Of a stretch of 64,000 bases of DNA, positions 1 through 64,000 are shown piece by piece. Below the pieces are notes generated by a model. The model made no database searches. It was not told the origin of the DNA and saw only the letters and a program-made list of their open reading frames with translations. A program made the translations under genes and the position numbers. Source of the stretch: an uncultured Bacteroidales bacterium (GTDB taxonomy: Bacteria > Bacteroidota > Bacteroidia > Bacteroidales > Paludibacteraceae); assembly GCA_900317745.1 (NCBI GenBank), contig ONHW01000002.1, forward strand, positions 62,001 through 126,000, in the 5' to 3' direction. Each line of letters opens with the position of its first letter. Positions within the stretch are counted from its first letter, which is position 1.

Positions 1-1
1 G

Positions 2-1990
2 GATACACTCTTCATCTATGCTGAGAGTATGGCAAGCGCAACCGTGATCTTTACTCCGCGCAAGGCAACCAACAAGCAGCTCACCTGGAAGAGTGACGAC
101 CCTGCAATTGCTATAGTGGACGAGCGCGGCGTTGTGACCGGTGTTGCGGAAGGCAAGACCAATATCCGTGCTACCAGTGTTGACGGCGGATTCACGGATT
201 ATCTGGTGGCCGTGATTGCTCCGAAGCCTCCTGTACTCTTCCCGAAAGAGGTGTTGGAGGCAGACGAACTCTACAAGATAGAGGATTATACTATTCCTTC
301 GTTTATTCCGTTCTGGGTAGCCAAAGAGGCTGCACGCGTTGACAGTTTCTGGGCTTCGGCTGAGGAGATTGAAGCTATTCAGGGCAAGATTGACGCAATG
401 TACGAGGCTGCTACCAAGCTCGTGCCGAAAGAGGAGCCGTACTGTATGGTGGCAAACATCAACGGCAACCCGCGCACGAACATGGCGTTTGCATGGTTCA
501 CCAACGAAGGTATCATGGACGGCAAGGTACAGATCATTGCCAAGGCTAATGCTGTTGCTGCTGATTTCGAAGGCGACAATGTGCTGACACTTGATGCAGA
601 GGCAACAGTCACCAAGGATCTGCGTTATGCTGTGTCCACCTCGGGTCTGCTGAAAGCAACGGGTATGAGCAACAAGACTGCATTCAAGTATGTGAGCCAC
701 AAGGCAATGGCAACGAACCTGATGCCGGGTACGGCGTATAGTTGGCGTGTAGGATACGAGGGACACTGGAGTCCGATCGGACGTTTCCGTACGCAAAATT
801 CCGCACAAGGCGAATACTCGTTCCTGTACATGACGGATAGCCATATTCAGGATGCCGAGTATGTCGAGAATGCCAAGTGGTGTGCTACGGCAGCTGCAAA
901 CACGGTGCCGGATGCACGTTTCTGCCTCTTCCCGGGTGATTTTGTAGAAACAGGAACAAACGCTAACAGTGAGTGGGAGTGGGAGCGCTGGTTTGAGGAA
1001 AGCATCAAACCTGTAATCATGAAGATGCCGATTGTTCCGACTGACGGTAACCATGATGACAGCGAAAACCTGAACTACGATTATCACTTCAATACACCGA
1101 CTGATTTTGCCATGTCCGTGCCGGCATCTTATCGCCCGCAGTTCCATGGTATCACGTACAGTTTCGTATATGGCGACGTACTCTTCCTCGTTTATTCGCT
1201 GCAAGACTGGTGGCGTTCGTCGGAAGGTGAGTCTTCGATGAAATCGACCTATTTGTCGGTGGATGTCAAGAACTGGTTCAAGGAGCAGATTGCTCTGCAC
1301 CCCAACACCAAGTACCGTGTAACCCTGTCGCACAAGAACATCTTCTCCGGCTCGGGTCACTCGGTAGATAGCGAGACACCGCTGTTCCGCGAGATTATGT
1401 TGCCTATCCTCAAGGAGTGCGAGATTGACCTGGCTATCCAGGGGCACGATCACTGCTATGAGGTGATTGGCCCGGTTAATCCCGACACTCGTACGGTGGT
1501 AGAAGGTTCTGTTGCCGACACTACGCACGTAGCTATCAACACCAATACGAATATGACCGGTGTAGAAGGCGGTACATATACTACCGACGACGGTACATTG
1601 TACTTTATCGGTGCTACCTGCGGACGCAAACGTTATTATCCGTACGATCGCGAGAAGATGGATGCCAACTACGACAAGCACAAAGTTACCAACTATTTCG
1701 ATCTGATGACAGGTATGTTCGGTCAGCCGGGTGCACCGTCGTTCACCAAGTTCACCGTCAAGAGCGATTGCATAGAGGTCAACTCCTTCACAGCCAATGC
1801 CAACGGCACGGCTAACCTGATCAACACGATGCAGATTAAGCGTACCAAACCGCACACAGCTATAAGTCTGGGTGTTGACAATATCAATACCGTAATGACC
1901 GAAGGTGAGAAGTTTATCCGCGACGGGCAGATACTTATCCTTAAGAATGGACAGGTGTACAACGTTCTTGGACAGAAGGTTGAACAATAA
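2..1990 (+). CDS. Secreted metallophosphoesterase with Big2 domain (5' truncated)
   Basis: The reading frame is open to the left edge, so the N-terminus and any signal peptide are outside the window. Counting from the first in-window Met (base 29), residues 5-58 form a bacterial Ig-like (Big2) domain (WKSDDPAIAIVDERGVVTG), followed by a fibronectin-like stretch near 225-260 and a calcineurin-type phosphoesterase domain. Metal-binding motifs are complete: D270-S-H272, GD304, GNH342D, and GHDH around 473-475. The order resembles purple acid phosphatases, so a phosphomonoesterase or phosphodiesterase on the cell surface or outside the cell is likely; the substrate is unknown. The last 14 residues, NGQVYNVLGQKVEQ, form a tail also found on the next two proteins, suggesting a common export or anchoring route. 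Family sure, role inferred. Confidence 0.85.
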   Translation, partial: DTLFIYAESMASATVIFTPRKATNKQLTWKSDDPAIAIVDERGVVTGVAEGKTNIRATSVDGGFTDYLVAVIAPKPPVLFPKEVLEADELYKIEDYTIPSFIPFWVAKEAARVDSFWASAEEIEAIQGKIDAMYEAATKLVPKEEPYCMVANINGNPRTNMAFAWFTNEGIMDGKVQIIAKANAVAADFEGDNVLTLDAEATVTKDLRYAVSTSGLLKATGMSNKTAFKYVSHKAMATNLMPGTAYSWRVGYEGHWSPIGRFRTQNSAQGEYSFLYMTDSHIQDAEYVENAKWCATAAANTVPDARFCLFPGDFVETGTNANSEWEWERWFEESIKPVIMKMPIVPTDGNHDDSENLNYDYHFNTPTDFAMSVPASYRPQFHGITYSFVYGDVLFLVYSLQDWWRSSEGESSMKSTYLSVDVKNWFKEQIALHPNTKYRVTLSHKNIFSGSGHSVDSETPLFREIMLPILKECEIDLAIQGHDHCYEVIGPVNPDTRTVVEGSVADTTHVAINTNTNMTGVEGGTYTTDDGTLYFIGATCGRKRYYPYDREKMDANYDKHKVTNYFDLMTGMFGQPGAPSFTKFTVKSDCIEVNSFTANANGTANLINTMQIKRTKPHTAISLGVDNINTVMTEGEKFIRDGQILILKNGQVYNVLGQKVEQ

Positions 1991-2030
1991 AACAGTCAAC
2001 AAGAAGTAGAACCAACTAAATGTAACCAAT

Positions 2031-4172
2031 ATGAAAAAGGTATTTTCATTATGCGTAGCACTGCTCACAGCATGGGCAATGAACGCAGCGGTCATCAATA
2101 TCAACAACGGCACATCGGATGCACTGCGCAAGGCGCTGGGCGGTGCGGCTTCCGGCGATGTTATCGTTATGGCTGCAGGTACGTATGAGGAGTCGAATAG
2201 CGATTATATTGCTTTCACCGGCAAGGATGTGACTGTCATGGCTGAAGAGGGTGCCGAAGTGATCGTTGTGCCCAAAGTGCCAGTACGACTCAAGTCGGGT
2301 GCACGCGCCGAGTTCATCAATATCAAATTCGACTGCGGACACTTGAGTGACATGGGCAGTTACAGTGAGATTATTGTACCTGCCGACGGTACGGAAGGCA
2401 AGAAGGTTATCCTGAATGGTTGCGAGTTCTATGGCTGGAAGCAGAAGAGCAATGCCATTATTCACACCCGTTCGGACCGCCAGTTGGACTCACTTGTGAT
2501 TAACAACTGCTATTTCCACGACAACCTGTATAACTGCGTTAACTTGAAGTATGCAAGTATATCGGGCTTGGTGATCAAGAACTCCACGTTTGCCAATATC
2601 ACTACCGATGCCAACGCTCCGTCGATAGGCGTGATTGATGTGCAGGCTACTGCCGGCTCGGTGCTGATTGATCACTGTACGTTCTACAACGCGCAGGCAA
2701 AGAACACGGATTACGGCGCAATCAAGATCCCTAACACCATTGCACCGGTTGTATCCAACTGTATATTCGCAATGCCCGAGGAGTATGCCGACGGTCGTGC
2801 CGTATATGTTGCCGACGGTGAGGTTAAGAACTGCCTGACATACAATTATACCAAGGACGATAACACCGGTATCCACAGCGGTCCGACTGTTACCGACTGC
2901 ATTACAGGCGATCCGAAGTTCGTAGATGCAGCCAACGCTGACTATCGCGTTGACGCCGCTTCGCCTGTATTAGGCGCTGGTACAGAAGGTTCGGACCTGG
3001 GTGACCAGCGTTGGATTCCGCAAATGGAGTATTACCTCGTTGGTAATATGACCGAGTGGGTAGCCGATCCGAAGTTCAAACTGGTGAAAGCAGCCGAGGG
3101 CGACGAGTACACTATCAAGTTGACTTTGTTTGCCGGTGACGAGTTCAAGGTGGCTAAGTCCGACGGCTTGTCAATCAGTGACGCCAACTGGTTCCCGATG
3201 GCGGCTGAAAACTTCAAGGTGAAGGCTTCCGGAGAGTACACGGTTTACTTCGATCCTAACGGACTCGGTGGCGAAGATTGGTACGAAGGATATATCCTGG
3301 CTGAAGGCGCTAACCTCGGACCATGGGATTCCTGGTTCGGCGATGCAAGTTGGACGCAGGAGACGAACTCCTATATCACCTTTGACCCCGCAGCTGAGAA
3401 AGCAACCGTCTATATCCGCGAGAACAAAAACGGCCAATGGCTGGCACAGGTTAAGTACCAGGGTATTCCTGCCGAGGACGGCAAGTGCTATCACGTTGCA
3501 CTGAAGATGAAAGCCAACAACGACATCAACGATGTTACGCTCAAGTGGCAGGACGACAACAATGTGCCCAATGTTATCTACGAGAACCAGACTATCAACC
3601 TCGGTGCAAACGACGAGTATGTATATGACGAAGTTGTGAAAGGTGTTCTCGGCGAAAAGGGCAGCACTGGACTTCTTGTGCTTGACTTCGGTTATGCCAG
3701 CGCAGGCGATGTTATCGAGATTTACGGTGTGATTATCGAGGAGACCGAGTGCCCCGAACCGCCTACCTACTATCTCGTCGGTTCGATGACCGAATGGGCG
3801 GCTCTGGACGAGTACAGGTTCACCGAAAGTGCCGAGGTCGCAGGCGAATTTACCCTGGAGACACAACTTGAGGCAGGAATGCTGCTCAAGGTAGTTGGAA
3901 TCTCCGAAGGTGAAGAGACCTGGTATCCGGCAGGATTCCAGGACGGTTATGAGGTTGATGCGGCACACGCAGGACTCAAGACTGTCTATTTCCGTCCCGC
4001 AGGCAACGAGGATTGGGCTGCTTTCGGCAGATACATCTATATCGATGCTACGCAGGCTGTCAGCAACGTGAATGAGGCTGCCAACACGAACCGCTATCTA
4101 CGCGACGGGCAAGTGTTCATACAAATTGACGGAAAAACGTACAATGTTTTGGGCCAGAAAATAGCCCAATAA
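2031..4172 (+). CDS. Secreted beta-helix protein with SusE/F-like modules
   Basis: 713 residues. A signal peptide (MKKVFSLCVALLTAWAMNA) leads into a right-handed parallel beta-helix of the pectate-lyase-like/DUF4957-DUF5123 kind (about 20-320). Three beta-sandwich modules follow: two start with near-identical motifs (YYLVGNMTEW near 333 and YYLVGSMTEW near 581) as in SusE/SusF starch-binding proteins, with a CBM-like module between (about 425-570). It ends in DGKTYNVLGQKIAQ, the tail shared with its neighbours. It begins 40 bases after the preceding gene, so co-transcription is likely. A role in binding or cutting polysaccharide is plausible, but no catalytic residues can be assigned; a purely structural surface protein is equally possible. 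Confidence 0.75.
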   Translation: MKKVFSLCVALLTAWAMNAAVININNGTSDALRKALGGAASGDVIVMAAGTYEESNSDYIAFTGKDVTVMAEEGAEVIVVPKVPVRLKSGARAEFINIKFDCGHLSDMGSYSEIIVPADGTEGKKVILNGCEFYGWKQKSNAIIHTRSDRQLDSLVINNCYFHDNLYNCVNLKYASISGLVIKNSTFANITTDANAPSIGVIDVQATAGSVLIDHCTFYNAQAKNTDYGAIKIPNTIAPVVSNCIFAMPEEYADGRAVYVADGEVKNCLTYNYTKDDNTGIHSGPTVTDCITGDPKFVDAANADYRVDAASPVLGAGTEGSDLGDQRWIPQMEYYLVGNMTEWVADPKFKLVKAAEGDEYTIKLTLFAGDEFKVAKSDGLSISDANWFPMAAENFKVKASGEYTVYFDPNGLGGEDWYEGYILAEGANLGPWDSWFGDASWTQETNSYITFDPAAEKATVYIRENKNGQWLAQVKYQGIPAEDGKCYHVALKMKANNDINDVTLKWQDDNNVPNVIYENQTINLGANDEYVYDEVVKGVLGEKGSTGLLVLDFGYASAGDVIEIYGVIIEETECPEPPTYYLVGSMTEWAALDEYRFTESAEVAGEFTLETQLEAGMLLKVVGISEGEETWYPAGFQDGYEVDAAHAGLKTVYFRPAGNEDWAAFGRYIYIDATQAVSNVNEAANTNRYLRDGQVFIQIDGKTYNVLGQKIAQ

Positions 4173-4212
4173 CGTAAAAATGCAAAAATATGAAAAATTT
4201 TGAGTAGATTAC

Positions 4213-4243
4213 TTGCATTTATTCAGGATATTTTGTATCTTTG
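4213..4243 (+). promoter_or_regulatory. Bacteroidales-type promoter for the 638-aa protein
   Basis: TTG at 4213-4215, a 20-nt spacer and TATCTTTG at 4236-4243 fit the Bacteroidota consensus TTTG-N19/20-TAnnTTTG. Transcription would start near 4250, giving an untranslated leader of about 190 nt before the ATG at 4440. Confidence 0.7.
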
Positions 4244-4258
4244 CGCTCGGATTTCTCG

Positions 4259-4293
4259 CCTCTGCAATAGTCTTAACCGGATTATTGCAGAGG
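4259..4293 (+). other. Perfect 11-bp stem-loop in the 5' leader
   Basis: CCTCTGCAATA (4259-4269) and TATTGCAGAGG (4283-4293) are exact reverse complements around a 13-nt loop. The stem begins about 10 nt after the predicted start of transcription. No T-run follows, so it is not an intrinsic terminator; a 5' mRNA-stabilising hairpin or protein-binding element is more likely. The remaining leader to 4439 is A/T-rich with no recognised motif. Confidence 0.55.
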
Positions 4294-4439
4294 TGTAGAA
4301 AACAAAAAAACGTTCCGTTCCATCGGGGTTTTATCGAGGGAATATCGATGTTTTGTCGAGACTTTAAATAAATCCCAATATCCACAGAACAGAAACACTA
4401 ACCAATTAACCCATATTTATTAACCAAAATTCTAAAAGT

Positions 4440-6356
4440 ATGAAAAAGTTTTTTTCATTTTTTGCTGCAATGCTGGTAGCAGTTGCAGCGAATGCGGCTC
4501 CTGTTGCTCTGCCGGCTGTGTTGGACGTTACTAATGTTAGTTTCCGTTCCGAAGGCATGCCAGACTTCGTAATAGAAGAAGGGCAAGACTATGCAGGAAC
4601 ATATTTCGACATGGGTGCTCACGACAGTTCCAATGACACTCTCCTTTATGCAGAGTGGGATGTAACGATTGAGCCGATAAAGTACAACATCGCTGTAGAT
4701 GTCTATAACACGAACAGTTGGCGTGTACAACTCTACCTCCTTAACCAAGCTGGTGATACAGTTAAGAATCTCCGTTACAAAGGCTCATCCGGTCAAAAAG
4801 GTCAATTCGCTATCGGTGCGTTGGATCTGAGCGATCTGGAGGCTGGTAATTATAAAGTTCGCGCACGCGCAGCTACTGCATGGTCGGCAATGAAACTCAA
4901 AGATGTCATCTTTGCTGCTGACTATCAAGGTGTAACTGTTGATTTGCCGGGAACACTGCTCCCTGCTTATGCAGAATTGTCAGCAGGAGCTACGATAGCT
5001 AACAATGCAATAGCTTTTGCTCCGAGTACGGCAAATAGTGAAAGTGCTAAATGGAATGTGAACTTTGCGAAAGCGGGCGACTTCAATGTTACTATTGATA
5101 TTACTGCTTCTAATGGTCATACCTATGGTGTAGCACTCCTCTCTGCAGATGGCGCATCAGAAATTGGTGCTGTAGCAGAAACCCAGGCTTGGGATACCGG
5201 CGTTAAAGAACTTGGTGCTATCACTGTACCCGCAGCTGGTAACTACATGGTGAAACTCACCAATGCTACTCAATGGTCAGAAGCTGTGCTCAATAGCATT
5301 ACATTTGCAGGTGGTGCTCCTGAAGTTAAATACTACCTGAAGAACAACTGGGACGCTGCTTCTGATTGGACATGGAAAGAAATGACTAAGATTGAGGACG
5401 ATAACTACCAACTGAAAGCTGTATTCGGCGGTACAGGTGTGAACGTCAATACTGCTGACTCTGACGAAGGTTCAGATTGGTACCCAATAGAGAATATTTC
5501 AGCATTCGACGTCAATGTTGAGCAAACCACATTGAAGGCAAAGGATACCGTTGTGTTCGTGTACACTCCGAGTGAAAAATCGCTTGCAGCTATCGTTGTC
5601 GGTCCGTATGTAGAGCCTTCAGGCGTAGAGCATACATATACCGTAGCCGGTAGTTCGGCTGTTGCTTTCGGTACTGCTTGGGATCCGACAAACACTGCCA
5701 ACGATATGGCTAAGCAAGACGACGGCTCGTACAAATGGGAGAAAGCCAATCTCGAACTGCCTGCAGGTACGATTGAGTTCAAGGTTTGCCAAGACCACGC
5801 TTGGACAACATGTTGGCCTGCACAGAACTATGCTCTGAATGTTTCGGAGGCTGCTACTTATACCCTCAAGATTACTTTCACTCCGGCTTCCGGTAATGTA
5901 GGTGCAGAACTGGTCAAGACCGGTTCGGCAGAGATTGATCCTACCGTTTCCGCCAAGGGAGGATGGGACAACTGGGCTGCTGAAGTAGTATTTGTCCTCG
6001 CTGACAACAAAGAGACTGCTACCGGCGCACTGAATCTTGAACCGGGCAACTATGAGTTCAAGGTTATCCTGAACGGTGGCGACTGGCGTTCGAACGGCTA
6101 TAGCTATCATCGCGAATTCACCGGTGCTGAGAATATTACCGGAAACGGTGACAATATGGTTCTTCAGGCTGACGTAGCCGGCGAATACACTCTGACATGG
6201 ACATTCGCTACCAATGCCCTGAATATCACCTTCCCTGTTGCTTCGGGTATTGACAACACCAATGTTGCTGTTAAGGCACAGAAGATGATCATCAACGGTC
6301 AGTTGTTCATCATTCGCGACGGTCAGATGTTCAACGCACAAGGACAACTGCAATAA
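4440..6356 (+). CDS. Secreted multi-domain carbohydrate-binding-like protein
   Basis: 638 residues with a signal peptide (MKKFFSFFAAMLVAVAANA). Two similar beta-sandwich domains (about 25-160 and 165-285) each carry an Ala-rich core and W..A motifs. Three SusE/F-like modules follow: YYLKNNWDAASDWTW near 298, one opening YTVAGSSAVAFGTAWDP near 400, and one near 505-620 with W-N-W and N-G-Y motifs. The C-terminus, RDGQMFNAQGQLQ, is a variant of the tail on the two preceding proteins. It has its own promoter and long leader and is followed by a strong terminator, so it is probably a well-expressed single-gene unit. No catalytic signature is visible. Surface glycan binding is the best guess. Confidence 0.7.
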   Translation: MKKFFSFFAAMLVAVAANAAPVALPAVLDVTNVSFRSEGMPDFVIEEGQDYAGTYFDMGAHDSSNDTLLYAEWDVTIEPIKYNIAVDVYNTNSWRVQLYLLNQAGDTVKNLRYKGSSGQKGQFAIGALDLSDLEAGNYKVRARAATAWSAMKLKDVIFAADYQGVTVDLPGTLLPAYAELSAGATIANNAIAFAPSTANSESAKWNVNFAKAGDFNVTIDITASNGHTYGVALLSADGASEIGAVAETQAWDTGVKELGAITVPAAGNYMVKLTNATQWSEAVLNSITFAGGAPEVKYYLKNNWDAASDWTWKEMTKIEDDNYQLKAVFGGTGVNVNTADSDEGSDWYPIENISAFDVNVEQTTLKAKDTVVFVYTPSEKSLAAIVVGPYVEPSGVEHTYTVAGSSAVAFGTAWDPTNTANDMAKQDDGSYKWEKANLELPAGTIEFKVCQDHAWTTCWPAQNYALNVSEAATYTLKITFTPASGNVGAELVKTGSAEIDPTVSAKGGWDNWAAEVVFVLADNKETATGALNLEPGNYEFKVILNGGDWRSNGYSYHREFTGAENITGNGDNMVLQADVAGEYTLTWTFATNALNITFPVASGIDNTNVAVKAQKMIINGQLFIIRDGQMFNAQGQLQ

Positions 6357-6403
6357 GCAATCCTTTGCCGCCATACTCATCCTGACAAAGGATGATGAAT
6401 AGA

Positions 6404-6435
6404 AAACAAGCCTCTGCACATGCGGAGGCTTGTTT
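6404..6435. terminator. Bidirectional hairpin terminator
   Basis: A 14-bp stem (6404-6417 with 6422-6435, one G-U pair) closes on an ACAT loop; the stem begins AAACAAG and ends CTTGTTT, giving T-rich ends on both strands. It lies between the convergent 638-aa gene (+) and the DeoR gene (-), so it probably serves both. Confidence 0.8.
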
Positions 6436-6500
6436 GCTGATTATAAGAATGTTTGTTTGTTATGAATACAGTAGGATAAGAGTAGCATCCGATTACGATT

Positions 6501-6544
6501 CGTTTACGTCTCGTTTACGTGTCGTTATCGTGTCGTTTACGTGA
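6501..6544 (+). repeat. Tandem 11-mer array, CGTTTACGTGT family
   Basis: Four contiguous 11-bp units (6501, 6512, 6523, 6534) of consensus CGTTTACGTGT, followed by TTGGGTCGAAAA. The same unit with the same TTGGGTCGA flank lies inside mreC at 40476-40540. Here it sits in the otherwise featureless gap between two convergent genes. Confidence 0.85.
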
Positions 6545-6605
6545 TTGGGTCGAAAAAAGATGTATAAAAGAGCGGAAACGGAGCAATAAAAGACAGATAA
6601 CGGGA

Positions 6606-7382
6606 TTAGACGAGTCGAACCTCCACTCCGGCAGATTTGAGTTTGCCCGGCATCCCGATGGGAATAGCGTGGTCGGTAATGATGCAGTCCAGTTCGTTGA
6701 CATTGGCGACGTGAACGAAACTTCGTTTGTTGAACTTCGAGGAGTCGAAGACCGCAATGACCTTAGCCGCCTGCTGCACCATAACCTGGTTGAGCAGCGC
6801 TTCCTCAAGATCGGGCGTGCTCACACCGTTCTCGATGGAGAACGAGTCCACGCCGAGGAAGAGCTTGTAGCCGCGGAAGTTACGGAGTACGGACAGTGCC
6901 AACGGCCCGACCATGGAGTGGCTGTTGATGCGCACGTTTCCGCCCAGCAGCACGACATCAAACCGCTTGTACTGCATCAGTTCGGTGGCGATGTTCATGG
7001 CGTTAGTCAGAATACGCAGGTGGTTGAACTGCCCGAGATGTCGTGCGACCTCGAGCGTAGTGGTGCCTGAGTCGAGCATGATAAAGTCACCGTCCTTGAT
7101 GAGTTTGGCAGCTTCTTCACCGATGCGTTCTTTGTCCTTGATGTTGAACAGCCGCTTACGATCGATAGCTGTTTCCTCGTTGGTGTTCTCCACAGGTTTG
7201 CGCATCGCTCCGCCTCGTGTACGCAGCAGTAGATGCCGGTTCTGTAGAATAGTCAGATCCTTTCGTATAGTCACTTCCGATATACCGGTTTCGCGGCTAA
7301 GCTCCGTGACCTGAACCTCCTGCTTCTGTTCGAGCATTTGTAGAATGAGCGCCCTGCGCTCTTTTGCAGATGATGAATTCAT
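6606..7382 (-). CDS. DeoR-family transcriptional regulator
   Basis: 258 residues. The N-terminal winged helix (about 6-60; VTELSRETGISEVTIRKDL) and the C-terminal sugar-phosphate-sensing DeoRC domain (about 75-235, with DSGTTTLEVARHL) are both complete. Family members such as AgaR and GlpR repress sugar catabolic genes and are released by a phosphorylated sugar. It is divergent from the glycan-utilisation block starting at 7707, and the shared upstream region holds several TTTCG/CGAAA half-sites of the kind this family binds, so it is the probable local regulator (inference). This is unusual, since such loci in Bacteroidales more often use SusR, hybrid two-component or ECF-sigma regulators. 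Confidence 0.9.
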   Translation of the reverse strand: MNSSSAKERRALILQMLEQKQEVQVTELSRETGISEVTIRKDLTILQNRHLLLRTRGGAMRKPVENTNEETAIDRKRLFNIKDKERIGEEAAKLIKDGDFIMLDSGTTTLEVARHLGQFNHLRILTNAMNIATELMQYKRFDVVLLGGNVRINSHSMVGPLALSVLRNFRGYKLFLGVDSFSIENGVSTPDLEEALLNQVMVQQAAKVIAVFDSSKFNKRSFVHVANVNELDCIITDHAIPIGMPGKLKSAGVEVRLV

Positions 7383-7388
7383 GAAGGT

Positions 7389-7423
7389 ATTTACGATTTG
7401 GTTATTTACGATTTACGATTTGG
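7389..7423 (+). repeat. Tandem 7-mer array, ATTTACG family
   Basis: Degenerate contiguous heptamers (ATTTACG, ATTTGGT, TATTTAC and variants) begin six bases upstream of the DeoR-gene start codon, inside its predicted 5' leader. Related arrays touch start codons at 27255, 35958 and 39374. Confidence 0.75.
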
Positions 7424-7443
7424 TCAAATGGCTAATTCGGGTG

Positions 7444-7475
7444 CAAAATTACAAAAAAAAATCCATATTTGCAAA
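7444..7475 (-). promoter_or_regulatory. Promoter of the DeoR-family gene
   Basis: On the minus strand TTTG (7475-7472), 20 nt, then TAATTTTG (7451-7444), a close match to the Bacteroidota consensus. The leader of about 55 nt contains the heptamer array. Confidence 0.7.
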
Positions 7476-7481
7476 TAAAAA

Positions 7482-7584
7482 GTTTCGTTTGTGCTTTTCG
7501 AAACATTGCGAAACGGTTGTATTAAGGGTTTCGTTTTTTGTAATATATTGAAAATATATGTGTTAAGTGGTGGTGTTTCGAAAA
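7482..7584. promoter_or_regulatory. Candidate DeoR operator cluster in the divergent region
   Basis: Five TTTCG/CGAAA motifs: GTTTCGTTT (7482), TTTTCGAAAC (7495), GCGAAAC (7508), GTTTCGTTTTTT (7528) and GTTTCGAAAA (7575). DeoR-family proteins such as AgaR bind direct TTTC-rich repeats. A -7-like TAACTTTG at 7634-7641 faces the amidohydrolase gene without a clear -33 box, as expected for a regulated promoter. Assignment is inference from motif and position. Confidence 0.45.
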
Positions 7585-7706
7585 TATGTTATAGAGCATA
7601 TCTTTTGACACCTGAAAATTGCAAAATTTTTTGTAACTTTGCAGCCGAAAAAATAAAGCGTGTAGTATGTTTTCGTACGCGCTTTGGATATAAACCATTG
7701 ACTGAC

Positions 7707-8801
7707 ATGAAAAAACTTTTCTACCTATTCTCCGCCGCCGTTGTATTGGCAGCTTGCAATGCGAAGCCTTCGGGCGAATCGGCTAACCCTGTGGACAAGA
7801 TTCTGCTGAAGGATTTCAATCCTACGGTGGTTAACAATATCCCCGTAACGCAGGTGGATAAGGCCAAGTTCCCGATTATTGATATGCACTCGCACGACTA
7901 CGTTGAAAGCGCAGCCGACATCGAGCAGTGGTGCAAGAACATGGACGAGGTTGGCGTAGAGCACACCGCAGTAATGCATTGCTCGTGGATCGGTCGTCCG
8001 TTTGAGGAGGTAGTAGAACTATACGCTCCGTACAAAGACCGTTTCCGCTTCTGGTGCTGCTTCGATTACTCGGATATGAGCGAGGAAGGTATTCAGAAGT
8101 CCTGCGAGTTGCTGGAGCGCTATCATAACGAGCTGGGCGCTGTAGGTATAGGCGAGTTGGGCGACAAAGGCGAAGGTGACCTGTATGCACGCCCGGTAGA
8201 AGGCAAGGATATTCATATCGACGATCCGCGTATCCAGCCGCTGATCCGCAAGGCAGGCGAGTTGAAGATGCCGATCAGCATCCATATAGCCGAGCCGTAC
8301 TGGATGTACCTGCCGATGGATGCAACGAACGACGGTCTGGTAAATGCCGTGAACTGGCACGTGGATACCACGAACTGCTACGGCTACTGGAAGTTGGTGG
8401 AGAGTTTTGAGAACGCTGTACGCGAGAACCCGAACACGCTGTTCATCGCCTGCCACTACCTGAATATGTCGCACGACTGGGTTCGCCTGGGTGAGATGCT
8501 GGACAAGTATCCGAACATGTATGTGGATATCGCTGCCCGCGTAGCTGAATCCGCGCACACGCCGCGCGCTACACGCGAGTTCCTAATCAAGTACCAGGAT
8601 CGCGTATTGTTCGGCACGGACAACGGCTATGAGTTGCAGATGTACCGCAATATCTTCCGTGTACTGGAGACGAACGACGAGCACTTCTATATCCCCGAGT
8701 ACGGATACCACTGGGCGCTGAGCGGATTCAACCTGCCTGACGAGGTGCTGAAGAAGATCTATCACGATAACGCAGAGCGGATACTCAACGAGTATAAATA
8801 A
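7707..8801 (+). CDS. Amidohydrolase-2 family lipoprotein
   Basis: 364 residues from ATG 7707; the frame stays open upstream, but this start gives a clean lipoprotein signal (MKKLFYLFSAAVVLAAC). A metal-dependent TIM-barrel hydrolase follows: DMHSHD near 55-60 supplies the N-terminal metal ligands, with SIHIAEPYW, FIACHY and LFGTDNGYE further on. Relatives include decarboxylases and lactone or amide hydrolases, and the substrate cannot be read from sequence. As first gene of the glycan block it may hydrolyse a sugar lactone or a decoration on the glycan, from the inner face of the outer membrane or the outer face of the inner membrane (inference). Confidence 0.85.
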   Translation: MKKLFYLFSAAVVLAACNAKPSGESANPVDKILLKDFNPTVVNNIPVTQVDKAKFPIIDMHSHDYVESAADIEQWCKNMDEVGVEHTAVMHCSWIGRPFEEVVELYAPYKDRFRFWCCFDYSDMSEEGIQKSCELLERYHNELGAVGIGELGDKGEGDLYARPVEGKDIHIDDPRIQPLIRKAGELKMPISIHIAEPYWMYLPMDATNDGLVNAVNWHVDTTNCYGYWKLVESFENAVRENPNTLFIACHYLNMSHDWVRLGEMLDKYPNMYVDIAARVAESAHTPRATREFLIKYQDRVLFGTDNGYELQMYRNIFRVLETNDEHFYIPEYGYHWALSGFNLPDEVLKKIYHDNAERILNEYK

Positions 8802-8810
8802 TAGAGATAA

Positions 8811-8837
8811 CGACATTACGTAACACCGACATTACGA
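8811..8837 (+). repeat. Two direct CGACATTACG repeats, 17-bp period
   Basis: CGACATTACG occurs at 8811-8820 and 8828-8837, just ahead of the GH36 start codon at 8844. It is a minor member of the boundary-repeat pattern seen across the window. Confidence 0.5.
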
Positions 8838-8843
8838 AAAGTT

Positions 8844-10811
8844 ATGAAAAAAGTCCTTTATCTTTTATCTTTGAGCGTAGCGGTCATTTGTCTTGCTTCT
8901 TGCCAGCCGAAGCAGGAGACAGAGCGACTGATCTGTGCCGAAGCCGACATGCAGGAGTTTCCCTATCAGCGTGACGGGCTGCATGTGATCAAGCAGCAGA
9001 CCGTGACGAATGTGGACGGAGTGCCGGGATTGCAGGTGGTAGAGACGCAGTTCATCAACCTGGGCAAGCCTGTGACCGTCAAAGCATACGAGCTTTGCCG
9101 CACGGCTGTTGAGGCGAAGGAAGATGTTGTATGGTCGCTTCAGCCGAGCAGCACGAGCGCACGTATGGACTGGGTGCTGCCGGTGAAGGAGGGTTTCCAG
9201 AAAGACAACTACCTGGGCATGAACAATACCGATTACGGCGGAGGTATACCTGTTGTGGATCTCTGGCAACGTGACGGTGGTCAGGCTATCGGTCTGTTTG
9301 AGCCGGTGCTGCGAATGATTTCGATGCCTGTGGAGTGGAAGCGCTACGACAACAAAGTGACCATGGCGCTGCATTATGACCTGCCTCAGTCGGTAGAGTT
9401 GGCACAAGGCGATACACTGAAATGCTTCAAGGCTTTCCGCCTCAGCCATAAGGGTGACTACTTCAATGCTCTGCGCATCTTCTCCGACTATATGCAGGCT
9501 AACGAAGGCGTGCAGATGAAGCCGTCGGAGCCGCAGGCGTTTGAGCCTGTATGGTGCGCATGGGGTTACGGTCGTCCGTTTGAAATGAAGATGGTATTAG
9601 GCACACTGGACAAGGTGGCTGAATTAGGTTTCACTTGGGTGGACATAGACGACGGTTACCAGATAGCCGAAGGCGACTGGAACACCAACGAGCTGTTCCC
9701 CGGCGGTGACAAAGATATGCGCCACATAACCGACGAGTGCCACAAGCGCGGATTGAAAGCCAAACTATGGTGGGCACCGCTGGCAGCCGACCCTGATACG
9801 AAGTTGGTGAAAGAGCACCCTGAATATTTGCTCAAGACAGAAGAGTGGGCGCACGAATATATCACATGGTGGGACAGTTGGTATTTGTCGCCTGTGAATC
9901 CGGGTGTAGATGCCTATACGAAAGACCTGTTGGATATGTTCCTGAACAGATGGAACTTCGACGGTTTGAAGATTGACGGTCAGCACCTGAATTGCTGTCT
10001 GCCCGACTATAACGAGACGTCCGCATTGGAGAGCCCGTGGGATGCGCCGGAGCAGATGCCTACGTACTTCGGCAAGATCTATGACCAGGCTCGCCAGTAC
10101 AAACCCGATGCAGTTATTCAGGTTTGCCCGTGCGGTTGTGCGGTGAACTACTTCCTTGTTCCTGAGATCAATCAGGCTGTGGCTTCTGACCCGATGTCGT
10201 CGCGTCAGGTGCGTATGAAACGCAAAGCATACGCCGCTATGGCGCCGGAGCTGGCATACTACGGCGACCATGTTGAATTGACGGACGGAGGCAACGATTT
10301 TGCTTCGCAGATTGGTACGGGATCGGTTATAGGCACAAAGTTCACTTGGCCCAAAGACAACCCGAACTGGAAAGAAGGTCCGTTCCTGCTGACACCGGAG
10401 AAAGAAGCACTCATCCGCAAATGGATGAAGATCTATAAGGAGAACAACCTCGCCCGCGGCGAGTACCTGAACCTCTACACATGGGGTTACGACTATCCGG
10501 AGGCGCATGTTATAAGAGTCGAAAGTCAAAAGTCGAAAGTCGAAAGCGCAAAGGATGCAATGTATTATGCGTTCTACGTTGATCCTATTGCTCCGGAAGG
10601 TGCGATGGATCCGGCGCATGTGGATGCAGCAACAGTGCCTGTTCCTTCTTATAAAGGTACGTTGGAACTCCGCGGACTGGAGCCCGGCAAGACGTACACT
10701 GCCATCGAGTATGCCGCCGATGAACCCAAGGAGTTCACCGTGGACGGCAGCAACCCGAAGATTGAAGTGGACTTTGAGCGGAGTTACTTGCTCAAACTTG
10801 TTGAGCAATAG
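8844..10811 (+). CDS. GH36-type alpha-galactosidase lipoprotein
   Basis: 655 residues with lipobox LASC (Cys20). The TIM barrel carries WCAWGYGRPF, then WVDIDDGYQ; the candidate nucleophile is D378 in GLKIDG and the candidate acid/base is D449 in ASDPMSSR, as in family GH36/GH-D retaining alpha-galactosidases. It would release terminal alpha-galactose from oligosaccharides, probably in the periplasm. Residues 558-570 (RVESQKSKVESAK) are encoded by a 7-bp tandem repeat and look like an insertion in a C-terminal loop. The gene lies 42 bases after the amidohydrolase and 114 before susC, with the same orientation. Specificity for alpha-galactose rather than alpha-N-acetylgalactosamine is inferred from the family. 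Confidence 0.88.
   Translation: MKKVLYLLSLSVAVICLASCQPKQETERLICAEADMQEFPYQRDGLHVIKQQTVTNVDGVPGLQVVETQFINLGKPVTVKAYELCRTAVEAKEDVVWSLQPSSTSARMDWVLPVKEGFQKDNYLGMNNTDYGGGIPVVDLWQRDGGQAIGLFEPVLRMISMPVEWKRYDNKVTMALHYDLPQSVELAQGDTLKCFKAFRLSHKGDYFNALRIFSDYMQANEGVQMKPSEPQAFEPVWCAWGYGRPFEMKMVLGTLDKVAELGFTWVDIDDGYQIAEGDWNTNELFPGGDKDMRHITDECHKRGLKAKLWWAPLAADPDTKLVKEHPEYLLKTEEWAHEYITWWDSWYLSPVNPGVDAYTKDLLDMFLNRWNFDGLKIDGQHLNCCLPDYNETSALESPWDAPEQMPTYFGKIYDQARQYKPDAVIQVCPCGCAVNYFLVPEINQAVASDPMSSRQVRMKRKAYAAMAPELAYYGDHVELTDGGNDFASQIGTGSVIGTKFTWPKDNPNWKEGPFLLTPEKEALIRKWMKIYKENNLARGEYLNLYTWGYDYPEAHVIRVESQKSKVESAKDAMYYAFYVDPIAPEGAMDPAHVDAATVPVPSYKGTLELRGLEPGKTYTAIEYAADEPKEFTVDGSNPKIEVDFERSYLLKLVEQ
10515..10553 (+). 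repeat. Intragenic 7-mer array, AGTCGAA family (GH36 gene)
   Basis: AGTCGAA-type heptamers in frame inside the GH36 gene, coding residues 558-570. The same heptamer recurs at 37498-37528 and, as seven clean copies, at 50196-50244. Confidence 0.85.
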
Positions 10812-10895
10812 ACCGCTGCAAAGCACCCCACTGCATGTTATTTGTGGGGACCCCGCAGCTGACAGAAGACAGATTGCTATGCTGACAGATATTAG
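10811..10895 (+). repeat. Composite dispersed repeat between GH36 and susC
   Basis: This holds a 31-bp element (10824-10854; starts CACCCCACTGCATG, contains TTATTTG, ends GGGGACCCC) found with few changes inside tcdA at 35289-35319. It is flanked by pieces of the GACCGCT/GCTGACAGAAGACAG family seen at 18335-18518. The element folds: CCCCAC (10826-10831) pairs with GTGGGG (10844-10849), and GCTGC (10815-10819) with GCAGC (10855-10859). A hairpin here could shape susC mRNA. Confidence 0.75.
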
Positions 10896-10925
10896 AAAAG
10901 ACAACAACCCAAAATATTTAATCAC

Positions 10926-13900
10926 ATGAAAAGATTTCCAGCAATCCTATTGAGCCTGATGCTTGCTGTATCAGCTTTTGCTGACATCAACGTGAAAGGC
11001 AAGGTTATCGATGCCGACGGCTCGGAACCTTTGATTGGTGTAAGTATCCTCGTGCAGGGTACGACACAAGGTACCATTACAGACTTTGACGGTAATTTCG
11101 AGATTTCAGTTCCCGACAAGGCTGTACTGCAATTTTCGTACATCGGCTACAAGACCATTGAGGTTCGTGCCGTGGCAAGTATGCAGGTTATCATGGAGTC
11201 CGATGCTCAACAACTGCAAGAGGTTGTATCCCTCGGTTATTCAGCAGTAAAGAAAGCCGAGTTGAGTTCGGCGGTTGTAACAGTATCCGCAGAGCAGTTG
11301 ACCGATGTTACCTCCAGTGATATAGGTAACATGCTGCAAGGTAAAGTAGCCGGTTTGACCGTTTCCAACGCCAGTGGTCAGCCCGGTGACGCGGCACAGC
11401 TTCGTATCCGCGGTACAGGATCTATTACCGCAGGCAGTGAGCCTGTTTACGTCGTTGATGGTGTAATGGGTGGTACATTTAATCCGAACGATGTTGAGAC
11501 GATCTCCGTATTGAAGGATGCAGGTTCGACCGGTATTTACGGTGCTGCCGCTGCCGGTGGTGTAATCGTTGTTACGACCAAGAGCGGCAAGAAGGGCGAC
11601 AAGGTTCATGTTGATCTTCGCGCTACTGCCGGAGCAAAGCAAGCCTTGTTCGGTAACTTCCGAATGATGAAATCAGAGGAGTTGTACAATTTCCATAAAT
11701 CTATGTATAGCCCCGTTGCTTTCAGTGTTTCTTATCCTGCCCTGGAAGAATTGGTGGACTGGAACTGGCAAAACGAGTTCTTTAAGACAGGTGTTGTTCA
11801 GAACTACAACGTAGCTGTTCACGGTGGATCGGAGCATGTAGGATACTACGTATCACTCGACTACTTCGGTGAGCAAGGTACGTTCCGCAAGACCGGTATG
11901 CAGAAGGTAAGCGGTCACGCTTCTCTGAAAGCGGATATTACGAAATGGCTGGATATGAACATAAAAGTTGATTTTGCGAAATCAACTGTTGATTATCCGT
12001 CAACATGGACAATGATGGCAGATGCTTATGGCAAGATGCCTTGGGATTGCCCGTACGTTTATGACGAGAATGGTAATATCACCAACAAGTTTGTACGCGT
12101 AGAGAACGGTACCCGTCCTGATAACAATGGAAAATGGTGGAGCCAGGAGACATGGAACTCGTTACATTCGTCGGAATACAACTATTCCAAAGGAGATAAT
12201 TTCGACTTCTCAGGCGTTCTCCAGCTCGGTGTACATTTTACAGATTGGTTGCATTTTACGACAACCAATACCTTTGGAGCAGGTCATTACCTCTCTACTT
12301 CCTATGTTGACCCACGTGTGTATGATACTTCTTACAAAGACGGTTATGTAGGCAAGAGTGTTGGTATGAGCAAGAGTTTTGGTACCACCAATATCCTGAA
12401 AGGCGGCTATCAATGGGACAAGCACTCTTTCAACGCAATGGTGGGCTTTGAGTACGGCTTATGGCGTACAGAGTATGTCAGCGCATCCGGTATCAAAATG
12501 CCGAACGGTATGGACGTGCTGAACGTAAGTTCAATGTACGGTGTCGGTGGTTACGACATCCCGGGTGCAAGTTGGGCGGCATTTATCCAAGCTTCCTATG
12601 ACTGGAACAAGCGCTATTTCATTACTGCTACCTATCGTGCGGAGGCAAGTTCTATCTTCGCTCCTAACCACCGTGTGGGTCACTTCCCTTCCGTAGCAGC
12701 CAGCTGGTTGATATCGAATGAAGACTTCATGAAAGGTCAGGACATCGTTTCGTTCCTGAAACTTCGTGCTTCCTATGGTATCACGGGTAACAACAATATC
12801 CCTGCATACAAATATCTTTCGACTTATACGTTCACAAACCTTATCGGCGGCGGTGCTACGTTGCTGTATGAAGGTGAAGTCGGTGCAATGCCGAGCCGTT
12901 TGGCTAACCCTGTATTGCATTGGGAGACCGCGAACATGGCAGCAGTCGGAATAGACCTGTCGTTCATCAAACGTATCAATATGTCTATCGACCTGTATCA
13001 GACGGATAATACAGGTTTGTTACTGAACGTGCCTGTAGCTCCGTCAACCGGTTTCTATGAGGTAATGCAGAACATAGGTTCAGTTCGCAACCGTGGTATT
13101 GAGTATAGCATTGATGCAAACGTAATCAACATCGGTAAATGGCGTTGGGATATCGGCTTCAATATCGGTTTCAACCAAAACCGCGTAACGAGTCTTCCGC
13201 ATACTGAGGATGATCCGAATAAGGGAGCATTCAACCAGACCGAAAATTCGGTTAACCAACGCGTAATGGAAGGTCATGACATCTATACCTGGTATATCAA
13301 AGAGTGGGCAGGTGTTGATCCGGCAAATGGTGACCCGTTGTGGTATTGCGTTGACGATAAGGGCAACTACATCCTGGATGGCGAAGGCAACAAGACCACA
13401 ACCAATGATTATAACGGTACGTTGGCTCATGCAGTTGGAACAGCAACTCCTTTGTTCACCGGCGGTCTGAATACGACGGTTAGTTGGAATGGTATCTTCC
13501 TGCACTTGAATAGTAACTTCCAGTATGGTAACAAGATTTATAACTATACCCGTCACGCATACGATGCAGATGGTGCATATTTAGGGTACAACCAACTCTC
13601 CATTGAGAATTCTCCTCTTGGTTGGAAACGTTGGACGGCTGAGGATCCGAACGGAGCAACGCATCCAAAGGCAAAACTGAGCGGAAACTTGAGTTCTAAC
13701 CAACCTTCGTCACGTTATCTGGAGGATGGTTCTTACTTCCGTCTCAAGAACTTGACCGTTGGTTACGACTTCCCTGCTCAACTTATCAGTAAGGCTAAGA
13801 TGACCAAGTGCCGCATCTATTTCAGTGCTGATAACCTCTTCACGGCTACCAAGTTCTCCGGCATGGATCCGGAAATCAGAATGGATGGCGGTACAGGCAA

Positions 13901-13973
13901 TCTTGCAGGTTTCTACTCTGAGAACTATCCCGTCGGCCGTACTTTCCAAGGCGGTATAGAAATATCATTCTAA
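10926..13973 (+). CDS. susC: SusC/RagA-family TonB-dependent outer-membrane transporter
   Basis: 1015 residues: signal peptide (MKRFPAILLSLMLAVSAFA), a carboxypeptidase-regulatory-like domain (about 22-100; GVSILVQGTTQGTITDFDG), a plug (about 110-215; LRIRGTGSI and PVYVVDGV) and a 22-strand-type barrel ending in EISF. It forms the outer-membrane channel that imports oligosaccharide together with the SusD lipoprotein encoded 40 bases downstream, powered by TonB. No N-terminal anti-sigma STN domain is present, so it does not signal through an ECF sigma factor; this fits the DeoR-type regulator upstream. Family certain, substrate inferred from the neighbouring glycosidases. Confidence 0.96.
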   Translation: MKRFPAILLSLMLAVSAFADINVKGKVIDADGSEPLIGVSILVQGTTQGTITDFDGNFEISVPDKAVLQFSYIGYKTIEVRAVASMQVIMESDAQQLQEVVSLGYSAVKKAELSSAVVTVSAEQLTDVTSSDIGNMLQGKVAGLTVSNASGQPGDAAQLRIRGTGSITAGSEPVYVVDGVMGGTFNPNDVETISVLKDAGSTGIYGAAAAGGVIVVTTKSGKKGDKVHVDLRATAGAKQALFGNFRMMKSEELYNFHKSMYSPVAFSVSYPALEELVDWNWQNEFFKTGVVQNYNVAVHGGSEHVGYYVSLDYFGEQGTFRKTGMQKVSGHASLKADITKWLDMNIKVDFAKSTVDYPSTWTMMADAYGKMPWDCPYVYDENGNITNKFVRVENGTRPDNNGKWWSQETWNSLHSSEYNYSKGDNFDFSGVLQLGVHFTDWLHFTTTNTFGAGHYLSTSYVDPRVYDTSYKDGYVGKSVGMSKSFGTTNILKGGYQWDKHSFNAMVGFEYGLWRTEYVSASGIKMPNGMDVLNVSSMYGVGGYDIPGASWAAFIQASYDWNKRYFITATYRAEASSIFAPNHRVGHFPSVAASWLISNEDFMKGQDIVSFLKLRASYGITGNNNIPAYKYLSTYTFTNLIGGGATLLYEGEVGAMPSRLANPVLHWETANMAAVGIDLSFIKRINMSIDLYQTDNTGLLLNVPVAPSTGFYEVMQNIGSVRNRGIEYSIDANVINIGKWRWDIGFNIGFNQNRVTSLPHTEDDPNKGAFNQTENSVNQRVMEGHDIYTWYIKEWAGVDPANGDPLWYCVDDKGNYILDGEGNKTTTNDYNGTLAHAVGTATPLFTGGLNTTVSWNGIFLHLNSNFQYGNKIYNYTRHAYDADGAYLGYNQLSIENSPLGWKRWTAEDPNGATHPKAKLSGNLSSNQPSSRYLEDGSYFRLKNLTVGYDFPAQLISKAKMTKCRIYFSADNLFTATKFSGMDPEIRMDGGTGNLAGFYSENYPVGRTFQGGIEISF

Positions 13974-13994
13974 TGTGTAAAGTGTAATGTGTAA
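13974..13994 (+). repeat. Tandem 7-mer array, TGTGTAA x3
   Basis: Three contiguous heptamers (TGTGTAA, AGTGTAA, TGTGTAA) begin immediately after the susC stop codon, in the susC-susD gap. The array contains an in-frame ATG (13987) that lengthens the susD frame artificially. Confidence 0.8.
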
Positions 13995-14013
13995 TAAATT
14001 AATATTTGAGATT

Positions 14014-15729
14014 ATGAAAACAAAAGCATTATATTTAACCGCAGCACTCGGAATGATGCTCGGTTTGGGCAGTTGCAGTCTCAACTATTTCCCTTCTGAT
14101 GAGTTGAATAGCGAGGCATTGCTGCAAGACGCAAAGGGCGCAGAGTATATTATGAACGGTTGTTATGCTCTATTGAAAGACGAAGTGGAATTCTTAGGAT
14201 ATGCATCTGGAAACTGCTATGCGCGTCATTATTTTCAACTAACGGAGTTCCCGTCGGATAACATTTGTTTGTCCGCACACACGACAGACCCATTGTATGA
14301 GGCTACAACCTATACAATGAATGACGGTCTGAAGAATGTAGGTACTCTATGGATGGTGGGATATAAAATCATTTATATGACCAACCAAGTTATCGAGACT
14401 TTGGATGCCAGCAAACCGGAAAACCAACAATTGTTGGGCGAAGCATATTTCATGCGTGGCATGATGCATCTTCATATGGTGACATTATATGCAAAGCCTT
14501 ATTCGCATGGTCGCGATAATCTGGGAGTGCCATTGAGAATCTCATGTGATGCGTCTGTTACAAAGCGTAATTCGGTAGGCGAGGTATATGATCAGATAGC
14601 TGCCGATCTCCGCAAGGCTGCAGACTTGATGGGCAAATCCCGCGGTGATGCAGGCTATCCGTGCAAAGAAGCTGCGCTGGGTATTCTGAGCCGTGTATAT
14701 CTCTATATGGAAAACTGGGACAAGTGTATTGAGACTGTGGATGAGGCGCTCAATGGCGCTGATCCTACTTCCAAACTGGAACCCTCTGCTACATTTGCAA
14801 CATATTTCCAGAACGCAAGAGATTCTAAAGAGACATTGTTCTGTATTGCACATGAATTGACAGATAACCGCGGTCAGTCTTCGATAGGCTCAATGTACCT
14901 GAAAGATGGTATAGGATGGGGAGAGATTTATCCTTCTGACCCGCTGAAGTACCTCTACGAGCGTTATCCGGACGATATCCGTTATCAGGATTTTCTGGTT
15001 CCTCAATACAAGGCCGGTTCAAGCGATACTTATGTGTATTATCCGGATCCTGCATCTATCAAGGAAGATCAGGGTAGCGTATTGCTGAAGGCGAAAGTCA
15101 CTACAGATGGTGAGGGAAATTATACCTTCAAGGATGTAAATAAAAATACTGTTACCGTAGAGAAACGTAAAATTAACGGTGAAGGAAAAGCGGATGCAGC
15201 GGGTGAGTATATTGAGTATTTTGTGAATATTGACGGAAAAGACTTGATGTGCCGCATAGCTCCAGAGATGGTACTTCGTACCGGATTCAGTTATCCGATG
15301 ATTTTTATCAACAAGTTCAGTTATCAGAATGCTGACCCGATGTTGAGCTCTCCTGTACTTTGCCGTTGGGGTGAGGTCATTCTCAACCGTGCCGAGGCGT
15401 ATGCACACAAGGGCATGAAAGCCGAGGCATTGGCTGATGTTGATGTGATCCGTAAGCGTGCAGGCATTCCGGAAGAAGGTATGTTCTCCAGCAATATGCA
15501 CGGCTATGACAATGCATTGAACATCGTTCTCGACGAGCGTCGTATGGAGTTGGCGTTCGAAGGACATCGAACGTTCGATGTATATCGTAACAAACTGAAT
15601 ATGGATCGCCGCTATCCAGGTGCACAGTTCTGGAAAATTCATGAGTGGGACAAGGAGCAGCATATTGTCTATCCTATTCCTAACAACGAATGGACGGTAA
15701 GCGGAATTCCGCAGAACCCGGGTTATTAA
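14014..15729 (+). CDS. susD: SusD/RagB-family glycan-binding lipoprotein
   Basis: 571 residues from ATG 14014. This start was chosen because it gives a lipoprotein signal with lipobox LGSC (Cys21); the longer frame begins inside a heptamer array. SusD hallmarks are the N-terminal TPR scaffold with GEAYFMRGMMHLHMVTLY near 145 and the C-terminal RKRAGIP and LDERRMELAFEGHR-type motifs. It caps the SusC channel from outside and hands it oligosaccharide. An Asp/Lys-rich insert near 360-410 may shape the binding face. Confidence 0.95.
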   Translation: MKTKALYLTAALGMMLGLGSCSLNYFPSDELNSEALLQDAKGAEYIMNGCYALLKDEVEFLGYASGNCYARHYFQLTEFPSDNICLSAHTTDPLYEATTYTMNDGLKNVGTLWMVGYKIIYMTNQVIETLDASKPENQQLLGEAYFMRGMMHLHMVTLYAKPYSHGRDNLGVPLRISCDASVTKRNSVGEVYDQIAADLRKAADLMGKSRGDAGYPCKEAALGILSRVYLYMENWDKCIETVDEALNGADPTSKLEPSATFATYFQNARDSKETLFCIAHELTDNRGQSSIGSMYLKDGIGWGEIYPSDPLKYLYERYPDDIRYQDFLVPQYKAGSSDTYVYYPDPASIKEDQGSVLLKAKVTTDGEGNYTFKDVNKNTVTVEKRKINGEGKADAAGEYIEYFVNIDGKDLMCRIAPEMVLRTGFSYPMIFINKFSYQNADPMLSSPVLCRWGEVILNRAEAYAHKGMKAEALADVDVIRKRAGIPEEGMFSSNMHGYDNALNIVLDERRMELAFEGHRTFDVYRNKLNMDRRYPGAQFWKIHEWDKEQHIVYPIPNNEWTVSGIPQNPGY

Positions 15730-15737
15730 TGCGTTCG

Positions 15738-15824
15738 GCAAATCATGCATCCGGATGTTGCCCTGCAACATAAAGTGCATGATTGCCTTCGCTCTCCCCA
15801 CAAATTGAAATTTGCGGGGACCCC
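15738..15824 (+). other. Nested stem-loops between susD and the surface lipoprotein gene
   Basis: Outer arms 15738-15749 and 15776-15786 (GCAAATCATGCA / TGCATGATTGC, one bulge) enclose an inner perfect stem ATGTTGC (15755-15761) / GCAACAT (15765-15771). A second hairpin, CCCCACAAAT..ATTTGCGGGG (15796-15819), follows; its 3' part ATTTGCGGGGACCCC (15810-15824) matches the dispersed element at 10824 and 35289. There is no T-run. Partial termination or mRNA processing to tune expression after susCD is likely. Confidence 0.6.
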
Positions 15825-15881
15825 GATAAAGATAAAGACAACAATCAACATTTATTATTAACCAATTAATCACAAATCATT

Positions 15882-16817
15882 ATGAAAGCGAACAAATTTT
15901 TTGCTATCGCGCTTGCAGCGCTTACATTGATGGCTTGTAACAAGAAAGATGAGCCGCAGGCAGAGTTGAAGATTACTCCTGCTCAAGCAGAAGTTTCTGT
16001 TGGTGCTACGGTTCAACTGAGTGCAAACATGGAAGTTACCTGGTCTTCCAGCGATGCTGCTATTGCCGGTGTTAACGACAAAGGTTTGGTAACAGGTATC
16101 AAAGAAGGCGAGGCTACTATTACCGCCAAGGCTGTTAAGTCCAATGGTATGGCTACTTGCAAGATTACTGTAAAGGCAGGCGGTGTAACTCCTCCTCCGG
16201 CTGGTGCTGACATCAGTGTAACTGATAATAGCATTGACGACTGGAAGGCTCTTCCCGCAGAGAAGGTTGCTTCCTGCGAGTGCCCGGACGCTTCTGCATA
16301 CCTTGGCCTCAAGGGCGCAGCTGTTTACGCAGATGCAGTGTACATCAACGTTCTTGTTGAGTATGATCCTGAAGAGATTCCTGACCGTGCTTGGACTCCG
16401 TTCCATTTCTACTTCAACACTGACAACAGCGATTTGACCGGTGGTTACGGTGACCAATGGAATGATGCCAACGTGGATATCTTGCTGGAAGGTGCAGTAT
16501 TTGCTGATGACGCTCCTTGTGCATACGATCCTGGTGTAAGTGCATGGACCGGTGAAGTTGGCGGTACCGGTTGGTCTTGGGAAGAACTTACCATTCCTGC
16601 TCCTTTCTGCGAGAGCCAGCACGTAGGTAACTACATTGAGTTCAAGATGATCCGTGAGCTCATCCCGACCACTGCAGGTTGGAATGACAGCGAATTCGGC
16701 GTCGGCTTCGACATCCAGCAAAACTGGGAGTCTGTAGGTATTCTTCCGATTGAAGCAGCTACTGATGAGAACCCGAATGGTCACACAGTTAAACTGCAAG
16801 TTAAGATTAACAAATAA
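15882..16817 (+). CDS. Big2-domain surface lipoprotein, SusE-like position
   Basis: 311 residues with lipobox LMAC (Cys19). A Big2 Ig-like domain covers about 28-100 (VTWSSSDAAIAGVNDKGLV) and, after a Pro-rich hinge (GGVTPPPAG), a beta-sandwich of about 200 residues rich in Trp and Asp follows (TPFHFYFNTDNSDLTGGYG), resembling CBM9/DOMON-like sugar-binding folds. Directly after susCD this is the slot of SusE/SusF-type surface glycan-binding proteins, so an outer-membrane ligand-binding role is likely (inference from context). Strong hairpins precede it and a terminator follows. Confidence 0.75.
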   Translation: MKANKFFAIALAALTLMACNKKDEPQAELKITPAQAEVSVGATVQLSANMEVTWSSSDAAIAGVNDKGLVTGIKEGEATITAKAVKSNGMATCKITVKAGGVTPPPAGADISVTDNSIDDWKALPAEKVASCECPDASAYLGLKGAAVYADAVYINVLVEYDPEEIPDRAWTPFHFYFNTDNSDLTGGYGDQWNDANVDILLEGAVFADDAPCAYDPGVSAWTGEVGGTGWSWEELTIPAPFCESQHVGNYIEFKMIRELIPTTAGWNDSEFGVGFDIQQNWESVGILPIEAATDENPNGHTVKLQVKINK

Positions 16818-16882
16818 TAAGTTTCCGGAACTTAGTTAATTTTAACAAACAACACAATTAAGCTTAATCAATGTTGATTGAA

Positions 16883-16928
16883 GGTGCCGGTGTGGTGGCA
16901 CACCGCCCCACATCGGTACCATTTTTTT
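16883..16928 (+). terminator. Intrinsic terminator after the susCD segment
   Basis: GGTGCCGGTGTGG (16883-16895) pairs with CCACATCGGTACC (16908-16920) through 13 pairs including two G-U, followed by seven T (16922-16928). Only 11 bases separate the T-run from the next start codon at 16940. Either that gene is expressed only by read-through, or the structure acts as an attenuator. Confidence 0.75.
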
Positions 16929-16939
16929 ATCGAATGGTT

Positions 16940-18334
16940 ATGAGAAATATATTCCCCGTAGCATTATGTGCGTTGCTGTTGGTAGCTTGCACACCACCCG
17001 AAGAACCTAAACCGAACGGAAAAGTTGTCGAGTTTACCGAAACCGAAGACTTATTCCCTAATCCCGAACGAGGACTTTATATACAGACGTACTATACCTC
17101 TGCTGATCTTAGTGCGGTAGCGAATGTTTCCGTCATTAATTACAATCGCATGGCGGATGCGAATGTAACCGTTTATTTACATTCGTATTATCTGACGGAT
17201 TACATGGAAAGCGATATCCCACAAGAGTTCTTGGATCGCTTTGAAAAGAATATGAATGCTCTGCGCGAAGGCGGCGCAAAAGCCGTACTTCGTTTCTCAT
17301 ATAAATCCAGTATGGATACGAAAGATGCTCCTTGGAACGCCAAACCGGAGTGGATTCACAAACATATAGACCAGATAGCTCCGTATCTTCAGAAGCATGC
17401 AGATGTGATATTGTGCGTTCAATGCGGTTTGTTAGGTTCCTGGGGCGAGTGGTACTATGTGTCGTACTACAGGATGAATCCGTCTAAAGATGAAGATTAT
17501 GAGCCGCGATGGGAAGTGTTGGAACATATGTTGCGCGCTGTTCCGGAGAGTCGTCAAGTAGCACTCCGTACGCCAATGTATAAAATGCGTTATTTGAAAA
17601 TGCGCGGCGATTCTGCTTCTTCGCCGATAACAGCAGCAGAAGCATATAACGGTTCATTCAAATCGCGTATATGTGGTCATAATGACTGTTTCGTTTCTTC
17701 CTCCAATGATGTCGGTACATATAGTGGTCCTGCGAGTCGCGATTTCTGGGCGGAAGACACCAAATATACTTTTATGGGAGGGGAGACCTGCGAGAAGTGT
17801 TCGTATTCCCAAGCAGATAAAGCTATCCCAGAGATGGAGCGATTCCATTGGAGTTATCTGAATCTTGGGTATCGTGAGGAAGTGACGAGTATGTGGCGCA
17901 AAGATGGTTCTATGAAGACGATTCAACGCCGACTTGGTTATCGTCTGGTACTTAAGAAGGCTATCGTAACTCCCGCTCCGAAAGCAGGCCAGAAGTTCGA
18001 TGCATACTTTGTGCTGAACAACGTAGGTTTTGCAGCCCCGATGAACAAACGCGGTTTGGAGCTTATCCTGGTGAGCGCAAGTGATCCGAGCAAGAAGTTC
18101 GTTTATCCGCAGACTGAAGATCCGCGTTTCTGGCTGCCGGGTGAGGAGCATAAGTTTACCTTGAGTTGCACTCTGGATGCGAGCATGAAGGGCGAGTACA
18201 AACTCTATATGAACCTGCCTGACCCTTACGAATCGCTGCATAACGACCCGCGCTACAGCATCCGTCTCGCAAATAAGGACGTGTGGGATGAGACAACGGG
18301 CTATAACTACCTGACCACCGTTACTGTAGAGTAA
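16940..18334 (+). CDS. DUF4874/DUF4832 glycosidase-like lipoprotein
   Basis: 464 residues from ATG 16940, chosen over the upstream ATG at 16871 because it places a lipobox (LVAC, Cys17) correctly and the upstream stretch is a terminator hairpin. It has the DUF4874 N-terminal TIM-barrel-like half (NPERGLYIQTY, GLLGSWGEWYY) and the DUF4832 C-terminal half (HWSYLNLGYREEV, RLGYRLVLKKA, then a beta-sandwich). E/W-rich motifs such as GSWGEW resemble glycoside-hydrolase active sites, but to my knowledge the activity of this family is not settled. In this locus it probably acts on or binds the imported glycan. Confidence 0.8.
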   Translation: MRNIFPVALCALLLVACTPPEEPKPNGKVVEFTETEDLFPNPERGLYIQTYYTSADLSAVANVSVINYNRMADANVTVYLHSYYLTDYMESDIPQEFLDRFEKNMNALREGGAKAVLRFSYKSSMDTKDAPWNAKPEWIHKHIDQIAPYLQKHADVILCVQCGLLGSWGEWYYVSYYRMNPSKDEDYEPRWEVLEHMLRAVPESRQVALRTPMYKMRYLKMRGDSASSPITAAEAYNGSFKSRICGHNDCFVSSSNDVGTYSGPASRDFWAEDTKYTFMGGETCEKCSYSQADKAIPEMERFHWSYLNLGYREEVTSMWRKDGSMKTIQRRLGYRLVLKKAIVTPAPKAGQKFDAYFVLNNVGFAAPMNKRGLELILVSASDPSKKFVYPQTEDPRFWLPGEEHKFTLSCTLDASMKGEYKLYMNLPDPYESLHNDPRYSIRLANKDVWDETTGYNYLTTVTVE

Positions 18335-18518
18335 AGACCGGCGCAAAGCGCCTGACAGAAGACAGACCGCTTCGCTGACAGAAGAGAGACCGCTTCGCTG
18401 ACAGAAGAGAGACCGCTGGCGCTGACAGAAGAGAGACCGCTTCGCTGAAAGACAAAAGACCGCAGCCAAACTTGGCTGCTGAGAGACAAAAGACCGTTTC
18501 ACTGAAAGATAAAAGAAG
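18335..18518 (+). repeat. Tandem array of about 23-bp units, GACCGCTTCGCTGACAG family
   Basis: Units start at 18354, 18377, 18400 (24 bp) and 18424, with diverged copies to 18518; the core is AGACCGCTTCGCTGACAG. One diverged copy contains the 18-bp palindrome GCAGCCAAACTTGGCTGC (18462-18479). The array fills the whole gap between two genes. Shorter members are inside comM (25096-25157) and glnS (27425-27470), near rpoD (34094-34149) and after the GH36 gene. Confidence 0.85.
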
Positions 18519-18521
18519 ATA

Positions 18522-20063
18522 ATGAAGAAAAAGATATTATATATACTGTTGCTTGCTGCTGTATCAGTCAGTGCGCAGGATGCGTACTGGTGGGGTGCGG
18601 CAGTAGGATTGGGTCATGAGCAGCCGTACACTGATCAACCGCTGTTTGACTTGAACACACAGGATGCCAACAATCAGTTGGTACCGTTGTTCCTGTCGTC
18701 GGACGGTGAGTATATGTGGAGTGACAAAGCGTTTAACTTCACAGTGAAGAACGGTACGATACGCACTTCGCACCCGGTTATTCCTGTCAAGGCGGGCAAT
18801 ACGCTGCGTGACGCCTATATGGCAGCCCAGGCGCGTTACTTCCCCGCCAACGGACAATTGCCTGATCCGCTGTTCTTCACCCGTCCGCAATACAACACGT
18901 GGATAGAGCTGATGTACAACCAGAATCAGGAGGATATATTGCGCTACGCGCATGCAATCATCGACAACGGTTTTCCTGCCGGTGTGCTGATGATTGACGA
19001 CAACTGGCAGCGGTATTACGGTAATTTCCAGTTCAAGGCAGAGCGTTTCCCCGATGCGAAGGCGATGATTGACGAGTTGCATCAGCTCGGTTTCAAAGTG
19101 ATGGTGTGGATATGTCCGTTTGTAAGCCCGGACTCGCCGGAATACAGAGAACTGGAGAGCAGAGGATATCTGCTTCGAAACCGCGACGGCGGTACGGCCA
19201 TACTGAACTGGTGGAACGGTTACTCGGCTTGTTACGACCTGACTAATCCCAAGGCAGCGGACTACTTCATCAGCGTACTCAAGCAGGCACAGAAGGAATA
19301 TGGAATTGACGGATTCAAGTTCGATGCGGGCGACAACAACTGCTACGCTTCAGCGCGTATAGTGGCATTCGACAGCAAAGCCACGAATGTGGACCACACG
19401 ATGTCGTGGGCGAAGATCGGTCTGCACTTCCCGTTCAACGAGTACCGCGCGTGCTGGAAGATGGGCGGTCAGCCGCTTGTACAGCGCCTGGGTGACAAGG
19501 ATTATAGTTGGGCAGCTGTGCAGCAGCTTATTCCGCAGATGTGTGTAGCGGGGCTGTTAGGTTATGCATACGCCTGCCCGGATATGGTAGGCGGCGGACA
19601 GTTTGCAGCGTTCCTGAACATCAAGGATGACGAGTTTGATCAGGCACTCATTGTTCGTTCGGCGCAGGTACACGCGCTGATGCCGATGATGCAGTTCTCG
19701 GTTGCACCGTGGCGCATACTCAGTCCGGAGAACCTCGCTATAGTACAAAAGATGGCTCAGTTGCACGCCGACTTTGCGCCGTATATCATGCAGTATGCGC
19801 GTCAGGCAGCCAAGACCGGCGAGCCTATTGTGCGACTGATGGAATATCAGTTCCCGCACGAGGGTTTTGCGGATGTCAAGGACCAGTTCATGCTCGGCGA
19901 CAAATACCTGGTAGCTCCGGTAGTGGATAATCGTCTGGAGCGCGACGTGCGTCTGCCCAAGGGAACATGGCGCGACGAACAGGGCAAGAAGTACAAAGGC
20001 GGCAAGACGTATCGTATCAAAGTGCCGCTGGAAAGGTTGCCCTATTTTGAACTGATAAAGTAG
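18522..20063 (+). CDS. GH31-family alpha-glycosidase, secreted
   Basis: 513 residues with a cleavable signal peptide (MKKKILYILLLAAVSVSAQ). The (beta/alpha)8 barrel shows GVLMIDDNWQRYYG near 150, the nucleophile D268 in GIDGFKFDAGD and the candidate acid/base D354 in CPDMVGGG. The KFDAGD/PDMVGG pair is typical of the GH31 branch with bacterial alpha-galactosidase-like and related enzymes rather than classical alpha-glucosidases. With the GH36 enzyme this suggests two alpha-galactosidase-like activities of different fold in one locus; alpha-glucosidase activity cannot be excluded. It has no lipobox, so is probably periplasmic. Confidence 0.88.
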   Translation: MKKKILYILLLAAVSVSAQDAYWWGAAVGLGHEQPYTDQPLFDLNTQDANNQLVPLFLSSDGEYMWSDKAFNFTVKNGTIRTSHPVIPVKAGNTLRDAYMAAQARYFPANGQLPDPLFFTRPQYNTWIELMYNQNQEDILRYAHAIIDNGFPAGVLMIDDNWQRYYGNFQFKAERFPDAKAMIDELHQLGFKVMVWICPFVSPDSPEYRELESRGYLLRNRDGGTAILNWWNGYSACYDLTNPKAADYFISVLKQAQKEYGIDGFKFDAGDNNCYASARIVAFDSKATNVDHTMSWAKIGLHFPFNEYRACWKMGGQPLVQRLGDKDYSWAAVQQLIPQMCVAGLLGYAYACPDMVGGGQFAAFLNIKDDEFDQALIVRSAQVHALMPMMQFSVAPWRILSPENLAIVQKMAQLHADFAPYIMQYARQAAKTGEPIVRLMEYQFPHEGFADVKDQFMLGDKYLVAPVVDNRLERDVRLPKGTWRDEQGKKYKGGKTYRIKVPLERLPYFELIK

Positions 20064-20075
20064 TCTTATTAGTCT

Positions 20076-20108
20076 TGACCGTCGGCTGACCGTCGGTTGA
20101 CCGTCGGG
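20076..20108 (+). repeat. Tandem 11-mer array, TGACCGTCGGT x3
   Basis: Three contiguous 11-bp units at 20076, 20087 and 20098 differing only in the last base. The segment CCGTCGGCTGAC recurs inside the HsdR_N-like gene near 26897. Confidence 0.85.
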
Positions 20109-20164
20109 GTAACACCGAAAATAGAACAGCAAAAAAACAAGGTAAAACGTTAAATGCATATAAT

Positions 20165-21049
20165 ATGAAGAACAAACTTTGGCTCGTATTTATCCTCATC
20201 ACAGTAGTGACTTGGGGTGTATGGGGTGCATTCTCTGACCTGCAGATGGATAAAGCAGGAATACCGGAAACGGTTGTTTATATCCTGTGGGCACTGTCGA
20301 TGGTGCCGTGTGCCATAGCGGCGCTGATTGTGAACAAGGGCAAGTTCATGCACGACTGGAAGTCAGCATTGCTTGGTTGTACGGTTGGTCTGTTGGGCGC
20401 AGGCGGTCAGCTTGTGCTGTTCAAGGCATTGGCGGAGGGTCCGGCATATATTATCTTCCCGTTCATATCGATGTCACCGGTGATTGTAATCACTCTGGCG
20501 GCAGTTTTCCTCAAGGAGAAAGCTACGCGCTGGCAGATTGCAGGTATCGTAGTGGCGTTGGCAGCTATCCTGTTGCTCTCGTTGCAGAGCGGCGGTGACG
20601 GCAGTCCGGTCAGCGGCTGGCTGTGGATCGTGCTGGCAGTGCTCGTGCTGTTTGCCTGGGGCGTGCAGGGATTCTTTATGAAGTTTGCGAACAACTCGAT
20701 GGATGCCGAGAGTATATTTATCTGGATGGCAATCTCCGGACTGGTGCTTATACCTGTAGCGTGGCTGATGAACAGTGAGCCGATGACTGCACCCGAGTTC
20801 TTTGCTCAGGAAGGTGTAGCCGGTGCGAGCTGGACATGCTTCGGCATACAGATTCTGAACTCAATCGGTGCGTTGACGCTCGTATATGCTTACCGCTTCG
20901 GCAAGGCAGTTATCGTTTCGCCGATGGAAGGTCTGTCGCCGATGGTAACGGTGCTGATCTCGCTGATTATTCTCAGCGTTATTCCTACGCCGCTGCAGAT
21001 TGCAGGTATATGCTGCGCAGCGTTTGCGATGTATGCATTGTCGAAATAA
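20165..21049 (+). CDS. DMT-superfamily (EamA-type) transporter
   Basis: 294 residues with ten predicted transmembrane helices in two five-helix halves; FKALAEGPAYIIFPFISMSPV and the C-terminal YAYRFGKAVIVSPMEGLSPM are the paired re-entrant motifs of the drug/metabolite transporter superfamily. It sits in the inner membrane. In a glycan locus it is a candidate importer for the monosaccharide released by the two glycosidases, as some DMT members carry sugars; export is also possible. It is followed 11 bases later by the next gene. Confidence 0.85.
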   Translation: MKNKLWLVFILITVVTWGVWGAFSDLQMDKAGIPETVVYILWALSMVPCAIAALIVNKGKFMHDWKSALLGCTVGLLGAGGQLVLFKALAEGPAYIIFPFISMSPVIVITLAAVFLKEKATRWQIAGIVVALAAILLLSLQSGGDGSPVSGWLWIVLAVLVLFAWGVQGFFMKFANNSMDAESIFIWMAISGLVLIPVAWLMNSEPMTAPEFFAQEGVAGASWTCFGIQILNSIGALTLVYAYRFGKAVIVSPMEGLSPMVTVLISLIILSVIPTPLQIAGICCAAFAMYALSK

Positions 21050-21060
21050 ACGGTAAAAGT

Positions 21061-22164
21061 ATGAAAAAAAGTAGTATTGTAGCAGTATGTATGTTGCTGC
21101 TGTGTATCACGGCATGTGAGGCTGCACCAAACCTGGTGTACTTCGGTGACACGTTGGAGTGGAACAAAGATTGGATCAAGAAGCAGTGCGGCACGCTGGA
21201 TATCAAGAAAAATATCATCGAGGTGTCAGGTATCGCCTGCTCTCGCGTCACGCCCGGATATATATGGATGCAGAGTGACGAAACGTCGCGGTATATCGTT
21301 GCCACCGATGAGAAAGGTGCAGAGCGTGCTATCAAGGTGAACTTCAGCAAGTCTATCCGTTGGGACTGGGAAGATATGTGCGGCGGCGTGTATGAGGGAA
21401 AAGACTACCTGTTCATCGGAGCGTTCGGCGACAACGAGGAGACGGACGGCAACTACAGCATTGTCTGGATAGAGGAGCCTGCTATTGACCCCGTGAATAC
21501 GCCCGAGATAACCGTCACGCCGAATCAGATCAAGTACGTCTATCCCGACGGCAAGAACCACAACAACGAGGCGCTGATGTATGACAACCGTGAGCAGGTG
21601 CTGTATATCATCACGAAGGTGTATTACAACGTGTGCCAGGTGTTCAGTCTGCCTTTCCGTACCGACTACGGTAATGAGGTGCAGACGCTGGAATATGTAT
21701 GCGATCTGGGCGTGAAATCAGACCTTGGCAGCGGTAGCAAGCCGTACAAAGGTTTCCACCTTGTGACCGGTGCGGACATTTCGCCGGACGGCAAGTATAT
21801 CCTGATCAAGAACCACAACAACATTGTAGCAACCTATACGTGGGTATTGCTTTTCACTCGTGAGGATGGCGAGAGTGTGGCAGAGACGCTCAAGCGTCAG
21901 ACGCATCCCGAACCGCTGAGATGCTACAACTATGAGTGGCAAGGCGAAGCAATCTGCTGGCTTGACTCAACAACGTTCTACACCACCAGTGATGCAGATG
22001 ACGGCAATCCGCCGATCTACAAATATACCAAAAAGGTGAACGCCGCTGTCGAGTCAGTGCAGACGAAAAAAGCGGATGACAAAACGCTTGTTATGATAGA
22101 CAATGTTATGTACATCCGCAGTAAGCAGGGATTGTTTACCCTGGACGGCAGAAAGGTGCAGTAA
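21061..22164 (+). CDS. Beta-propeller-like lipoprotein of unknown function
   Basis: 367 residues from ATG 21061, which gives a lipoprotein signal (LCITAC, Cys19); the upstream part of the frame overlaps the transporter gene. Motifs WDWEDMC, GAFGDNEE and NNEALMYDNREQVLYIITK recur in a family of bacterial propeller proteins with several blade-like repeats. The C-terminal YIRSKQGLFTLDGRKVQ resembles the short tails on the secreted proteins at the left end of the window. It is the last gene of the glycan block, convergent with the next. Function unknown; binding rather than catalysis is my guess. Confidence 0.65.
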   Translation: MKKSSIVAVCMLLLCITACEAAPNLVYFGDTLEWNKDWIKKQCGTLDIKKNIIEVSGIACSRVTPGYIWMQSDETSRYIVATDEKGAERAIKVNFSKSIRWDWEDMCGGVYEGKDYLFIGAFGDNEETDGNYSIVWIEEPAIDPVNTPEITVTPNQIKYVYPDGKNHNNEALMYDNREQVLYIITKVYYNVCQVFSLPFRTDYGNEVQTLEYVCDLGVKSDLGSGSKPYKGFHLVTGADISPDGKYILIKNHNNIVATYTWVLLFTREDGESVAETLKRQTHPEPLRCYNYEWQGEAICWLDSTTFYTTSDADDGNPPIYKYTKKVNAAVESVQTKKADDKTLVMIDNVMYIRSKQGLFTLDGRKVQ

Positions 22165-22179
22165 AAGAACTGCTTGATT

Positions 22180-23706
22180 CTACTTACCTTTTTTCAGAGC
22201 GTGCAAGATGATGGGTTCCATCATCTTGTACCCTTCTTCTGTAGGGTGCACCTCGTCGTTGCTCAAGCCAGGTTTCAGTCCGCCGTCAGCGTCCACCATG
22301 GCACTGTAGTAGTCCACGTAGGTGATTTTGTTACGTTCGGCGTAAGCGCGAATCTTGGCGTTGAGTTCGCGGATCTGCGCCGGAGCATCGTACACAAACG
22401 GGTTCCAGCGGAACGAGCGTGCGGGCAGTACCGAGCAGAGCACGGGGCGAATCTTGTTCGCCTTGGCCAGTTCGCACATGGAGATAATGTTGCCAAGCGT
22501 GTGGTCGATGCTGATGGTGCCGTTGTTGCGGGCGATGTCGTTGGTGCCGCACATGATAACAACCGTCTTGGGGTGCAAGTCAATCACGTCCTGGCGCATA
22601 CGTACCAGTAATTCAGCCGATGTCTGACCGCCTATACCTCTGCCGGTAAATCCGTTGTCGATGAAGAACTGCCGGCGCATCTTGTACCAGTTGCGTGTGA
22701 TGCTGTTGCCATAGAAAACGACTGTTGTTTTGGCTTTGGCAGCAAGAATGCTGTCGTTCTGCGCGGCGTAGTACTCGAATCGCGCCCAATCCTTCTGGCG
22801 ATTGTTGCGCGTGCGTACCGTCTTGTTGTGCTGCAGGACTGTGTTATACGCGTCCTTGCTTATCTGCATAGGCGTGAAAACGGCAATGATGGGATAGTGG
22901 TCGCTCAAGAACGGTACTCCGTATCCGTCGCGCAAGATGCGGAACTCCAGAGCCGAGGCTTTGCGGAAGAAAATGTAGTCAATCATCTTTCCCTTACTTC
23001 GTCCCCAACTATGGAACGTCATACCCGGATCGGTGACCGGTGCCTCATACTGCGCCAATTGCATGGTCTGCCACATAGGTGTGAGTTCGGGTGCGTCCGG
23101 TGTGACGTTGAGGTCGCCCATCACGAACATAGGTATCGTGTCGCCGCCAATGGCAATAGCGCTGTCGGCAATCATGGCAAGTGACTTCTCGCGTGCCACA
23201 ACGCCCTTGTGGTCGAGATGGGTGTTGAATACGAGGTACAACTGCCCGGACTTCTTGTCGCGCACGTGCACGTAGGTTACGATACGTTTGTATTTGCCGT
23301 CCCAGCCGCGTGAGGGCACATCGGGCGTCTCGCTAAGCCAGAACGTGTTCGTGCCAACCAGATCGAACTTGTCGGTGCGGTAGAAGATTGCACAGGCCTC
23401 GTCCTCGCGGTTGTTCGGGTCGCGACTGACGGAAACCGCATCATAGAGCGGTGCCAGATGTTCGCGCAGATACGCCTCCTGATCGGGCATCTCCTCTTGC
23501 ATGCCTACTACGTCGGGACGTTCAGCCAGCAACATCTTGACGGCAGCCTGCTTGCGGTTCTCCCAACTGTTGACGCCGTCCTGCTCGTTCTTGGTAGAGG
23601 AGCGGATATTGTACGACATAATGTTGATAGTCTGCGCCAATAAGGTTGAAAGCGGAGTGTTGAACGTTGTAAGGGCAACAATCAACAAAAGCAAATTATT
23701 TTTCAT
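22180..23706 (-). CDS. Secreted EEP nuclease/phosphatase fused to an SGNH hydrolase
   Basis: 508 residues. The first half (about 26-275) is an endonuclease/exonuclease/phosphatase domain: NIMSYNIRS, GMQEE, NTHLDHKG, MGDLNVTP and LSDHYPI are all present. The second half (about 320-506) is a GDSL/SGNH esterase: FYGNSIT (catalytic Ser), GGQTSAEL, CGTNDI and DEVHPTEEGY. Each half alone is common in Bacteroidales; the pair suggests a surface or periplasmic enzyme removing a phosphodiester and an acyl group from one substrate (inference). The signal peptide contains an insertion encoded by heptamer repeats (residues 12-22, TFNTPLSTLLA). Confidence 0.88.
   Translation of the reverse strand: MKNNLLLLIVALTTFNTPLSTLLAQTINIMSYNIRSSTKNEQDGVNSWENRKQAAVKMLLAERPDVVGMQEEMPDQEAYLREHLAPLYDAVSVSRDPNNREDEACAIFYRTDKFDLVGTNTFWLSETPDVPSRGWDGKYKRIVTYVHVRDKKSGQLYLVFNTHLDHKGVVAREKSLAMIADSAIAIGGDTIPMFVMGDLNVTPDAPELTPMWQTMQLAQYEAPVTDPGMTFHSWGRSKGKMIDYIFFRKASALEFRILRDGYGVPFLSDHYPIIAVFTPMQISKDAYNTVLQHNKTVRTRNNRQKDWARFEYYAAQNDSILAAKAKTTVVFYGNSITRNWYKMRRQFFIDNGFTGRGIGGQTSAELLVRMRQDVIDLHPKTVVIMCGTNDIARNNGTISIDHTLGNIISMCELAKANKIRPVLCSVLPARSFRWNPFVYDAPAQIRELNAKIRAYAERNKITYVDYYSAMVDADGGLKPGLSNDEVHPTEEGYKMMEPIILHALKKGK
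23643..23672 (-). repeat. Intragenic 7-mer repeat inside a signal peptide
   Basis: GTTGAAA/GTTGAAC-type heptamers run in frame through the signal-peptide codons of the EEP-SGNH gene, giving FNTPLSTL. The same family occurs at 24286-24317 and, diverged, at 39907-39945 and 41890-41915. Confidence 0.65.
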
Positions 23707-23814
23707 AATTGTATTGATTAATCGCGCCGGCGCCTCAACTCGGTGCCAGCGCGAGTGATACGAATAGTCATTGCAGCCGTAGAGCGGGCTAAGGCGTGTA
23801 CAAGGGCTTGATTG

Positions 23815-24285
23815 TCACGCCTTTTCGCCGGTCTGCTCCTGGCGCTTTTCTTCCTTCTCGAACTTGGAGAGGCGGTGCTTGAAGAAGATATTGATCATCA
23901 TGATTGCCAGGGTGCCGAGTATCGCCTCGGCGAACATTCCGAAGCCGCACAAGCCGCCAACGGCGGCGGCACACCAGACGGTGGCGGCGGTAGTCAGACC
24001 TTTGACGGAATCGCCGTCCTTGAAGATTATACCTGCACCCAGGAATCCTATGCCCGACACGACCTGCGCAATGATTCGCGAGTTGTCGCCGCCGAAGATA
24101 GTGGGTGACATCAGTACATACATTGTTGTGCCGATAGCAATGAGTGTGATAGTGCGCGTGCCGACAACCTTGCCGTGCAGTTCGCGCTCAATGCCAATCA
24201 GATAACCCAAGATGATAGCCATGCTAATCTTGGAGATTACTCCTATCCAATCGGTCTGGAGGAAGTTTTCGATGAGTTGATCCAT
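23815..24285 (-). CDS. MgtC/SapB-family membrane protein
   Basis: 156 residues with four or five transmembrane helices in the N-terminal 125 residues and a charged cytoplasmic tail. GYLIGIERELHGKVVGTRT and GIGFLGAGIIFKDG are the MgtC signature. Relatives aid survival at low Mg2+ or acid, in some species by inhibiting the F-type ATPase. A 37-base gap to the next gene holds a heptamer array. Family confident; physiological role here unknown. Confidence 0.9.
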   Translation of the reverse strand: MDQLIENFLQTDWIGVISKISMAIILGYLIGIERELHGKVVGTRTITLIAIGTTMYVLMSPTIFGGDNSRIIAQVVSGIGFLGAGIIFKDGDSVKGLTTAATVWCAAAVGGLCGFGMFAEAILGTLAIMMINIFFKHRLSKFEKEEKRQEQTGEKA

Positions 24286-24317
24286 GGTAGTTGAGAGTTG
24301 AGTGTTGAACGTTGAAC
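24286..24317 (-). repeat. Tandem 7-mer array, GTTGAAC/GTTGAGT
   Basis: Contiguous heptamers GTTGAGA, GTTGAGT, GTTGAAC, GTTGAAC (read on the plus strand) fill the gap between the mgtC start codon and the end of the comM-like gene. Confidence 0.85.
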
Positions 24318-24321
24318 GGGA

Positions 24322-25950
24322 TTATTCGCCCCAATCCGAGCGGTCGAGTTGGCGGAACTGGATAGCTTGCAGCAGTTGTGAGGCGTTCAGGGTGTTTGTT
24401 ACGGGCTGATCGGGATGGATTACTGCGTCGAGATCGGCAATGGTGCGTGCGACCTTGAGTATGCGGTCGTAGGCTCGTGCCGACAGTCCGTAGAGCTCCA
24501 TAGCCATGCGCAGTTGCTGCTCGGCTTGAGCGTCCGGCTGGCAGTACTGGCGAACCATCTTCGGTGTCATTTGTGCGTTGCAGTGGATACCGGTGCCGCT
24601 GAAACGTTCGGTCTGAATAGCGCGTGCTTTCACTACACGCTCACGGATAGCGGCTGAGGGTTCACCGTCCGCCTTCTGACGCAGGTCGTTGTAGCTGACA
24701 GCATCTATGTGGCACTGGATGTCTATACGATCAAGCAGCGGTCCGCTGATCCGGCTCATGTAGCGGTGGCGTTGTGCCGGAGTGCATGTGCAGGGATGAG
24801 CCAGGTCGCCGTAGTGTCCGCACGGGCAAGGGTTCATGGCAGCCACAAGCATGAAGTGAGCCGGATAATCGACTGATAGCTTGTTGCGCGCCACGGTTAT
24901 ATGTCCGTCCTCCAGAGGTTGCCGCAAGACCTCGAGGGCCGTACGTTTGAATTCTGCCAACTCGTCAAGAAACAGCACGCCGTTGTGCGCCAGACTGACT
25001 TCACCGGGCTGCGGGTTGTTGCCTCCGCCTACCAGGGTGACATCGGTTATAGTGTGGTGCGGCGAGCGGAACGGGCGCTGGACAATGAGCGAAGCCAGAC
25101 CGCTTCGCTGTTTGACCGCTTCGCTGTTAGAAGATAGACCGCTTGCGCTGTTTGATTTACGGAGTTTGCCGGACACGGAGTAGATCTTGGTGGTCTCCAA
25201 GGCTTCGCTCAGAGTCATAGGCGGCAGGATAGTTGGTATTCGCTTCGCCATCATTGATTTGCCTGCACCCGGCGGGCCGATCATGATGATATTGTGTCCG
25301 CCAGCCGCAGCAATCTCAATGGCGCGACGTACCTCCTGCTGGCCACGCACCTCGGCAAAATCGATATCTGTCGGGAACGCGTACGAACCAAGCAGTTCGT
25401 TGACATCAACATGTACCGGTTCAGCAGGCTGTTCGCTGTTGAGGAAAGCAATGACATCCGTCAGATGTTCAAAGCCATAGACCTCAATGCCGTTTACAAC
25501 GCCTGCTTCGTTGGCGTTTTCGGCAGGCAGAATCACCCCGCGGAAGCCGTTGCTCTTTGCCGCCAGGGCGATAGGCAGACAGCCGTGTACGGGTCGCAGA
25601 TGACCGTCGAGTGAGAGTTCGCCAAGTATAAGGAAATCCTTGAGCAGGCGGCTTTGTACGATCTCGGTGGCAGCGAGTTGCCCGATAGCCAATGTGAGGT
25701 CGAACGCCGCACCTTCCTTCTTGAGGTCGGCGGGCGACATGTTGATCGTATATTGCCGTTGCGGCAGACGTATGCCGGATACCTGTATGGCGGATTGGAT
25801 ACGCTCGTGACCTTCCTTAACCGCAGTATCAGGCAGACCGACCAAGGTAAAATCGTAGCCGGGCGTGGCGTGCACCTCAACGGTGACAATCACAGCATCA
25901 ATGCCGACGGATGCGGCGGAGTAAGTGTTAATCAGCATAAGCCTTGACAA
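24322..25950 (-). CDS. comM: ComM/YifB-family Mg-chelatase-like AAA+ ATPase
   Basis: 542 residues: an N-terminal Lon-like ChlI domain (about 5-170), an AAA+ core with Walker A GPPGAGKSMMAKRIP and Walker B LFLDELAEF, the MVAAMNPCPCG segment and the C-terminal Mg-chelatase lid. In other bacteria ComM is a helicase promoting branch migration during natural transformation. Residues 265-285, between the ATPase strands and FRSPHHTITD, are encoded by GACCGCTTCGCTG repeats and have no counterpart that I know in the family. Translation could begin at 25950 or at ATG 25938 (MLINTYSA, closer to family starts); either overlaps the phoH stop. Confidence 0.92.
   Translation of the reverse strand: MSRLMLINTYSAASVGIDAVIVTVEVHATPGYDFTLVGLPDTAVKEGHERIQSAIQVSGIRLPQRQYTINMSPADLKKEGAAFDLTLAIGQLAATEIVQSRLLKDFLILGELSLDGHLRPVHGCLPIALAAKSNGFRGVILPAENANEAGVVNGIEVYGFEHLTDVIAFLNSEQPAEPVHVDVNELLGSYAFPTDIDFAEVRGQQEVRRAIEIAAAGGHNIIMIGPPGAGKSMMAKRIPTILPPMTLSEALETTKIYSVSGKLRKSNSASGLSSNSEAVKQRSGLASLIVQRPFRSPHHTITDVTLVGGGNNPQPGEVSLAHNGVLFLDELAEFKRTALEVLRQPLEDGHITVARNKLSVDYPAHFMLVAAMNPCPCGHYGDLAHPCTCTPAQRHRYMSRISGPLLDRIDIQCHIDAVSYNDLRQKADGEPSAAIRERVVKARAIQTERFSGTGIHCNAQMTPKMVRQYCQPDAQAEQQLRMAMELYGLSARAYDRILKVARTIADLDAVIHPDQPVTNTLNASQLLQAIQFRQLDRSDWGE
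25096..25157 (-). repeat. Intragenic GACCGCTTCGCTG repeats in comM
   Basis: Two near-perfect GACCGCTTCGCTGTT copies plus a GATAGACCGCTTGCGCTG copy, in frame inside comM (codons 265-285). The family is the one arrayed at 18335-18518. Confidence 0.85.
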
Positions 25951-26854
25951 TATGTGTTACGAGGTGGTGGCGGACTATATCCTGCTGGTTGAACTGCACG
26001 ATCTGAATGCCTTTGATGTCCTTGAGCCGGTTCATGGCATCCGCCAGCCCTGAGCGTTGCGAGGCAGGCAGGTCGATCTGGGTGAGGTCGCCCGTGACAA
26101 TCATCTTGCTGCCCAGACCCATGCGGGTGAGGAACATCTTCAGTTGCAGTACGGTGGCGTTCTGCGCTTCATCGAGGATAACCACTGCATCGGAGAGCGT
26201 GCGTCCGCGCATGAACGCGAGCGGTGCTATCTGAATGACGCCTCGCTCGAGGTACTCCTGCAACTTGCCGTCAGGCAACATGTCTTGCAGCGCGTCGTAC
26301 AGCGGTTGCAGGTACGGGTCAATCTTTTCCTTCATGTCACCCGGCAGGAATCCGAGTTTCTCGCCAGCCTCCACAGCCGGACGAGAGAGGATGATTCGCC
26401 TGACCTCTTTGTTCTTTAACGCCTTGACAGCGAGAGCTATAGCTGTGTATGTTTTGCCCGAACCGGCAGGTCCTACAGCAAACAGCAGATCGTCGGTCTG
26501 AAATCCTTCCACCAGTTTGCGCTGGTTGACCGAGCGTGCGAGGATAGGTTTGCCTCCTACGCCGTGCAGGATCAGATGGTCGTGGGTGACAGCCTCGGGT
26601 GCCGAGCCGTGGAGCAGGTCGAGGATAGTAGCCTCGCTGAGTGAACCGCGTTGCATGCAAACCTGTTGGCAACGCTCAACATTGGTTGTGAAGCGTTTGA
26701 CCGCCGCATCCGGGCCGGTGACTTTGAGTTTATACCCTCGCGCCACCACACGAACCTCCGGGTGCTGATTGCACAGACAGAGGATGTTCGCATTGTTCAC
26801 GCCGTAGAATGCTGCGGTGTCGATGGCTTCGTTCAGGGTAATAACTGATTCCAT
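25928..26854 (-). CDS. phoH: PhoH-family ATPase
   Basis: 308 residues. Walker A GPAGSGKT (128-135), Walker B VVILDEAQN and the sensor segment MIVTGDLTQIDLP define PhoH-like P-loop proteins; a small KH-like N-terminal domain precedes. Family members are predicted RNA-linked ATPases or helicases, often in the RNA-processing neighbourhood of ybeY, which is not visible here. It overlaps the gene upstream (22 bases) and comM downstream, so the three are translationally packed. Confidence 0.92.
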   Translation of the reverse strand: MESVITLNEAIDTAAFYGVNNANILCLCNQHPEVRVVARGYKLKVTGPDAAVKRFTTNVERCQQVCMQRGSLSEATILDLLHGSAPEAVTHDHLILHGVGGKPILARSVNQRKLVEGFQTDDLLFAVGPAGSGKTYTAIALAVKALKNKEVRRIILSRPAVEAGEKLGFLPGDMKEKIDPYLQPLYDALQDMLPDGKLQEYLERGVIQIAPLAFMRGRTLSDAVVILDEAQNATVLQLKMFLTRMGLGSKMIVTGDLTQIDLPASQRSGLADAMNRLKDIKGIQIVQFNQQDIVRHHLVTHIVKAYAD

Positions 26855-27255
26855 GAGGGTATATGATTTAAGAATTGTATTTGTTCTGTTTGCTCGCCGT
26901 CGGCTGACTGCTTGTCAATGCGTGCCACCACTGTTTGTTTGCCGTTGGCGAGGATAAGATAGGGCGCGTGTACGGTGGTGTTATATACAGCAGCCTGGTC
27001 GAGCGTCGTTTGTGTGATAGCCACCTCCGGTGCCTTGAACTCGATGAGCATCAGCGGCTGCAGGCTACGCGAATAAACCACTGCGTCGCAACGTTTGTCC
27101 ACTCCTGCGCCAACGGCTATCGGCACTTCGACGCCGATGAGCGATTGCGGGTAGCCGAATTGCTCCACCAAGGCGTGCAAGAACGTCTGCCGCACATGCT
27201 CCTCGGGAGTGGCGGCGACGTACTTGCGGCGGAAAGGACAAAAGATATTTACCAT
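26833..27255 (-). CDS. HsdR_N-like PD-(D/E)xK protein
   Basis: 140 residues resembling the type I restriction R-subunit N-terminal domain: EEHVRQTFLHALVEQFGYP near 16-36, then CDAVVY (Asp) and MLIEFKAP (E-x-K), forming a PD-(D/E)xK nuclease core. Free-standing copies are common in Bacteroidales; no methylase or specificity subunit is nearby, so this is not a restriction system in itself. Residues around SADGEQTE are encoded by a piece of the TGACCGTCGG repeat family. It overlaps the phoH start by 22 bases. Activity unknown. Confidence 0.8.
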   Translation of the reverse strand: MVNIFCPFRRKYVAATPEEHVRQTFLHALVEQFGYPQSLIGVEVPIAVGAGVDKRCDAVVYSRSLQPLMLIEFKAPEVAITQTTLDQAAVYNTTVHAPYLILANGKQTVVARIDKQSADGEQTEQIQFLNHIPSWNQLLP

Positions 27256-27283
27256 TTAGTAATTTACCATTTAACTATTTGCG
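27247..27283 (-). repeat. Tandem 7-mer array, ATTTACC family
   Basis: ATTTACC, ATTTAGT, AATTTACC and ATTTAAC-type units straddle the start codon of the HsdR_N-like gene and fill most of the 39-base gap to glnS. Partly degenerate. Confidence 0.65.
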
Positions 27284-27294
27284 GTTGACAGCAG

Positions 27295-29049
27295 TTACTT
27301 CAGGTAGTTGTCCTTGAGCGAGCAGGTGCGGTTGAGAACGAGGTGCTCGGCTGTGGTGTCGGGGTCCACAACGAAGTAACCCTGCTTGAGCAACTGGTAG
27401 TGATTATAATTGACCACTTCGTTGGCAGAAGACAGACCGTTATCACTGACAGACCGCTGCGCTGACAGATTGAGTTCGCTGCGTAGCGAGCCCTCGACCT
27501 TGATGTTCTTGACAATCAGGCTGTCAGGGTTGAGCAGGTCGCGGAAGTCACCTTCCTCGGCACTGGGGTTCTCTACGGCAAACAAGCGGTCGTACAGACG
27601 TGCTTCGGCATCCAGTGCCGAACCGCATTCTACCCAGTTGATCGTGGCTTTGGTCTTGCGGTTGCCGCCTTCGGTGCCGGACTTGGTGTCAGGATCGTAG
27701 GTGGCATAGACGGTGGTGATGTTGCCGTCAGCATCCTTGTCGCAGCCGGTAGCCTGGATGATATACGAGGCTTTGAGTCGCACCTCTCTGCCGCCCGGGC
27801 TGAGGCGGTAGAACTTGTTGTCCGCCTGCTCGAGGAAGTCGCCGCGCTCGATCCACAGTTCGCGCCCGAAGGTCATCTCACGTGTGCCGAGTTCAGGATG
27901 TCCGTCGATGTTCTCGGCTACCAGTGTCTCGGTCTGACCTTCGGGATAATTGGTGATAACCAGTTTGACAGGATCAAAGATAGCGCACACACGCGGTGCT
28001 GTCTCCTTCAGATCCTCGCGAATCGTATGCTCGAGCAAGCCTTGGTCAATCATTCCCTCAACCTTGGTGTAACCGATCTTGTCCATGAACTCGCGGATGG
28101 AGGTCGCAGTATATCCGCGTCGGCGCAGACCGCATACGGTCGGCATACGCGGGTCGTCCCAACCGGCCACCAAACCCTCCTTCACAAGCTGGAGCATCTT
28201 GCGCTTGGACATCACGGTGTAGGTGATGTTCAGGCGGTTGAACTCGCGCTGTTTGGGGCGATAATCCGGTCCGTAAGGCGACAGACCGGCAAAGTTCTCA
28301 CCGGTGATCTGGTCGAGGAAATAGTCGTAGAGCGGGCGGTGCACCTCAAACTCCAGCGTGCATATCGAGTGCGTCACGCCCTCAAAATAGTCGCTCTGAC
28401 CATGCGCAAAGTCGTACATCGGATATACGTTCCACTTGCGTCCCGTACGGTGGTGCGGGTGCGAAGTGATGATACGGTACATGATCGGGTCGCGGAAGTG
28501 CATGTTCGGGTTAGCCATGTCGATCTTGGCACGCAGCACCATCTTGCCCTCCTCAATCTCGCCGTTCTGCATAGCCTGGAACAGGCGCAGGTTCTCCTCT
28601 ACCGGACGGTCGCGGTAGGGCGAGTTCGTGCCGGCTTCGGTAGGCGTACCTTTCTGTTCGGCAATCTGCTCGGCGGTCTGCTCGTCCACATAGGCTTTAC
28701 CCTCCTTGATGAAACGGATAGCGAGGTCGTATAGTGCGTCGAAGTAGTCGGAGGCGTAGTAGATCTGTCCCCACTTGAAACCGAGCCAGCGTATGTCGCG
28801 CTCGATGGTATCAACGTACTCCGTGTCCTCCTTGGCTGGGTTAGTATCGTCGAAACGCAGGTTGCATACGCCGTTGTACTTCTCGGCTATGCCGAAGTCC
28901 ATACATATAGCCTTGACATGCCCAATATGCAGGTAACCGTTCGGCTCGGGCGGGAAACGCGTCTGTATGCGTCCGTTATTCACTCCCTCAGCGAGGTCCT
29001 TCTCTACGATTTGCTCAATGAAATTGAGGCTCCTTTCTTGCTCTTCCAT
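27295..29049 (-). CDS. glnS: Glutaminyl-tRNA synthetase
   Basis: 584 residues, class I synthetase. The N-terminal FPPEPNGYLHIGH holds the HIGH motif and VMSKRKM the KMSKS-like loop; RFDDTNP and DFAHGQSD are GlnRS/GluRS-B hallmarks, followed by the C-terminal anticodon-binding beta-barrels. It charges tRNA-Gln with glutamine in the cytoplasm. Residues 527-542 in the last barrel (LSAQRSVSDNGLSSAN) are coded by a dispersed DNA repeat and replace what is normally a short loop before YQLLKQGYFVVD. The rest looks intact, so the enzyme is presumably active. Confidence 0.96.
   Translation of the reverse strand: MEEQERSLNFIEQIVEKDLAEGVNNGRIQTRFPPEPNGYLHIGHVKAICMDFGIAEKYNGVCNLRFDDTNPAKEDTEYVDTIERDIRWLGFKWGQIYYASDYFDALYDLAIRFIKEGKAYVDEQTAEQIAEQKGTPTEAGTNSPYRDRPVEENLRLFQAMQNGEIEEGKMVLRAKIDMANPNMHFRDPIMYRIITSHPHHRTGRKWNVYPMYDFAHGQSDYFEGVTHSICTLEFEVHRPLYDYFLDQITGENFAGLSPYGPDYRPKQREFNRLNITYTVMSKRKMLQLVKEGLVAGWDDPRMPTVCGLRRRGYTATSIREFMDKIGYTKVEGMIDQGLLEHTIREDLKETAPRVCAIFDPVKLVITNYPEGQTETLVAENIDGHPELGTREMTFGRELWIERGDFLEQADNKFYRLSPGGREVRLKASYIIQATGCDKDADGNITTVYATYDPDTKSGTEGGNRKTKATINWVECGSALDAEARLYDRLFAVENPSAEEGDFRDLLNPDSLIVKNIKVEGSLRSELNLSAQRSVSDNGLSSANEVVNYNHYQLLKQGYFVVDPDTTAEHLVLNRTCSLKDNYLK
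27425..27470 (-). repeat. Intragenic GACAGACCGCT repeat in glnS
   Basis: GCAGAAGACAGACCGT and CTGACAGACCGCTGCGCTGA, two adjoining copies of the 18335-18518 family, lie in frame in glnS (codons 527-542). Confidence 0.85.
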
Positions 29050-29070
29050 ATTATAGTATATTTATGTTCA

Positions 29071-29103
29071 GATAAAACTTCGGTTAAACTCCGATAAAAC
29101 CCC
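29071..29103 (+). repeat. Tandem 11-mer array, GATAAAACTTC x3
   Basis: Units at 29071 (GATAAAACTTC), 29082 (GGTTAAACTCC) and 29093 (GATAAAACCCC) lie in the gap between the lpxA stop and the glnS start. The unit differs from the other 11-mer arrays but has the same period. Confidence 0.75.
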
Positions 29104-29124
29104 TATTATGGTGCACGTTTTTTG

Positions 29125-29901
29125 TTACATCGTGCCTCTGATCACTCCTCGCGGAGAGGTTGTGATGAAATTGACTATCTCGTCGCGTTCGGCGGATGGA
29201 GGCAGTGTCTCCTGAATCTGCTGGAGTGCCTGCGAGACGTTCAGTCCGGACATATAGATGAGCCGGTAGGTGTCCTGGATGGCCGTCAGTTGCTCGCGTG
29301 TGAATCCGCGGCGGCTCAGTCCCACGGAGTTGATTCCGCAGAACGAAACGGGTTCGCGTGCCGCGATTACGTAGGGCGGTATATCCTTGTTCACCTTTGT
29401 GCCGCCTTGTGTCATCGAGTGTGTACCGACGTGCGTGAACTGGTGTACGAGCGATCCTCCGCCCATGATGGCGTAGTCGTCCACCACCACTTCGCCTGCC
29501 AGCTGTGTGGCGTTGGAGAGGATGATATGGTCGTGCAGCAGGCAGTCGTGTGCAACGTGGGAGTACGCCATGATCAGGCAGTAGTTGCCTACCACGGTTT
29601 GACCTTTCGAAGCCGTGCCGCGGTGTACGGTGGCGCACTCGCGGATAACGGTGTTGTTGCCGATAATGGCGAGTGTATCCTCACCGCGGAACTTCAGATC
29701 CTGGGGTATAGCACCTACCACGGCGGAGGGAAAAACAGTGCAGTCGGCACCTATACGTGCGCCGCTGAGAACGGTGGCGTTAGCCATGATCTTCGTGCGG
29801 GCACCAATCTCTACATTGGCTTCGATATATGCGAACGGACCAACCTCGGCTGTCGGGTCGATAACTGCTTTGGGGTCAACACATGCTAAGGGGTGTATCA
29901 T
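29125..29901 (-). CDS. lpxA: UDP-GlcNAc acyltransferase LpxA
   Basis: 258 residues of left-handed beta-helix hexapeptide repeats with the catalytic His in YSHVAHDCLL and the C-terminal helical domain (RGFTREQLTAIQDTYRLIY). It catalyses the first step of lipid A synthesis, 3-O-acylation of UDP-GlcNAc from acyl-ACP, in the cytoplasm. It follows lpxD and lpxC on the same strand; the 57-base gap to lpxC is occupied by heptamer repeats. Confidence 0.96.
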   Translation of the reverse strand: MIHPLACVDPKAVIDPTAEVGPFAYIEANVEIGARTKIMANATVLSGARIGADCTVFPSAVVGAIPQDLKFRGEDTLAIIGNNTVIRECATVHRGTASKGQTVVGNYCLIMAYSHVAHDCLLHDHIILSNATQLAGEVVVDDYAIMGGGSLVHQFTHVGTHSMTQGGTKVNKDIPPYVIAAREPVSFCGINSVGLSRRGFTREQLTAIQDTYRLIYMSGLNVSQALQQIQETLPPSAERDEIVNFITTSPRGVIRGTM

Positions 29902-29904
29902 ATA

Positions 29905-29949
29905 ATTTACGATTTGATGATTTGCGATTTACGATTTTGTTATTTACTG
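29905..29949 (-). repeat. Tandem 7-mer array at the lpxC-lpxA junction
   Basis: ATTTACG, ATTTGAT, GATTTGC, GATTTAC and TATTTAC-type heptamers fill nearly all of the 57-base gap between lpxC and lpxA. In most Bacteroidota a fabZ domain is fused to lpxC at this point. Confidence 0.8.
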
Positions 29950-29958
29950 TTTGTTAAT

Positions 29959-30867
29959 TCAGATTTGCTTGGGGTAGATCTTGTTGCGGAGCTGGCGGGC
30001 GCAGGAGGTGTTGAAGGTGTGTCCGGGTTTCTCAGCAAAGATTCGTCCCTGTATGCGGCAGCCGATGAGCGACAGGTCGCCAATGATGTCCAGCAGTTTG
30101 TGCCGCGCCGGCTCGTTGTGGAAATGTATGGGCGAGAGGTAGCCTAACTTTGTGGCGTCGAGATGCGGCTGACCGAGTTTGTCGGTCAGGTAGTCCAGTC
30201 CCTCCTGTGACATGGGTGTCTCGTATATAACCAGTGCGTTTTTGAGGTCACCGCCCTTGATGAGTCCCATACGCAACAGCGGCTCAATCTCGCGCACGAA
30301 GCAGAACGTACGTGCTGCAGCTATCTCGCGTGGGTAATCGCCCAACGTGCGCAGTTCGGCACGTTGTTGCTTCAGGATCTGTGACGGATAACTGACCTCC
30401 ACATCCACCTGATAGCTGTCGCCCGGCATGAGCATCAGGCGGTTGCCGTGCTCGGATATGTACTCGATGGTCTCGCGCACCACATACACCTCTGCTGCAG
30501 CCTGCTGCTCGGCTATACCTGCTTCGCGTATAGCCTTGACAAACGGCATTGCGCTGCCGTCCAGTATGGGCAGTTCGGGTCCGTCCACGCGGATCAGGCA
30601 GTTGTCAATACCCATGGCGTAGAGGGCGGACAGGGCGTGCTCGACCGTCGATATGCGCCAACTGCCGTGCTCAAGCACGGTGCCCCGTTCGGTGGCTGAC
30701 ACGTAGTCGGCATACGCGTGGTGAGTGGGCTGATCAGGCAAGTCGGTGCGGCACAGGCGTATGCCGAAGTTCTCCTCTGCAGGAGCAAACGTGGCGTGGA
30801 TATATACGCCGGTGTGTAATCCTTTGCCCTCAACGGTAAAGGGTTGTGCTAATGTATGCTGTTTCAT
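29959..30867 (-). CDS. lpxC: UDP-3-O-acyl-GlcNAc deacetylase LpxC, not fused to FabZ
   Basis: 302 residues. GKGLHTGV near the start, the zinc-ligand motif [21 protein letters not shown] and the [18 protein letters not shown] segment (zinc His/Asp) are all intact. It performs the committed deacetylation in lipid A synthesis. In most Bacteroidota LpxC is a bifunctional protein of about 460 residues with a C-terminal FabZ dehydratase. Here it stops after the linker-like [15 protein letters not shown], and no FabZ remnant exists before lpxA. The start overlaps the lpxD stop by four bases. Confidence 0.95.
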
Positions 30868-31901
30868 TGTTGATTGTCGTTAGTTTTGGCTTGCAGTTGC
30901 TGCAGTTCGCGTTGCAGTTCGGGCAGGTGCTTGAATACAACCGACGAGCGACGCCAGTTCATGGCATCGATAGCCGGTGAGCCCTGGTACTGACCTGCCT
31001 GACGGATAGAACCTGCCACGCCGGTCTGTGCACCGCAGATAACCTGATCGGCAACGGATATATGGCCGGCTACGCCTACCTGTCCCGCCATGATACAATG
31101 GTGGCCGAGGCTGGTTGAGCCGGCTATGCCCACCTGGGCGCAGAGGAAAGTCGATTCGCCTACCTGCACGTTGTGGGCAACCTGTACGAGGTTGTCAATC
31201 TTCACGTTCTTCCTGACGCGTGTCTCGCCCATCATTGCACGGTCGATGGTCGTGTTGGCGCCTATCTCAACGTCATCTTCGATTACTACGGTGCCTATCT
31301 GCGGGATCTTGCGGTTCACGCCTTGTGCGTCCGGCTCAAAGCCGAAGCCGTCTGCACCGATCACGCAGCCGGAGTGAATGATACAGTCGCGGCCGATGGT
31401 GCAGTGGTCGTAGATCTTCACGCCGGAGTAGATAACCGTGTTGTCACCTATCGTGGTGTAGTCGCCAATGTATGCCTGCGGATAGATCTGCACGCCCTTG
31501 CCGAGCTTGACACCCTTGCCTATGTAGGCGAATGCGCCAATGTACGAGTCGTCGGGCAGGGTAGTGCCCTCGGCTACGAACGCCGGTTGCTCCACGCCGT
31601 GCTTGCGCGGACGCAGGAACTCCGAAACGCCTTGCAGCAGCGTACCTATAGCCTGGCGGGCATTATCCACCAGGATCAGTGTAGATTGGCAACTGAGCGA
31701 GGCGTCGTACAGTGAGCGGGTCAGCAGTACGACTGTCGCGGCGGTGCCTGCCAATGCGGGCAGGTATTTGGCATCGGTGACGTACGACAGTGTGCCCGGA
31801 CGGCCGTCCTCTATCGGACTGACGTCGTGCACCTCAACCTGGGCGTTGCCTATTATCTCGCCGCTGACAAACGCGGCTATCTGTTGTGCAGTGAAGTTCA
31901 T
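30864..31901 (-). CDS. lpxD: UDP-3-O-acylglucosamine N-acyltransferase LpxD
   Basis: 345 residues: an N-terminal uridine-binding domain (about 1-100), hexapeptide beta-helix repeats (about 105-310) with the active-site His in QVAHNVQVG, and a C-terminal helix. It adds the second acyl chain in lipid A synthesis using acyl-ACP. The start lies 4 bases after the HD-hydrolase stop and the end overlaps lpxC, giving a tight HD-lpxD-lpxC-lpxA operon. Confidence 0.96.
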
Positions 31902-31905
31902 TGCG

Positions 31906-33135
31906 TTACGAATTTGTCGGGTAATAGAACAGATATAATTTCTGCGGCTTGTAGGTCAGCGTCTGCAGGTTGAGCATGTCGGATGCCTCTGCGATGTTTC
32001 TGACCGTGCCGTCGTTGTACAGGATATCTATGCTGTCGTCCTTCTCGCTATAGGTGTTGGAGGTAGATATATGTTCCTCGAAGAAGTATTCCGCCTCGCT
32101 CTGCGATATGCCGAAGCTTGTGGCGTATTGCTGTGCGAGCGCCGCATGCTCCTGCGTGCTGAGCGGCTGACTGAGCAGACGTCCCTTGAACAGCCGGCGG
32201 TTGACAAAAGCCTCCGACAGCAGCCGGAGCGTTGTGTCGGGATGAGCCTGCCAGGCCTTGATGGCGGAGAGTATGTCCGAGTCGTCCAGCAGGGCGTACT
32301 GCGTGAGTGCATAGCTGTCCTGGGCGAACTTCTTGCCGGTCATGTGCTGGTAGAGGAAGTAGTGCAGTGCCGGTGCGCAGAACAACTCCACGCCATCGCG
32401 TGCCAACTGCTTGGCGCGTGCCAGGATCTTGATCAGTAACTGCTCGGCGGCTACGGATGTCTTGTGCAGATACACCTGCCAGTACATCAGGCGGCGGGCA
32501 ATCAGGAACTTCTCGACAGAGTATATCCCTTTTGCCTCAATCACCAGCCGGTCGTCCACCACATTGAGCATCTTGATCAGTCGTGCAGAAGCCACACTGC
32601 CCTCGGTCACGCCCGTGAAGAACGAGTCGCGGCAGAGGTAATCCATCCTGTCCATATCGAACTGCGAGGATATGAGCTGGTGCAGAAAATGTTTGGGATA
32701 CTTGTTGGTGAAGATACGTATGGCGGTGTCCAGCGCGCCGTGCATCTCGCGGTTGATCTGCTCCATCATCATGAGCGACACATCCTCGTGGGTTATGCCC
32801 TCAATCAGGGTGTGCTCCATCACGTGCGAGAACGGCGCATGTCCCAGGTCGTGCAGCAGGATAGCGATCATGGCGCCGTTGGCTTCCTCGTCGGTGATGG
32901 CTATGCCTTTCTGGCGCAGCGAGGCTATCGCATCGCTCATCAGGTGCATGGCGCCTATCGAGTGCAGAAAGCGGCTGTGCTGTGCGCCCGGATAAACGAC
33001 ATACGACAACCCAAGCTGTCGTATGCGATTCAGACGTTGCACGTACGGGTGCTGCAATACGTCGTAAATGATGTCATTGGGTATGGAAATAAATCCAAAT
33101 ACCGGATCGTTGATGATCTTTCGTTTGTTCGTCAT
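31906..33135 (-). CDS. HD-domain phosphohydrolase
   Basis: 409 residues. The HD motif reads [16 protein letters not shown] (about 92-107), with upstream [22 protein letters not shown] and downstream [16 protein letters not shown], the pattern of SAMHD1/dGTPase-like proteins. Substrate is probably a nucleotide (dNTP), by family. In Bacteroidales this gene commonly precedes lpxD, as here. Confidence 0.9.
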
Positions 33136-33156
33136 AAAACTTCGTTTATTTGAAAA

Positions 33157-33198
33157 TTTGAAGATTTCTCATTTGAAAATTATCCTCAAATCTTCAAA
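33157..33198 (-). terminator. Candidate A/T-rich hairpin after rpoD
   Basis: TTTGAAGATTT (33157-33167) and AAATCTTCAAA (33188-33198) are exact inverted repeats with a 20-nt loop, lying between the rpoD stop and the HD-gene start. On the minus strand the stem is followed by TTTTC. The region also reads as degenerate ATTTGAA-like units, so it may be another boundary repeat. Confidence 0.4.
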
Positions 33199-33206
33199 TC
33201 TTCCGA

Positions 33207-34073
33207 TTACCCCAAGTACGTTCTCAGCACTTTGCTTCTGGAGTTCTGTGCGAGGTTGTGGAGGGCTTTTTCCTTAATCTGGCGCACACGCTCGCGTGTG
33301 AGACCTTCTTCCTCGCCGATCTCCTCGAGAGTCTTTTCCTGTACGCCGCTGCCTACGCCGAAGAACTTACGTATTATGCGTTGTTCGCGTTCGCTGAGCG
33401 TAGCCAGTGCGCGGTCGATCTCCTGGGTCAGCGACTCGTTGATCAGTCCGCGGTCGGCACGCGGCGAGTCCTGGTTCTCCATTACGTCAATCAGGCTGTT
33501 GTCCTCGCCGTCAACAAACGGAGCGTCCATACTCACGTGGCGGCCCTGCATACGCAGCACCTCGGCAATCTTGTCGATAGGCATATCCAACTCCTCCGCC
33601 AACTCTTCGGCTGACGGACGGCGCTCAAACTCCTGCTCAAAACGCGAGTAGGCTTTCTGGATCTTGTTGAGTGAGCCGACCTGGTTCAGCGGCAGACGAA
33701 CAATACGTGCCTGCTCCGCCAGAGCCTGGAGGATCGATTGGCGAATCCACCACACGGCGTATGAGATAAACTTGAATCCGCGTGTCTCATCAAACTTCTC
33801 GGCGGCCTTGATCAGACCGACGTTACCTTCGTTGATCAGGTCAGGCAGACTCAGCCCTTGGTTCTGGTACTGCTTGGCAACAGATACAACGAATCGCAGG
33901 TTGGCGTTCACCAATCGCTCGCGTGCAGCCATATCGCCGTTGCGTATACGGCCTGCCAGTTCTACTTCTTCTTCTACGGAAATCAGGTCTTCGCGGCCAA
34001 TCTCTTGCAGGAACTTGTCCAACGATTGTGACTCGCGGTTTGTAATCGATTTGGTAATCTTTAGTTGACGCAT
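33207..34073 (-). CDS. rpoD: Primary sigma-70 factor RpoD
   Basis: 288 residues: region 1.2 ([20 protein letters not shown]), region 2 ([21 protein letters not shown] and [15 protein letters not shown]), region 3, and region 4 with the helix-turn-helix [18 protein letters not shown]. It lacks region 1.1 and the non-conserved insert, as usual in Bacteroidota; this sigma recognises the TTTG/TAnnTTTG promoters seen across the window. A GACCGCG-type dispersed repeat lies 20 bases upstream of its start. Confidence 0.97.
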
Positions 34074-34093
34074 ATATGTCTTTCGTTCAATGT

Positions 34094-34149
34094 CTCTTAT
34101 CTGTCAGCAACGCGGTCTGTCTTCTTTCAGCGCAGCGGCCTTTTATCTA
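34094..34149 (-). repeat. Dispersed GACAGACCGC repeat upstream of rpoD
   Basis: On the minus strand GGCCGCTGCGCTGAAAG, AAGACAGACCGCGTTGCTGACAG: two copies of the 18335-18518 family in opposite orientation. They lie between the rpoD start and tRNA-Arg. A hairpin CGGGATT/AATCCCG (34168-34188) adjoins. Confidence 0.75.
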
Positions 34150-34273
34150 TCGAAGGCGTGTTTCGGCCGGGATTTCTGCGTAATCCCGCTGCAGCTTGCG
34201 ATGCAATCTGCTCAAACAATCCTGTCGTTTTGCCTTACAAGCAAGCTTGACGTCAAACCGCCCGGATTGTTTG

Positions 34274-34347
34274 TGATTCGGCCGGGATTCGAACCCGGGA
34301 CCCACAGCTTAGAAGGCTGTTGCTCTATCCAACTGAGCTACCGAACC
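34274..34347 (-). tRNA. tRNA-Arg (anticodon UCU)
   Basis: 74 nt. Acceptor stem GGTTCGG / CCGAATC with discriminator A; D-arm GCTCAGTTGGATAGAGC; anticodon arm ACAGC-CTTCTAA-GCTGT with anticodon TCT; T-arm CCGGGTTCGAATCCCGG. The 3' CCA is not encoded. It is downstream of and on the same strand as the thioredoxin gene, 24 bases after its stop. Confidence 0.96.
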
Positions 34348-34371
34348 GCACGGCTCTCGCCGCGCTTATCC

Positions 34372-34686
34372 TTACAGCAGTCCTTCTACCAGCGGCTGGA
34401 TACGCGGCTTGGGCGTGTAACCTACGCTGCGGTTCACCAACTCCCCGTTCTTGAAGAACAGCACTGTAGGAATATTCATTACGCCGAATTTCTCGCAAGT
34501 ATCGCTGTTCTCGTCCACGTTCAGTTTGCCGATGATTACCCGGCCTTCATAATCTGCTGCCAGTTCGTCAATCACGGGATGCATCATTTTGCACGGACCG
34601 CACCATGGTGCCCAGCAGTCAACTACCAGAGGCTTGCCCTCTGCCAATAAACTCTTAAGGTTTGAATCAGTAATTTCTTGTACCAT
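34372..34686 (-). CDS. trxA: Thioredoxin
   Basis: 104 residues with the active site WAPWCGPCK (Cys29, Cys32) and the cis-Pro segment MNIPTVLFFKNGE. Length and lack of a signal peptide indicate a cytoplasmic thioredoxin reducing protein disulfides. It lies directly upstream of tRNA-Arg. The 284 bases before it (34687-34970) are A/T-rich near the start codon and otherwise show no gene or structure that I recognise. Confidence 0.95.
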   Translation of the reverse strand: MVQEITDSNLKSLLAEGKPLVVDCWAPWCGPCKMMHPVIDELAADYEGRVIIGKLNVDENSDTCEKFGVMNIPTVLFFKNGELVNRSVGYTPKPRIQPLVEGLL

Positions 34687-34930
34687 ATCTTTTCTATTTA
34701 TATTTTTCTATGTATATTTTTTGAATCTAAGTTTGCGGTATTTCCACCTTAAAAATATTAACAAAAATCGTGCCCAACCGCCATTTGTCAGTTCAAAAAC
34801 GCGCATATCGCAAACTCGTCATGTCAAAACGGTGCAGATTGGCAGAGTGATGGCAGTCGAATAGCTAATAATCGTCCGAGCAAATCTCAGCAGGATGAGA
34901 AACTGTGAGCACTAAACGGTTGCACATATA

Positions 34931-34951
34931 TTCGCGGTTGGAAGCCGCGAA
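34931..34951. other. Short hairpin downstream of the 27-aa ORF
   Basis: TTCGCGG and CCGCGAA form a perfect 7-bp stem with a 7-nt loop, 20 bases beyond the stop of the small minus-strand ORF. There is no T-run on either side, so a terminator role is uncertain. Confidence 0.35.
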
Positions 34952-34970
34952 CACAGGACACCAATGTTCT

Positions 34971-35054
34971 TCAGTATGAGCACAGGGCGATAAGCAGGTA
35001 GATGTACAGCGCCACTTCACCGAGGGCGAGAAGGGTAGTTAAAATCTCTTGCAT
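34971..35054 (-). CDS. Possible 27-residue single-pass membrane peptide
   Basis: The ORF MQEILTTLLALGEVALYIYL.. ends in IALCSY and is almost entirely one hydrophobic helix with a single acidic residue near each of the N-terminus and the middle. It stands alone in a 519-base gap between trxA and tcdA and is followed by a hairpin. Such small hydrophobic peptides can be regulators of membrane complexes or type I toxins. No clear promoter or ribosome-binding site is visible, so it may be fortuitous. Confidence 0.35.
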   Translation of the reverse strand: MQEILTTLLALGEVALYIYLLIALCSY

Positions 35055-35072
35055 GGTTGTGTGATCTTGAGT

Positions 35073-35105
35073 ATTGCCGATGCCTGCATCATATGCAGGC
35101 GCAAT
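35073..35105. other. Hairpin GCCTGC/GCAGGC in the trxA-tcdA gap
   Basis: GCCTGC (35082-35087) pairs with GCAGGC (35095-35100), extended by ATTGC (35073-35077) and GCAAT (35101-35105) across a small internal loop. It lies 18 bases upstream of the 27-aa ORF, so could form its 5' leader. Confidence 0.4.
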
Positions 35106-35177
35106 AAACATAGTGACGGAAACAAAATGACGTAACAAAGTGACATGCGGGAAAATGAGATGAAAGGAAAATAAGGG

Positions 35178-35196
35178 ATCGCCCAAATTGGGCGAT
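35178..35196 (-). terminator. Hairpin terminator after tcdA
   Basis: ATCGCCC and GGGCGAT pair around AAATT (palindrome), 10 bases beyond the tcdA stop. On the minus strand it is followed by CCCTTATTTTCC, moderately T-rich. It probably ends the mreB-to-tcdA run. Confidence 0.6.
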
Positions 35197-35205
35197 GTGT
35201 GGCGG

Positions 35206-35958
35206 TTAGGCGCAGATGTGCTTAAGAACGAGCGAGGCGAGCAGGTTGCCGAAGATAACGGTGATGTGCGCCAGTGTACCGTTAGGGACACCCCGCTGCG
35301 TGTTATTTGCGGGAATCCCAGTGGCGGGATCGGGCGATTTGTAAGCATTAGGCAGAACCTCGTCGCTATATACGCACAGGAACTTGCGGGCAGGGAAGAC
35401 GCCTGACTGCTTGAACTTATGGCGCAAGGTGCGCGCCAGCGGGTCGCCTTCCACCTTACGGAACTCTGCGGTACGAATTTTTGCCGGGTCGAACTTGCGC
35501 GCCGCGCCCATGCTGCTGAACAGTTCGGTATGCGGCAGGCGTGTCACGGTGTTGATGAGCAAGGCTTTGTCGGTCAACGAATCGATGGCGTCAATCACGT
35601 AATCATATTCGCTCAGGCGAAAACTGTCAGCCGTGTCGGCATTGAACCTGCCGTACACGGTGCGGATATCCGCGTCCGGGTTGATGAGTTGCAGGCGCTC
35701 GCGCAGCACCTCGACTTTCGGCTGACCGATGGTGGCGGTGGTTGCCATGAGCTGGCGGTTGATGTTCGAGGCAACGACCTCGTCGCCGTCCACCATAGTA
35801 AGATGACCGATGCCCGAGCGAATAAGCGTCTCTGCACACCACGAGCCCACGCCGCCCACGCCGAAGATGATCACGCGTGCTGTGGCTATACGCTCCATCC
35901 GTTGCTGACCAAGCAGCAATTCGGCGCGCTGAAAGATGTCAGGGAAACCGGTTGTCAT
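35206..35958 (-). CDS. tcdA: tRNA threonylcarbamoyladenosine dehydratase (TcdA/CsdL)
   Basis: 250 residues of the ThiF/E1-like superfamily: the nucleotide-binding GVGGVGSWCAETLIRSG (about 33-49), DGDEVVASNINRQ, DAIDSLTDK, and the C-terminal GTLAHITVIFGNLLAS. TcdA cyclises t6A37 to ct6A in tRNA. Residues 214-224 (GIPANNTQRGV) are encoded by the 31-bp dispersed element also found after the GH36 gene. The frame is preserved and the insert falls in a loop just before the final helices. Confidence 0.92.
   Translation of the reverse strand: MTTGFPDIFQRAELLLGQQRMERIATARVIIFGVGGVGSWCAETLIRSGIGHLTMVDGDEVVASNINRQLMATTATIGQPKVEVLRERLQLINPDADIRTVYGRFNADTADSFRLSEYDYVIDAIDSLTDKALLINTVTRLPHTELFSSMGAARKFDPAKIRTAEFRKVEGDPLARTLRHKFKQSGVFPARKFLCVYSDEVLPNAYKSPDPATGIPANNTQRGVPNGTLAHITVIFGNLLASLVLKHICA
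35289..35319 (+). repeat. 31-bp dispersed element inside tcdA
   Basis: CACCCCGCTGCGTG, then TTATTTGCGGG and AATCCC: 26 of 31 positions match the copy at 10824-10854 (starts CACCCCACTGCATG, ends GGGGACCCC). A third, partial match is at 15810-15824. It is in frame within tcdA. Confidence 0.85.
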
Positions 35959-36012
35959 TTACGATTTGGCTATTTACTATTTACGATTTACTATTTACTA
36001 TTTTGCGATTTG
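35956..36012 (-). repeat. Tandem 7-mer array, TATTTAC/GATTTAC
   Basis: At least seven contiguous heptamers (ATTTACG, ATTTGGC, TATTTAC, TATTTAC, GATTTAC, TATTTAC, TATTTTG) start at the tcdA start codon and fill the gap to rodA. Confidence 0.85.
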
Positions 36013-36029
36013 AAAATGGATGCTCGGCA

Positions 36030-37484
36030 CTACAGCAGTTTGTTCAGGCGTTCGGAGTCGAGGCGCAGAAGCACAGCCAGCAGCAGGGTGAAACTGATCA
36101 TGGACGAGCCGCCGTAGCTGAAGAACGGCAGCGGAATACCGATAACGGGCAGCAAGCCCAGCACCATGCCGACATTGATTGTGAGGTGGAAGAAGAATAT
36201 GCCCACCACGCAATATGCGTATATGCGCGAGTAGTTGTCACGCTGACGTTCGGCAATCATAATCAGGCGTAAGATAAAGATCAGGTACACGATCAGCAGA
36301 CCTGCCGAACCAAGGAATCCCCATTCCTCACCTACGGTGCAGAAGATAAAGTCGGTGTCCTGCTCGGGCACGAAGCGCAGTTTGGTTTGGGTCCCCTTGA
36401 GGAACCCTTTGCCCGTGAACTGTCCTGAGCCAATGGCTATGAGCGACTGATTGACATTATATCCGGCACCGGCAGGGTCGTCCTTCAAGCCCAGCAGCAC
36501 TTCGATACGTGTGCGCTGGTGCGGCTGAAGCACTTTGTCGAAAACCATCGTACACGCCTCGCAGAAGATGAGCGACATGGCAACATACACCGTTACAAGC
36601 AGCAGCGAGAAGTGACGCCTGTAGATTATTACTGAGGTAAAGTACACCAGTGCCGAAAGCAGGGCAATCAGCGAGATGAGATTGAAGTTAACGGTGTGCC
36701 AGATATTGATGATCAGTCCTGCCGCGTACAACAGGATAACTATGCCGCACAGGATAAGCGAGTTCTTCCAGTCCTGCTCGTGCAACCACATAAATCCTAC
36801 CACTACCGCCATCAGCACCAGATAACAGAGCAACACGCCCACGTTGCCCTCGCCCCACGGCAGCGCTACGCCACCGAAACGGATGGAGCAGATGAACAGC
36901 AGCACAAACGACAATCCGCCCGTGAGCACGTAACCCGACATGCCGAAGCGGTAGAACATGATCAGGAACGATGCAAACACCAGTGCCGAACCTGTCTCAC
37001 GCTGCCATATCATGATTATGCCTGCGGGCAAAGCGAGCAGCATGACAGGCGTCAGCAGGTCGCGCCACGAGCGAATATGGTAGTCGTAATTACTCATGTA
37101 CTTCGCCAATGCCAGTGCGGTAATCATTTTAGCCAACTCCGCCGGCTGGAACTTAAGCGGACCTATATCTATCCATGACATTGATCCCTTGGTGTTGTGC
37201 GCCAGCAACGGCGTGGCAAGCAGCACCAGTATCCAGAAGGCGTAGATAAGATACGCTGTAACCTCGTAAGTTCGTCCCTCGATGAACAGCACGGCAATGC
37301 CCAATACGCAGGCAATGCCGATCCACAAGAACTGCTTGCCGGCACGGTTGCTCAGGTCGAACAGAGAGGTCTGGTCGAACGTATAACTGGCACCGTAGAT
37401 GTTCAGCCAGCCGAACAGGGCAATCACCAGAAAGAGGATGATTGTCCACCAGTCAAGACCTGATATGATACTGTTGCGAGTCAC
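36030..37484 (-). CDS. rodA: Rod-shape SEDS glycosyltransferase RodA
   Basis: 484 residues with about ten or more transmembrane helices; SEDS-family motifs include PAELAKM (about 118), ETGSALVFA near 185 and the C-terminal GILPVIGIPLPFFSYGGSSM-like segment (here beginning LGLLPVIGIPLPF). It polymerises lipid II into glycan strands for lateral wall growth with PBP2, encoded just upstream. It is longer than the roughly 370 residues of proteobacterial RodA, as usual in Bacteroidota, the extra length lying in the middle loops and helices. Confidence 0.95.
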   Translation of the reverse strand: MTRNSIISGLDWWTIILFLVIALFGWLNIYGASYTFDQTSLFDLSNRAGKQFLWIGIACVLGIAVLFIEGRTYEVTAYLIYAFWILVLLATPLLAHNTKGSMSWIDIGPLKFQPAELAKMITALALAKYMSNYDYHIRSWRDLLTPVMLLALPAGIIMIWQRETGSALVFASFLIMFYRFGMSGYVLTGGLSFVLLFICSIRFGGVALPWGEGNVGVLLCYLVLMAVVVGFMWLHEQDWKNSLILCGIVILLYAAGLIINIWHTVNFNLISLIALLSALVYFTSVIIYRRHFSLLLVTVYVAMSLIFCEACTMVFDKVLQPHQRTRIEVLLGLKDDPAGAGYNVNQSLIAIGSGQFTGKGFLKGTQTKLRFVPEQDTDFIFCTVGEEWGFLGSAGLLIVYLIFILRLIMIAERQRDNYSRIYAYCVVGIFFFHLTINVGMVLGLLPVIGIPLPFFSYGGSSMISFTLLLAVLLRLDSERLNKLL

Positions 37485-37497
37485 TTTGTTTGTTTTG

Positions 37498-37528
37498 TCG
37501 AAAGTCGAAAGAAAAAAGTCGAAAGCGG
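37498..37528 (-). repeat. 7-mer array, AGTCGAA family, mrdA-rodA gap
   Basis: GTCGAAAGTCGAAAG and AAAGTCGAAAG occupy the 51-base gap between the mrdA stop and the rodA start. The heptamer is the one inside the GH36 gene and at 50196-50251. Confidence 0.8.
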
Positions 37529-37535
37529 TTAAAAA

Positions 37536-39374
37536 TTATTCGGATGAGGGGTGGGTGAGTACGGCGTTGACCATTTTGTTGTAAATGTGTTTGCGCGTAA
37601 CGGTGCCGGTGAGGTACTGCTCCATCAGCAGCGAGGCGATTGGTGCTGCCCATGTGGCACCGAAACCGGCGTTCTCAACAACAACCGCCACGGCGATCTT
37701 CGGGTTGTCTTTCGGCGCAAAACCGATGAAGATAGCGTGATCCTTGCCGTGCGGGTTCTGCGCCGTACCGGTCTTGCCGCACATCTGCAGGGAGTCGATG
37801 TTGTACCAGCGACCCGTGCCGTTGGTCATCACGCGGTGCATACCTTCGGCTGTGAGGTCGAACCAGCGGGTGTCCATATCCGTCTCGTGCCGCAGTTCGG
37901 GATTAGTGGTGAGTTCGGTGTTCAGGTGCGGCGTGATATAGTAGCCGCGGTTGGCGAGCGTGGCTGCCTGATTGGCGAGTTGCAAGGGCGTTGCCAGCAC
38001 CTCGCCCTGACCTATACTGAGCGAGCGGATAGTGATGGCTTTCCAGCCTTTCTCACCGTAGGTGCGGTTGAAGAGCCGCTCGGCAGGAATGATACCCGGA
38101 GCCTGTTCGCCGATATCTGTTCCCTCAAAGCGGTTGCCGAGACCGAACTTCATCACATCGTTGCGCCAGAGGTTGTAGCGTTTGCGGAACGTGGCGTTGC
38201 CGTCGCCGTATCCGTCGCGCTGCAGCATGTCGCGGAACGCGCACCAGAAGTACGGGTTACAACTCTGCTCGATAGCGCCCAGCAGGTCAACTGGCGAACC
38301 GTGGTGGTGTGTACACTTGATAGGCGAAGAGCCCGGACCAGAGCAAGGGTACTTGGTGTGAGGCGTTATGCCGCCCTCCTGCAGGCAGATGACTGTTTGC
38401 AGGGTCTTGAATGTCGAGCCCGGAGGATAAGTAGCCTGCGTGGCACGGTTGAACAATGGTTTGGCAGGATCGTTAAGCAGGCGGTTGTATTGCGTTGAAC
38501 GCTGTTTGCCGACGAGAATCTCGGGATTCCACGTGGGTGAAGACGCCAGAGCAAGGATCTCGCCTGTGGCAGGTTCGATAGCCACAACGCTGCCAACTTT
38601 GCCCTGTAACATCTGTTCTGCGAGAGCCTGCAACTGAATATCCAGCGACAGGTGCAGGTCGGTGCCGGTGACCGCCTCAACATCTTCTGCGCCATCGTGG
38701 TAGGAGCCTTGGATACGTCCACGCGAGTCACGCATGATCACTTCGACACCTTTCGTACCGCGCAGGCGCTGTTCGTAGGTCCGCTCCAGGCCGTCGCGTC
38801 CGGCATAATCGCCCGACTGATAATACTCGTCGCGGTCGATATCTGCCTGCGACACCTCGCCTACCGAGCCGAGTATATGTGCCGCATAGGGGTAGGAGTA
38901 GCCGCGCAGCGTACGCTTGCGCATGCCAGCTCCCGAGAACTTGTAGGATGTTTCGCGCAGTGATGCCACCTCCTGCTTGGTGAGTTGCGCCATAAACACC
39001 TGCGGCGTGTAGGTCGAGAAGCCGCGGTTACGGCGTTTGTCCTTGATGGCATCTATACGCCGTGCAAACTCGAGACTGTCGATGTTCAGACATTGGCAGA
39101 ACGCTATGGTATCAAACCCGTGGCGCATCTCTTGCATGATAAGTGTGACTTCGTAGATAGGCTGATTGAACACCAGCAGCTCGCCGTTGCGGTCATAGAT
39201 TAGTCCGCGAGAGGGATAGACAACCTGGCGTAGCAAGGCGTTGTTGTCCGCCTTCTGCTTCTGCGATTGGTCAATGATCTGCAACCAGAACAGACGGATG
39301 ATAAATATCAGCACCACCAGCGCAACTGCTCCGGCGATGATGTACGGTCGTCTGCTGTAAGGATCATTGGTCAT
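37536..39374 (-). CDS. mrdA: Penicillin-binding protein 2 (elongation transpeptidase)
   Basis: 612 residues: one N-terminal membrane anchor (about 10-32), a dimerisation/pedestal domain, and a transpeptidase domain with the active-site serine in PPGSTFKTLQ, SxN motif EQSCNPYFW and KTGTAQNPHGKDHA. It cross-links peptidoglycan in partnership with RodA. In the order mreB-mreC-mreD-mrdA-rodA it is the standard rod-complex operon. Confidence 0.96.
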   Translation of the reverse strand: MTNDPYSRRPYIIAGAVALVVLIFIIRLFWLQIIDQSQKQKADNNALLRQVVYPSRGLIYDRNGELLVFNQPIYEVTLIMQEMRHGFDTIAFCQCLNIDSLEFARRIDAIKDKRRNRGFSTYTPQVFMAQLTKQEVASLRETSYKFSGAGMRKRTLRGYSYPYAAHILGSVGEVSQADIDRDEYYQSGDYAGRDGLERTYEQRLRGTKGVEVIMRDSRGRIQGSYHDGAEDVEAVTGTDLHLSLDIQLQALAEQMLQGKVGSVVAIEPATGEILALASSPTWNPEILVGKQRSTQYNRLLNDPAKPLFNRATQATYPPGSTFKTLQTVICLQEGGITPHTKYPCSGPGSSPIKCTHHHGSPVDLLGAIEQSCNPYFWCAFRDMLQRDGYGDGNATFRKRYNLWRNDVMKFGLGNRFEGTDIGEQAPGIIPAERLFNRTYGEKGWKAITIRSLSIGQGEVLATPLQLANQAATLANRGYYITPHLNTELTTNPELRHETDMDTRWFDLTAEGMHRVMTNGTGRWYNIDSLQMCGKTGTAQNPHGKDHAIFIGFAPKDNPKIAVAVVVENAGFGATWAAPIASLLMEQYLTGTVTRKHIYNKMVNAVLTHPSSE

Positions 39375-39402
39375 TTGCGATTTGGTGATTTACGATTGGC
39401 TG
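39372..39402 (-). repeat. 7-mer repeats at the mrdA start codon
   Basis: ATTTGCG, ATTTGGT, GATTTAC, GATTGGC-type units fill the mreD-mrdA gap and touch the start codon. Same family as 35956-36012. Confidence 0.75.
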
Positions 39403-39403
39403 T

Positions 39404-39904
39404 TTAGGCGTTCTTGCGGACGTACTCGAGCATGAGAATCAATGTGTAACTGAACACTCCGCTCAGGATGATTTGCAGCAGCGTGAAGCCGAAGTGTGCA
39501 AACGTGAACGCCTCCAGCATGAAAACGATGATATGGTGTACCGCCACGAGGATAGCCAGTATCCGCATCCAGTTGCCCATGCCAATGGTATCGGATGTGA
39601 CTGCACCCTTCAGGCGGTCGATATCCTGCACTACTCCGGCTACGAGTAGCGGACGCAGATAGGCAATCATCACACAGCCTGCCATGTGTATGCCCGGTGC
39701 GTGGGTGAACAGATCCATCACCATACCCACGGTAGCACCAATCAGCATCTGAGCCCAACGGGGTAACTCAATCGGCAGCAAGATAATCGCCCATATATAG
39801 ATGAACGGATGCACGAGCCCCAACCAATGGAGGTTGTCGAACAGCAGTACCTGCAAGAAAAGCAGCAGAATGCAGATGCTAATATATTTGAGCCAGTCGG
39901 ACAT
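39404..39904 (-). CDS. mreD: Rod-shape protein MreD
   Basis: 166 residues from ATG 39904 (MSDWLKYISICILLLFLQ). The frame continues upstream through a repeat array to 39955, but the shorter start removes a repeat-coded, non-conserved extension. Five or so transmembrane helices, of MreD type by position and composition; it bridges MreC and the RodA-PBP2 pair in the membrane. Sequence conservation in this family is low, so the operon position carries much of the call. Confidence 0.88.
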   Translation of the reverse strand: MSDWLKYISICILLLFLQVLLFDNLHWLGLVHPFIYIWAIILLPIELPRWAQMLIGATVGMVMDLFTHAPGIHMAGCVMIAYLRPLLVAGVVQDIDRLKGAVTSDTIGMGNWMRILAILVAVHHIIVFMLEAFTFAHFGFTLLQIILSGVFSYTLILMLEYVRKNA

Positions 39905-39906
39905 GG

Positions 39907-39945
39907 AGTGGTCAGTGTTCAGTATTAAGTGTTCAGTTGTTAGCG
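39907..39945 (-). repeat. 7-mer-like repeats in the mreC-mreD overlap
   Basis: GTCAGTG, TTCAGTA, TTAAGTG, TTCAGTT-type units cover the junction and the last codons of mreC. Translated in the mreD frame they would give SLTTEHLILNTDHS, which looks like a repeat-derived extension. Confidence 0.6.
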
Positions 39946-40826
39946 ATTGAGTCAAGTTCTGCGCGCAGGTTATACTTCAGTACGTGCACGGTGCGAAGGC
40001 TGCGAAAGTCTGTTGCCAATTCAACATCAATGTCGTAGTAGGAATCACCCTCGCCGATAGATACGTCCGACACTACGCCTACCGGCATTCCTGCGGGGAA
40101 GATGGCACTCATACCGCTGGTGACGATCGAGTCGCCGACCTTGACATCGACGTGCCGTGCCACGTCCTCCAATTCGGCGTGCCGGATATCCGGCATGTGC
40201 CAGTGGAGCGTAGCCATGTAGTCGTTCTTGCCGATACGTGAGGAGATGAACAATCCCTCATGAATAACCGGTGCTACAACGGCAAAGTGTGTACTGACTG
40301 ACTGCACGACGCCCACTATGCCATCTTTGCCGATGACACCCATGTCGGGCGTTACTCCGTCGCGTGTGCCTTTGTTGAGGGTGAGGTAGTTGTGATGGCG
40401 GTCGTTGCTGAAGGCAATAACCCGTGCAGGAATGAAGGCATAATCCAGGTCAGACGGTAGGTAGAAAGTGTTATCCGTTATCGTCTCGTTATCGTCTCGT
40501 TTACGTGTCGTTAACGTGTCGTTTACGTGTTTGGGTCGAGAAAGGTAGCATTCGTTCTGCGTGATTTCGGCACGTAGCAGGTTGTTCTCCTGCAGGAGTT
40601 GTGCATTGTGCTCAAGGAGTTGTGCATTGTCGGAGCGCAGGCGGAAATAGGAGGTTACATTGTCGTTGGCGAGTTGAATGCTTGCCGTCACGGCATTGGC
40701 GGCGCCATCGGCTACCATCTGCTGATACTTGTTGCCACGGATGACAAAAATAAACGCAACAACTTCCAAGCCCACAAGGAGCAGGAAGTTGCTAAAGCGT
40801 ACTATCAGTTGCAGCAGGTTATGCAT
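39933..40826 (-). CDS. mreC: Rod-shape protein MreC with repeat-coded insertion
   Basis: 297 residues: one membrane helix (about 10-30), a coiled coil (about 55-90) and the beta-barrel domain pair (from about 125) with NYLTLNKGTRDGV and SIVTSGMSAIFPAGMPVG. It is the periplasmic scaffold of the rod complex. Residues 96-119 (around VNDTLTTRKRDDNETITDN) are encoded by five 11-bp tandem repeats plus flank, sitting exactly at the joint between coiled coil and barrel, a place that can tolerate length change. Confidence 0.93.
   Translation of the reverse strand: MHNLLQLIVRFSNFLLLVGLEVVAFIFVIRGNKYQQMVADGAANAVTASIQLANDNVTSYFRLRSDNAQLLEHNAQLLQENNLLRAEITQNECYLSRPKHVNDTLTTRKRDDNETITDNTFYLPSDLDYAFIPARVIAFSNDRHHNYLTLNKGTRDGVTPDMGVIGKDGIVGVVQSVSTHFAVVAPVIHEGLFISSRIGKNDYMATLHWHMPDIRHAELEDVARHVDVKVGDSIVTSGMSAIFPAGMPVGVVSDVSIGEGDSYYDIDVELATDFRSLRTVHVLKYNLRAELDSIANN
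40476..40540 (+). repeat. Intragenic 11-mer array in mreC, CGTTTACGTGT family
   Basis: Five contiguous 11-bp units (40476, 40487, 40498, 40509, 40520) followed by TTGGGTCGAG. The unit and the TTGGGTCGA flank match the intergenic array at 6501-6553. In frame within mreC. Confidence 0.92.
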
Positions 40827-40866
40827 TCAAACGGAATTGACAATTGAACAATCTGCAACCGAGCAG

Positions 40867-41886
40867 TTATTGGATGAGGAATCCGAACTTGTCGTAGTTC
40901 TTGAGTGCTATACCCGTACCACGAGCGACAGAGAGCAGCGGTGCTTCGGCTACGTGGAAAGGAATAGTGATCTTATCCTCGAGTCGCTTGGCGAGTCCGT
41001 GGAGTTGTGCACCACCACCTGCGAGGTAGATTCCGCTCTCGACGATATCGGCGTAGAGCTCCGAAGGTGTGGACTCGAGCGCTGCGAGTACGGCTTGCTC
41101 GATACGCGAGATAGACTTGTCGAGGCAATGTGCGATCTCCTGGTAGCTGACCTGTACCTTCATCGGGAGCGCGGTGACTTTGTTAGGTCCGGTAACGAGG
41201 TAATCCTCGGGAGCCTCTTCAAGTTCGGGAAGTGCGGCGCCTACGGCGATCTTGATACGTTCGGCTGTCGGTTCGTCGATACGCATGTTGTGCATGCGGC
41301 TCATGAAGTCGATGATGTCACGGTTGAAGTCGTCGCCGGCAGTCTTGATGGACTTGTTAGCCACTATACCGCCGAGGGATATAACGGCGATCTCGGTTGT
41401 ACCGCCACCTATATCCACCACCATGCATCCGCGCGGCGCCTCTACGTCCACGCCTATACCGATAGCCGCCGCCATCGGTTCGTAGAGCATGTAGATCTCA
41501 CGTCCTCCGGCGTGCTGGCAGCTGTCGCGTACGGCACGGATCTCCACCTCGGTACAACCCGAAGGGATACCTACCACCATTCGTATGGCGGGTGTGAAGA
41601 GGCGGTTCTTCTGGGGAATCATCTTGATGAGTCCGCGGATCATCATTTCGCACGCCTGGAAGTCGGCAATAACGCCTTCCTTGAGCGGTCGTACGGTGCG
41701 GATCTGCTGGCTGCCGCGGCCAATCATCTGCTGCGCCTTTCGTCCGACAGCCAGACACTTGTTGTCAGCAACTGAAATAGCCACCACGCTGGGCTCGTTA
41801 ACTACTATCTGATCCTCATACATAATGAGGGTGTTGGCTGTGCCAAGGTCGATTGCAATCTCTTGCGTAAAGGAGAAAAAAGCCAT
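40867..41886 (-). CDS. mreB: Rod-shape-determining actin homologue MreB
   Basis: 339 residues with the actin ATPase signatures AIDLGTANTLIMYEDQIVV (phosphate 1), VVDIGGGTTEIAVIS (phosphate 2) and GIYLAGGGAQLHGL (adenosine). It forms membrane-associated filaments that orient the elongation machinery. It is first of the mreB-mreC-mreD-mrdA-rodA series on the minus strand. Confidence 0.97.
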   Translation of the reverse strand: MAFFSFTQEIAIDLGTANTLIMYEDQIVVNEPSVVAISVADNKCLAVGRKAQQMIGRGSQQIRTVRPLKEGVIADFQACEMMIRGLIKMIPQKNRLFTPAIRMVVGIPSGCTEVEIRAVRDSCQHAGGREIYMLYEPMAAAIGIGVDVEAPRGCMVVDIGGGTTEIAVISLGGIVANKSIKTAGDDFNRDIIDFMSRMHNMRIDEPTAERIKIAVGAALPELEEAPEDYLVTGPNKVTALPMKVQVSYQEIAHCLDKSISRIEQAVLAALESTPSELYADIVESGIYLAGGGAQLHGLAKRLEDKITIPFHVAEAPLLSVARGTGIALKNYDKFGFLIQ

Positions 41887-41889
41887 AGT

Positions 41890-41915
41890 ACGTTGAGTGT
41901 TTAGAGTTGAGGGTT
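41890..41915 (-). repeat. 7-mer repeats between mreB and the HIT gene
   Basis: GTTGAGT, GTTTAGA, GTTGAGG units fill the 27-base gap next to the mreB start codon. Related to the 24286-24317 array. Confidence 0.7.
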
Positions 41916-42321
41916 ATACCGGATCAATAGCCTGCGCGATGGAGTTGGCGATTTGCGCCATTTCGTCGGCAGGGAGTTGGAGCTTGGGGTTGGTGAAGAG
42001 CATATCCTTCTCCGAGTTCATCGGAACGAGGTGGATATGAACGTGGTTGACCTCCATGCCCAGTACGGCGACACCGACGCGCTTGCATCCGGTAGCCTTC
42101 TTGATACCCACCGCCACACGTTTGGCGAAGAGCATAAGGTCGGCGAACAGTTGGTCGTCGAGGTCGAAGATGTAGTCAGCCTCGGGTTCGGGCAGTTTGG
42201 GGATAACCAGGGTGTGCCCCTTGACGAGCGGGTTGATGTCCAGGAAAGCGTAGCAGCGATCGCTCTCAGCCACCTTGTAACTGGGAATCTCGCCGTTGAT
42301 GATTCGTGTGAAGATAGTCAT
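41914..42321 (-). CDS. HIT-family nucleotide hydrolase
   Basis: 135 residues. The histidine triad HVHIHLVP is near 93-100 and the N-terminal TIFTRIINGEIPSYKV is typical of HinT-like proteins that hydrolyse adenosine 5'-phosphoramidates. It follows greA by 27 bases, the common greA-HIT pairing in Bacteroidota. Confidence 0.94.
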   Translation of the reverse strand: MTIFTRIINGEIPSYKVAESDRCYAFLDINPLVKGHTLVIPKLPEPEADYIFDLDDQLFADLMLFAKRVAVGIKKATGCKRVGVAVLGMEVNHVHIHLVPMNSEKDMLFTNPKLQLPADEMAQIANSIAQAIDPV

Positions 42322-42348
42322 AGTGATTCACTATTTAACAGTTCGTCA

Positions 42349-42819
42349 TTACAGAGAAATCTCCATGATTTCCAGTTCGAGCAATCCGGCAGGCACATTA
42401 ACCTGAGCGATCTCTCCTACCTTTTTGCCCAGTAGTCCTTTAGCGATAGGCGTTGTGGACGCGATCTTTCCCTCGGCGATGTTTGCCTCGCTCTCGGTAA
42501 CGATCTGGTAGGTCTTCTCCATGTTATTCCTCTTATTACGTACACGCACGCGTGTGAGGATCTTCACTTCGTCGGTGTTGATAGCCGACTCGTCGATGAT
42601 TCGTGCGTCCACGATTTTGCTTTTGAGGATAGCGATGCGCGTCTCGAGGTGTCCTTGTTCCTCTTTGGCTGCGTCGTACTCGGCATTCTCGCTCAGGTCA
42701 CCTTTGTCGCGTGCCTCCGCGATAGCCGCAATCACTCGAGGGCGCTCAACGCTCTCGAGGAACGAAAGTTCTTCTTTGAGTTTCTGCAGTCCTTCTGCAG
42801 TCATATAAGTTGTTGCCAT
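42349..42819 (-). CDS. greA: Transcription elongation factor GreA
   Basis: 156 residues: the N-terminal coiled coil with acidic tip (LSENAEYDAAKEEQG, about 41-55) and the C-terminal FKBP-like domain (ASTTPIAKGLLGKKVGE). It reactivates backtracked RNA polymerase. It is transcribed after a 57-residue protein gene 23 bases upstream. Confidence 0.96.
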   Translation of the reverse strand: MATTYMTAEGLQKLKEELSFLESVERPRVIAAIAEARDKGDLSENAEYDAAKEEQGHLETRIAILKSKIVDARIIDESAINTDEVKILTRVRVRNKRNNMEKTYQIVTESEANIAEGKIASTTPIAKGLLGKKVGEIAQVNVPAGLLELEIMEISL

Positions 42820-42842
42820 ATATATAGATATTTATTTCAAAA

Positions 42843-43016
42843 TTAGTATTTTCGATTGAGAATCTCGGCCGCGATAAACGCCTTGCGGAACTCGTCAGGA
42901 TCGCTGAGGTCGAACAAGTCGTTTTCCGTTTCCTGCACGGGCGCAGAAGTCTGCACCTGCTTAGGCAGAACAACGGGTTGTGGGTTGGTAGTCTTTTTCG
43001 CCTTCTTTTTTGCCAT
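42843..43016 (-). CDS. 57-residue conserved-looking small protein upstream of greA
   Basis: The ORF MAKKKAKKTTNPQPV..EFRKAFIAAEILNRKY has a Lys-rich start, a Pro/Gln linker and an acidic to amphipathic C-terminus (DLFDLSDPDEFRKAFIAAE). It is 23 bases upstream of greA in the same direction, with a consensus promoter and leader in front. The well-formed C-terminal helix and typical codon use argue for a real gene. Its role is unknown; the tight link to greA suggests co-expression with the transcription machinery. Confidence 0.75.
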   Translation of the reverse strand: MAKKKAKKTTNPQPVVLPKQVQTSAPVQETENDLFDLSDPDEFRKAFIAAEILNRKY

Positions 43017-43121
43017 AATTCACAATACTAAAGCGATGCAAATACTTGCACCGTTGCTAAAAATATTAGTTGCTATGAAAACAAAAAAGTCTTCACAGCG
43101 AAGGTTTCTTTCCGATGGTTT

Positions 43122-43160
43122 TTAAAAACAACAGGAAACTTCCCAGCCTCCTGTTGCCAT
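43122..43160 (-). CDS. Possible 12-codon leader peptide overlapping the terminator
   Basis: ATG at 43160 opens MATGGWEVSCCF, with the stop (43124-43122) at the end of the T-run of the hairpin at 43129-43156. Almost the whole ORF lies in the hairpin, so ribosome movement would melt it. Suggestive of attenuation, but such a short ORF could be chance. Confidence 0.3.
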   Translation of the reverse strand: MATGGWEVSCCF

Positions 43161-43198
43161 TAAACCTAAACCTTAACTATGAAAATTTTATTTGTTTT
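43124..43198 (-). ncRNA. Short leader RNA ending in an intrinsic terminator
   Basis: From the predicted start near 43198 about 75 nt run to CAACAGGA (43129-43136) / TCCTGTTG (43149-43156), an 8-bp stem with a 12-nt loop. On the minus strand this is followed directly by TTTTT (43128-43124). It is either a stand-alone small RNA or an attenuated leader of the 57-aa gene and greA. The rest of the 322-base miaB gap is A/T-rich. Confidence 0.5.
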
Positions 43199-43203
43199 CG
43201 GTG

Positions 43204-43235
43204 CAAAGGTACAACTTTTATTTGATATATGCAAA
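43204..43235 (-). promoter_or_regulatory. Strong Bacteroidales promoter upstream of the greA unit
   Basis: Minus strand TTTG (43235-43232), 20 nt, TACCTTTG (43211-43204): a full consensus match. Confidence 0.85.
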
Positions 43236-43338
43236 TATTTTGCGAAAAAAAATCACTTTTTGTGCGTTTTTTTTCATTTTTTTTCAAAAAATGGGCATTT
43301 TTGAACACACAGAACTCCAAAAAACGAACAAATTTTCG

Positions 43339-44691
43339 CTATGAGCGAACAATTTCGCCCTTGAGTGTCGCGGCAGTTGCGGAAAGAATTTTGACATTAA
43401 CGAACTCTCCGATGTGTCGTCCTTCGCGCGGGAAGACGACTGTCTTGTATTGTGATGTTCGTCCGAACATATCTTCCCTGCTGCGCTTGGAGTATCCCTC
43501 GACCAGCACCTCGACCACTTTTCCCACTTCTCGCAGATTGCTCTCGAGCGAGAGGGTGTTCTGCAGGGCAATTATCTCGTTGAGCCGGCGTACTTTTTCT
43601 TCCTCGCTGACATTGTCGGGCAGATGTTTGCTGGCATAGGTGCCCGGGCGCTCGGAGTATTTGAACATGAACGCTGTGTCGAAGCCAACCTCGCGCATGA
43701 GTGATAGTGTCTGGGCGTGGTCGTCGAGTGTCTCGTCGTGAAATCCGCAGAACACGTCCGTTCCGATTGTTGCGTCGGGCACAATACGCCGTATGGCAGC
43801 AATGCGCTCGAGATACCACTCGCGTGTGTATTTGCGGTTCATGAGTTTGAGGATCTTGTTGCTGCCGCTCTGCACGGGTAAGTGGATAAACTTGCAGATG
43901 TTCGGGTTGTCGGCAATGACTTGCAAGGTCTTGTCGGACATGTCTTTCGGGTGCGAAGTGGTGAAGCGGATACGCATATCCGGCACGGCTTGTGCAACCG
44001 TTTGTAGCAGGTCGGCAAAATCAAGGGATTGACGATTTGGATATTTACCATTTACGATTTGGTCGGCTGCAGGTTGCCAGCAGTAGGAGTTGACGTTCTG
44101 CCCGAGGAGTGTGACCTCCTTGTAGCCGCGGGCCTGCAGGTCGCGCACCTCGCTAAGGATACTTTGTACGTCGCGTGAGCGTTCGCGTCCGCGTGTGTAG
44201 GGCACAACGCAGTAGGAGCAGAAGTTGTTGCATCCGCGCATAATACTAACGAACCCCGATATCTGTTTGCCCAGGCGTGCAGGCAGAACATCGGCGTAGG
44301 TCTCGGTGGTGCTGAGTTGCACGTTGATAGCCTGGTGCCCTTGCTCGCACTGAGCGATGAGGTTAGGCAGGTCGAGGTAAGCGTCGGGGCCGGCAACGAA
44401 ATCAACTTTGTAGTCGCGCAGCAGTTGTTCGCCCATGCGCTCCGCCATGCAGCCTATGACACCGATCATGCGGCGCTTGCCGTGCTTGCCGCCCGCCAAT
44501 TCCTGCAGGCGGTGCTGAACGCGTTGCTCGGCATTATCACGAATGGAGCAGGTGTTAAGAAGAATGATGTCCGCCTTGTTGATGTCGTCGGTGTAATCGG
44601 CATCGGTGGTTCGCAGGATAGCCGCTACCACCTCGCTGTCAGCCACGTTCATCTGGCAGCCGTAGGTCTCTATATAAAATGTTTTTGCCAT
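43339..44691 (-). CDS. miaB: tRNA methylthiotransferase MiaB
   Basis: 450 residues. UPF0004 domain with C12, C48 and C81; radical SAM motif C154-NNF-C158-SY-C161; C-terminal TRAM domain. It adds the 2-methylthio group to i6A37 of tRNAs reading UNN codons. Residues about 205-222 (WQPAADQIVNGKYPNRQS) are encoded by ATTTACG-family heptamers, in the variable loop between NVNSY and DFADLLQ, where other MiaB proteins have a short loop. Confidence 0.95.
   Translation of the reverse strand: MAKTFYIETYGCQMNVADSEVVAAILRTTDADYTDDINKADIILLNTCSIRDNAEQRVQHRLQELAGGKHGKRRMIGVIGCMAERMGEQLLRDYKVDFVAGPDAYLDLPNLIAQCEQGHQAINVQLSTTETYADVLPARLGKQISGFVSIMRGCNNFCSYCVVPYTRGRERSRDVQSILSEVRDLQARGYKEVTLLGQNVNSYCWQPAADQIVNGKYPNRQSLDFADLLQTVAQAVPDMRIRFTTSHPKDMSDKTLQVIADNPNICKFIHLPVQSGSNKILKLMNRKYTREWYLERIAAIRRIVPDATIGTDVFCGFHDETLDDHAQTLSLMREVGFDTAFMFKYSERPGTYASKHLPDNVSEEEKVRRLNEIIALQNTLSLESNLREVGKVVEVLVEGYSKRSREDMFGRTSQYKTVVFPREGRHIGEFVNVKILSATAATLKGEIVRS
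44028..44062 (-). repeat. Intragenic 7-mer array in miaB, ATTTACG family
   Basis: ATTGACG, ATTTGGA, TATTTAC, CATTTAC, GATTTGG-type heptamers, in frame in miaB. The same family touches start codons at 27255, 35958 and 39374. Confidence 0.85.
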
Positions 44692-44703
44692 GAATAGGTG
44701 ATG

Positions 44704-45549
44704 TTAGGCAGTAACTCTGTAAGCTTTGGGTGTAACGGAAGTGTGGGTCTTGAAGAACCGGTTGAAGAATGCCACGTTGTCGAATCCGAGCGACAAGCCT
44801 ATCTCTTTGACCTGCAGATTGGTGAGTTTGAGTTTGGCTTTGGCATCGGTGATGATTGCCTCAACGATGAGATCGCCTGCAGTCTTGTTGCTGACCTGCT
44901 TGATGGTTGCGCACAAGTGCGGCAGAGTGATATGCATGACTTCGGCGTACTTGGAAACGTGGTGCCACTCGTGGTAATGCTTGAGTACGAGGTTGCAATA
45001 CTCGTAGTAGATCTCGTTCTTGCGATCCTGTGGACGCAGCGTGGTTTCGGATTGCGAATGGAAGAAGCCGTTGTACGTCATTTGGAAAATGTTGTACATG
45101 TTGACCATCTTTTCTGTGTTAAGAAGTGATGGTGTGCAATTGGTGGCGTCAATCATGAGTTTGCAGGTATCGACCATGATGTGTGCCTGCTCGTTGGTAA
45201 GAGTAACGATAGGCGAGTGCATGTGCATCGCGTTGGCAGTCAGTCGCGTCTGGAAGGTATTCTTCTCCATGAACGATGAGCTGAACAGCACGTAGTACAC
45301 CAGTGCGTCTTCGGAAAACTCGTGGATAAGCAGGAACGAGCCGGACTCCAACAGCAACGCGTCGTTGGCGTGGAAGTCGTATTGCGTAACGTTGATGGTC
45401 GCTCTGGCTGAACCGCGTGCCAAGATGGCAAATACAGTACATTGAATCTTGCACGGGAAACGACCATATTCATTCATGATCCTGCCGCTGGCATCACCGA
45501 TGAGGTAATCCTTCGGGCAGTCTAACAAAGGTATTGAGTTGTCTTGCAT
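44704..45549 (-). CDS. AraC-family transcriptional regulator
   Basis: 281 residues: an N-terminal cupin-like sensor (about 20-150) and a C-terminal AraC double helix-turn-helix (about 180-281; LQVKEIGLSLGFDNVAFFNRFFKTHTSVTPKAYR). Such regulators are often one-component sensors; ligand and targets are unknown. It has its own promoter and lies 12 bases upstream of miaB. Confidence 0.9.
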   Translation of the reverse strand: MQDNSIPLLDCPKDYLIGDASGRIMNEYGRFPCKIQCTVFAILARGSARATINVTQYDFHANDALLLESGSFLLIHEFSEDALVYYVLFSSSFMEKNTFQTRLTANAMHMHSPIVTLTNEQAHIMVDTCKLMIDATNCTPSLLNTEKMVNMYNIFQMTYNGFFHSQSETTLRPQDRKNEIYYEYCNLVLKHYHEWHHVSKYAEVMHITLPHLCATIKQVSNKTAGDLIVEAIITDAKAKLKLTNLQVKEIGLSLGFDNVAFFNRFFKTHTSVTPKAYRVTA

Positions 45550-45582
45550 ATATGTGTTGTTTGGTGGTTGAAATGTTGTGCA

Positions 45583-45605
45583 TTAAACAATTGCATGCAA
45601 AGATA
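45583..45605 (-). promoter_or_regulatory. Promoter -7 box of the AraC-family gene
   Basis: Minus strand TATCTTTG (45605-45598) after an A/T-rich stretch; the -33 region is poorly matched. Transcription would begin near 45590, about 40 nt before the start codon. Confidence 0.6.
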
Positions 45606-45639
45606 CAAAAAAAATGCTAAATTTAACATAATTCTTAAA

Positions 45640-45675
45640 AAAAAGTACGTTTTTTGTGTGTAAAACGTACTTTTT
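45640..45675. repeat. 14-bp perfect inverted repeat AAAAAGTACGTTTT
   Basis: Arms 45640-45653 and 45662-45675 are exact reverse complements around TTGTGTGT. It lies between the acyltransferase stop and the AraC promoter. On the minus strand the second arm runs into TTT, so an A/T-rich terminator is the simple reading. The AAACGTACTT core also resembles the ARACGTTCGT core that I recall for Mpi-type inversion sites in Bacteroides, and an Mpi-family gene is 0.7 kb away. Confidence 0.65.
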
Positions 45676-45730
45676 GTAAGATGGTCCTTAAAATTAGAGC
45701 ATTATATGGCGTACTGCTGAATCTTCGTTG

Positions 45731-46396
45731 TTACTGTCGGTTGTACCATTGTTCAAGCTGTTCGTTGAATGCTCTTCGCTCAAGTTTGGACCACTCGCGC
45801 AGAGAGTCGGTGAGGTCTTCGAAGTGCATGAGCACATGCCTGCGGAGGGTAGGGCGTGTCTTTTGCTTGCTGAAGAAACTGTCGTCAAGGCCGGTGGTGC
45901 GAAGCATGATTACGCGCACGTTTGCGTACGTATCCTTATTTTCAGGAGCAAAGATACCCTGACACACCTCGTAAGCGAGTCGCCGGTTGCCGATTTGCTC
46001 AACGGGTTTGAAGCGTATGTGCCCGGAAGGGTAGATAAGCAGGTCGTTGCCGTCAGCGAGTGCCTGCAGTGCTGTGGCGGAGAGTTGTCGTGCCTTGGCT
46101 GCACTCTGCTCGCGGTTGTCGGCGGTGGTTGCAGGCAGGTCGGGTACGACGATAGCACTGGCGAGTCGCAACGCCCAGCCTGAGATACGCTTGCGGAAGA
46201 ATGCTTCGTCAGCCATCGGGCGCAACAGCACCTCGGGAAACTCGGCGCAGAGCATAGGCGGCTCGACGTATGCGGGGTGATTGGGAAAGACGAGATGCAC
46301 CTTGTCGTCACGAAGGAGTTCGCCGCCTTCGGTGCGGATATCATAATGCAGATGAAACAGCCATCTGACAATCTTGGCAACTTGTATACGTGTCAT
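45731..46396 (-). CDS. PlsC-like acyltransferase
   Basis: 221 residues from ATG 46396 (MTRIQVAKIVRWLF); the longer frame overlaps the recombinase gene and gives low-complexity residues. VFPNHPAYVEPPML holds the acceptor His, in an H-x4-E form where classical members have H-x4-D, and LLIYPSGHIRF replaces the usual PEGTR block; both variants are known in acyltransferases linked to AMP-ligases. Probably acylates a lysophospholipid or lipid precursor at the inner membrane. Its start lies 56 bases inside the recombinase gene, implying coupled translation. Confidence 0.8.
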   Translation of the reverse strand: MTRIQVAKIVRWLFHLHYDIRTEGGELLRDDKVHLVFPNHPAYVEPPMLCAEFPEVLLRPMADEAFFRKRISGWALRLASAIVVPDLPATTADNREQSAAKARQLSATALQALADGNDLLIYPSGHIRFKPVEQIGNRRLAYEVCQGIFAPENKDTYANVRVIMLRTTGLDDSFFSKQKTRPTLRRHVLMHFEDLTDSLREWSKLERRAFNEQLEQWYNRQ

Positions 46397-47003
46397 TGTT
46401 TTTGTATATGTATCTGTTGATGTATCGTTGTAAGGTGCTTCGGCTGCACTTGAGCCTTTGGCTGATGACATATTGCGTACAGCCTTCGCTAATTGCCTGG
46501 CGGATAAAGCTGTCGTACTTGAACAGCGGACTTGTCTCCTGACTGCTTTTGCTCCCGTATGGTCGTCCGACATGTTTGCCTTCTGACTTCTTGCGTGCGA
46601 GTGCATCGCGTGTGCGCTGGCTGATAAGGTTGCGTTCGATCTCAGCGGATAGTCCGAATGCGAACGCCAATATCTTGGATTGTATATCCTCGCCGAGGCG
46701 GTAGTTATCTTTGATCGTCCATACGCGGCAGCCTCGCTTCATGCACAGACTGAGGATCTCCATGATCATGTACAAGTTTCTGCCCAGGCGACTCAGTTCG
46801 CTGCAGATGATCAGGTCACCACGTTTTGTGCGTTTGAGCAGTGTTCCCAGCCGCCTGCGGGAGAATTGCATGGTTCCGGAAACCGTTTCGGCAATCCAAC
46901 CATCGATATTTAACCCTTCTCTCTCGCAGAACCGGCGAATCTCGAACCGCTGGTTTTCAACCGTCTGTGTGTCGCTACTGACGCGTATGTATCCGTAATT
47001 CAT
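46341..47003 (-). CDS. Mpi-family serine recombinase (DNA invertase)
   Basis: 220 residues from ATG 47003. Resolvase N-terminal domain with YIRVSSDTQTVENQRFE (catalytic Ser in RVSS), SELSRLGRN and QRTRDALARKKSEGKHVGRP; the C-terminal helix-turn-helix (about 150-205) is short. Small serine recombinases starting MNYGYIRVSSD in Bacteroidales are the Mpi type, which in B. fragilis flips capsule promoters. An AT-rich inverted repeat lies downstream, but no matching pair of inversion sites is evident. It has an excellent promoter and an almost leaderless message. Confidence 0.9.
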   Translation of the reverse strand: MNYGYIRVSSDTQTVENQRFEIRRFCEREGLNIDGWIAETVSGTMQFSRRRLGTLLKRTKRGDLIICSELSRLGRNLYMIMEILSLCMKRGCRVWTIKDNYRLGEDIQSKILAFAFGLSAEIERNLISQRTRDALARKKSEGKHVGRPYGSKSSQETSPLFKYDSFIRQAISEGCTQYVISQRLKCSRSTLQRYINRYIYKNNDTYTSCQDCQMAVSSAL

Positions 47004-47015
47004 GGTTTTTTGCCA

Positions 47016-47046
47016 CAAAGATACAAAAAAATCCGCCAATATGCAA
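47016..47046 (-). promoter_or_regulatory. Promoter of the recombinase gene, very short leader
   Basis: Minus strand TTG (47046-47044), 20 nt, TATCTTTG (47023-47016). The start codon at 47003 lies 12 bases beyond the box, so the untranslated leader is only a few bases. Confidence 0.75.
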
Positions 47047-47084
47047 GACGAGCGGTGTGAAAATCGCGACATGCGCCGTTGCGG

Positions 47085-48059
47085 CTACGCGAAATCGATG
47101 ATATGGTGGATGGAGATAATGCCTATGATCTGTTCTGTATCAGGCGTGTCAGTCACGGCAAGTGTGGTGATGTTATACTTATCCATGATAGCGAGTGCCT
47201 CGGACAGCAGTGCGTCCTTGCAGAGGTGCTTGTAGCCGAGAGTCATGATATCCGCAGCAGTGATGTGCAGGTCGTCGTACTTCTGAATAGCGCGGCGCAG
47301 GTCGCCGTCGGTAATGATTCCGACGCACTTGCCGTAATCGCTGCCGTCAGCATTGCGCTCGTACACCATAGTCATGCCGAGGTGATGGCTGGTCATTTCG
47401 CAAACGAGGTCGCGGAACGGTGTGTTGGTGAATACGCGCGGTACGGAAGTCGTCATGTGGTTCTCGACGCGTCCGAGGAGTTTGCGCCCGAGTGCACCTC
47501 CCGGATGATAGACGGCAAAGTTCTCAGCACGGAAATGTCGCTTCTCCATCAGGCAAACCATCAGTGCGTCGCCCATGAGCAGTGTGGCGGTGGTGGAGGT
47601 AGTGGGAGCCAGACCCAGCGGACATGCTTCGCGGTCGACGTGAACAGAGAGAACAAGATCGCAGCGTTGCGCCAGAGGTGACTGCAAGTCACCGGTCATG
47701 GCTATGAGTCGGCAGCCCATGCGGTGCAACGGGTCGATAACTGCGAGGATCTCGTTGGTGGCACCGCTGTTGCTGACGAGCAGTGCGACGTCGTCGCTAC
47801 TGACCATACCCAGGTCGCCATGTACCGCCTCAACGGCGTTGACGAACAGTGCCGGCGTGCCGGTAGAGGCTAAGGATGAAGCAATCTTACGACCGATAAG
47901 TCCGGTTTTGCCGATACCCATCACAACAACTTTCCCCTTGCAGGCATACAGGGTATCCACTACGGCGGAGAAATGTTCGTCGATGTTTGCGGCAACTTTG
48001 GTGAGTTCGCCTATCTCCTGCTCGAAGATCTCTTTTGCTCGTTGTACAGTATTGCTCAT
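47085..48059 (-). CDS. kdsD: D-arabinose 5-phosphate isomerase (KdsD/KpsF)
   Basis: 324 residues: a SIS sugar-isomerase domain (about 40-170; VMGIGKTGLIGRKIASSLASTG and SNSGATNEILAV) and two C-terminal CBS domains (about 205-324). It makes D-arabinose 5-phosphate for Kdo synthesis; the next gene upstream, kdsA, uses that product. Nine bases separate the two genes. Confidence 0.94.
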   Translation of the reverse strand: MSNTVQRAKEIFEQEIGELTKVAANIDEHFSAVVDTLYACKGKVVVMGIGKTGLIGRKIASSLASTGTPALFVNAVEAVHGDLGMVSSDDVALLVSNSGATNEILAVIDPLHRMGCRLIAMTGDLQSPLAQRCDLVLSVHVDREACPLGLAPTTSTTATLLMGDALMVCLMEKRHFRAENFAVYHPGGALGRKLLGRVENHMTTSVPRVFTNTPFRDLVCEMTSHHLGMTMVYERNADGSDYGKCVGIITDGDLRRAIQKYDDLHITAADIMTLGYKHLCKDALLSEALAIMDKYNITTLAVTDTPDTEQIIGIISIHHIIDFA

Positions 48060-48068
48060 CGTGGTGCG

Positions 48069-48851
48069 TCAGTTGGAATATTGGTGCGCCAGTGCATCAA
48101 AGGCTTTCGCCTGCGTGAGTATAGCGCGTATATCTGCGAGTCGAACCTGGTTAGCTGCATCGCTGATAGCATGGTCGGGGTCGGGGTGAACCTCGAGGAA
48201 CAATCCATCGATACCCACAGCGAGTGCGGCACGCATGAGTGGCGGAACAAGTTCGCGGTTGCCGCCTGTTATGCCTTGCTGGGAGGACGGCTGCTGTACG
48301 GAGTGAGTGGCATCGAAGATGACAGGACAGCCGTACTCACGCATCCGTACCAGTGAGGTCATGTCCACCACGAGATTGCCGTAGCCGAACGAGGAGCCGC
48401 GCTCCGTGAGCCAGACAGGTGCATCGGGGTTGGCGTCGCGGCACTTGCTGATAGCACCGCGCATATCCCAGGGGGCCATGAACTGACCTTTCTTGATGTT
48501 CACTATTCTGCCGGTACGTGCTGCGGCTTGCAGCAGGTCGGTCTGCCGGCTGAGAAACGCGGGTATCTGAAGAACATCCGCTACCTCGGCTACGGGTGCA
48601 CACTGACAACTCTCGTGTACATCGGTCAGGATAGGTAGTCCGAAACGCTGTTTGACTTCAGCCAATATACGCAGACCATCCGACATCCCCACGCCTCGCG
48701 AGGAGGATGAGGATGTACGGTTGGCTTTGTCGAACGATGACTTGAAATACAACTGAATGTCGAGATCACGACAAACCTGTTGCAGTTCGGCAGCGGTGTC
48801 GAGCACCATCTGCCTGCCTTCTATAGCACACGGGCCGGCTATGAGGAACAT
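48069..48851 (-). CDS. kdsA: Kdo-8-phosphate synthase
   Basis: 260 residues with the DAHP-synthase-type barrel: LIAGPCAIE at the N-terminus, YFKSSFDKANRTS near 36, LTDVHE, KKGQFMAPWDM and the FDATHSVQ metal and substrate motifs. It condenses arabinose 5-phosphate with PEP to Kdo 8-phosphate for the lipid A core. It lies three bases after an unrelated coiled-coil gene and nine before kdsD. Confidence 0.96.
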   Translation of the reverse strand: MFLIAGPCAIEGRQMVLDTAAELQQVCRDLDIQLYFKSSFDKANRTSSSSSRGVGMSDGLRILAEVKQRFGLPILTDVHESCQCAPVAEVADVLQIPAFLSRQTDLLQAAARTGRIVNIKKGQFMAPWDMRGAISKCRDANPDAPVWLTERGSSFGYGNLVVDMTSLVRMREYGCPVIFDATHSVQQPSSQQGITGGNRELVPPLMRAALAVGIDGLFLEVHPDPDHAISDAANQVRLADIRAILTQAKAFDALAHQYSN

Positions 48852-48854
48852 GAC

Positions 48855-50162
48855 TTAGTGCTTATATGCCTTGAACCAATCGATGGAAACGGAACCGGTG
48901 CCTTTGACATCCTTCGGCAGGAACTCGATGATAGCCGGGAAGACTTTTGTGCCCAGTTTGTTAGCGGTGCGTGCTACCTCCTGGTTGTTGACGTACCAGG
49001 TGATGTCGGACTTGGTGATGTTCACGCTGTAAACGTACTCTTGACCTTCCTTGAGCCCCTCAACTACTGTCAGTTCCTCAAACTGCGGGTAAGTAACACC
49101 AACAGTAATCTTCTGTCCGTCCCACTGTGCGATACGAAGAATAGGCAGACGATCCTCGCTCATCAGGCAGATAGCACCATTGGCTTTACCCTTGAATGCA
49201 GCTTTGACCTGAATCATTCCTTCGTCAAGGCGGAACTTGTCGGCAGTCTGAATGATATCGCCGGTGTAGTCGAAGTCAGTCATGATGAAACCTTTCTTCT
49301 CGTCCCATGCGGGTGCGGTGGCGCGTTCGGCTTTCACCTCAACCACCAGACGGCTGTCGATAGTGTTGACGTTACGACCATTGTTCATGGCGGCACCTTC
49401 GTTGGTGTAGGAGTGGTTGGTCTTGAGTTTGGCGTTGCCGTAGTGGAAACCTGCTTTCCAAGGCGAATCCTGCATTCTGTTCCACTCGCAAGCATCGGCA
49501 AAAATCTCCTGGAACGCTTCGTAGCGTTCAATCTGCTTGGGATCCTGGCTGAGGAAGAAAGCAATGTTCGACGAGTTCTTCAGAGCCTCGTACTTGCCGT
49601 CCTGCTGGCTCTGGAGAGTGGTGTACCAGCGCTTCTCGTTCTTCCAGAAGTGGTTGCGGTCGCGGAACTCCGTGTTGTTGACAATCTCGCGCAGACGATA
49701 ATACTCGCTTACTTCGTGCGAGGCTTTGTGTATGCGGTAACGCCTAACGGCGAAGGAGTTACCGAGTCGTTGCATCCGCTTGAGACGCGGATCAGCCTTA
49801 ACAGCCTCGGGGTCGTTGAGTTTAACAAAATCGCTTGTCTCGCTGAAGTGCTCGTACTCCTGTACTTTCTGCAAGCCGCGGTAGAACTTGAACCAACGCA
49901 GGTGGTGGCTGTTCTTGGCGCGCTCGTAGTCTTTGATCAGGCGATACTCTTCGCGATCTTTGTACCTGGTAGTGAGCAGTTCGTGTTTGTAGTCCTGAAA
50001 CTCTTTGGTCTCAACAATCTTCTGGAGGTTTCTGAACTCAGCCAGTTCGGAAGAAGCTTCCACATCGCGGTAGCGGCGTATGTCGTTGCTTACTTGGCGA
50101 AAGCGTTCCGCCATTTGTTTGGTTGTCAAGGTTTCAGCCTTGAGTTGCGTAACATGTTTCAT
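48855..50162 (-). CDS. Unknown coiled-coil protein with C-terminal jelly-roll-like domain
   Basis: 435 residues with no signal peptide or membrane segment. The N-terminal 230 residues are charged and helical, with repeated motifs (ELAEFRNLQKIVETKEFQDY, EVSEYYRLREIVNNTEFRDR) that suggest tandem helical units. From about 250 a beta-rich domain (DSRLVVEVKAE, GFIMTDFDYTGDIIQ, YVYSVNITKSDITWYVNNQE, GSVSIDWFKAYKH) resembles a GH16/concanavalin-like sandwich, but no catalytic ExDxxE is visible. It is three bases upstream of kdsA. A cytoplasmic structural or glycan-binding role is possible; I cannot assign one. Confidence 0.8.
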   Translation of the reverse strand: MKHVTQLKAETLTTKQMAERFRQVSNDIRRYRDVEASSELAEFRNLQKIVETKEFQDYKHELLTTRYKDREEYRLIKDYERAKNSHHLRWFKFYRGLQKVQEYEHFSETSDFVKLNDPEAVKADPRLKRMQRLGNSFAVRRYRIHKASHEVSEYYRLREIVNNTEFRDRNHFWKNEKRWYTTLQSQQDGKYEALKNSSNIAFFLSQDPKQIERYEAFQEIFADACEWNRMQDSPWKAGFHYGNAKLKTNHSYTNEGAAMNNGRNVNTIDSRLVVEVKAERATAPAWDEKKGFIMTDFDYTGDIIQTADKFRLDEGMIQVKAAFKGKANGAICLMSEDRLPILRIAQWDGQKITVGVTYPQFEELTVVEGLKEGQEYVYSVNITKSDITWYVNNQEVARTANKLGTKVFPAIIEFLPKDVKGTGSVSIDWFKAYKH

Positions 50163-50195
50163 ACGTATGTTGGTTAAATATTTATCGTTTTTTTT

Positions 50196-50251
50196 AGTCG
50201 ATAGTCGAAAGTCGATAGTCGAAAGTCGAAAGTCGAAAGTCGATAGTTGTG
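50196..50251 (-). repeat. Tandem 7-mer array, AGTCGAA/AGTCGAT x7
   Basis: Seven exact-phase heptamers from 50196 to 50244 (AGTCGAT, AGTCGAA, AGTCGAT, AGTCGAA, AGTCGAA, AGTCGAA, AGTCGAT) then AGTTGTG. This is the cleanest heptamer array in the window, in the gap between the LOG stop and the coiled-coil gene start. Confidence 0.95.
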
Positions 50252-50258
50252 AGCGGTT

Positions 50259-50798
50259 TTACTTGTTATCGGTCAACTGCTCGCAGAGTTCGCTCAGCGT
50301 TTCGACATAGACGGGTGTGTATGCTTCCTGTTTTGGCAGGAACTGCAGCGCCCGCATATCCTCAGCCTCTTGGCGTATGCCATTGTAGAAGCCTTTGTAA
50401 TTGAGGATATATATGGGCTTATGGTGCTCGCCTACCGTGCCGGAAGCAATAACATCGTACATCTCATCGAGTGTGCCGTATGAGCCCGGCAGGCAAACGA
50501 AGCAGTCGGCTATGTCGCGCATGGTCTGCTTGCGTTCCGCCATTGAACTGACAATATGCAGCGTTGTGCAGTTGTCTGCCAGCCGTCCGGAAGAGATGAT
50601 CCGCTGCGGTACGACGCCAATGACTTCACCTCCCGCCCTTCGTGCGGCGTTACTGGTGCGTGTCATCAGGCCTCCTGTGGCACCGCCGTACACGAGCGTG
50701 TGCCCTTGTTCGGCGATCCACCTGCCGAGTTCGTCGCCTAAGCGGAGATACTCTTCAGGGATTATGTCTTTTGCACTGCAATAAACGGCTATTCTCAT
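50259..50798 (-). CDS. LOG-family nucleotide phosphoribohydrolase
   Basis: 179 residues (TIGR00730 family). YGGATGGLMT near 40-48 and PGSYGTLDEMYD (variant of PGGxGTxxE) are the signature. Members cleave nucleoside 5'-monophosphates such as cytokinin ribosides to base and ribose 5-phosphate. The substrate in Bacteroidales is unsettled. Confidence 0.93.
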   Translation of the reverse strand: MRIAVYCSAKDIIPEEYLRLGDELGRWIAEQGHTLVYGGATGGLMTRTSNAARRAGGEVIGVVPQRIISSGRLADNCTTLHIVSSMAERKQTMRDIADCFVCLPGSYGTLDEMYDVIASGTVGEHHKPIYILNYKGFYNGIRQEAEDMRALQFLPKQEAYTPVYVETLSELCEQLTDNK

Positions 50799-50831
50799 GT
50801 CTCACAGGTGCAGCCGGATGTGGCTGCCGGC

Positions 50832-52334
50832 TTATTTCTTTATTTTAGCCTCGCCGGCTATGACTTTCGAGTTATTCTGCATGATATCCGCCATATCTAC
50901 TCCGGTGGCCTCCTTGATAACCTCCATTGTCTGGCGCATAACTACTGGTACGTTGCCGCTTATGCCTGCAGCCTCGGCGCCCGTTGTGCCATATACGTGT
51001 ACGTCATTGATGGCTGTCAGCGGCTCGGCTACCTTGGCTGCAATATCCGGCAGTATCTTCACCATCATTTCGGCTATAGCGGCGCCGTTGTACTTCTTGT
51101 ACGCTTCGGCTTTCTTGTCCATAGCTGCGGCCTCGGCCTCACCTTTGGCGCGTATGGCTGCTGCTTCGGCTTCACCCACGGCTTTTATACCTGCTGCCTC
51201 CTGCTGCTTGGCGAACAATGCGGCTTCGGCTTGCGCCTTGACGGCTGCTGCCTGCTGCTCGGCTTCGTAACGCTCGGCCTCGGCTTTGCGCTTGCGCTGC
51301 TCAAGTTCGGCGGCTGCGTCTATCTCTTTCTGGTACTTGTCGGCATCCGCTTTCTTGTTGATCTGTGCCTCCAGTGTCTTCTGCTGGATGGCTATCTCTT
51401 GCTCTCGCAGCAGTTGCTCCTGTTTGGCTTTCTCCACCTCGGCCTCGACGGTCAGTCGGTTGATCTCTTTCTGACGTTCCTGCTGACGGATTGAGCGTGC
51501 GGCTTCGGCCTCCACGGTTTTGATATTTATCTCCTTTGCCTGCTCCTGCTTCTGGATCTCGTAGGCGGCATCGGCTATAGCGGACTGCGTGTCGGCCTGC
51601 TTCTTCAGGTCAGCCTGCTTGACTGCAAGCTCGGTGTTGCGGATAGCTATCTCGGTCTCCGAAGCGACGCGTGCGTCGTTGGCCTGTTTGGCTGCTTCAG
51701 CACGGGCTATAGCCACGTCACGCTCTGCGTTGGCCTTGTTGATCGAGGCGTCCTTGGTTATCTTGCAGGTGTTGTCGGCACCCAGGGCGTGGATCAGGCC
51801 CTCGCCATCGGTGATTGACTGGATATTACACGACAGGATCTCTATGCCTAACTTGGCCATGTCGGCTGCGGCTTTCTCCTGGATCTGGTTGGAGAACCCG
51901 TCACGGTCAACGTTCAGCGAGCGCAGGTCCTGCGTACCAATTATCTCACGCATGTTACCTTGTAGCGAGTCGCGAATCTCGGCAGCTATCTCCTCACGGC
52001 TCTTGCCCAGGAAGTTGGCGGCAGCCGTCTCGATAAGTTCGGGGTTGATGCGTACCTTGGCAACGGCGTCCACATCCACGTTGATGAAGTCGGAGGTCGG
52101 TACGGACGAGTCGGTCTTGATATCCACGCTCAACTGACCCAGATAGAGCCGGTCCACTTTCTGCAAACCCGGGATGCGCAGGCCGCCTGTACCGATCAGG
52201 AACTTGGGTCGGCGGCGCGGCCATCCGGAGATGACCAGTGCCTGGTTGGGAGAGGTCTTGACATACGACAAGACGATGAACAACAGTAGCACAACGGCTA
52301 CAATAACGATGGTAACTACTACAGGGTCAGACAT
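50832..52334 (-). CDS. Flotillin-like SPFH-domain protein
   Basis: 500 residues: an N-terminal membrane helix (about 5-25), an SPFH/Band-7 domain (about 28-200; KVDRLYLGQLSVDIKTDSSVP) and a long Ala/Glu/Lys-rich coiled coil (about 200-430) with EAEAAAIRAKGEAEAAAM. It organises ordered membrane domains as in FloT/YqiK. It stands alone between LOG and gyrB. Confidence 0.93.
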   Translation of the reverse strand: MSDPVVVTIVIVAVVLLLFIVLSYVKTSPNQALVISGWPRRRPKFLIGTGGLRIPGLQKVDRLYLGQLSVDIKTDSSVPTSDFINVDVDAVAKVRINPELIETAAANFLGKSREEIAAEIRDSLQGNMREIIGTQDLRSLNVDRDGFSNQIQEKAAADMAKLGIEILSCNIQSITDGEGLIHALGADNTCKITKDASINKANAERDVAIARAEAAKQANDARVASETEIAIRNTELAVKQADLKKQADTQSAIADAAYEIQKQEQAKEINIKTVEAEAARSIRQQERQKEINRLTVEAEVEKAKQEQLLREQEIAIQQKTLEAQINKKADADKYQKEIDAAAELEQRKRKAEAERYEAEQQAAAVKAQAEAALFAKQQEAAGIKAVGEAEAAAIRAKGEAEAAAMDKKAEAYKKYNGAAIAEMMVKILPDIAAKVAEPLTAINDVHVYGTTGAEAAGISGNVPVVMRQTMEVIKEATGVDMADIMQNNSKVIAGEAKIKK

Positions 52335-52465
52335 AGCGGTATGTAATTAAATGTTAATAATACAATTTCGGATTTTTCGTGGTACCTTTGGCTTTTTCGT
52401 TCGGTCGTTATCACCCGGATAACTCCCTTGCAGGAAAAACCAAATCTGCTCACGAAAAAACAAAA

Positions 52466-55709
<3,244 letters not shown>

Positions 55710-55731
55710 CGTTTAGAGTCGTATAGCCGTG

Positions 55732-57000
55732 TTATTTCTCCCACGCCGGATGGCCGATGATGGCGGTGAATAGGATCGTGCCGTAATCGCGCTCGCGAAT
55801 GATAAAGATGAACGGTCGGTCGGCAATGAAAGTTCTATGGAATGCAGGATCGGGTGCCGCTGCCTCCTTCGTCAATCCTATGGTGACAGCCGCCTCGGTG
55901 CCCTCTTCGTCCACCTGCATGAATGTGTGCTGGTGAATGAGACTGACGAAGGTTGGCACGTCGCTCAGGTTGGCGAAGTTGGCATTGAAGCCAAACGCGT
56001 CCGTTATGCCGAGTGCCTGCAGATCGTCGGTCAGATTGCGTTTGTACCTGAGTGTGAACTTGGGCAATGCCAGTTCGACTTCTGCATAGAAGGTGTTGGC
56101 GATGATCTGTTGCCACTGTTCGGCATCGATGTCGCTTATCCATTGTCGCGCGTCAATGCCTTTGGCGGGCAGGAGAATGTCGGCGCAGTACTTGCCGCCT
56201 TTGTATGGCAGTTCGACGAACTGGTAGTCGTCCGCCTCGTTGTACCTCAATTCGTCGGTGCGGTGCATCATTTGCACTTCGAGTTGTTTGCCTGCGGCCG
56301 TGGTGAACGTTTGCGGGCGTGTGTCGGATTTCTTGAAACTATCCATCCATTTCGCCTTGAAGTACAGTGCGTTGACGAGAGCCATGACTGTTTCTTCGCT
56401 GACCATGCCCGGATCAATGACTTTCTTGATCAGGTTGTTGGTGTGCTGTGCGGCGAAGCGGTTGATTTCGTCTTGCACCTTGTTGTCGGTGAACGTCGGC
56501 ACGTTCTTTGCCTCAGCGTAGAAGTTCTGCTTGACAGCATTGACAAAATCCGTCTTGACCGGGAACGTCTCTTTGACCCAAATACCGTTGGCGAGGCTGA
56601 GTCTGGTTTCGGTATCAAGTGCAGGCAAAGCGTCGATGAGTTGGCGGTAGTAGGCGTTGATGTCGCTGAGAGGCGTGTTGTCGTCGAAGCCAACAACCTG
56701 CTGAATTTGCCGGAGCGTCTCACCGTCTGCGCCGTTCATAAGCATGCCGAGCAGCATAGAGGCGGAGAGCGGCGAGAGAATAATGTTCTCCTGTTGTTCG
56801 TCGGAAGCAGTTTGCGCCAGAAGATTGAAACTGAAATCATTGCAGTCCTGCACGAGTTGTTGCTCGGCAGGCGTGAACTGCAAGCGTTTGGGTTGTGTAA
56901 CGCCGTTGCCCGAACAGGACACAAACATGATCAGACAGAACAGAATGGCGCACAATCCGAGTACCACTCCGCTGAAGAGGATATTTCTCATTGTGTTCAT
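55732..57000 (-). CDS. Serpin lipoprotein
   Basis: 422 residues from ATG 57000; the longer frame overlaps the upstream gene. Lipobox FVSC follows a hydrophobic stretch. The serpin fold is complete, with FSFNLLAQTA, NIILSPLSASMLLGML, ANGIWVKE, VNALYFKAKWMDSF, the hinge DEEGTEAAVTIGLT and the C-terminal DRPFIFIIRE. An intact hinge (E-x-G-T-E-A-A) predicts an inhibitory serpin that traps serine or cysteine proteases, here held on the cell surface, perhaps against host or competitor proteases. It is encoded between the maturase and small lipoproteins on the same strand. Confidence 0.92.
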   Translation of the reverse strand: MNTMRNILFSGVVLGLCAILFCLIMFVSCSGNGVTQPKRLQFTPAEQQLVQDCNDFSFNLLAQTASDEQQENIILSPLSASMLLGMLMNGADGETLRQIQQVVGFDDNTPLSDINAYYRQLIDALPALDTETRLSLANGIWVKETFPVKTDFVNAVKQNFYAEAKNVPTFTDNKVQDEINRFAAQHTNNLIKKVIDPGMVSEETVMALVNALYFKAKWMDSFKKSDTRPQTFTTAAGKQLEVQMMHRTDELRYNEADDYQFVELPYKGGKYCADILLPAKGIDARQWISDIDAEQWQQIIANTFYAEVELALPKFTLRYKRNLTDDLQALGITDAFGFNANFANLSDVPTFVSLIHQHTFMQVDEEGTEAAVTIGLTKEAAAPDPAFHRTFIADRPFIFIIRERDYGTILFTAIIGHPAWEK

Positions 57001-57026
57001 TTGTTTAACAATTGTGAGTAATCTAT

Positions 57027-57446
57027 CTATCGTGTGAATATATACGCCCATCCTAAAGCAAACATCCATGCTCCGGGATCGCCGTCTCGTAATTCTGAAG
57101 GCTTCCAGTCATCGTTGTCGATCTGGTCTGTTTGATACAGGATTTCGCCGGTCGGGGAAGTGAATGCTATTTTTCTGAATACACTGGCCGGTTTCCTGTC
57201 TTCGTTTGTTTCAAAACGCCCCGATAAATGCAGCATAGCCGTATCATTTGCCAGGATCTCTATCGTAGTTGTTCCGTCATGTTCTTTTTCCTCTATACCG
57301 GGGTGCAGGGAATATGAGAAAATGACCGTTTCCTCGCTTTGGTTTATAATGTAATATACCGGTTTCCAGTCGATAGGGTCAACGTTTCTACACCCTGTAA
57401 TGCCCAATACAATGGCAAACATTACTATGTATAAAAATTTTTTCAT
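57027..57446 (-). CDS. Small lipoprotein of unknown function
   Basis: 139 residues from ATG 57446 (MKKFLYIVMFAIVLGITGC; Cys19). The mature part is beta-rich (YYIINQSEETVIFSYSLHPG, ILANDTAMLHLSGRF) with no motif that I recognise. It lies 26 bases upstream of the serpin gene and 17 after the next lipoprotein gene, so all three are probably one transcript. Confidence 0.75.
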   Translation of the reverse strand: MKKFLYIVMFAIVLGITGCRNVDPIDWKPVYYIINQSEETVIFSYSLHPGIEEKEHDGTTTIEILANDTAMLHLSGRFETNEDRKPASVFRKIAFTSPTGEILYQTDQIDNDDWKPSELRDGDPGAWMFALGWAYIFTR

Positions 57447-57463
57447 ATATTGCATTTTGTTGA

Positions 57464-58294
57464 TTACTGAGGAGTGTGATACGAGAACCAGTTAGTAGTG
57501 CGACTCTTTCCGACAAACAGGCATGCACACCATTCGGTTGGTTCAGCGGGGTAGTCGACAGTTACCATACAACTACCCGGGCAGTGGTCATCCATATTTG
57601 CTTCGCCACTAATGCATTTCGCAAACAAATCTTCTGCATAACGTTCAATGCTTGTGTTTAACCGTTGGAGTTCGGCCGACGGACAACTGCAATAGAACAA
57701 ATAATCTACTGCGAGGCTTGGGGATATCGACAGCTTGTCAGGTGACTTGATCTTGTTAGGATTAAAGAATATTTTTACATTATCCATTATCTTTCCTTCT
57801 GCCGTTTTGAAAGTGCAGACAGAAATGTTGTTGGCGTGGTAGTTCTCGTCCGGATAGTAGGCAAACACCACATATTCCGTTTCGGGTGCGAGTGCATCCC
57901 ATTCCGGCTCGCGAGATGTGCCTTTATACAGAAAGTCTTCAATCTTTTCGGGTTCTTCCCATGGCTCTTCTCCGGGTTCCAATGGCTCCTCGTCATCACC
58001 ATCATCCGGATAGCCTTGATATATGTAACGCAAATCAAATTCCCATTGGTGATAATAATATTCTCCGATAGTGTCTTTGAGTTCGGCAAAACGTTCGTAG
58101 GTCAAAACGTCCCAATAATAATACTTGTCGGCATACGCAGGTTCGACCGTGATGCTGACTTGCCGGTCTTGGATATTACTTACGGTAATACTAAAATCGG
58201 CATCTTTCACATTTTGTCTTGAGTTGCAACCGGCAGTTAGAGCGCCCAATACGCTCACCCCTAAGATTAGCAATAAATTAAAGTGTTTTTTCAT
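57464..58294 (-). CDS. Lipoprotein with fibronectin-like segments
   Basis: 276 residues; lipobox LTAGC (Cys23). Two segments resemble fibronectin III strands (DADFSITVSNIQDRQVSITV near 31 and LAPETEYVVFAYYP near 140), separated by an acidic Pro/Glu linker (EEPLEPGEEPWEEPEK). The C-terminal domain has several Cys (YCSCPS, CPGSC, WCACLF), unusual for an exported protein and perhaps disulfide-bonded. Function unknown. Confidence 0.75.
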   Translation of the reverse strand: MKKHFNLLLILGVSVLGALTAGCNSRQNVKDADFSITVSNIQDRQVSITVEPAYADKYYYWDVLTYERFAELKDTIGEYYYHQWEFDLRYIYQGYPDDGDDEEPLEPGEEPWEEPEKIEDFLYKGTSREPEWDALAPETEYVVFAYYPDENYHANNISVCTFKTAEGKIMDNVKIFFNPNKIKSPDKLSISPSLAVDYLFYCSCPSAELQRLNTSIERYAEDLFAKCISGEANMDDHCPGSCMVTVDYPAEPTEWCACLFVGKSRTTNWFSYHTPQ

Positions 58295-58369
58295 ATAATC
58301 AGAGCGTTCTGTAAATATTTTTCAAAATCACGGGATATATACTATGTATATATAGGGTGCACCAGGATG

Positions 58370-58460
58370 CGATAAAGGGTCGATAAAGGTCCGATAACGG
58401 CCCGATAAAGGGTCGATTATCCTGCACGATTTCGGGCGAAGGTGTGTGCGATTTCGGGCG
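58370..58460 (+). repeat. Tandem 11-mer array CGATAAAGGGT x4 plus 22-bp units
   Basis: 11-bp units at 58370, 58381, 58392 and 58403 (CGATAAAGGGT, CGATAAAGGTC, CGATAACGGCC, CGATAAAGGGT). Two 22-bp units containing GCGATTTCGGGCGAAG follow (about 58423-58466), 22 being twice 11. It fills most of the gap between the barrel and lipoprotein genes. Confidence 0.85.
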
Positions 58461-58472
58461 AAGATATGTGCG

Positions 58473-59129
58473 TTACGGGCGGAAGCCTATGCCGACGCGC
58501 AGTACGGAAGCGGAGCCGATGTTTGTCTCCACGAGTCCGAACACGCGTTCGTTGCCGAAGTTCAGTCCTATAGGCGTGAGATTGGCGGCAGGAATGTAGA
58601 TACCTTCGACAGCACCGCTGGCATAGTGTGCGATATGCATCCCAAGTCCTACAGCGATACCGGAGTACAATCGCACGTGCTCGCGGTTGATATAGGTAAA
58701 GTCCACGCGTGCAGTGAGGCTGACATCGTGTGTGCGGTCGTTTCCTGCCCAGCACTCGTAGTTGGCACTTGCGCCCAGACGTAGCCAGCGGAGGATATTG
58801 TAGCCGTAGTCAATCGCCCATGCGCCGGTGAAGATCTCCGAGCGCCGTGCTGTGCTTGTAGAGCCGGGTGCGGGGATATAGAAATTCCATGCGTGCGAGC
58901 CGAAGGCAGTGGAGTAGATGCTGGGCAGACCAACGGAGATCGATACGCTCTGTCGATGCTCGCGCCAGTCGTAGCCTTTGTGTGCAGGCATCGGTGCGGG
59001 CGTTTCCTTGCGAACTACTACTACGGTCTGCGGCGATTGTTGCTGCGGACCAACTTCACTTTGCACTTCTTGTGCGTACATGCCTCCTGCGCACAGCAGC
59101 AGACAGATTGCAATCATTGACTTCTTCAT
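58473..59129 (-). CDS. Small outer-membrane beta-barrel protein
   Basis: 218 residues with a signal peptide ending at YAQ. After a Pro/Gln-rich segment (25-60) alternating hydrophobic strands follow (SVSISVGLPS, GAWAIDYGYNILRWLRLGASANYEC, VRLYSGIAVGLGMHI) to a final VGIGFRP. About eight strands are predicted, of the OmpW/porin-family beta-barrel kind common in Bacteroidota. It lies 34 bases downstream of the radical SAM-associated lipoprotein gene. Function unknown. Confidence 0.8.
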   Translation of the reverse strand: MKKSMIAICLLLCAGGMYAQEVQSEVGPQQQSPQTVVVVRKETPAPMPAHKGYDWREHRQSVSISVGLPSIYSTAFGSHAWNFYIPAPGSTSTARRSEIFTGAWAIDYGYNILRWLRLGASANYECWAGNDRTHDVSLTARVDFTYINREHVRLYSGIAVGLGMHIAHYASGAVEGIYIPAANLTPIGLNFGNERVFGLVETNIGSASVLRVGIGFRP

Positions 59130-59163
59130 AATTGTTGTTGATATTTTTTGACTTATACCCCCG

Positions 59164-59604
59164 TTACTTCTTCTTTAGCTGAAAATCCTGATGCACATAG
59201 CCGGCACCACTATCCCAATTATCGCCCCATTTTACCTTGCTGCGGTCGTAATCCACCTTTACACTCACGGAATCCGACGCATGTACGCCCGTGGTGTCGG
59301 TCACAATGATATCCAAGGAATCCACAGGGAAGAAACCACCATATGGGCCGAATGTATATGTTCCGTCATCGGCGGTATAAACATCAGGCATAGTTCTGCG
59401 GTAATCGCGATTCGGACGATACCTGTCTTTGAGCGTAACCCGTATATTCTCCAGCGGCTTGTTGTCTTCGTCGGTAATAGTTCCGGCTGCCTCAAACGTC
59501 GCGTGAGGCGTTCCGTATTCGCAACGGAAACATCCATTAAGCCCTAATATGCCCAATAGCAAAGCAATCAACGCATTGATGCCGGTTAACACTTTCCTTT
59601 TCAT
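59164..59604 (-). CDS. Radical SAM-associated lipoprotein (rSAM/lipoprotein system)
   Basis: 146 residues: lipoprotein signal MKRKVLTGINALIALLLGIL-GLNGC (Cys25), then CEYGTPHATFEAAGTITDED, the conserved start of the TIGR04134-type lipoproteins, followed by one carboxypeptidase-regulatory-like beta-sandwich (LENIRVTLKD, YTADDGTYTFGPYGG). These proteins co-occur with the radical SAM maturase type encoded at 54642-55709 and are its presumed substrate. Modified residue and function are unknown. It is the first gene after a consensus promoter that has a duplicated counterpart 1.6 kb away. Confidence 0.85.
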   Translation of the reverse strand: MKRKVLTGINALIALLLGILGLNGCFRCEYGTPHATFEAAGTITDEDNKPLENIRVTLKDRYRPNRDYRRTMPDVYTADDGTYTFGPYGGFFPVDSLDIIVTDTTGVHASDSVSVKVDYDRSKVKWGDNWDSGAGYVHQDFQLKKK

Positions 59605-59640
59605 ATCGATGATTTTTTAGTGGTTATTTGCCATGTTTCG

Positions 59641-59784
59641 GAAATAGACTGCAAAATTACAACAATTTTCCGATATGTGCAAATATTTTTGTGGATTTCT
59701 GTTTTTGCGCAATTGCCTGTTAATCAGCCACATCGCCATTTTACCCTGTGGAAATGTGACGAAAGGGCGAATATTGGGACTAAA
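59641..59784 (-). repeat. Duplicated promoter block, copy A
   Basis: About 144 bases aligning without gaps to 61224-61367 (constant offset 1583). The best-conserved parts are the promoter with CTGCAAAATTACAACAA, a block at 59678-59709 (TTTTGTGGATTT, GTTTTTGCG) and a 38-base block at 59747-59784 (TGTGGAAA, GTGACGAAA, CGAATAT, GGGACTAAA). The middle is diverged. Confidence 0.85.
59652..59683 (-). promoter_or_regulatory. Promoter of the radical SAM-associated lipoprotein unit
   Basis: Minus strand TTTG (59683-59680), 20 nt, TAATTTTG (59659-59652). The leader is about 40 nt. Confidence 0.8.
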
Positions 59785-59794
59785 TTCGGCATGT

Positions 59795-61168
59795 TTACTC
59801 CCTCTCTGCGTGTGCCCGTCTGCTCCGTACACACTGCTCTGCCAAGGGGTAATACTTCGTTCCCTCAAACATCCGAAGCATCATTTCATCTCTGTCAGGC
59901 TCTTCCTGTTCTCGTCTTTCAGGCGCATTGCCATGCCGGCTGCTGCTGTCTTCAACCCAACTGTATATTACTTCGCCTTTTAGATTGACGTATTTGAATG
60001 TATATCTGTATTGCACTTGCTCTTTGTAATTGCGGACCAGGCATAACCCGTTATGAACACCAAACTGAAGGAGACCTGTGGGGTCTTCCCAAATGTCCAG
60101 AGTTAGTACGGACTCTCCTTGCATGTTGATCAAATGATATGCGTTCACCTCTACCTCGGTAGAATTGATAACCATAGGGGTAGCTTTTCGTACCCACGCG
60201 TACCCCTCGTAAAACGGTAAAGCTTCGGCATATTGATAAGGGAACTGCATTGTGCCGTTTTTGTCGATATAGCCATACATGCCTTCTCTATTACGCACCG
60301 GCATAAGACCTCCGTCGCCGAAGAAGTTTTCACCTCCGAGATATATGATCGGCTCGGTTATTATGTTTCCCTGCGTATCCATCAGTCCGGCGTATGTCCA
60401 ATCACTATCCTTCAATTTATAGAGCAACCTGTCATTTCCAACCGGCTGCAAATATGGGTATATGGTGTCTATCACCAATTCGCCCTTGGTGTTGATAGCT
60501 CCGTATATGTTATAGTTATCCCTATAATATCCAATCACGGCTATACCGTCACAGAAATCTTTGCAGTACTCATATATATATCCATCAACACCTTTGATGA
60601 GACGAGGAATGACAACATCTCCCTTTTTGTTGAAATACCCAAGTATGGAAGTTGCTAATCCGTCTTTTGTCATCGGACCAAAAGGCGCAAATACGCTATT
60701 GTCCATAGGCGCAAGAATGGTGCTGAAATGATTGTCCATCATGCCGGTCTTGTGCATATCGCCGAACCGACAGCAACCATAGTAAAAGTAATGGTCATTG
60801 AAACCTTGACCTTCCGGCAGGGTATATACAACCTCACCTTTCTTGTTGATAAATGCGTGTAGGGGACCGAGGGTGCTCGCTTGATACCCGGTACTACGTA
60901 AAGGTTCGCCGTCAACATCAATATACACTTGCGCCACGCCTCCCGAGAATCCATACGTCCGGTCATATTTCGCCGGAATGACCATTTCGCCTTTTTCGTT
61001 GATGAATCCCCAGTAACCCGTACTGTCTGCCGCCGGCCACAGCATAGTGGTGTCTTCCTCGGGAGTCTGCGAAAACGGCTCGTTGCAGCCGGTCAGCAAT
61101 GCTGCTGACAGCGTTGCAGCCGTTGCCAACAATGCGAGGCGGAAAGGATGTGAAAATTTTGCGTTCAT
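59795..61168 (-). CDS. WG-repeat lipoprotein
   Basis: 457 residues with lipobox LLTGC (Cys28). At least six WG/KWG-type repeats, each of the form Y/W-G-F/Y-I-N/D-K-x-G-x, for example YWGFINEKGEMVIPAKYDR, HAFINKKGEVVY, LGYFNKKGDVVIP and YGYIDKNGTMQFPYQY. Such repeats form beta-propeller-like surface proteins of unknown function. It is transcribed alone from the second copy of the duplicated promoter block. Confidence 0.85.
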   Translation of the reverse strand: MNAKFSHPFRLALLATAATLSAALLTGCNEPFSQTPEEDTTMLWPAADSTGYWGFINEKGEMVIPAKYDRTYGFSGGVAQVYIDVDGEPLRSTGYQASTLGPLHAFINKKGEVVYTLPEGQGFNDHYFYYGCCRFGDMHKTGMMDNHFSTILAPMDNSVFAPFGPMTKDGLATSILGYFNKKGDVVIPRLIKGVDGYIYEYCKDFCDGIAVIGYYRDNYNIYGAINTKGELVIDTIYPYLQPVGNDRLLYKLKDSDWTYAGLMDTQGNIITEPIIYLGGENFFGDGGLMPVRNREGMYGYIDKNGTMQFPYQYAEALPFYEGYAWVRKATPMVINSTEVEVNAYHLINMQGESVLTLDIWEDPTGLLQFGVHNGLCLVRNYKEQVQYRYTFKYVNLKGEVIYSWVEDSSSRHGNAPERREQEEPDRDEMMLRMFEGTKYYPLAEQCVRSRRAHAERE

Positions 61169-61223
61169 GTGAATAACAGTTTTATTTCGTTGGTTGTTTC
61201 TGCTGATTGATGTATATTTCTAT

Positions 61224-61367
61224 CAATTCGGCTGCAAAGTTACAACAAATATTTGAAATATGCAAATAATTTTGTGGATTTTTGTTTTTGCGTAGATGTA
61301 TGTGTGTCAATAAATAAGGTGTTTTTGTGTGTGGAAAAGTGACGAAAAGACGAATATAGGGACTAAA
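61224..61367 (-). repeat. Duplicated promoter block, copy B
   Basis: Counterpart of 59641-59784. It shares CTGCAAAGTTACAACAA, TGCAAATA, TTTTGTGGATTT, GTTTTTGCG and the 38-base block at 61330-61367. The block slightly overlaps the 3' end of the upstream 92-aa lipoprotein gene. Confidence 0.85.
61235..61266 (-). promoter_or_regulatory. Promoter of the WG-repeat lipoprotein gene
   Basis: Minus strand TTTG (61266-61263), 20 nt, TAACTTTG (61242-61235). Confidence 0.8.
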
Positions 61368-61641
61368 ATAAGTCGTCTGCTGAGTCGCGTTGTTGCAGCA
61401 GAATGTCCGGTTCTGCGGAAAAATCGCTTTCGTTGCACCGGTAGTTGTGTTGCTGCTTGAACGCTCTGACGGAATTCGGGTCCGGCCGTCCTCCTCCTTG
61501 TGTCTTGGAGTCGTCGGTAGCGGGGTCCTCCTTGTTCCAATCGGGGTAATCTGCCTTTTTTGAGCATCCGCTGAAAGCCAGGACAGCGCCTGTAAGCAGA
61601 GCAGCCAGAGTAATGCGAGTGGTAATAGCGTTGCGATTCAT
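61363..61641 (-). CDS. Small lipoprotein of unknown function
   Basis: 92 residues; lipobox FSGC (Cys26). The mature part of 66 residues is hydrophilic and probably disordered (YPDWNKEDPATDDSKTQGGG). It starts 24 bases after the TPR/LuxR regulator gene, suggesting co-transcription. No family recognised. Confidence 0.7.
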   Translation of the reverse strand: MNRNAITTRITLAALLTGAVLAFSGCSKKADYPDWNKEDPATDDSKTQGGGRPDPNSVRAFKQQHNYRCNESDFSAEPDILLQQRDSADDLF

Positions 61642-61665
61642 ATATTCAGAAATGGTGCTAAATGG

Positions 61666-63135
61666 TTAACATTCGCCAGTAATGATACGTATCAAGTGTT
61701 CGCGCAATTCGCGTGAGGTTGTGCCTAACTTGTTAGCCGTGTGCTGTTTGAAGTTGCGCACTCCGCTTTCGGCGTAATTGAGGAGTTTGGCAGTCTGCTT
61801 GCTGTCGAAGCAGTCCATGAGCACAAGCATGCATAGGCGAATCTCCTTATCGTTGAGCGAGCGTGCCTTGAGTTTGTCGGCGAGCATGAAGAACTGTTTG
61901 TTGGTGATATCGCAGAACAGTTCGTCGTTGTACCATCCGAGGCTCTTTCGCCAATCGTCTGCACGTTGCAGGGCGATGAGGTTTGTGCTTACCTCCTGTT
62001 CAATCATTTTTCGCCGTTCGGCAATCTGCAGTTGCAGTTGTTCGTCCTGTTGCTGATGCAGGGAAACATGCTCCTGCGCCTGTTGCTTCTGCTGAGCAAT
62101 GTGTGCTATGGTGCGTTTGTGTTCGCGGCGAATCATCTGCCACCACGCAATGAGTGCCACTATGATACACAGTACGCCGGCGAGCAGAAGGTTCCACTGC
62201 CATGATCTGCCGTTGATGTCTTGCCTGATCAGTTCTACTGCTCGGGTGAGGTCGCCTTGTTTGTCTGCAATGCGGTTGAGCACTCGGGCGCGTTCAGCCG
62301 CTGCGTTACGGACATCTGCGAGGTTGGCCGTGCTGTCTTGCTGGGTGAGGATATACAGGGCGTTGGCTCGCATGAACGGGTGTCTGCTCCGCTCCAGCAC
62401 CTTGCGTGCATAACAGGTGGCAGAATCAAACTGTCCGGATAGAGAGAAACACTGTGCTTTGATCATCATAACGGACGGTTCTCCGCCATTGCAGCGGTTG
62501 GCGTAGTGCAGTCCCAGCTTGTAGTTGTCGGCACGCATGAACGCTTCGGCGTAGGTCTCGTTGCACATATCAGCCAAGGCGGGGTAGGAATCGAGCGGTG
62601 CCAACAGGGTTTGTACTCCGGTTGTGTCGCCTTGCTCCGCCAGCGCGTATGCCATGTTTGTGACGGCAATATGGTAGCGCAGTGTGTCGCCGGCGTTGAA
62701 GAACGCTTCGGCCGAACACTCGTACAGCGAGTACGAAAGCGGGTAATCGCCCTGCCAACGGCAGATGAGTGCGAGGTTGCTGTAGGTGCGTCCAAGCAAC
62801 TCATGGTTGCCGGTGAGTGAACGCCGTGCGCGCAGCAGGTATTGTGCGGCATCCGTATATTGCTCGTTGATACGCAGCAAGCGTCCGTAGTAGAAACACG
62901 CCTTGGCGTAATCCTCCGGGATAAACATCTGCCACGGTGCAAGTGCATCTACAGCCTGCGCTATACCGGAAGAGTCGGAGTACACGTTGTCCGCAGCCAG
63001 CAGACTGTCAGCCAGAGCGACAGTCTGCTGCGCCTCGCGAACAGGTGTGCATGAGATCATGCAGAATCCGAACGCGCAGAATACAATAGTAATCTGCGAA
63101 TAGAGGCGGGTAACTATGTTCGGTGCTGCGGTCAA
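61666..63135 (-). CDS. TPR membrane protein with LuxR-like DNA-binding end
   Basis: 489 residues. The N-terminal signal segment has a possible lipobox (MISC, Cys29); TPR-like repeats run to about 300, one transmembrane helix (NLLLAGVLCIIVALIAWW) lies near 325, a Gln-rich coiled coil follows (about 345-400), and the C-terminus is a LuxR-like helix-turn-helix (LNDKEIRLCMLVLMDC, SGVRNFKQHTANKLGTTSRELR). This one-protein sensor-regulator design is common in Bacteroidales: sensing outside the membrane, DNA binding inside. The nearby lipoprotein promoters are obvious candidate targets (inference). Confidence 0.85.
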   Translation of the reverse strand: MTAAPNIVTRLYSQITIVFCAFGFCMISCTPVREAQQTVALADSLLAADNVYSDSSGIAQAVDALAPWQMFIPEDYAKACFYYGRLLRINEQYTDAAQYLLRARRSLTGNHELLGRTYSNLALICRWQGDYPLSYSLYECSAEAFFNAGDTLRYHIAVTNMAYALAEQGDTTGVQTLLAPLDSYPALADMCNETYAEAFMRADNYKLGLHYANRCNGGEPSVMMIKAQCFSLSGQFDSATCYARKVLERSRHPFMRANALYILTQQDSTANLADVRNAAAERARVLNRIADKQGDLTRAVELIRQDINGRSWQWNLLLAGVLCIIVALIAWWQMIRREHKRTIAHIAQQKQQAQEHVSLHQQQDEQLQLQIAERRKMIEQEVSTNLIALQRADDWRKSLGWYNDELFCDITNKQFFMLADKLKARSLNDKEIRLCMLVLMDCFDSKQTAKLLNYAESGVRNFKQHTANKLGTTSRELREHLIRIITGEC

Positions 63136-63153
63136 AACGATATATTTGTGGCG

Positions 63154-63459
63154 TCAGAACTCATAATCCACTGCGGCACGTGCAGTGCGGCACTTGGCGA
63201 TATAGGCTGCTACCTTCAGGTGCTCGGGGTGGTTCTGGTAGGTATCGACGTCCGCCCAGGTGTCGAACTCGCACTCGAGGCAGATGTCGTAGTCGGTTTT
63301 TGTGGCGTTGGGGATATTGATACCGACCTTTTCCGAACGCAGCACAGGCACTTTCTCAAGCAGGGAGAGCAGTCCCTGCTTGATTATCTGTGCGTTTTCG
63401 AGTTTGGTTTTTCCTTCAGCCATATCGGCGAGGCGGAAGAATACAACGTGCTTTACCAT
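63154..63459 (-). CDS. Dabb-family stress-response A/B-barrel protein
   Basis: 101 residues from ATG 63459 (MVKHVVFFRLAD); the longer frame overlaps the peptidase gene. VKHVVFFRL, EKVGINI and FDTWADVDTYQNHPEHLKVAAYI are the Dabb (ferredoxin-like A/B barrel) signature. Members are small dimers, some with enzyme activity and many of unknown role. Its start overlaps the end of the peptidase gene by seven bases, so translation is coupled. Confidence 0.92.
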   Translation of the reverse strand: MVKHVVFFRLADMAEGKTKLENAQIIKQGLLSLLEKVPVLRSEKVGINIPNATKTDYDICLECEFDTWADVDTYQNHPEHLKVAAYIAKCRTARAAVDYEF

Positions 63460-64000
63460 ATATGTACGCGGTTTTCGGGTGCGACGTATAGAGGGCTCTC
63501 CTCGGTAACGTTCCATGCCTCGTACCAGGCGGCGATGTGCGGCAGTGCTCCGTTGACACGCCAGCGGCCGAGGGAGTGCGGGTCAGACTTCGTGCGGTTG
63601 AGGATCTCCTCGGGACGGATGTTTCCTGCCCATACATTGGCATACGCGAGGAAGAACCGTTGCTCGGGCGTGAAGCCGTCCACCGTGCCGAGACGTTCGG
63701 CTTCGGGTTTGGAAGCCTCGTTGTTCTTGAACGCCTGGAAGGATATCTGCAGTCCGCCGTGGTCGGCAATGTTCTCACCGAGTGTGAAAGCACCGTTGGC
63801 GTGTACGCCGGGAGCAACCTCTATGCCGTTGAAGTAGTTCTCCATAACTTTGGTGCGTGCGTCGAACTTGGCTTTATCTTCTTCGGTCCACCAATTGAGC
63901 ATATTGCCGTCCTTATCGAAGAGACAGCCCTGGTCGTCGAAGCCGTGAGTCATTTCGTGACCGATCACTACACCGATAGCACCGTAGTTGAACGCGTCGT
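63453..64000 (-). CDS. pepO: M13-family zinc metallopeptidase (5' truncated)
   Basis: Only the C-terminal 182 or so residues are present; the frame is open to the right edge (..DAFNYGAIGVVIGHEMTHGFDDQG). The zinc motif HEMTH and GENIADHGGL (third ligand and catalytic Asp) of neprilysin/PepO-type peptidases are intact, as is the typical ending. The apparent start at 63968 is an internal GTG, not a real start. Probably a periplasmic or surface oligopeptidase; the signal sequence lies outside the window. Confidence 0.93.
   Translation of the reverse strand, partial: DAFNYGAIGVVIGHEMTHGFDDQGCLFDKDGNMLNWWTEEDKAKFDARTKVMENYFNGIEVAPGVHANGAFTLGENIADHGGLQISFQAFKNNEASKPEAERLGTVDGFTPEQRFFLAYANVWAGNIRPEEILNRTKSDPHSLGRWRVNGALPHIAAWYEAWNVTEESPLYVAPENRVHIW

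Follow-up and report, generated by a model that had tools for sequence, protein, structure and literature searches.

The window is a stretch of 64,000 nucleotides from a contig of an uncultured Bacteroidales bacterium (the window genome), which its nearest named relatives place in Paludibacteraceae, and the question it raises is how short tandem arrays of 7-base units, alike in period and diverse in sequence, come to be scattered through it. An earlier note had listed 14 such sites. Ten of these were reported with period 7 by Tandem Repeats Finder at a score of at least 30 (7404, 10517, 13971, 24289/24304, 27247, 29905, 35957, 37497, 39907 and 50196). The other four were not reported with period 7 by this program, site 39372 being given a period of 15 (7+8) and nothing being reported at 23643, 41890 or 44028. 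An in-house match score at a lenient threshold indicated a period-7 stretch at nine of the 14 sites, with 44028 included and 27247 and 39907 absent, and its genome-wide threshold was passed by five places in the window. Genes were called by a simple in-house scorer, with approximate start positions. The features are as follows (strand is given where assigned).

7389-7425: ATTTACG-type array (exact at 7404-7421) in a divergent intergenic gap; the minus strand reads CGTAAAT
10517-10547, plus strand: AGTCGAA array within the melibiase-like coding sequence 8844-10811, coding for RVESQKSKVES
13971-13996, plus strand: TGTGTAA/AGTGTAA array in a gap of 13 bases ahead of 13987-15729, overlapping the called start of that gene
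24288-24318: GTTGAGN/GTTGAAC array in the 36-base gap from the MgtC-family gene 23815-24285 to 24322-25938
27246-27280: degenerate ATTTACC array of period 7 and 15, found by Tandem Repeats Finder only and sub-threshold in the match score
29905-29937: degenerate ATTTRCG array between 29125-29901 (LpxA-like, Pfam) and 29959-30867, both on the minus strand
35957-36013: ATTTACK array (strict at 35970-36003) flanked by 35206-35958 and by the FtsW/RodA gene 36030-37484
37497-37525: AGTCGAA array separating the FtsW/RodA gene from that for a penicillin-binding protein
39367-39397: degenerate ATTTRCG array located at the start of gene 37536-39374; its period is 15 (7+8), and the match score gave no call at period 7
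39907-39937: degenerate AGTGTTC (ACTGAAC) array found by Tandem Repeats Finder and sub-threshold in the match score
44043-44060, minus strand: ATTTACS stretch in the variable loop that follows GQNVNSY in a MiaB-type coding sequence (43339-44691); unreported by Tandem Repeats Finder
50194-50249: AGTCGAW array of about seven units between 48855-50162 and 50259-50798

The genome-wide excess of period 7 that had been predicted was borne out. Period-7 arrays numbered 105 in the 1.206 of 2.60 Mb (46%) of the window genome that was sampled, as opposed to 0.0 in shuffled sequence (three shuffles, 300-base blocks), while 0 to 31 arrays were found in the same sample at any other period in the range 4 to 30 (none at periods 4 and 5, three at period 6). 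Similarly, intergenic period-7 runs of at least eight matches numbered 57 in 464 kb compared with 2.0 +- 1.3 in dinucleotide shuffles. No period-7 array was found in a control of 150 kb from E. coli K-12, whereas random sets of seven window-genome stretches of about 20 kb gave a mean of 11.7. The array density of about 87 per Mb in the window-genome sample may be high, as stretches were sampled non-randomly: the early window-genome contigs were taken from array matches, many contigs of the closest sister genome (G181) were chosen via repeat matches and the window itself was selected for arrays. Period 7 also led among loci grouped as Prevotellaceae (32 arrays; 11 at the next commonest period) and among those grouped as other Paludibacteraceae (27 arrays; 6 at the next commonest period), with heptamer units that mostly differed from those of the window genome. 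The period-7 excess, the several unit families and the length differences between close genomes together support a shared generating process, as had been proposed. It is probable that the arrays are neutral heptanucleotide minisatellites of fast turnover, lengthened and shortened by slippage, spread by short-tract exchange and filtered by selection.

The presence of several unit families was supported, and 42 unit classes were recognized among the 105 arrays. The description of the units as unrelated did not stand, since a few of them (the AGTCRAW, GTTGAGN and ATTTACG families) turn up at separate, unlinked loci at about 30 times the chance rate, with 295 coincident unit pairs observed and 9.9 expected (maximum 28 in 500 draws). 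AAAGTCG was the commonest unit in the arrays but was 280th of 1173 when ranked in intergenic DNA free of arrays. Arrays of a family also had a common end register: 20 of 28 AGTCRAW arrays and 38 of 61 NGTTDAG arrays ended two bases into the next unit (the first of these bases being free in the latter family), and 44 of the 61 started at a unit edge. Because of this unit sharing and common end register, copying or common descent would be needed within a family in addition to a common period. The unit comparison with Prevotellaceae and other Paludibacteraceae, the comparison of array flanks and the finding of one free column per family were based on an 843-kb sample of the window genome and stretches of G181, and partly on 80 relatives as well. 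One free column per family was seen, 41 of 66 deviating cells of GTTGAGN falling in one column. This pattern, with the other columns nearly fixed, could reflect sequence-specific generation or a binding constraint; pure slippage leaves it unaccounted for, which counts against the minisatellite reading. A "5+2" unit with two adjacent free columns, suggested by eye, was rejected, and the weaker form of one free column kept, on the adjacency found in three sets of arrays with two to four variable columns (window genome, 4 versus 4.6 expected, p 0.77; G181, 2 versus 6.3, p 0.999; relatives, 6 versus 4.3, p 0.19). Also rejected was a unit vocabulary special to the genus across the phylum, as backward control patterns matched about as widely; the unit AGTCGAW of the window genome has AGCTGAW as its counterpart in another family.

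The arrays comprised 73 in intergenic sequence and 32 in called coding sequence, an intergenic density 17.9 times that of coding sequence. Their supposed concentration at gene boundaries held only as an intergenic enrichment, and three of the 14 sites first listed lie in called coding sequence. The association with start codons, strong in that first list, was gone once set against a null: in co-directional gaps, 26 arrays were nearer the start, 30 were nearer the upstream stop and three were tied (n = 59; p = 0.69 for distance bias), and the proposed preference for starts was discarded. Orientation in these gaps (sense to antisense, small numbers) was 16:6 for GTTGAG, 0:4 for ATTTACG and 0:4 for TTCAG, a lean that counts against the minisatellite reading. 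Within genes, AGTCGAA was in sense orientation 11 times and antisense once, and between genes it was evenly split (3 to 3), which supports a filter on coding arrays. The orientation lean, the recognition-sequence look of families with one free column and the rest fixed, and the many arrays of the first list that adjoin a start codon would all suit repeated binding sites near start codons, the protein bound being S1, a cold-shock protein or another that recognizes RNA or DNA. Such a regulatory role is nevertheless most unlikely in view of the absence of preference for starts over stops, the occurrence of AGTCGAA both ways in gaps, the 32 coding arrays and the change of array family between close genomes at some places. 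A function at start codons is unnecessary to the minisatellite explanation.

Turnover was evident from comparison with G181, a different species sampled over 0.72 of about 2.1 Mb; as each species is represented by one genome, the comparison is between species. A clean ortholog was found in G181 for 21 of 104 window-genome arrays, the locus comparison covered 27 loci, and some stretches of the two genomes aligned at 69-81% only. At 11 homologous intergenic loci with flanks of 94-99%, gaps of at least five bases measured 14, 8, 21, 6, 35, 7, 28, 35, 28, 21, 14 and 35. Ten of these 12 are multiples of 7, so that the two genomes differ in copy number by entire units, as in VNTRs (minisatellites); that array lengths would differ between genomes had been anticipated in the earlier note. 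The two exceptions, 8 and 6 (the latter adjoining a gap of 1), count against the minisatellite reading. Among 11 coding loci, six had no gap, two had gaps of 21 and 63 and three had different sequence; thus, with gaps of 0, 21 or 63, these loci lacked the frame-shifting gaps that belong to the frame part of phase variation. Different or strongly diverged sequence replaced the array at 8 of the 27 loci, within flanks of 92-97%; with the carrier of any exchange unseen, this also counts against the minisatellite reading. Within the window, the array at 50194-50249 was shorter in G181 by exactly 21 bases, that at 37497-37525 was longer by 15 and that at 7389-7425 differed by gaps of 14 and 8. At three other places G181 had GGTGAAA/ATTGAAA-type sequence (13971-13996, flanks 73-75%), unrelated sequence (35957-36013) or a 108-base CGACTWT array (39907-39937, flanks 94 and 80%). 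Fragmentation of the genomes, with 38 contigs for the window genome and about 120 for G181, might suggest an artefact of assembly or binning. This is scarcely credible, as the arrays are short, their flanks align across two separate genomes, and homologous arrays mostly differ by exact multiples of the unit.

The array in the melibiase-like gene was present in the window genome and G181 and absent from the other 28 of the best 30 orthologs among 84 genomes with a match. It was longer by 63 bases in G181 (a locus outside the flank filter of the 27-locus comparison), and its AGTCGAA units replace about 13 native bases rather than having grown from them. STRR is the name given to heptamer repeats of cyanobacteria, and a small mobile or dispersed element of STRR or MITE type, actively inserted and with heptamers as its body, would accord with the two array-carrying genomes among these best 30 orthologs, with the units and register common to different arrays and with the dozens of matches in G181 to one window array. 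However, the census of intergenic 14-mers revealed neither a longer module in common nor a fixed length, its recurrent non-heptamer members being promoter-like, palindromic or part of a 23-bp repeat, and an element of this kind is very unlikely. A longer dispersed element containing the arrays was rejected on the same census, although flanks were alike at a few loci. The separate birth of each array, seeded by a chance sequence at its own site and extended by polymerase slippage with 7 as the preferred slip length, an idea credited to Mrazek 2007 in two reports (PMC4679880, PMC4692102), would explain the whole-unit gaps and the lead of period 7, with mostly other units, in Prevotellaceae and other Paludibacteraceae. 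It is unlikely as the sole cause given the 30-fold excess of units common to unlinked loci over random intergenic heptamers, the common end register, the 8 of 27 loci with different sequence and the replaced native bases of the melibiase-like gene.

Coding arrays were found in loops of MiaB-type, alanyl-tRNA synthetase (AlaRS), DHQ synthase and Pol I genes, among others, and stop triplets were absent from all sense frames of 24 of 32 coding arrays as opposed to 9 of 59 in co-directional gaps, again in favour of a filter on coding arrays. In the AlaRS loop, about nine heptamer types were distributed over 15 of 30 genus genomes (the best 30 of 167 with a match, scored at a lenient threshold), and a length of 25 residues, judged by eye, was kept in 10 of the 15 array-bearing and 10 of the 15 array-free loops. 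The loop of the window genome resembled by eye that of another genome, G066, whereas the AlaRS flanks sided with G181 (97 and 95% over the 150 bases leading up to the loop, 96 and 93% following it) rather than with G066 (87 and 75% on the leading side, 92 and 79% on the other). Import of the loop together with its flanks was rejected on these figures, and any recombination tract must have been very short, a point that counts against the minisatellite reading. With many heptamer types at an often constant length, the loop has the appearance of overwriting in place. A possible, though rather doubtful, alternative is thus an active and sequence-choosy process of Bacteroidales, templated or enzyme-driven rather than plain slippage, that writes or overwrites 7-base arrays in unconstrained DNA with a lineage-specific vocabulary.

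According to the preferred minisatellite explanation, replication slippage in steps of 7 bases, which the whole-unit changes fit, would alter array length. A slippage loop of 7 bases is too long for MutS repair in E. coli and may escape it here too. MutS domains are present in the window genome, and loss of mismatch repair was rejected as a cause for this reason. Each unit family would have been copied to many places, as unit sharing and common end register suggest, probably by template switching or very short-tract recombination. Selection would leave nearly anything in intergenic gaps, while in genes it would keep arrays whose loops tolerate them, most of these lacking stop triplets and all changing length by multiples of 21 bases.

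We know of no test of the preference of bacterial minisatellites for period 7, an idea that dates from 2007. The question becomes testable in this lineage, which has MutS, many arrays (about 87 per Mb, a density that may be high) and whole-unit array differences from a close sister genome. The arrays also show how repeat DNA comes to lie in housekeeping-enzyme loops, subject to a filter of reading frame and stop codons, and they could be typing markers for these bacteria.

The arrays belong to an already known type of repeat, of which they are a strong example, and are not a new system. The statement that Bacteroidales had no described equivalent was mistaken, as heptamer arrays or an excess of them in Bacteroidetes had already been published (PMC4679880, PMC4060949). 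TAACTGA arrays were described by MacGregor (2015) in five Bacteroidetes, including Paludibacter propionicigenes, and proposed as binding sites for a regulatory protein near starts (PMC4679880). These repeats, found also in Beggiatoaceae and Cyanobacteria, resemble the present arrays in lying beside genes with a few inside, in the occurrence of other heptamers in some Bacteroidetes and in close relatives that have the same gene pair without repeats. They differ in being of one unit, with main-genome sets mostly just upstream of a start (PMC4679880), as opposed to the many units (42 classes, the commonest with 15 of 105 arrays) and lack of start preference (26 start-side, 30 stop-side, n = 59) noted here. 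For long simple sequence repeats, the Bacteroidetes median was 0.75 for 7n3 and 0 for 4n4, 5n4, 6n3 and 8n3, and prokaryotic heptanucleotide repeats share with the present arrays both over-representation of period 7 (here 105 versus 0.0) and a mostly intergenic position (here 73 of 105) (PMC4060949). Here, in distinction from such surveys, imperfect arrays of several families, unit sharing across loci and turnover against a close genome were measured. A 2025 survey reported high repeat density in Bacteroidota and, for some of the prokaryotes, enrichment of 6-9-base units (PMC12699852). The GGGAATC and GGGGA(C/T)T repeats of Xanthomonas and Nostoc are likewise mostly intergenic heptamers, which related species carry between equivalent genes with variation in length and sequence, but are G-rich with quadruplex potential and lie at strand-dependent distances from genes, whereas the arrays described here are A+T-rich (31.5% GC for intergenic arrays) and without start or stop bias (PMC4692102). 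In cyanobacteria (Calothrix), likened here by description only, several different tandem heptamers also occur in one genome (cited in PMC4692102). Borg tandem repeats are similarly fast-evolving, both intergenic and genic, and create new protein regions where frame is kept; their genic units are divisible by three (PMC9879509), while with the 7-base units described here frame is preserved through changes of 21 or 63 in length. One TAACTGA unit was noted inside an array of the window genome (L002:15467-15510).

The source genome comprises 2.60 Mb in 38 contigs, and the window is positions 62001–126000 of contig C20. Of the genome, 1.206 Mb (46%) was sampled as stretches, the window included; the sample from G181, the closest sister genome, was 0.719 Mb. 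The collection treats G181 as a species of its own within the same genus. Its identity to the source genome was 98% across one 2.3-kb stretch and 69–96% across other stretches. Genes were called with a purpose-written simple hexamer scorer.

An excess of period 7 over shuffled sequence was evident within 464 kb of the source genome, the intergenic DNA of which contained 57 runs where dinucleotide shuffling gave an expectation of 2.0. Periods 14, 21, 22 and 11 were likewise raised (46, 31, 32 and 28 runs). In the 1.206-Mb sample, 105 period-7 arrays were noted against 0.0 expected, while every other period from 4 to 30 gave 0 to 31 arrays (0, 0 and 3 for periods 4, 5 and 6). Second commonest was period 11, with 31 arrays of various units, and period 11/22 arrays in the window at 6493–6543 and 40476–40530 consisted of a CGTTWACG core plus three bases. 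Of the 14 window sites originally listed, Tandem Repeats Finder confirmed 10 as period 7; a purpose-written period score found 9 of the 14 at a lenient threshold and placed five window places above the genome-wide threshold. E. coli K-12 yielded zero period-7 arrays over three stretches of 50 kb each, compared with a mean of 11.7 per random set of seven source stretches of about 20 kb. Period 7 was also foremost in 17 loci that were grouped as Paludibacteraceae on the basis of label or MiaB similarity (27 arrays) and in 27 loci grouped by label with Prevotellaceae (32 arrays), but not in a further 36 loci from other Bacteroidales (9 arrays, against 19 of period 22 and 10 of period 21).

The suggestion that the units are unrelated did not hold. 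The 105 arrays used 42 unit classes out of about 1170 possible and formed 295 same-class pairs, whereas 9.9 were expected from random intergenic heptamers (500 draws, maximum 28). The top array unit, AAAGTCG (equivalent to AGTCGAA), ranked only 280 of 1173 in intergenic DNA without arrays. Each family had one free column and almost no variation in the others. The last column of GTTGAGN accounted for 41 of 66 within-array deviations. Among 43 arrays with at least three deviations, 131 of 199 lay in the top column of the respective array, against 80.4 expected and at most 93 in 2000 simulations, although such stacking can also be produced by slippage that duplicates a variant unit. An early guess of two adjacent free columns failed when tested. 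Arrays of two families also mostly shared an end register: 20 of 28 AGTCRAW and 38 of 61 NGTTDAG arrays ended two bases into the following unit, the first of these bases being the free column in the latter family. From shared units and the common end register, arrays of one family look related by copying, beyond their common period.

Most arrays were intergenic (73 of 105, with 32 coding), at a density 17.9 times higher than in genes. A preference for start codons, inferred earlier from the window, disappeared on counting: of the arrays in 59 co-directional gaps, 26 were closer to the start and 30 to the upstream stop, with 3 ties (p 0.69), and the median distance to the start was 24 bases compared with 25.1 under random placement. 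The apparent habit arises because gaps are short (median 96 bases). Coding arrays were noted in the following genes, among others.

Genes containing heptamer arrays
Window 43339–44691: MiaB-type protein
C20:144115–145998 (L004:18115–19998; source genome): DNA polymerase I, array between exonuclease and polymerase parts
Alanyl-tRNA synthetase, DHQ synthase and FemAB-like protein
G181: TonB plug protein

Coding arrays are filtered for frame and stop triplets. A stop triplet was absent from all sense frames in 24 of 32 coding arrays as opposed to 9 of 59 in co-directional gaps. Sense to antisense counts for AGTCGAA were 11:1 in genes and 3:3 between genes; those for GTTGAG were 1:6 and 16:6, those for ATTTACG 1:1 and 0:4, and TTCAG gave 0:4 between genes. 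The small counts of the last three families are compatible with an orientation preference in gaps.

Array length varied between relatives. Clean orthologs of source and G181 were available at 27 loci (21 of 104 source arrays and 17 of 63 G181 arrays, with 11 loci seen from both sides). Eleven of the 16 intergenic loci had homologous arrays with at most 10% substitutions, and 10 of their 12 gaps of at least 5 bases (14, 8, 21, 6, 35, 7, 28, 35, 28, 21, 14 and 35) were multiples of 7; the other five carried different or strongly diverged sequence (20–54% substitutions). The 11 coding loci included six that were gap-free, two with differences of 21 and 63 bases and three with different sequence. 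The AGTCGAA array of DNA polymerase I was polymorphic, being 21 bases shorter in G181, and a further 63-base difference was noted in a melibiase-like gene. Among 132 ortholog gaps, length differed in all 18 with an array, compared with 44 of 114 without (37 of 73 for array-free gaps of at least 30 bases).

Comparison of shared sites bore on how arrays arise and are replaced. Of 30 orthologs of the melibiase-like gene that were read, 28 had a short QN-type loop, and the AGTCGAA array, present among them only in the source genome and G181, occupied the place of about 13 bases in the closest ortholog lacking an array. The window's MiaB-type protein had its nearest relatives in Paludibacteraceae/Bacteroidales metagenome bins, at 88% (a bin from goat reticulum) and 86% identity. 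The MiaB loop was array-free, reading WEK(D/E)G-VIDF, in six orthologous loci (L154 and L159–L163) and carried different heptamers in other species (CCAACAG in locus L073, ACTCAAC in L115); in the uncultured Prevotella locus L127 this loop contained a GC-rich palindrome-like repeat, CCCCTCCC...GGGGAGGG. At a lenient threshold, 15 of 30 genus genomes, source and G181 included, had a period-7 stretch at one alanyl-tRNA synthetase loop, with about nine unit types, some of which differed by a single base. The unit was ATTTACG in the source genome as opposed to AAAGTCR in G181, with flanks 93–97% identical over 150 bases on each side and the two genomes paired in the gene tree (support 99/99).

Pattern searches used backward-written units as controls. 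Of 295 Bacteroidota genomes other than the source, 12 contained GTTGAGN ×3 and 9 its control; only the source count was outstanding (88 overlapping matches against 2). Similarly, AGTCGAW ×3 occurred in 10 of 295 and its control, AGCTGAW, in 17 (at most 26 matches per genome), with 60 and 0 matches, respectively, in the source genome. Heptamer vocabularies thus differ by lineage, and neither GTTGAGN nor AGTCGAW is a phylum-wide mark. ATTTACGATTTACG was found in 17 of 61 genomes, including the source, and its control in 0 of 61. The control AGCTGAW ×3 was a common heptamer array in its own right in a different family of Bacteroidota (e.g., genomes G364, G320 and G301 of family f48).

A positive median for 7n3 repeats (PMC4060949) and high repeat density (PMC12699852) are on record for Bacteroidetes and Bacteroidota, respectively, and heptamers are known in Xanthomonas and Nostoc (PMC4692102). 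TAACTGA heptamers are described from Beggiatoaceae, Cyanobacteria and five Bacteroidetes, a system in which some relatives lack repeats at the same gene pair (PMC4679880), and frame-keeping repeats from Borgs (PMC9879509). Among the titles listed by searches of open-licence literature, none dealt with heptamer turnover in Bacteroidales.

Whole-unit length differences, different arrays at a shared site and units common to separate arrays were all observed. Slippage would be the engine of length change, and the units were probably dispersed by template switching or by recombination over very short tracts. In E. coli, loops of 7 bases evade MutS repair; MutS is present in the source genome.

Other features were also noted. 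A 23-bp tandem repeat, CTGACAGAAGAGAGACCGCTTCG, at window 18352–18463 had dozens of relatives scattered over G181, and arrays like it were present in the source sample. P. gingivalis carries a 23-nt minisatellite inside the MITE BrickBuilt, the printed consensus of which differs from the window repeat (PMC4596501). Positions 19177–20748 of contig C10 in another genome, G186, were 99% identical to the window, compared with mostly about 65–75% elsewhere in G186, which may reflect recent transfer or a mixed bin. The top intergenic 14-mers of the source genome were promoter-like GCAAAGNTACAAAAAAAA sequences, which fits the Bacteroidetes TAnnTTTG box.
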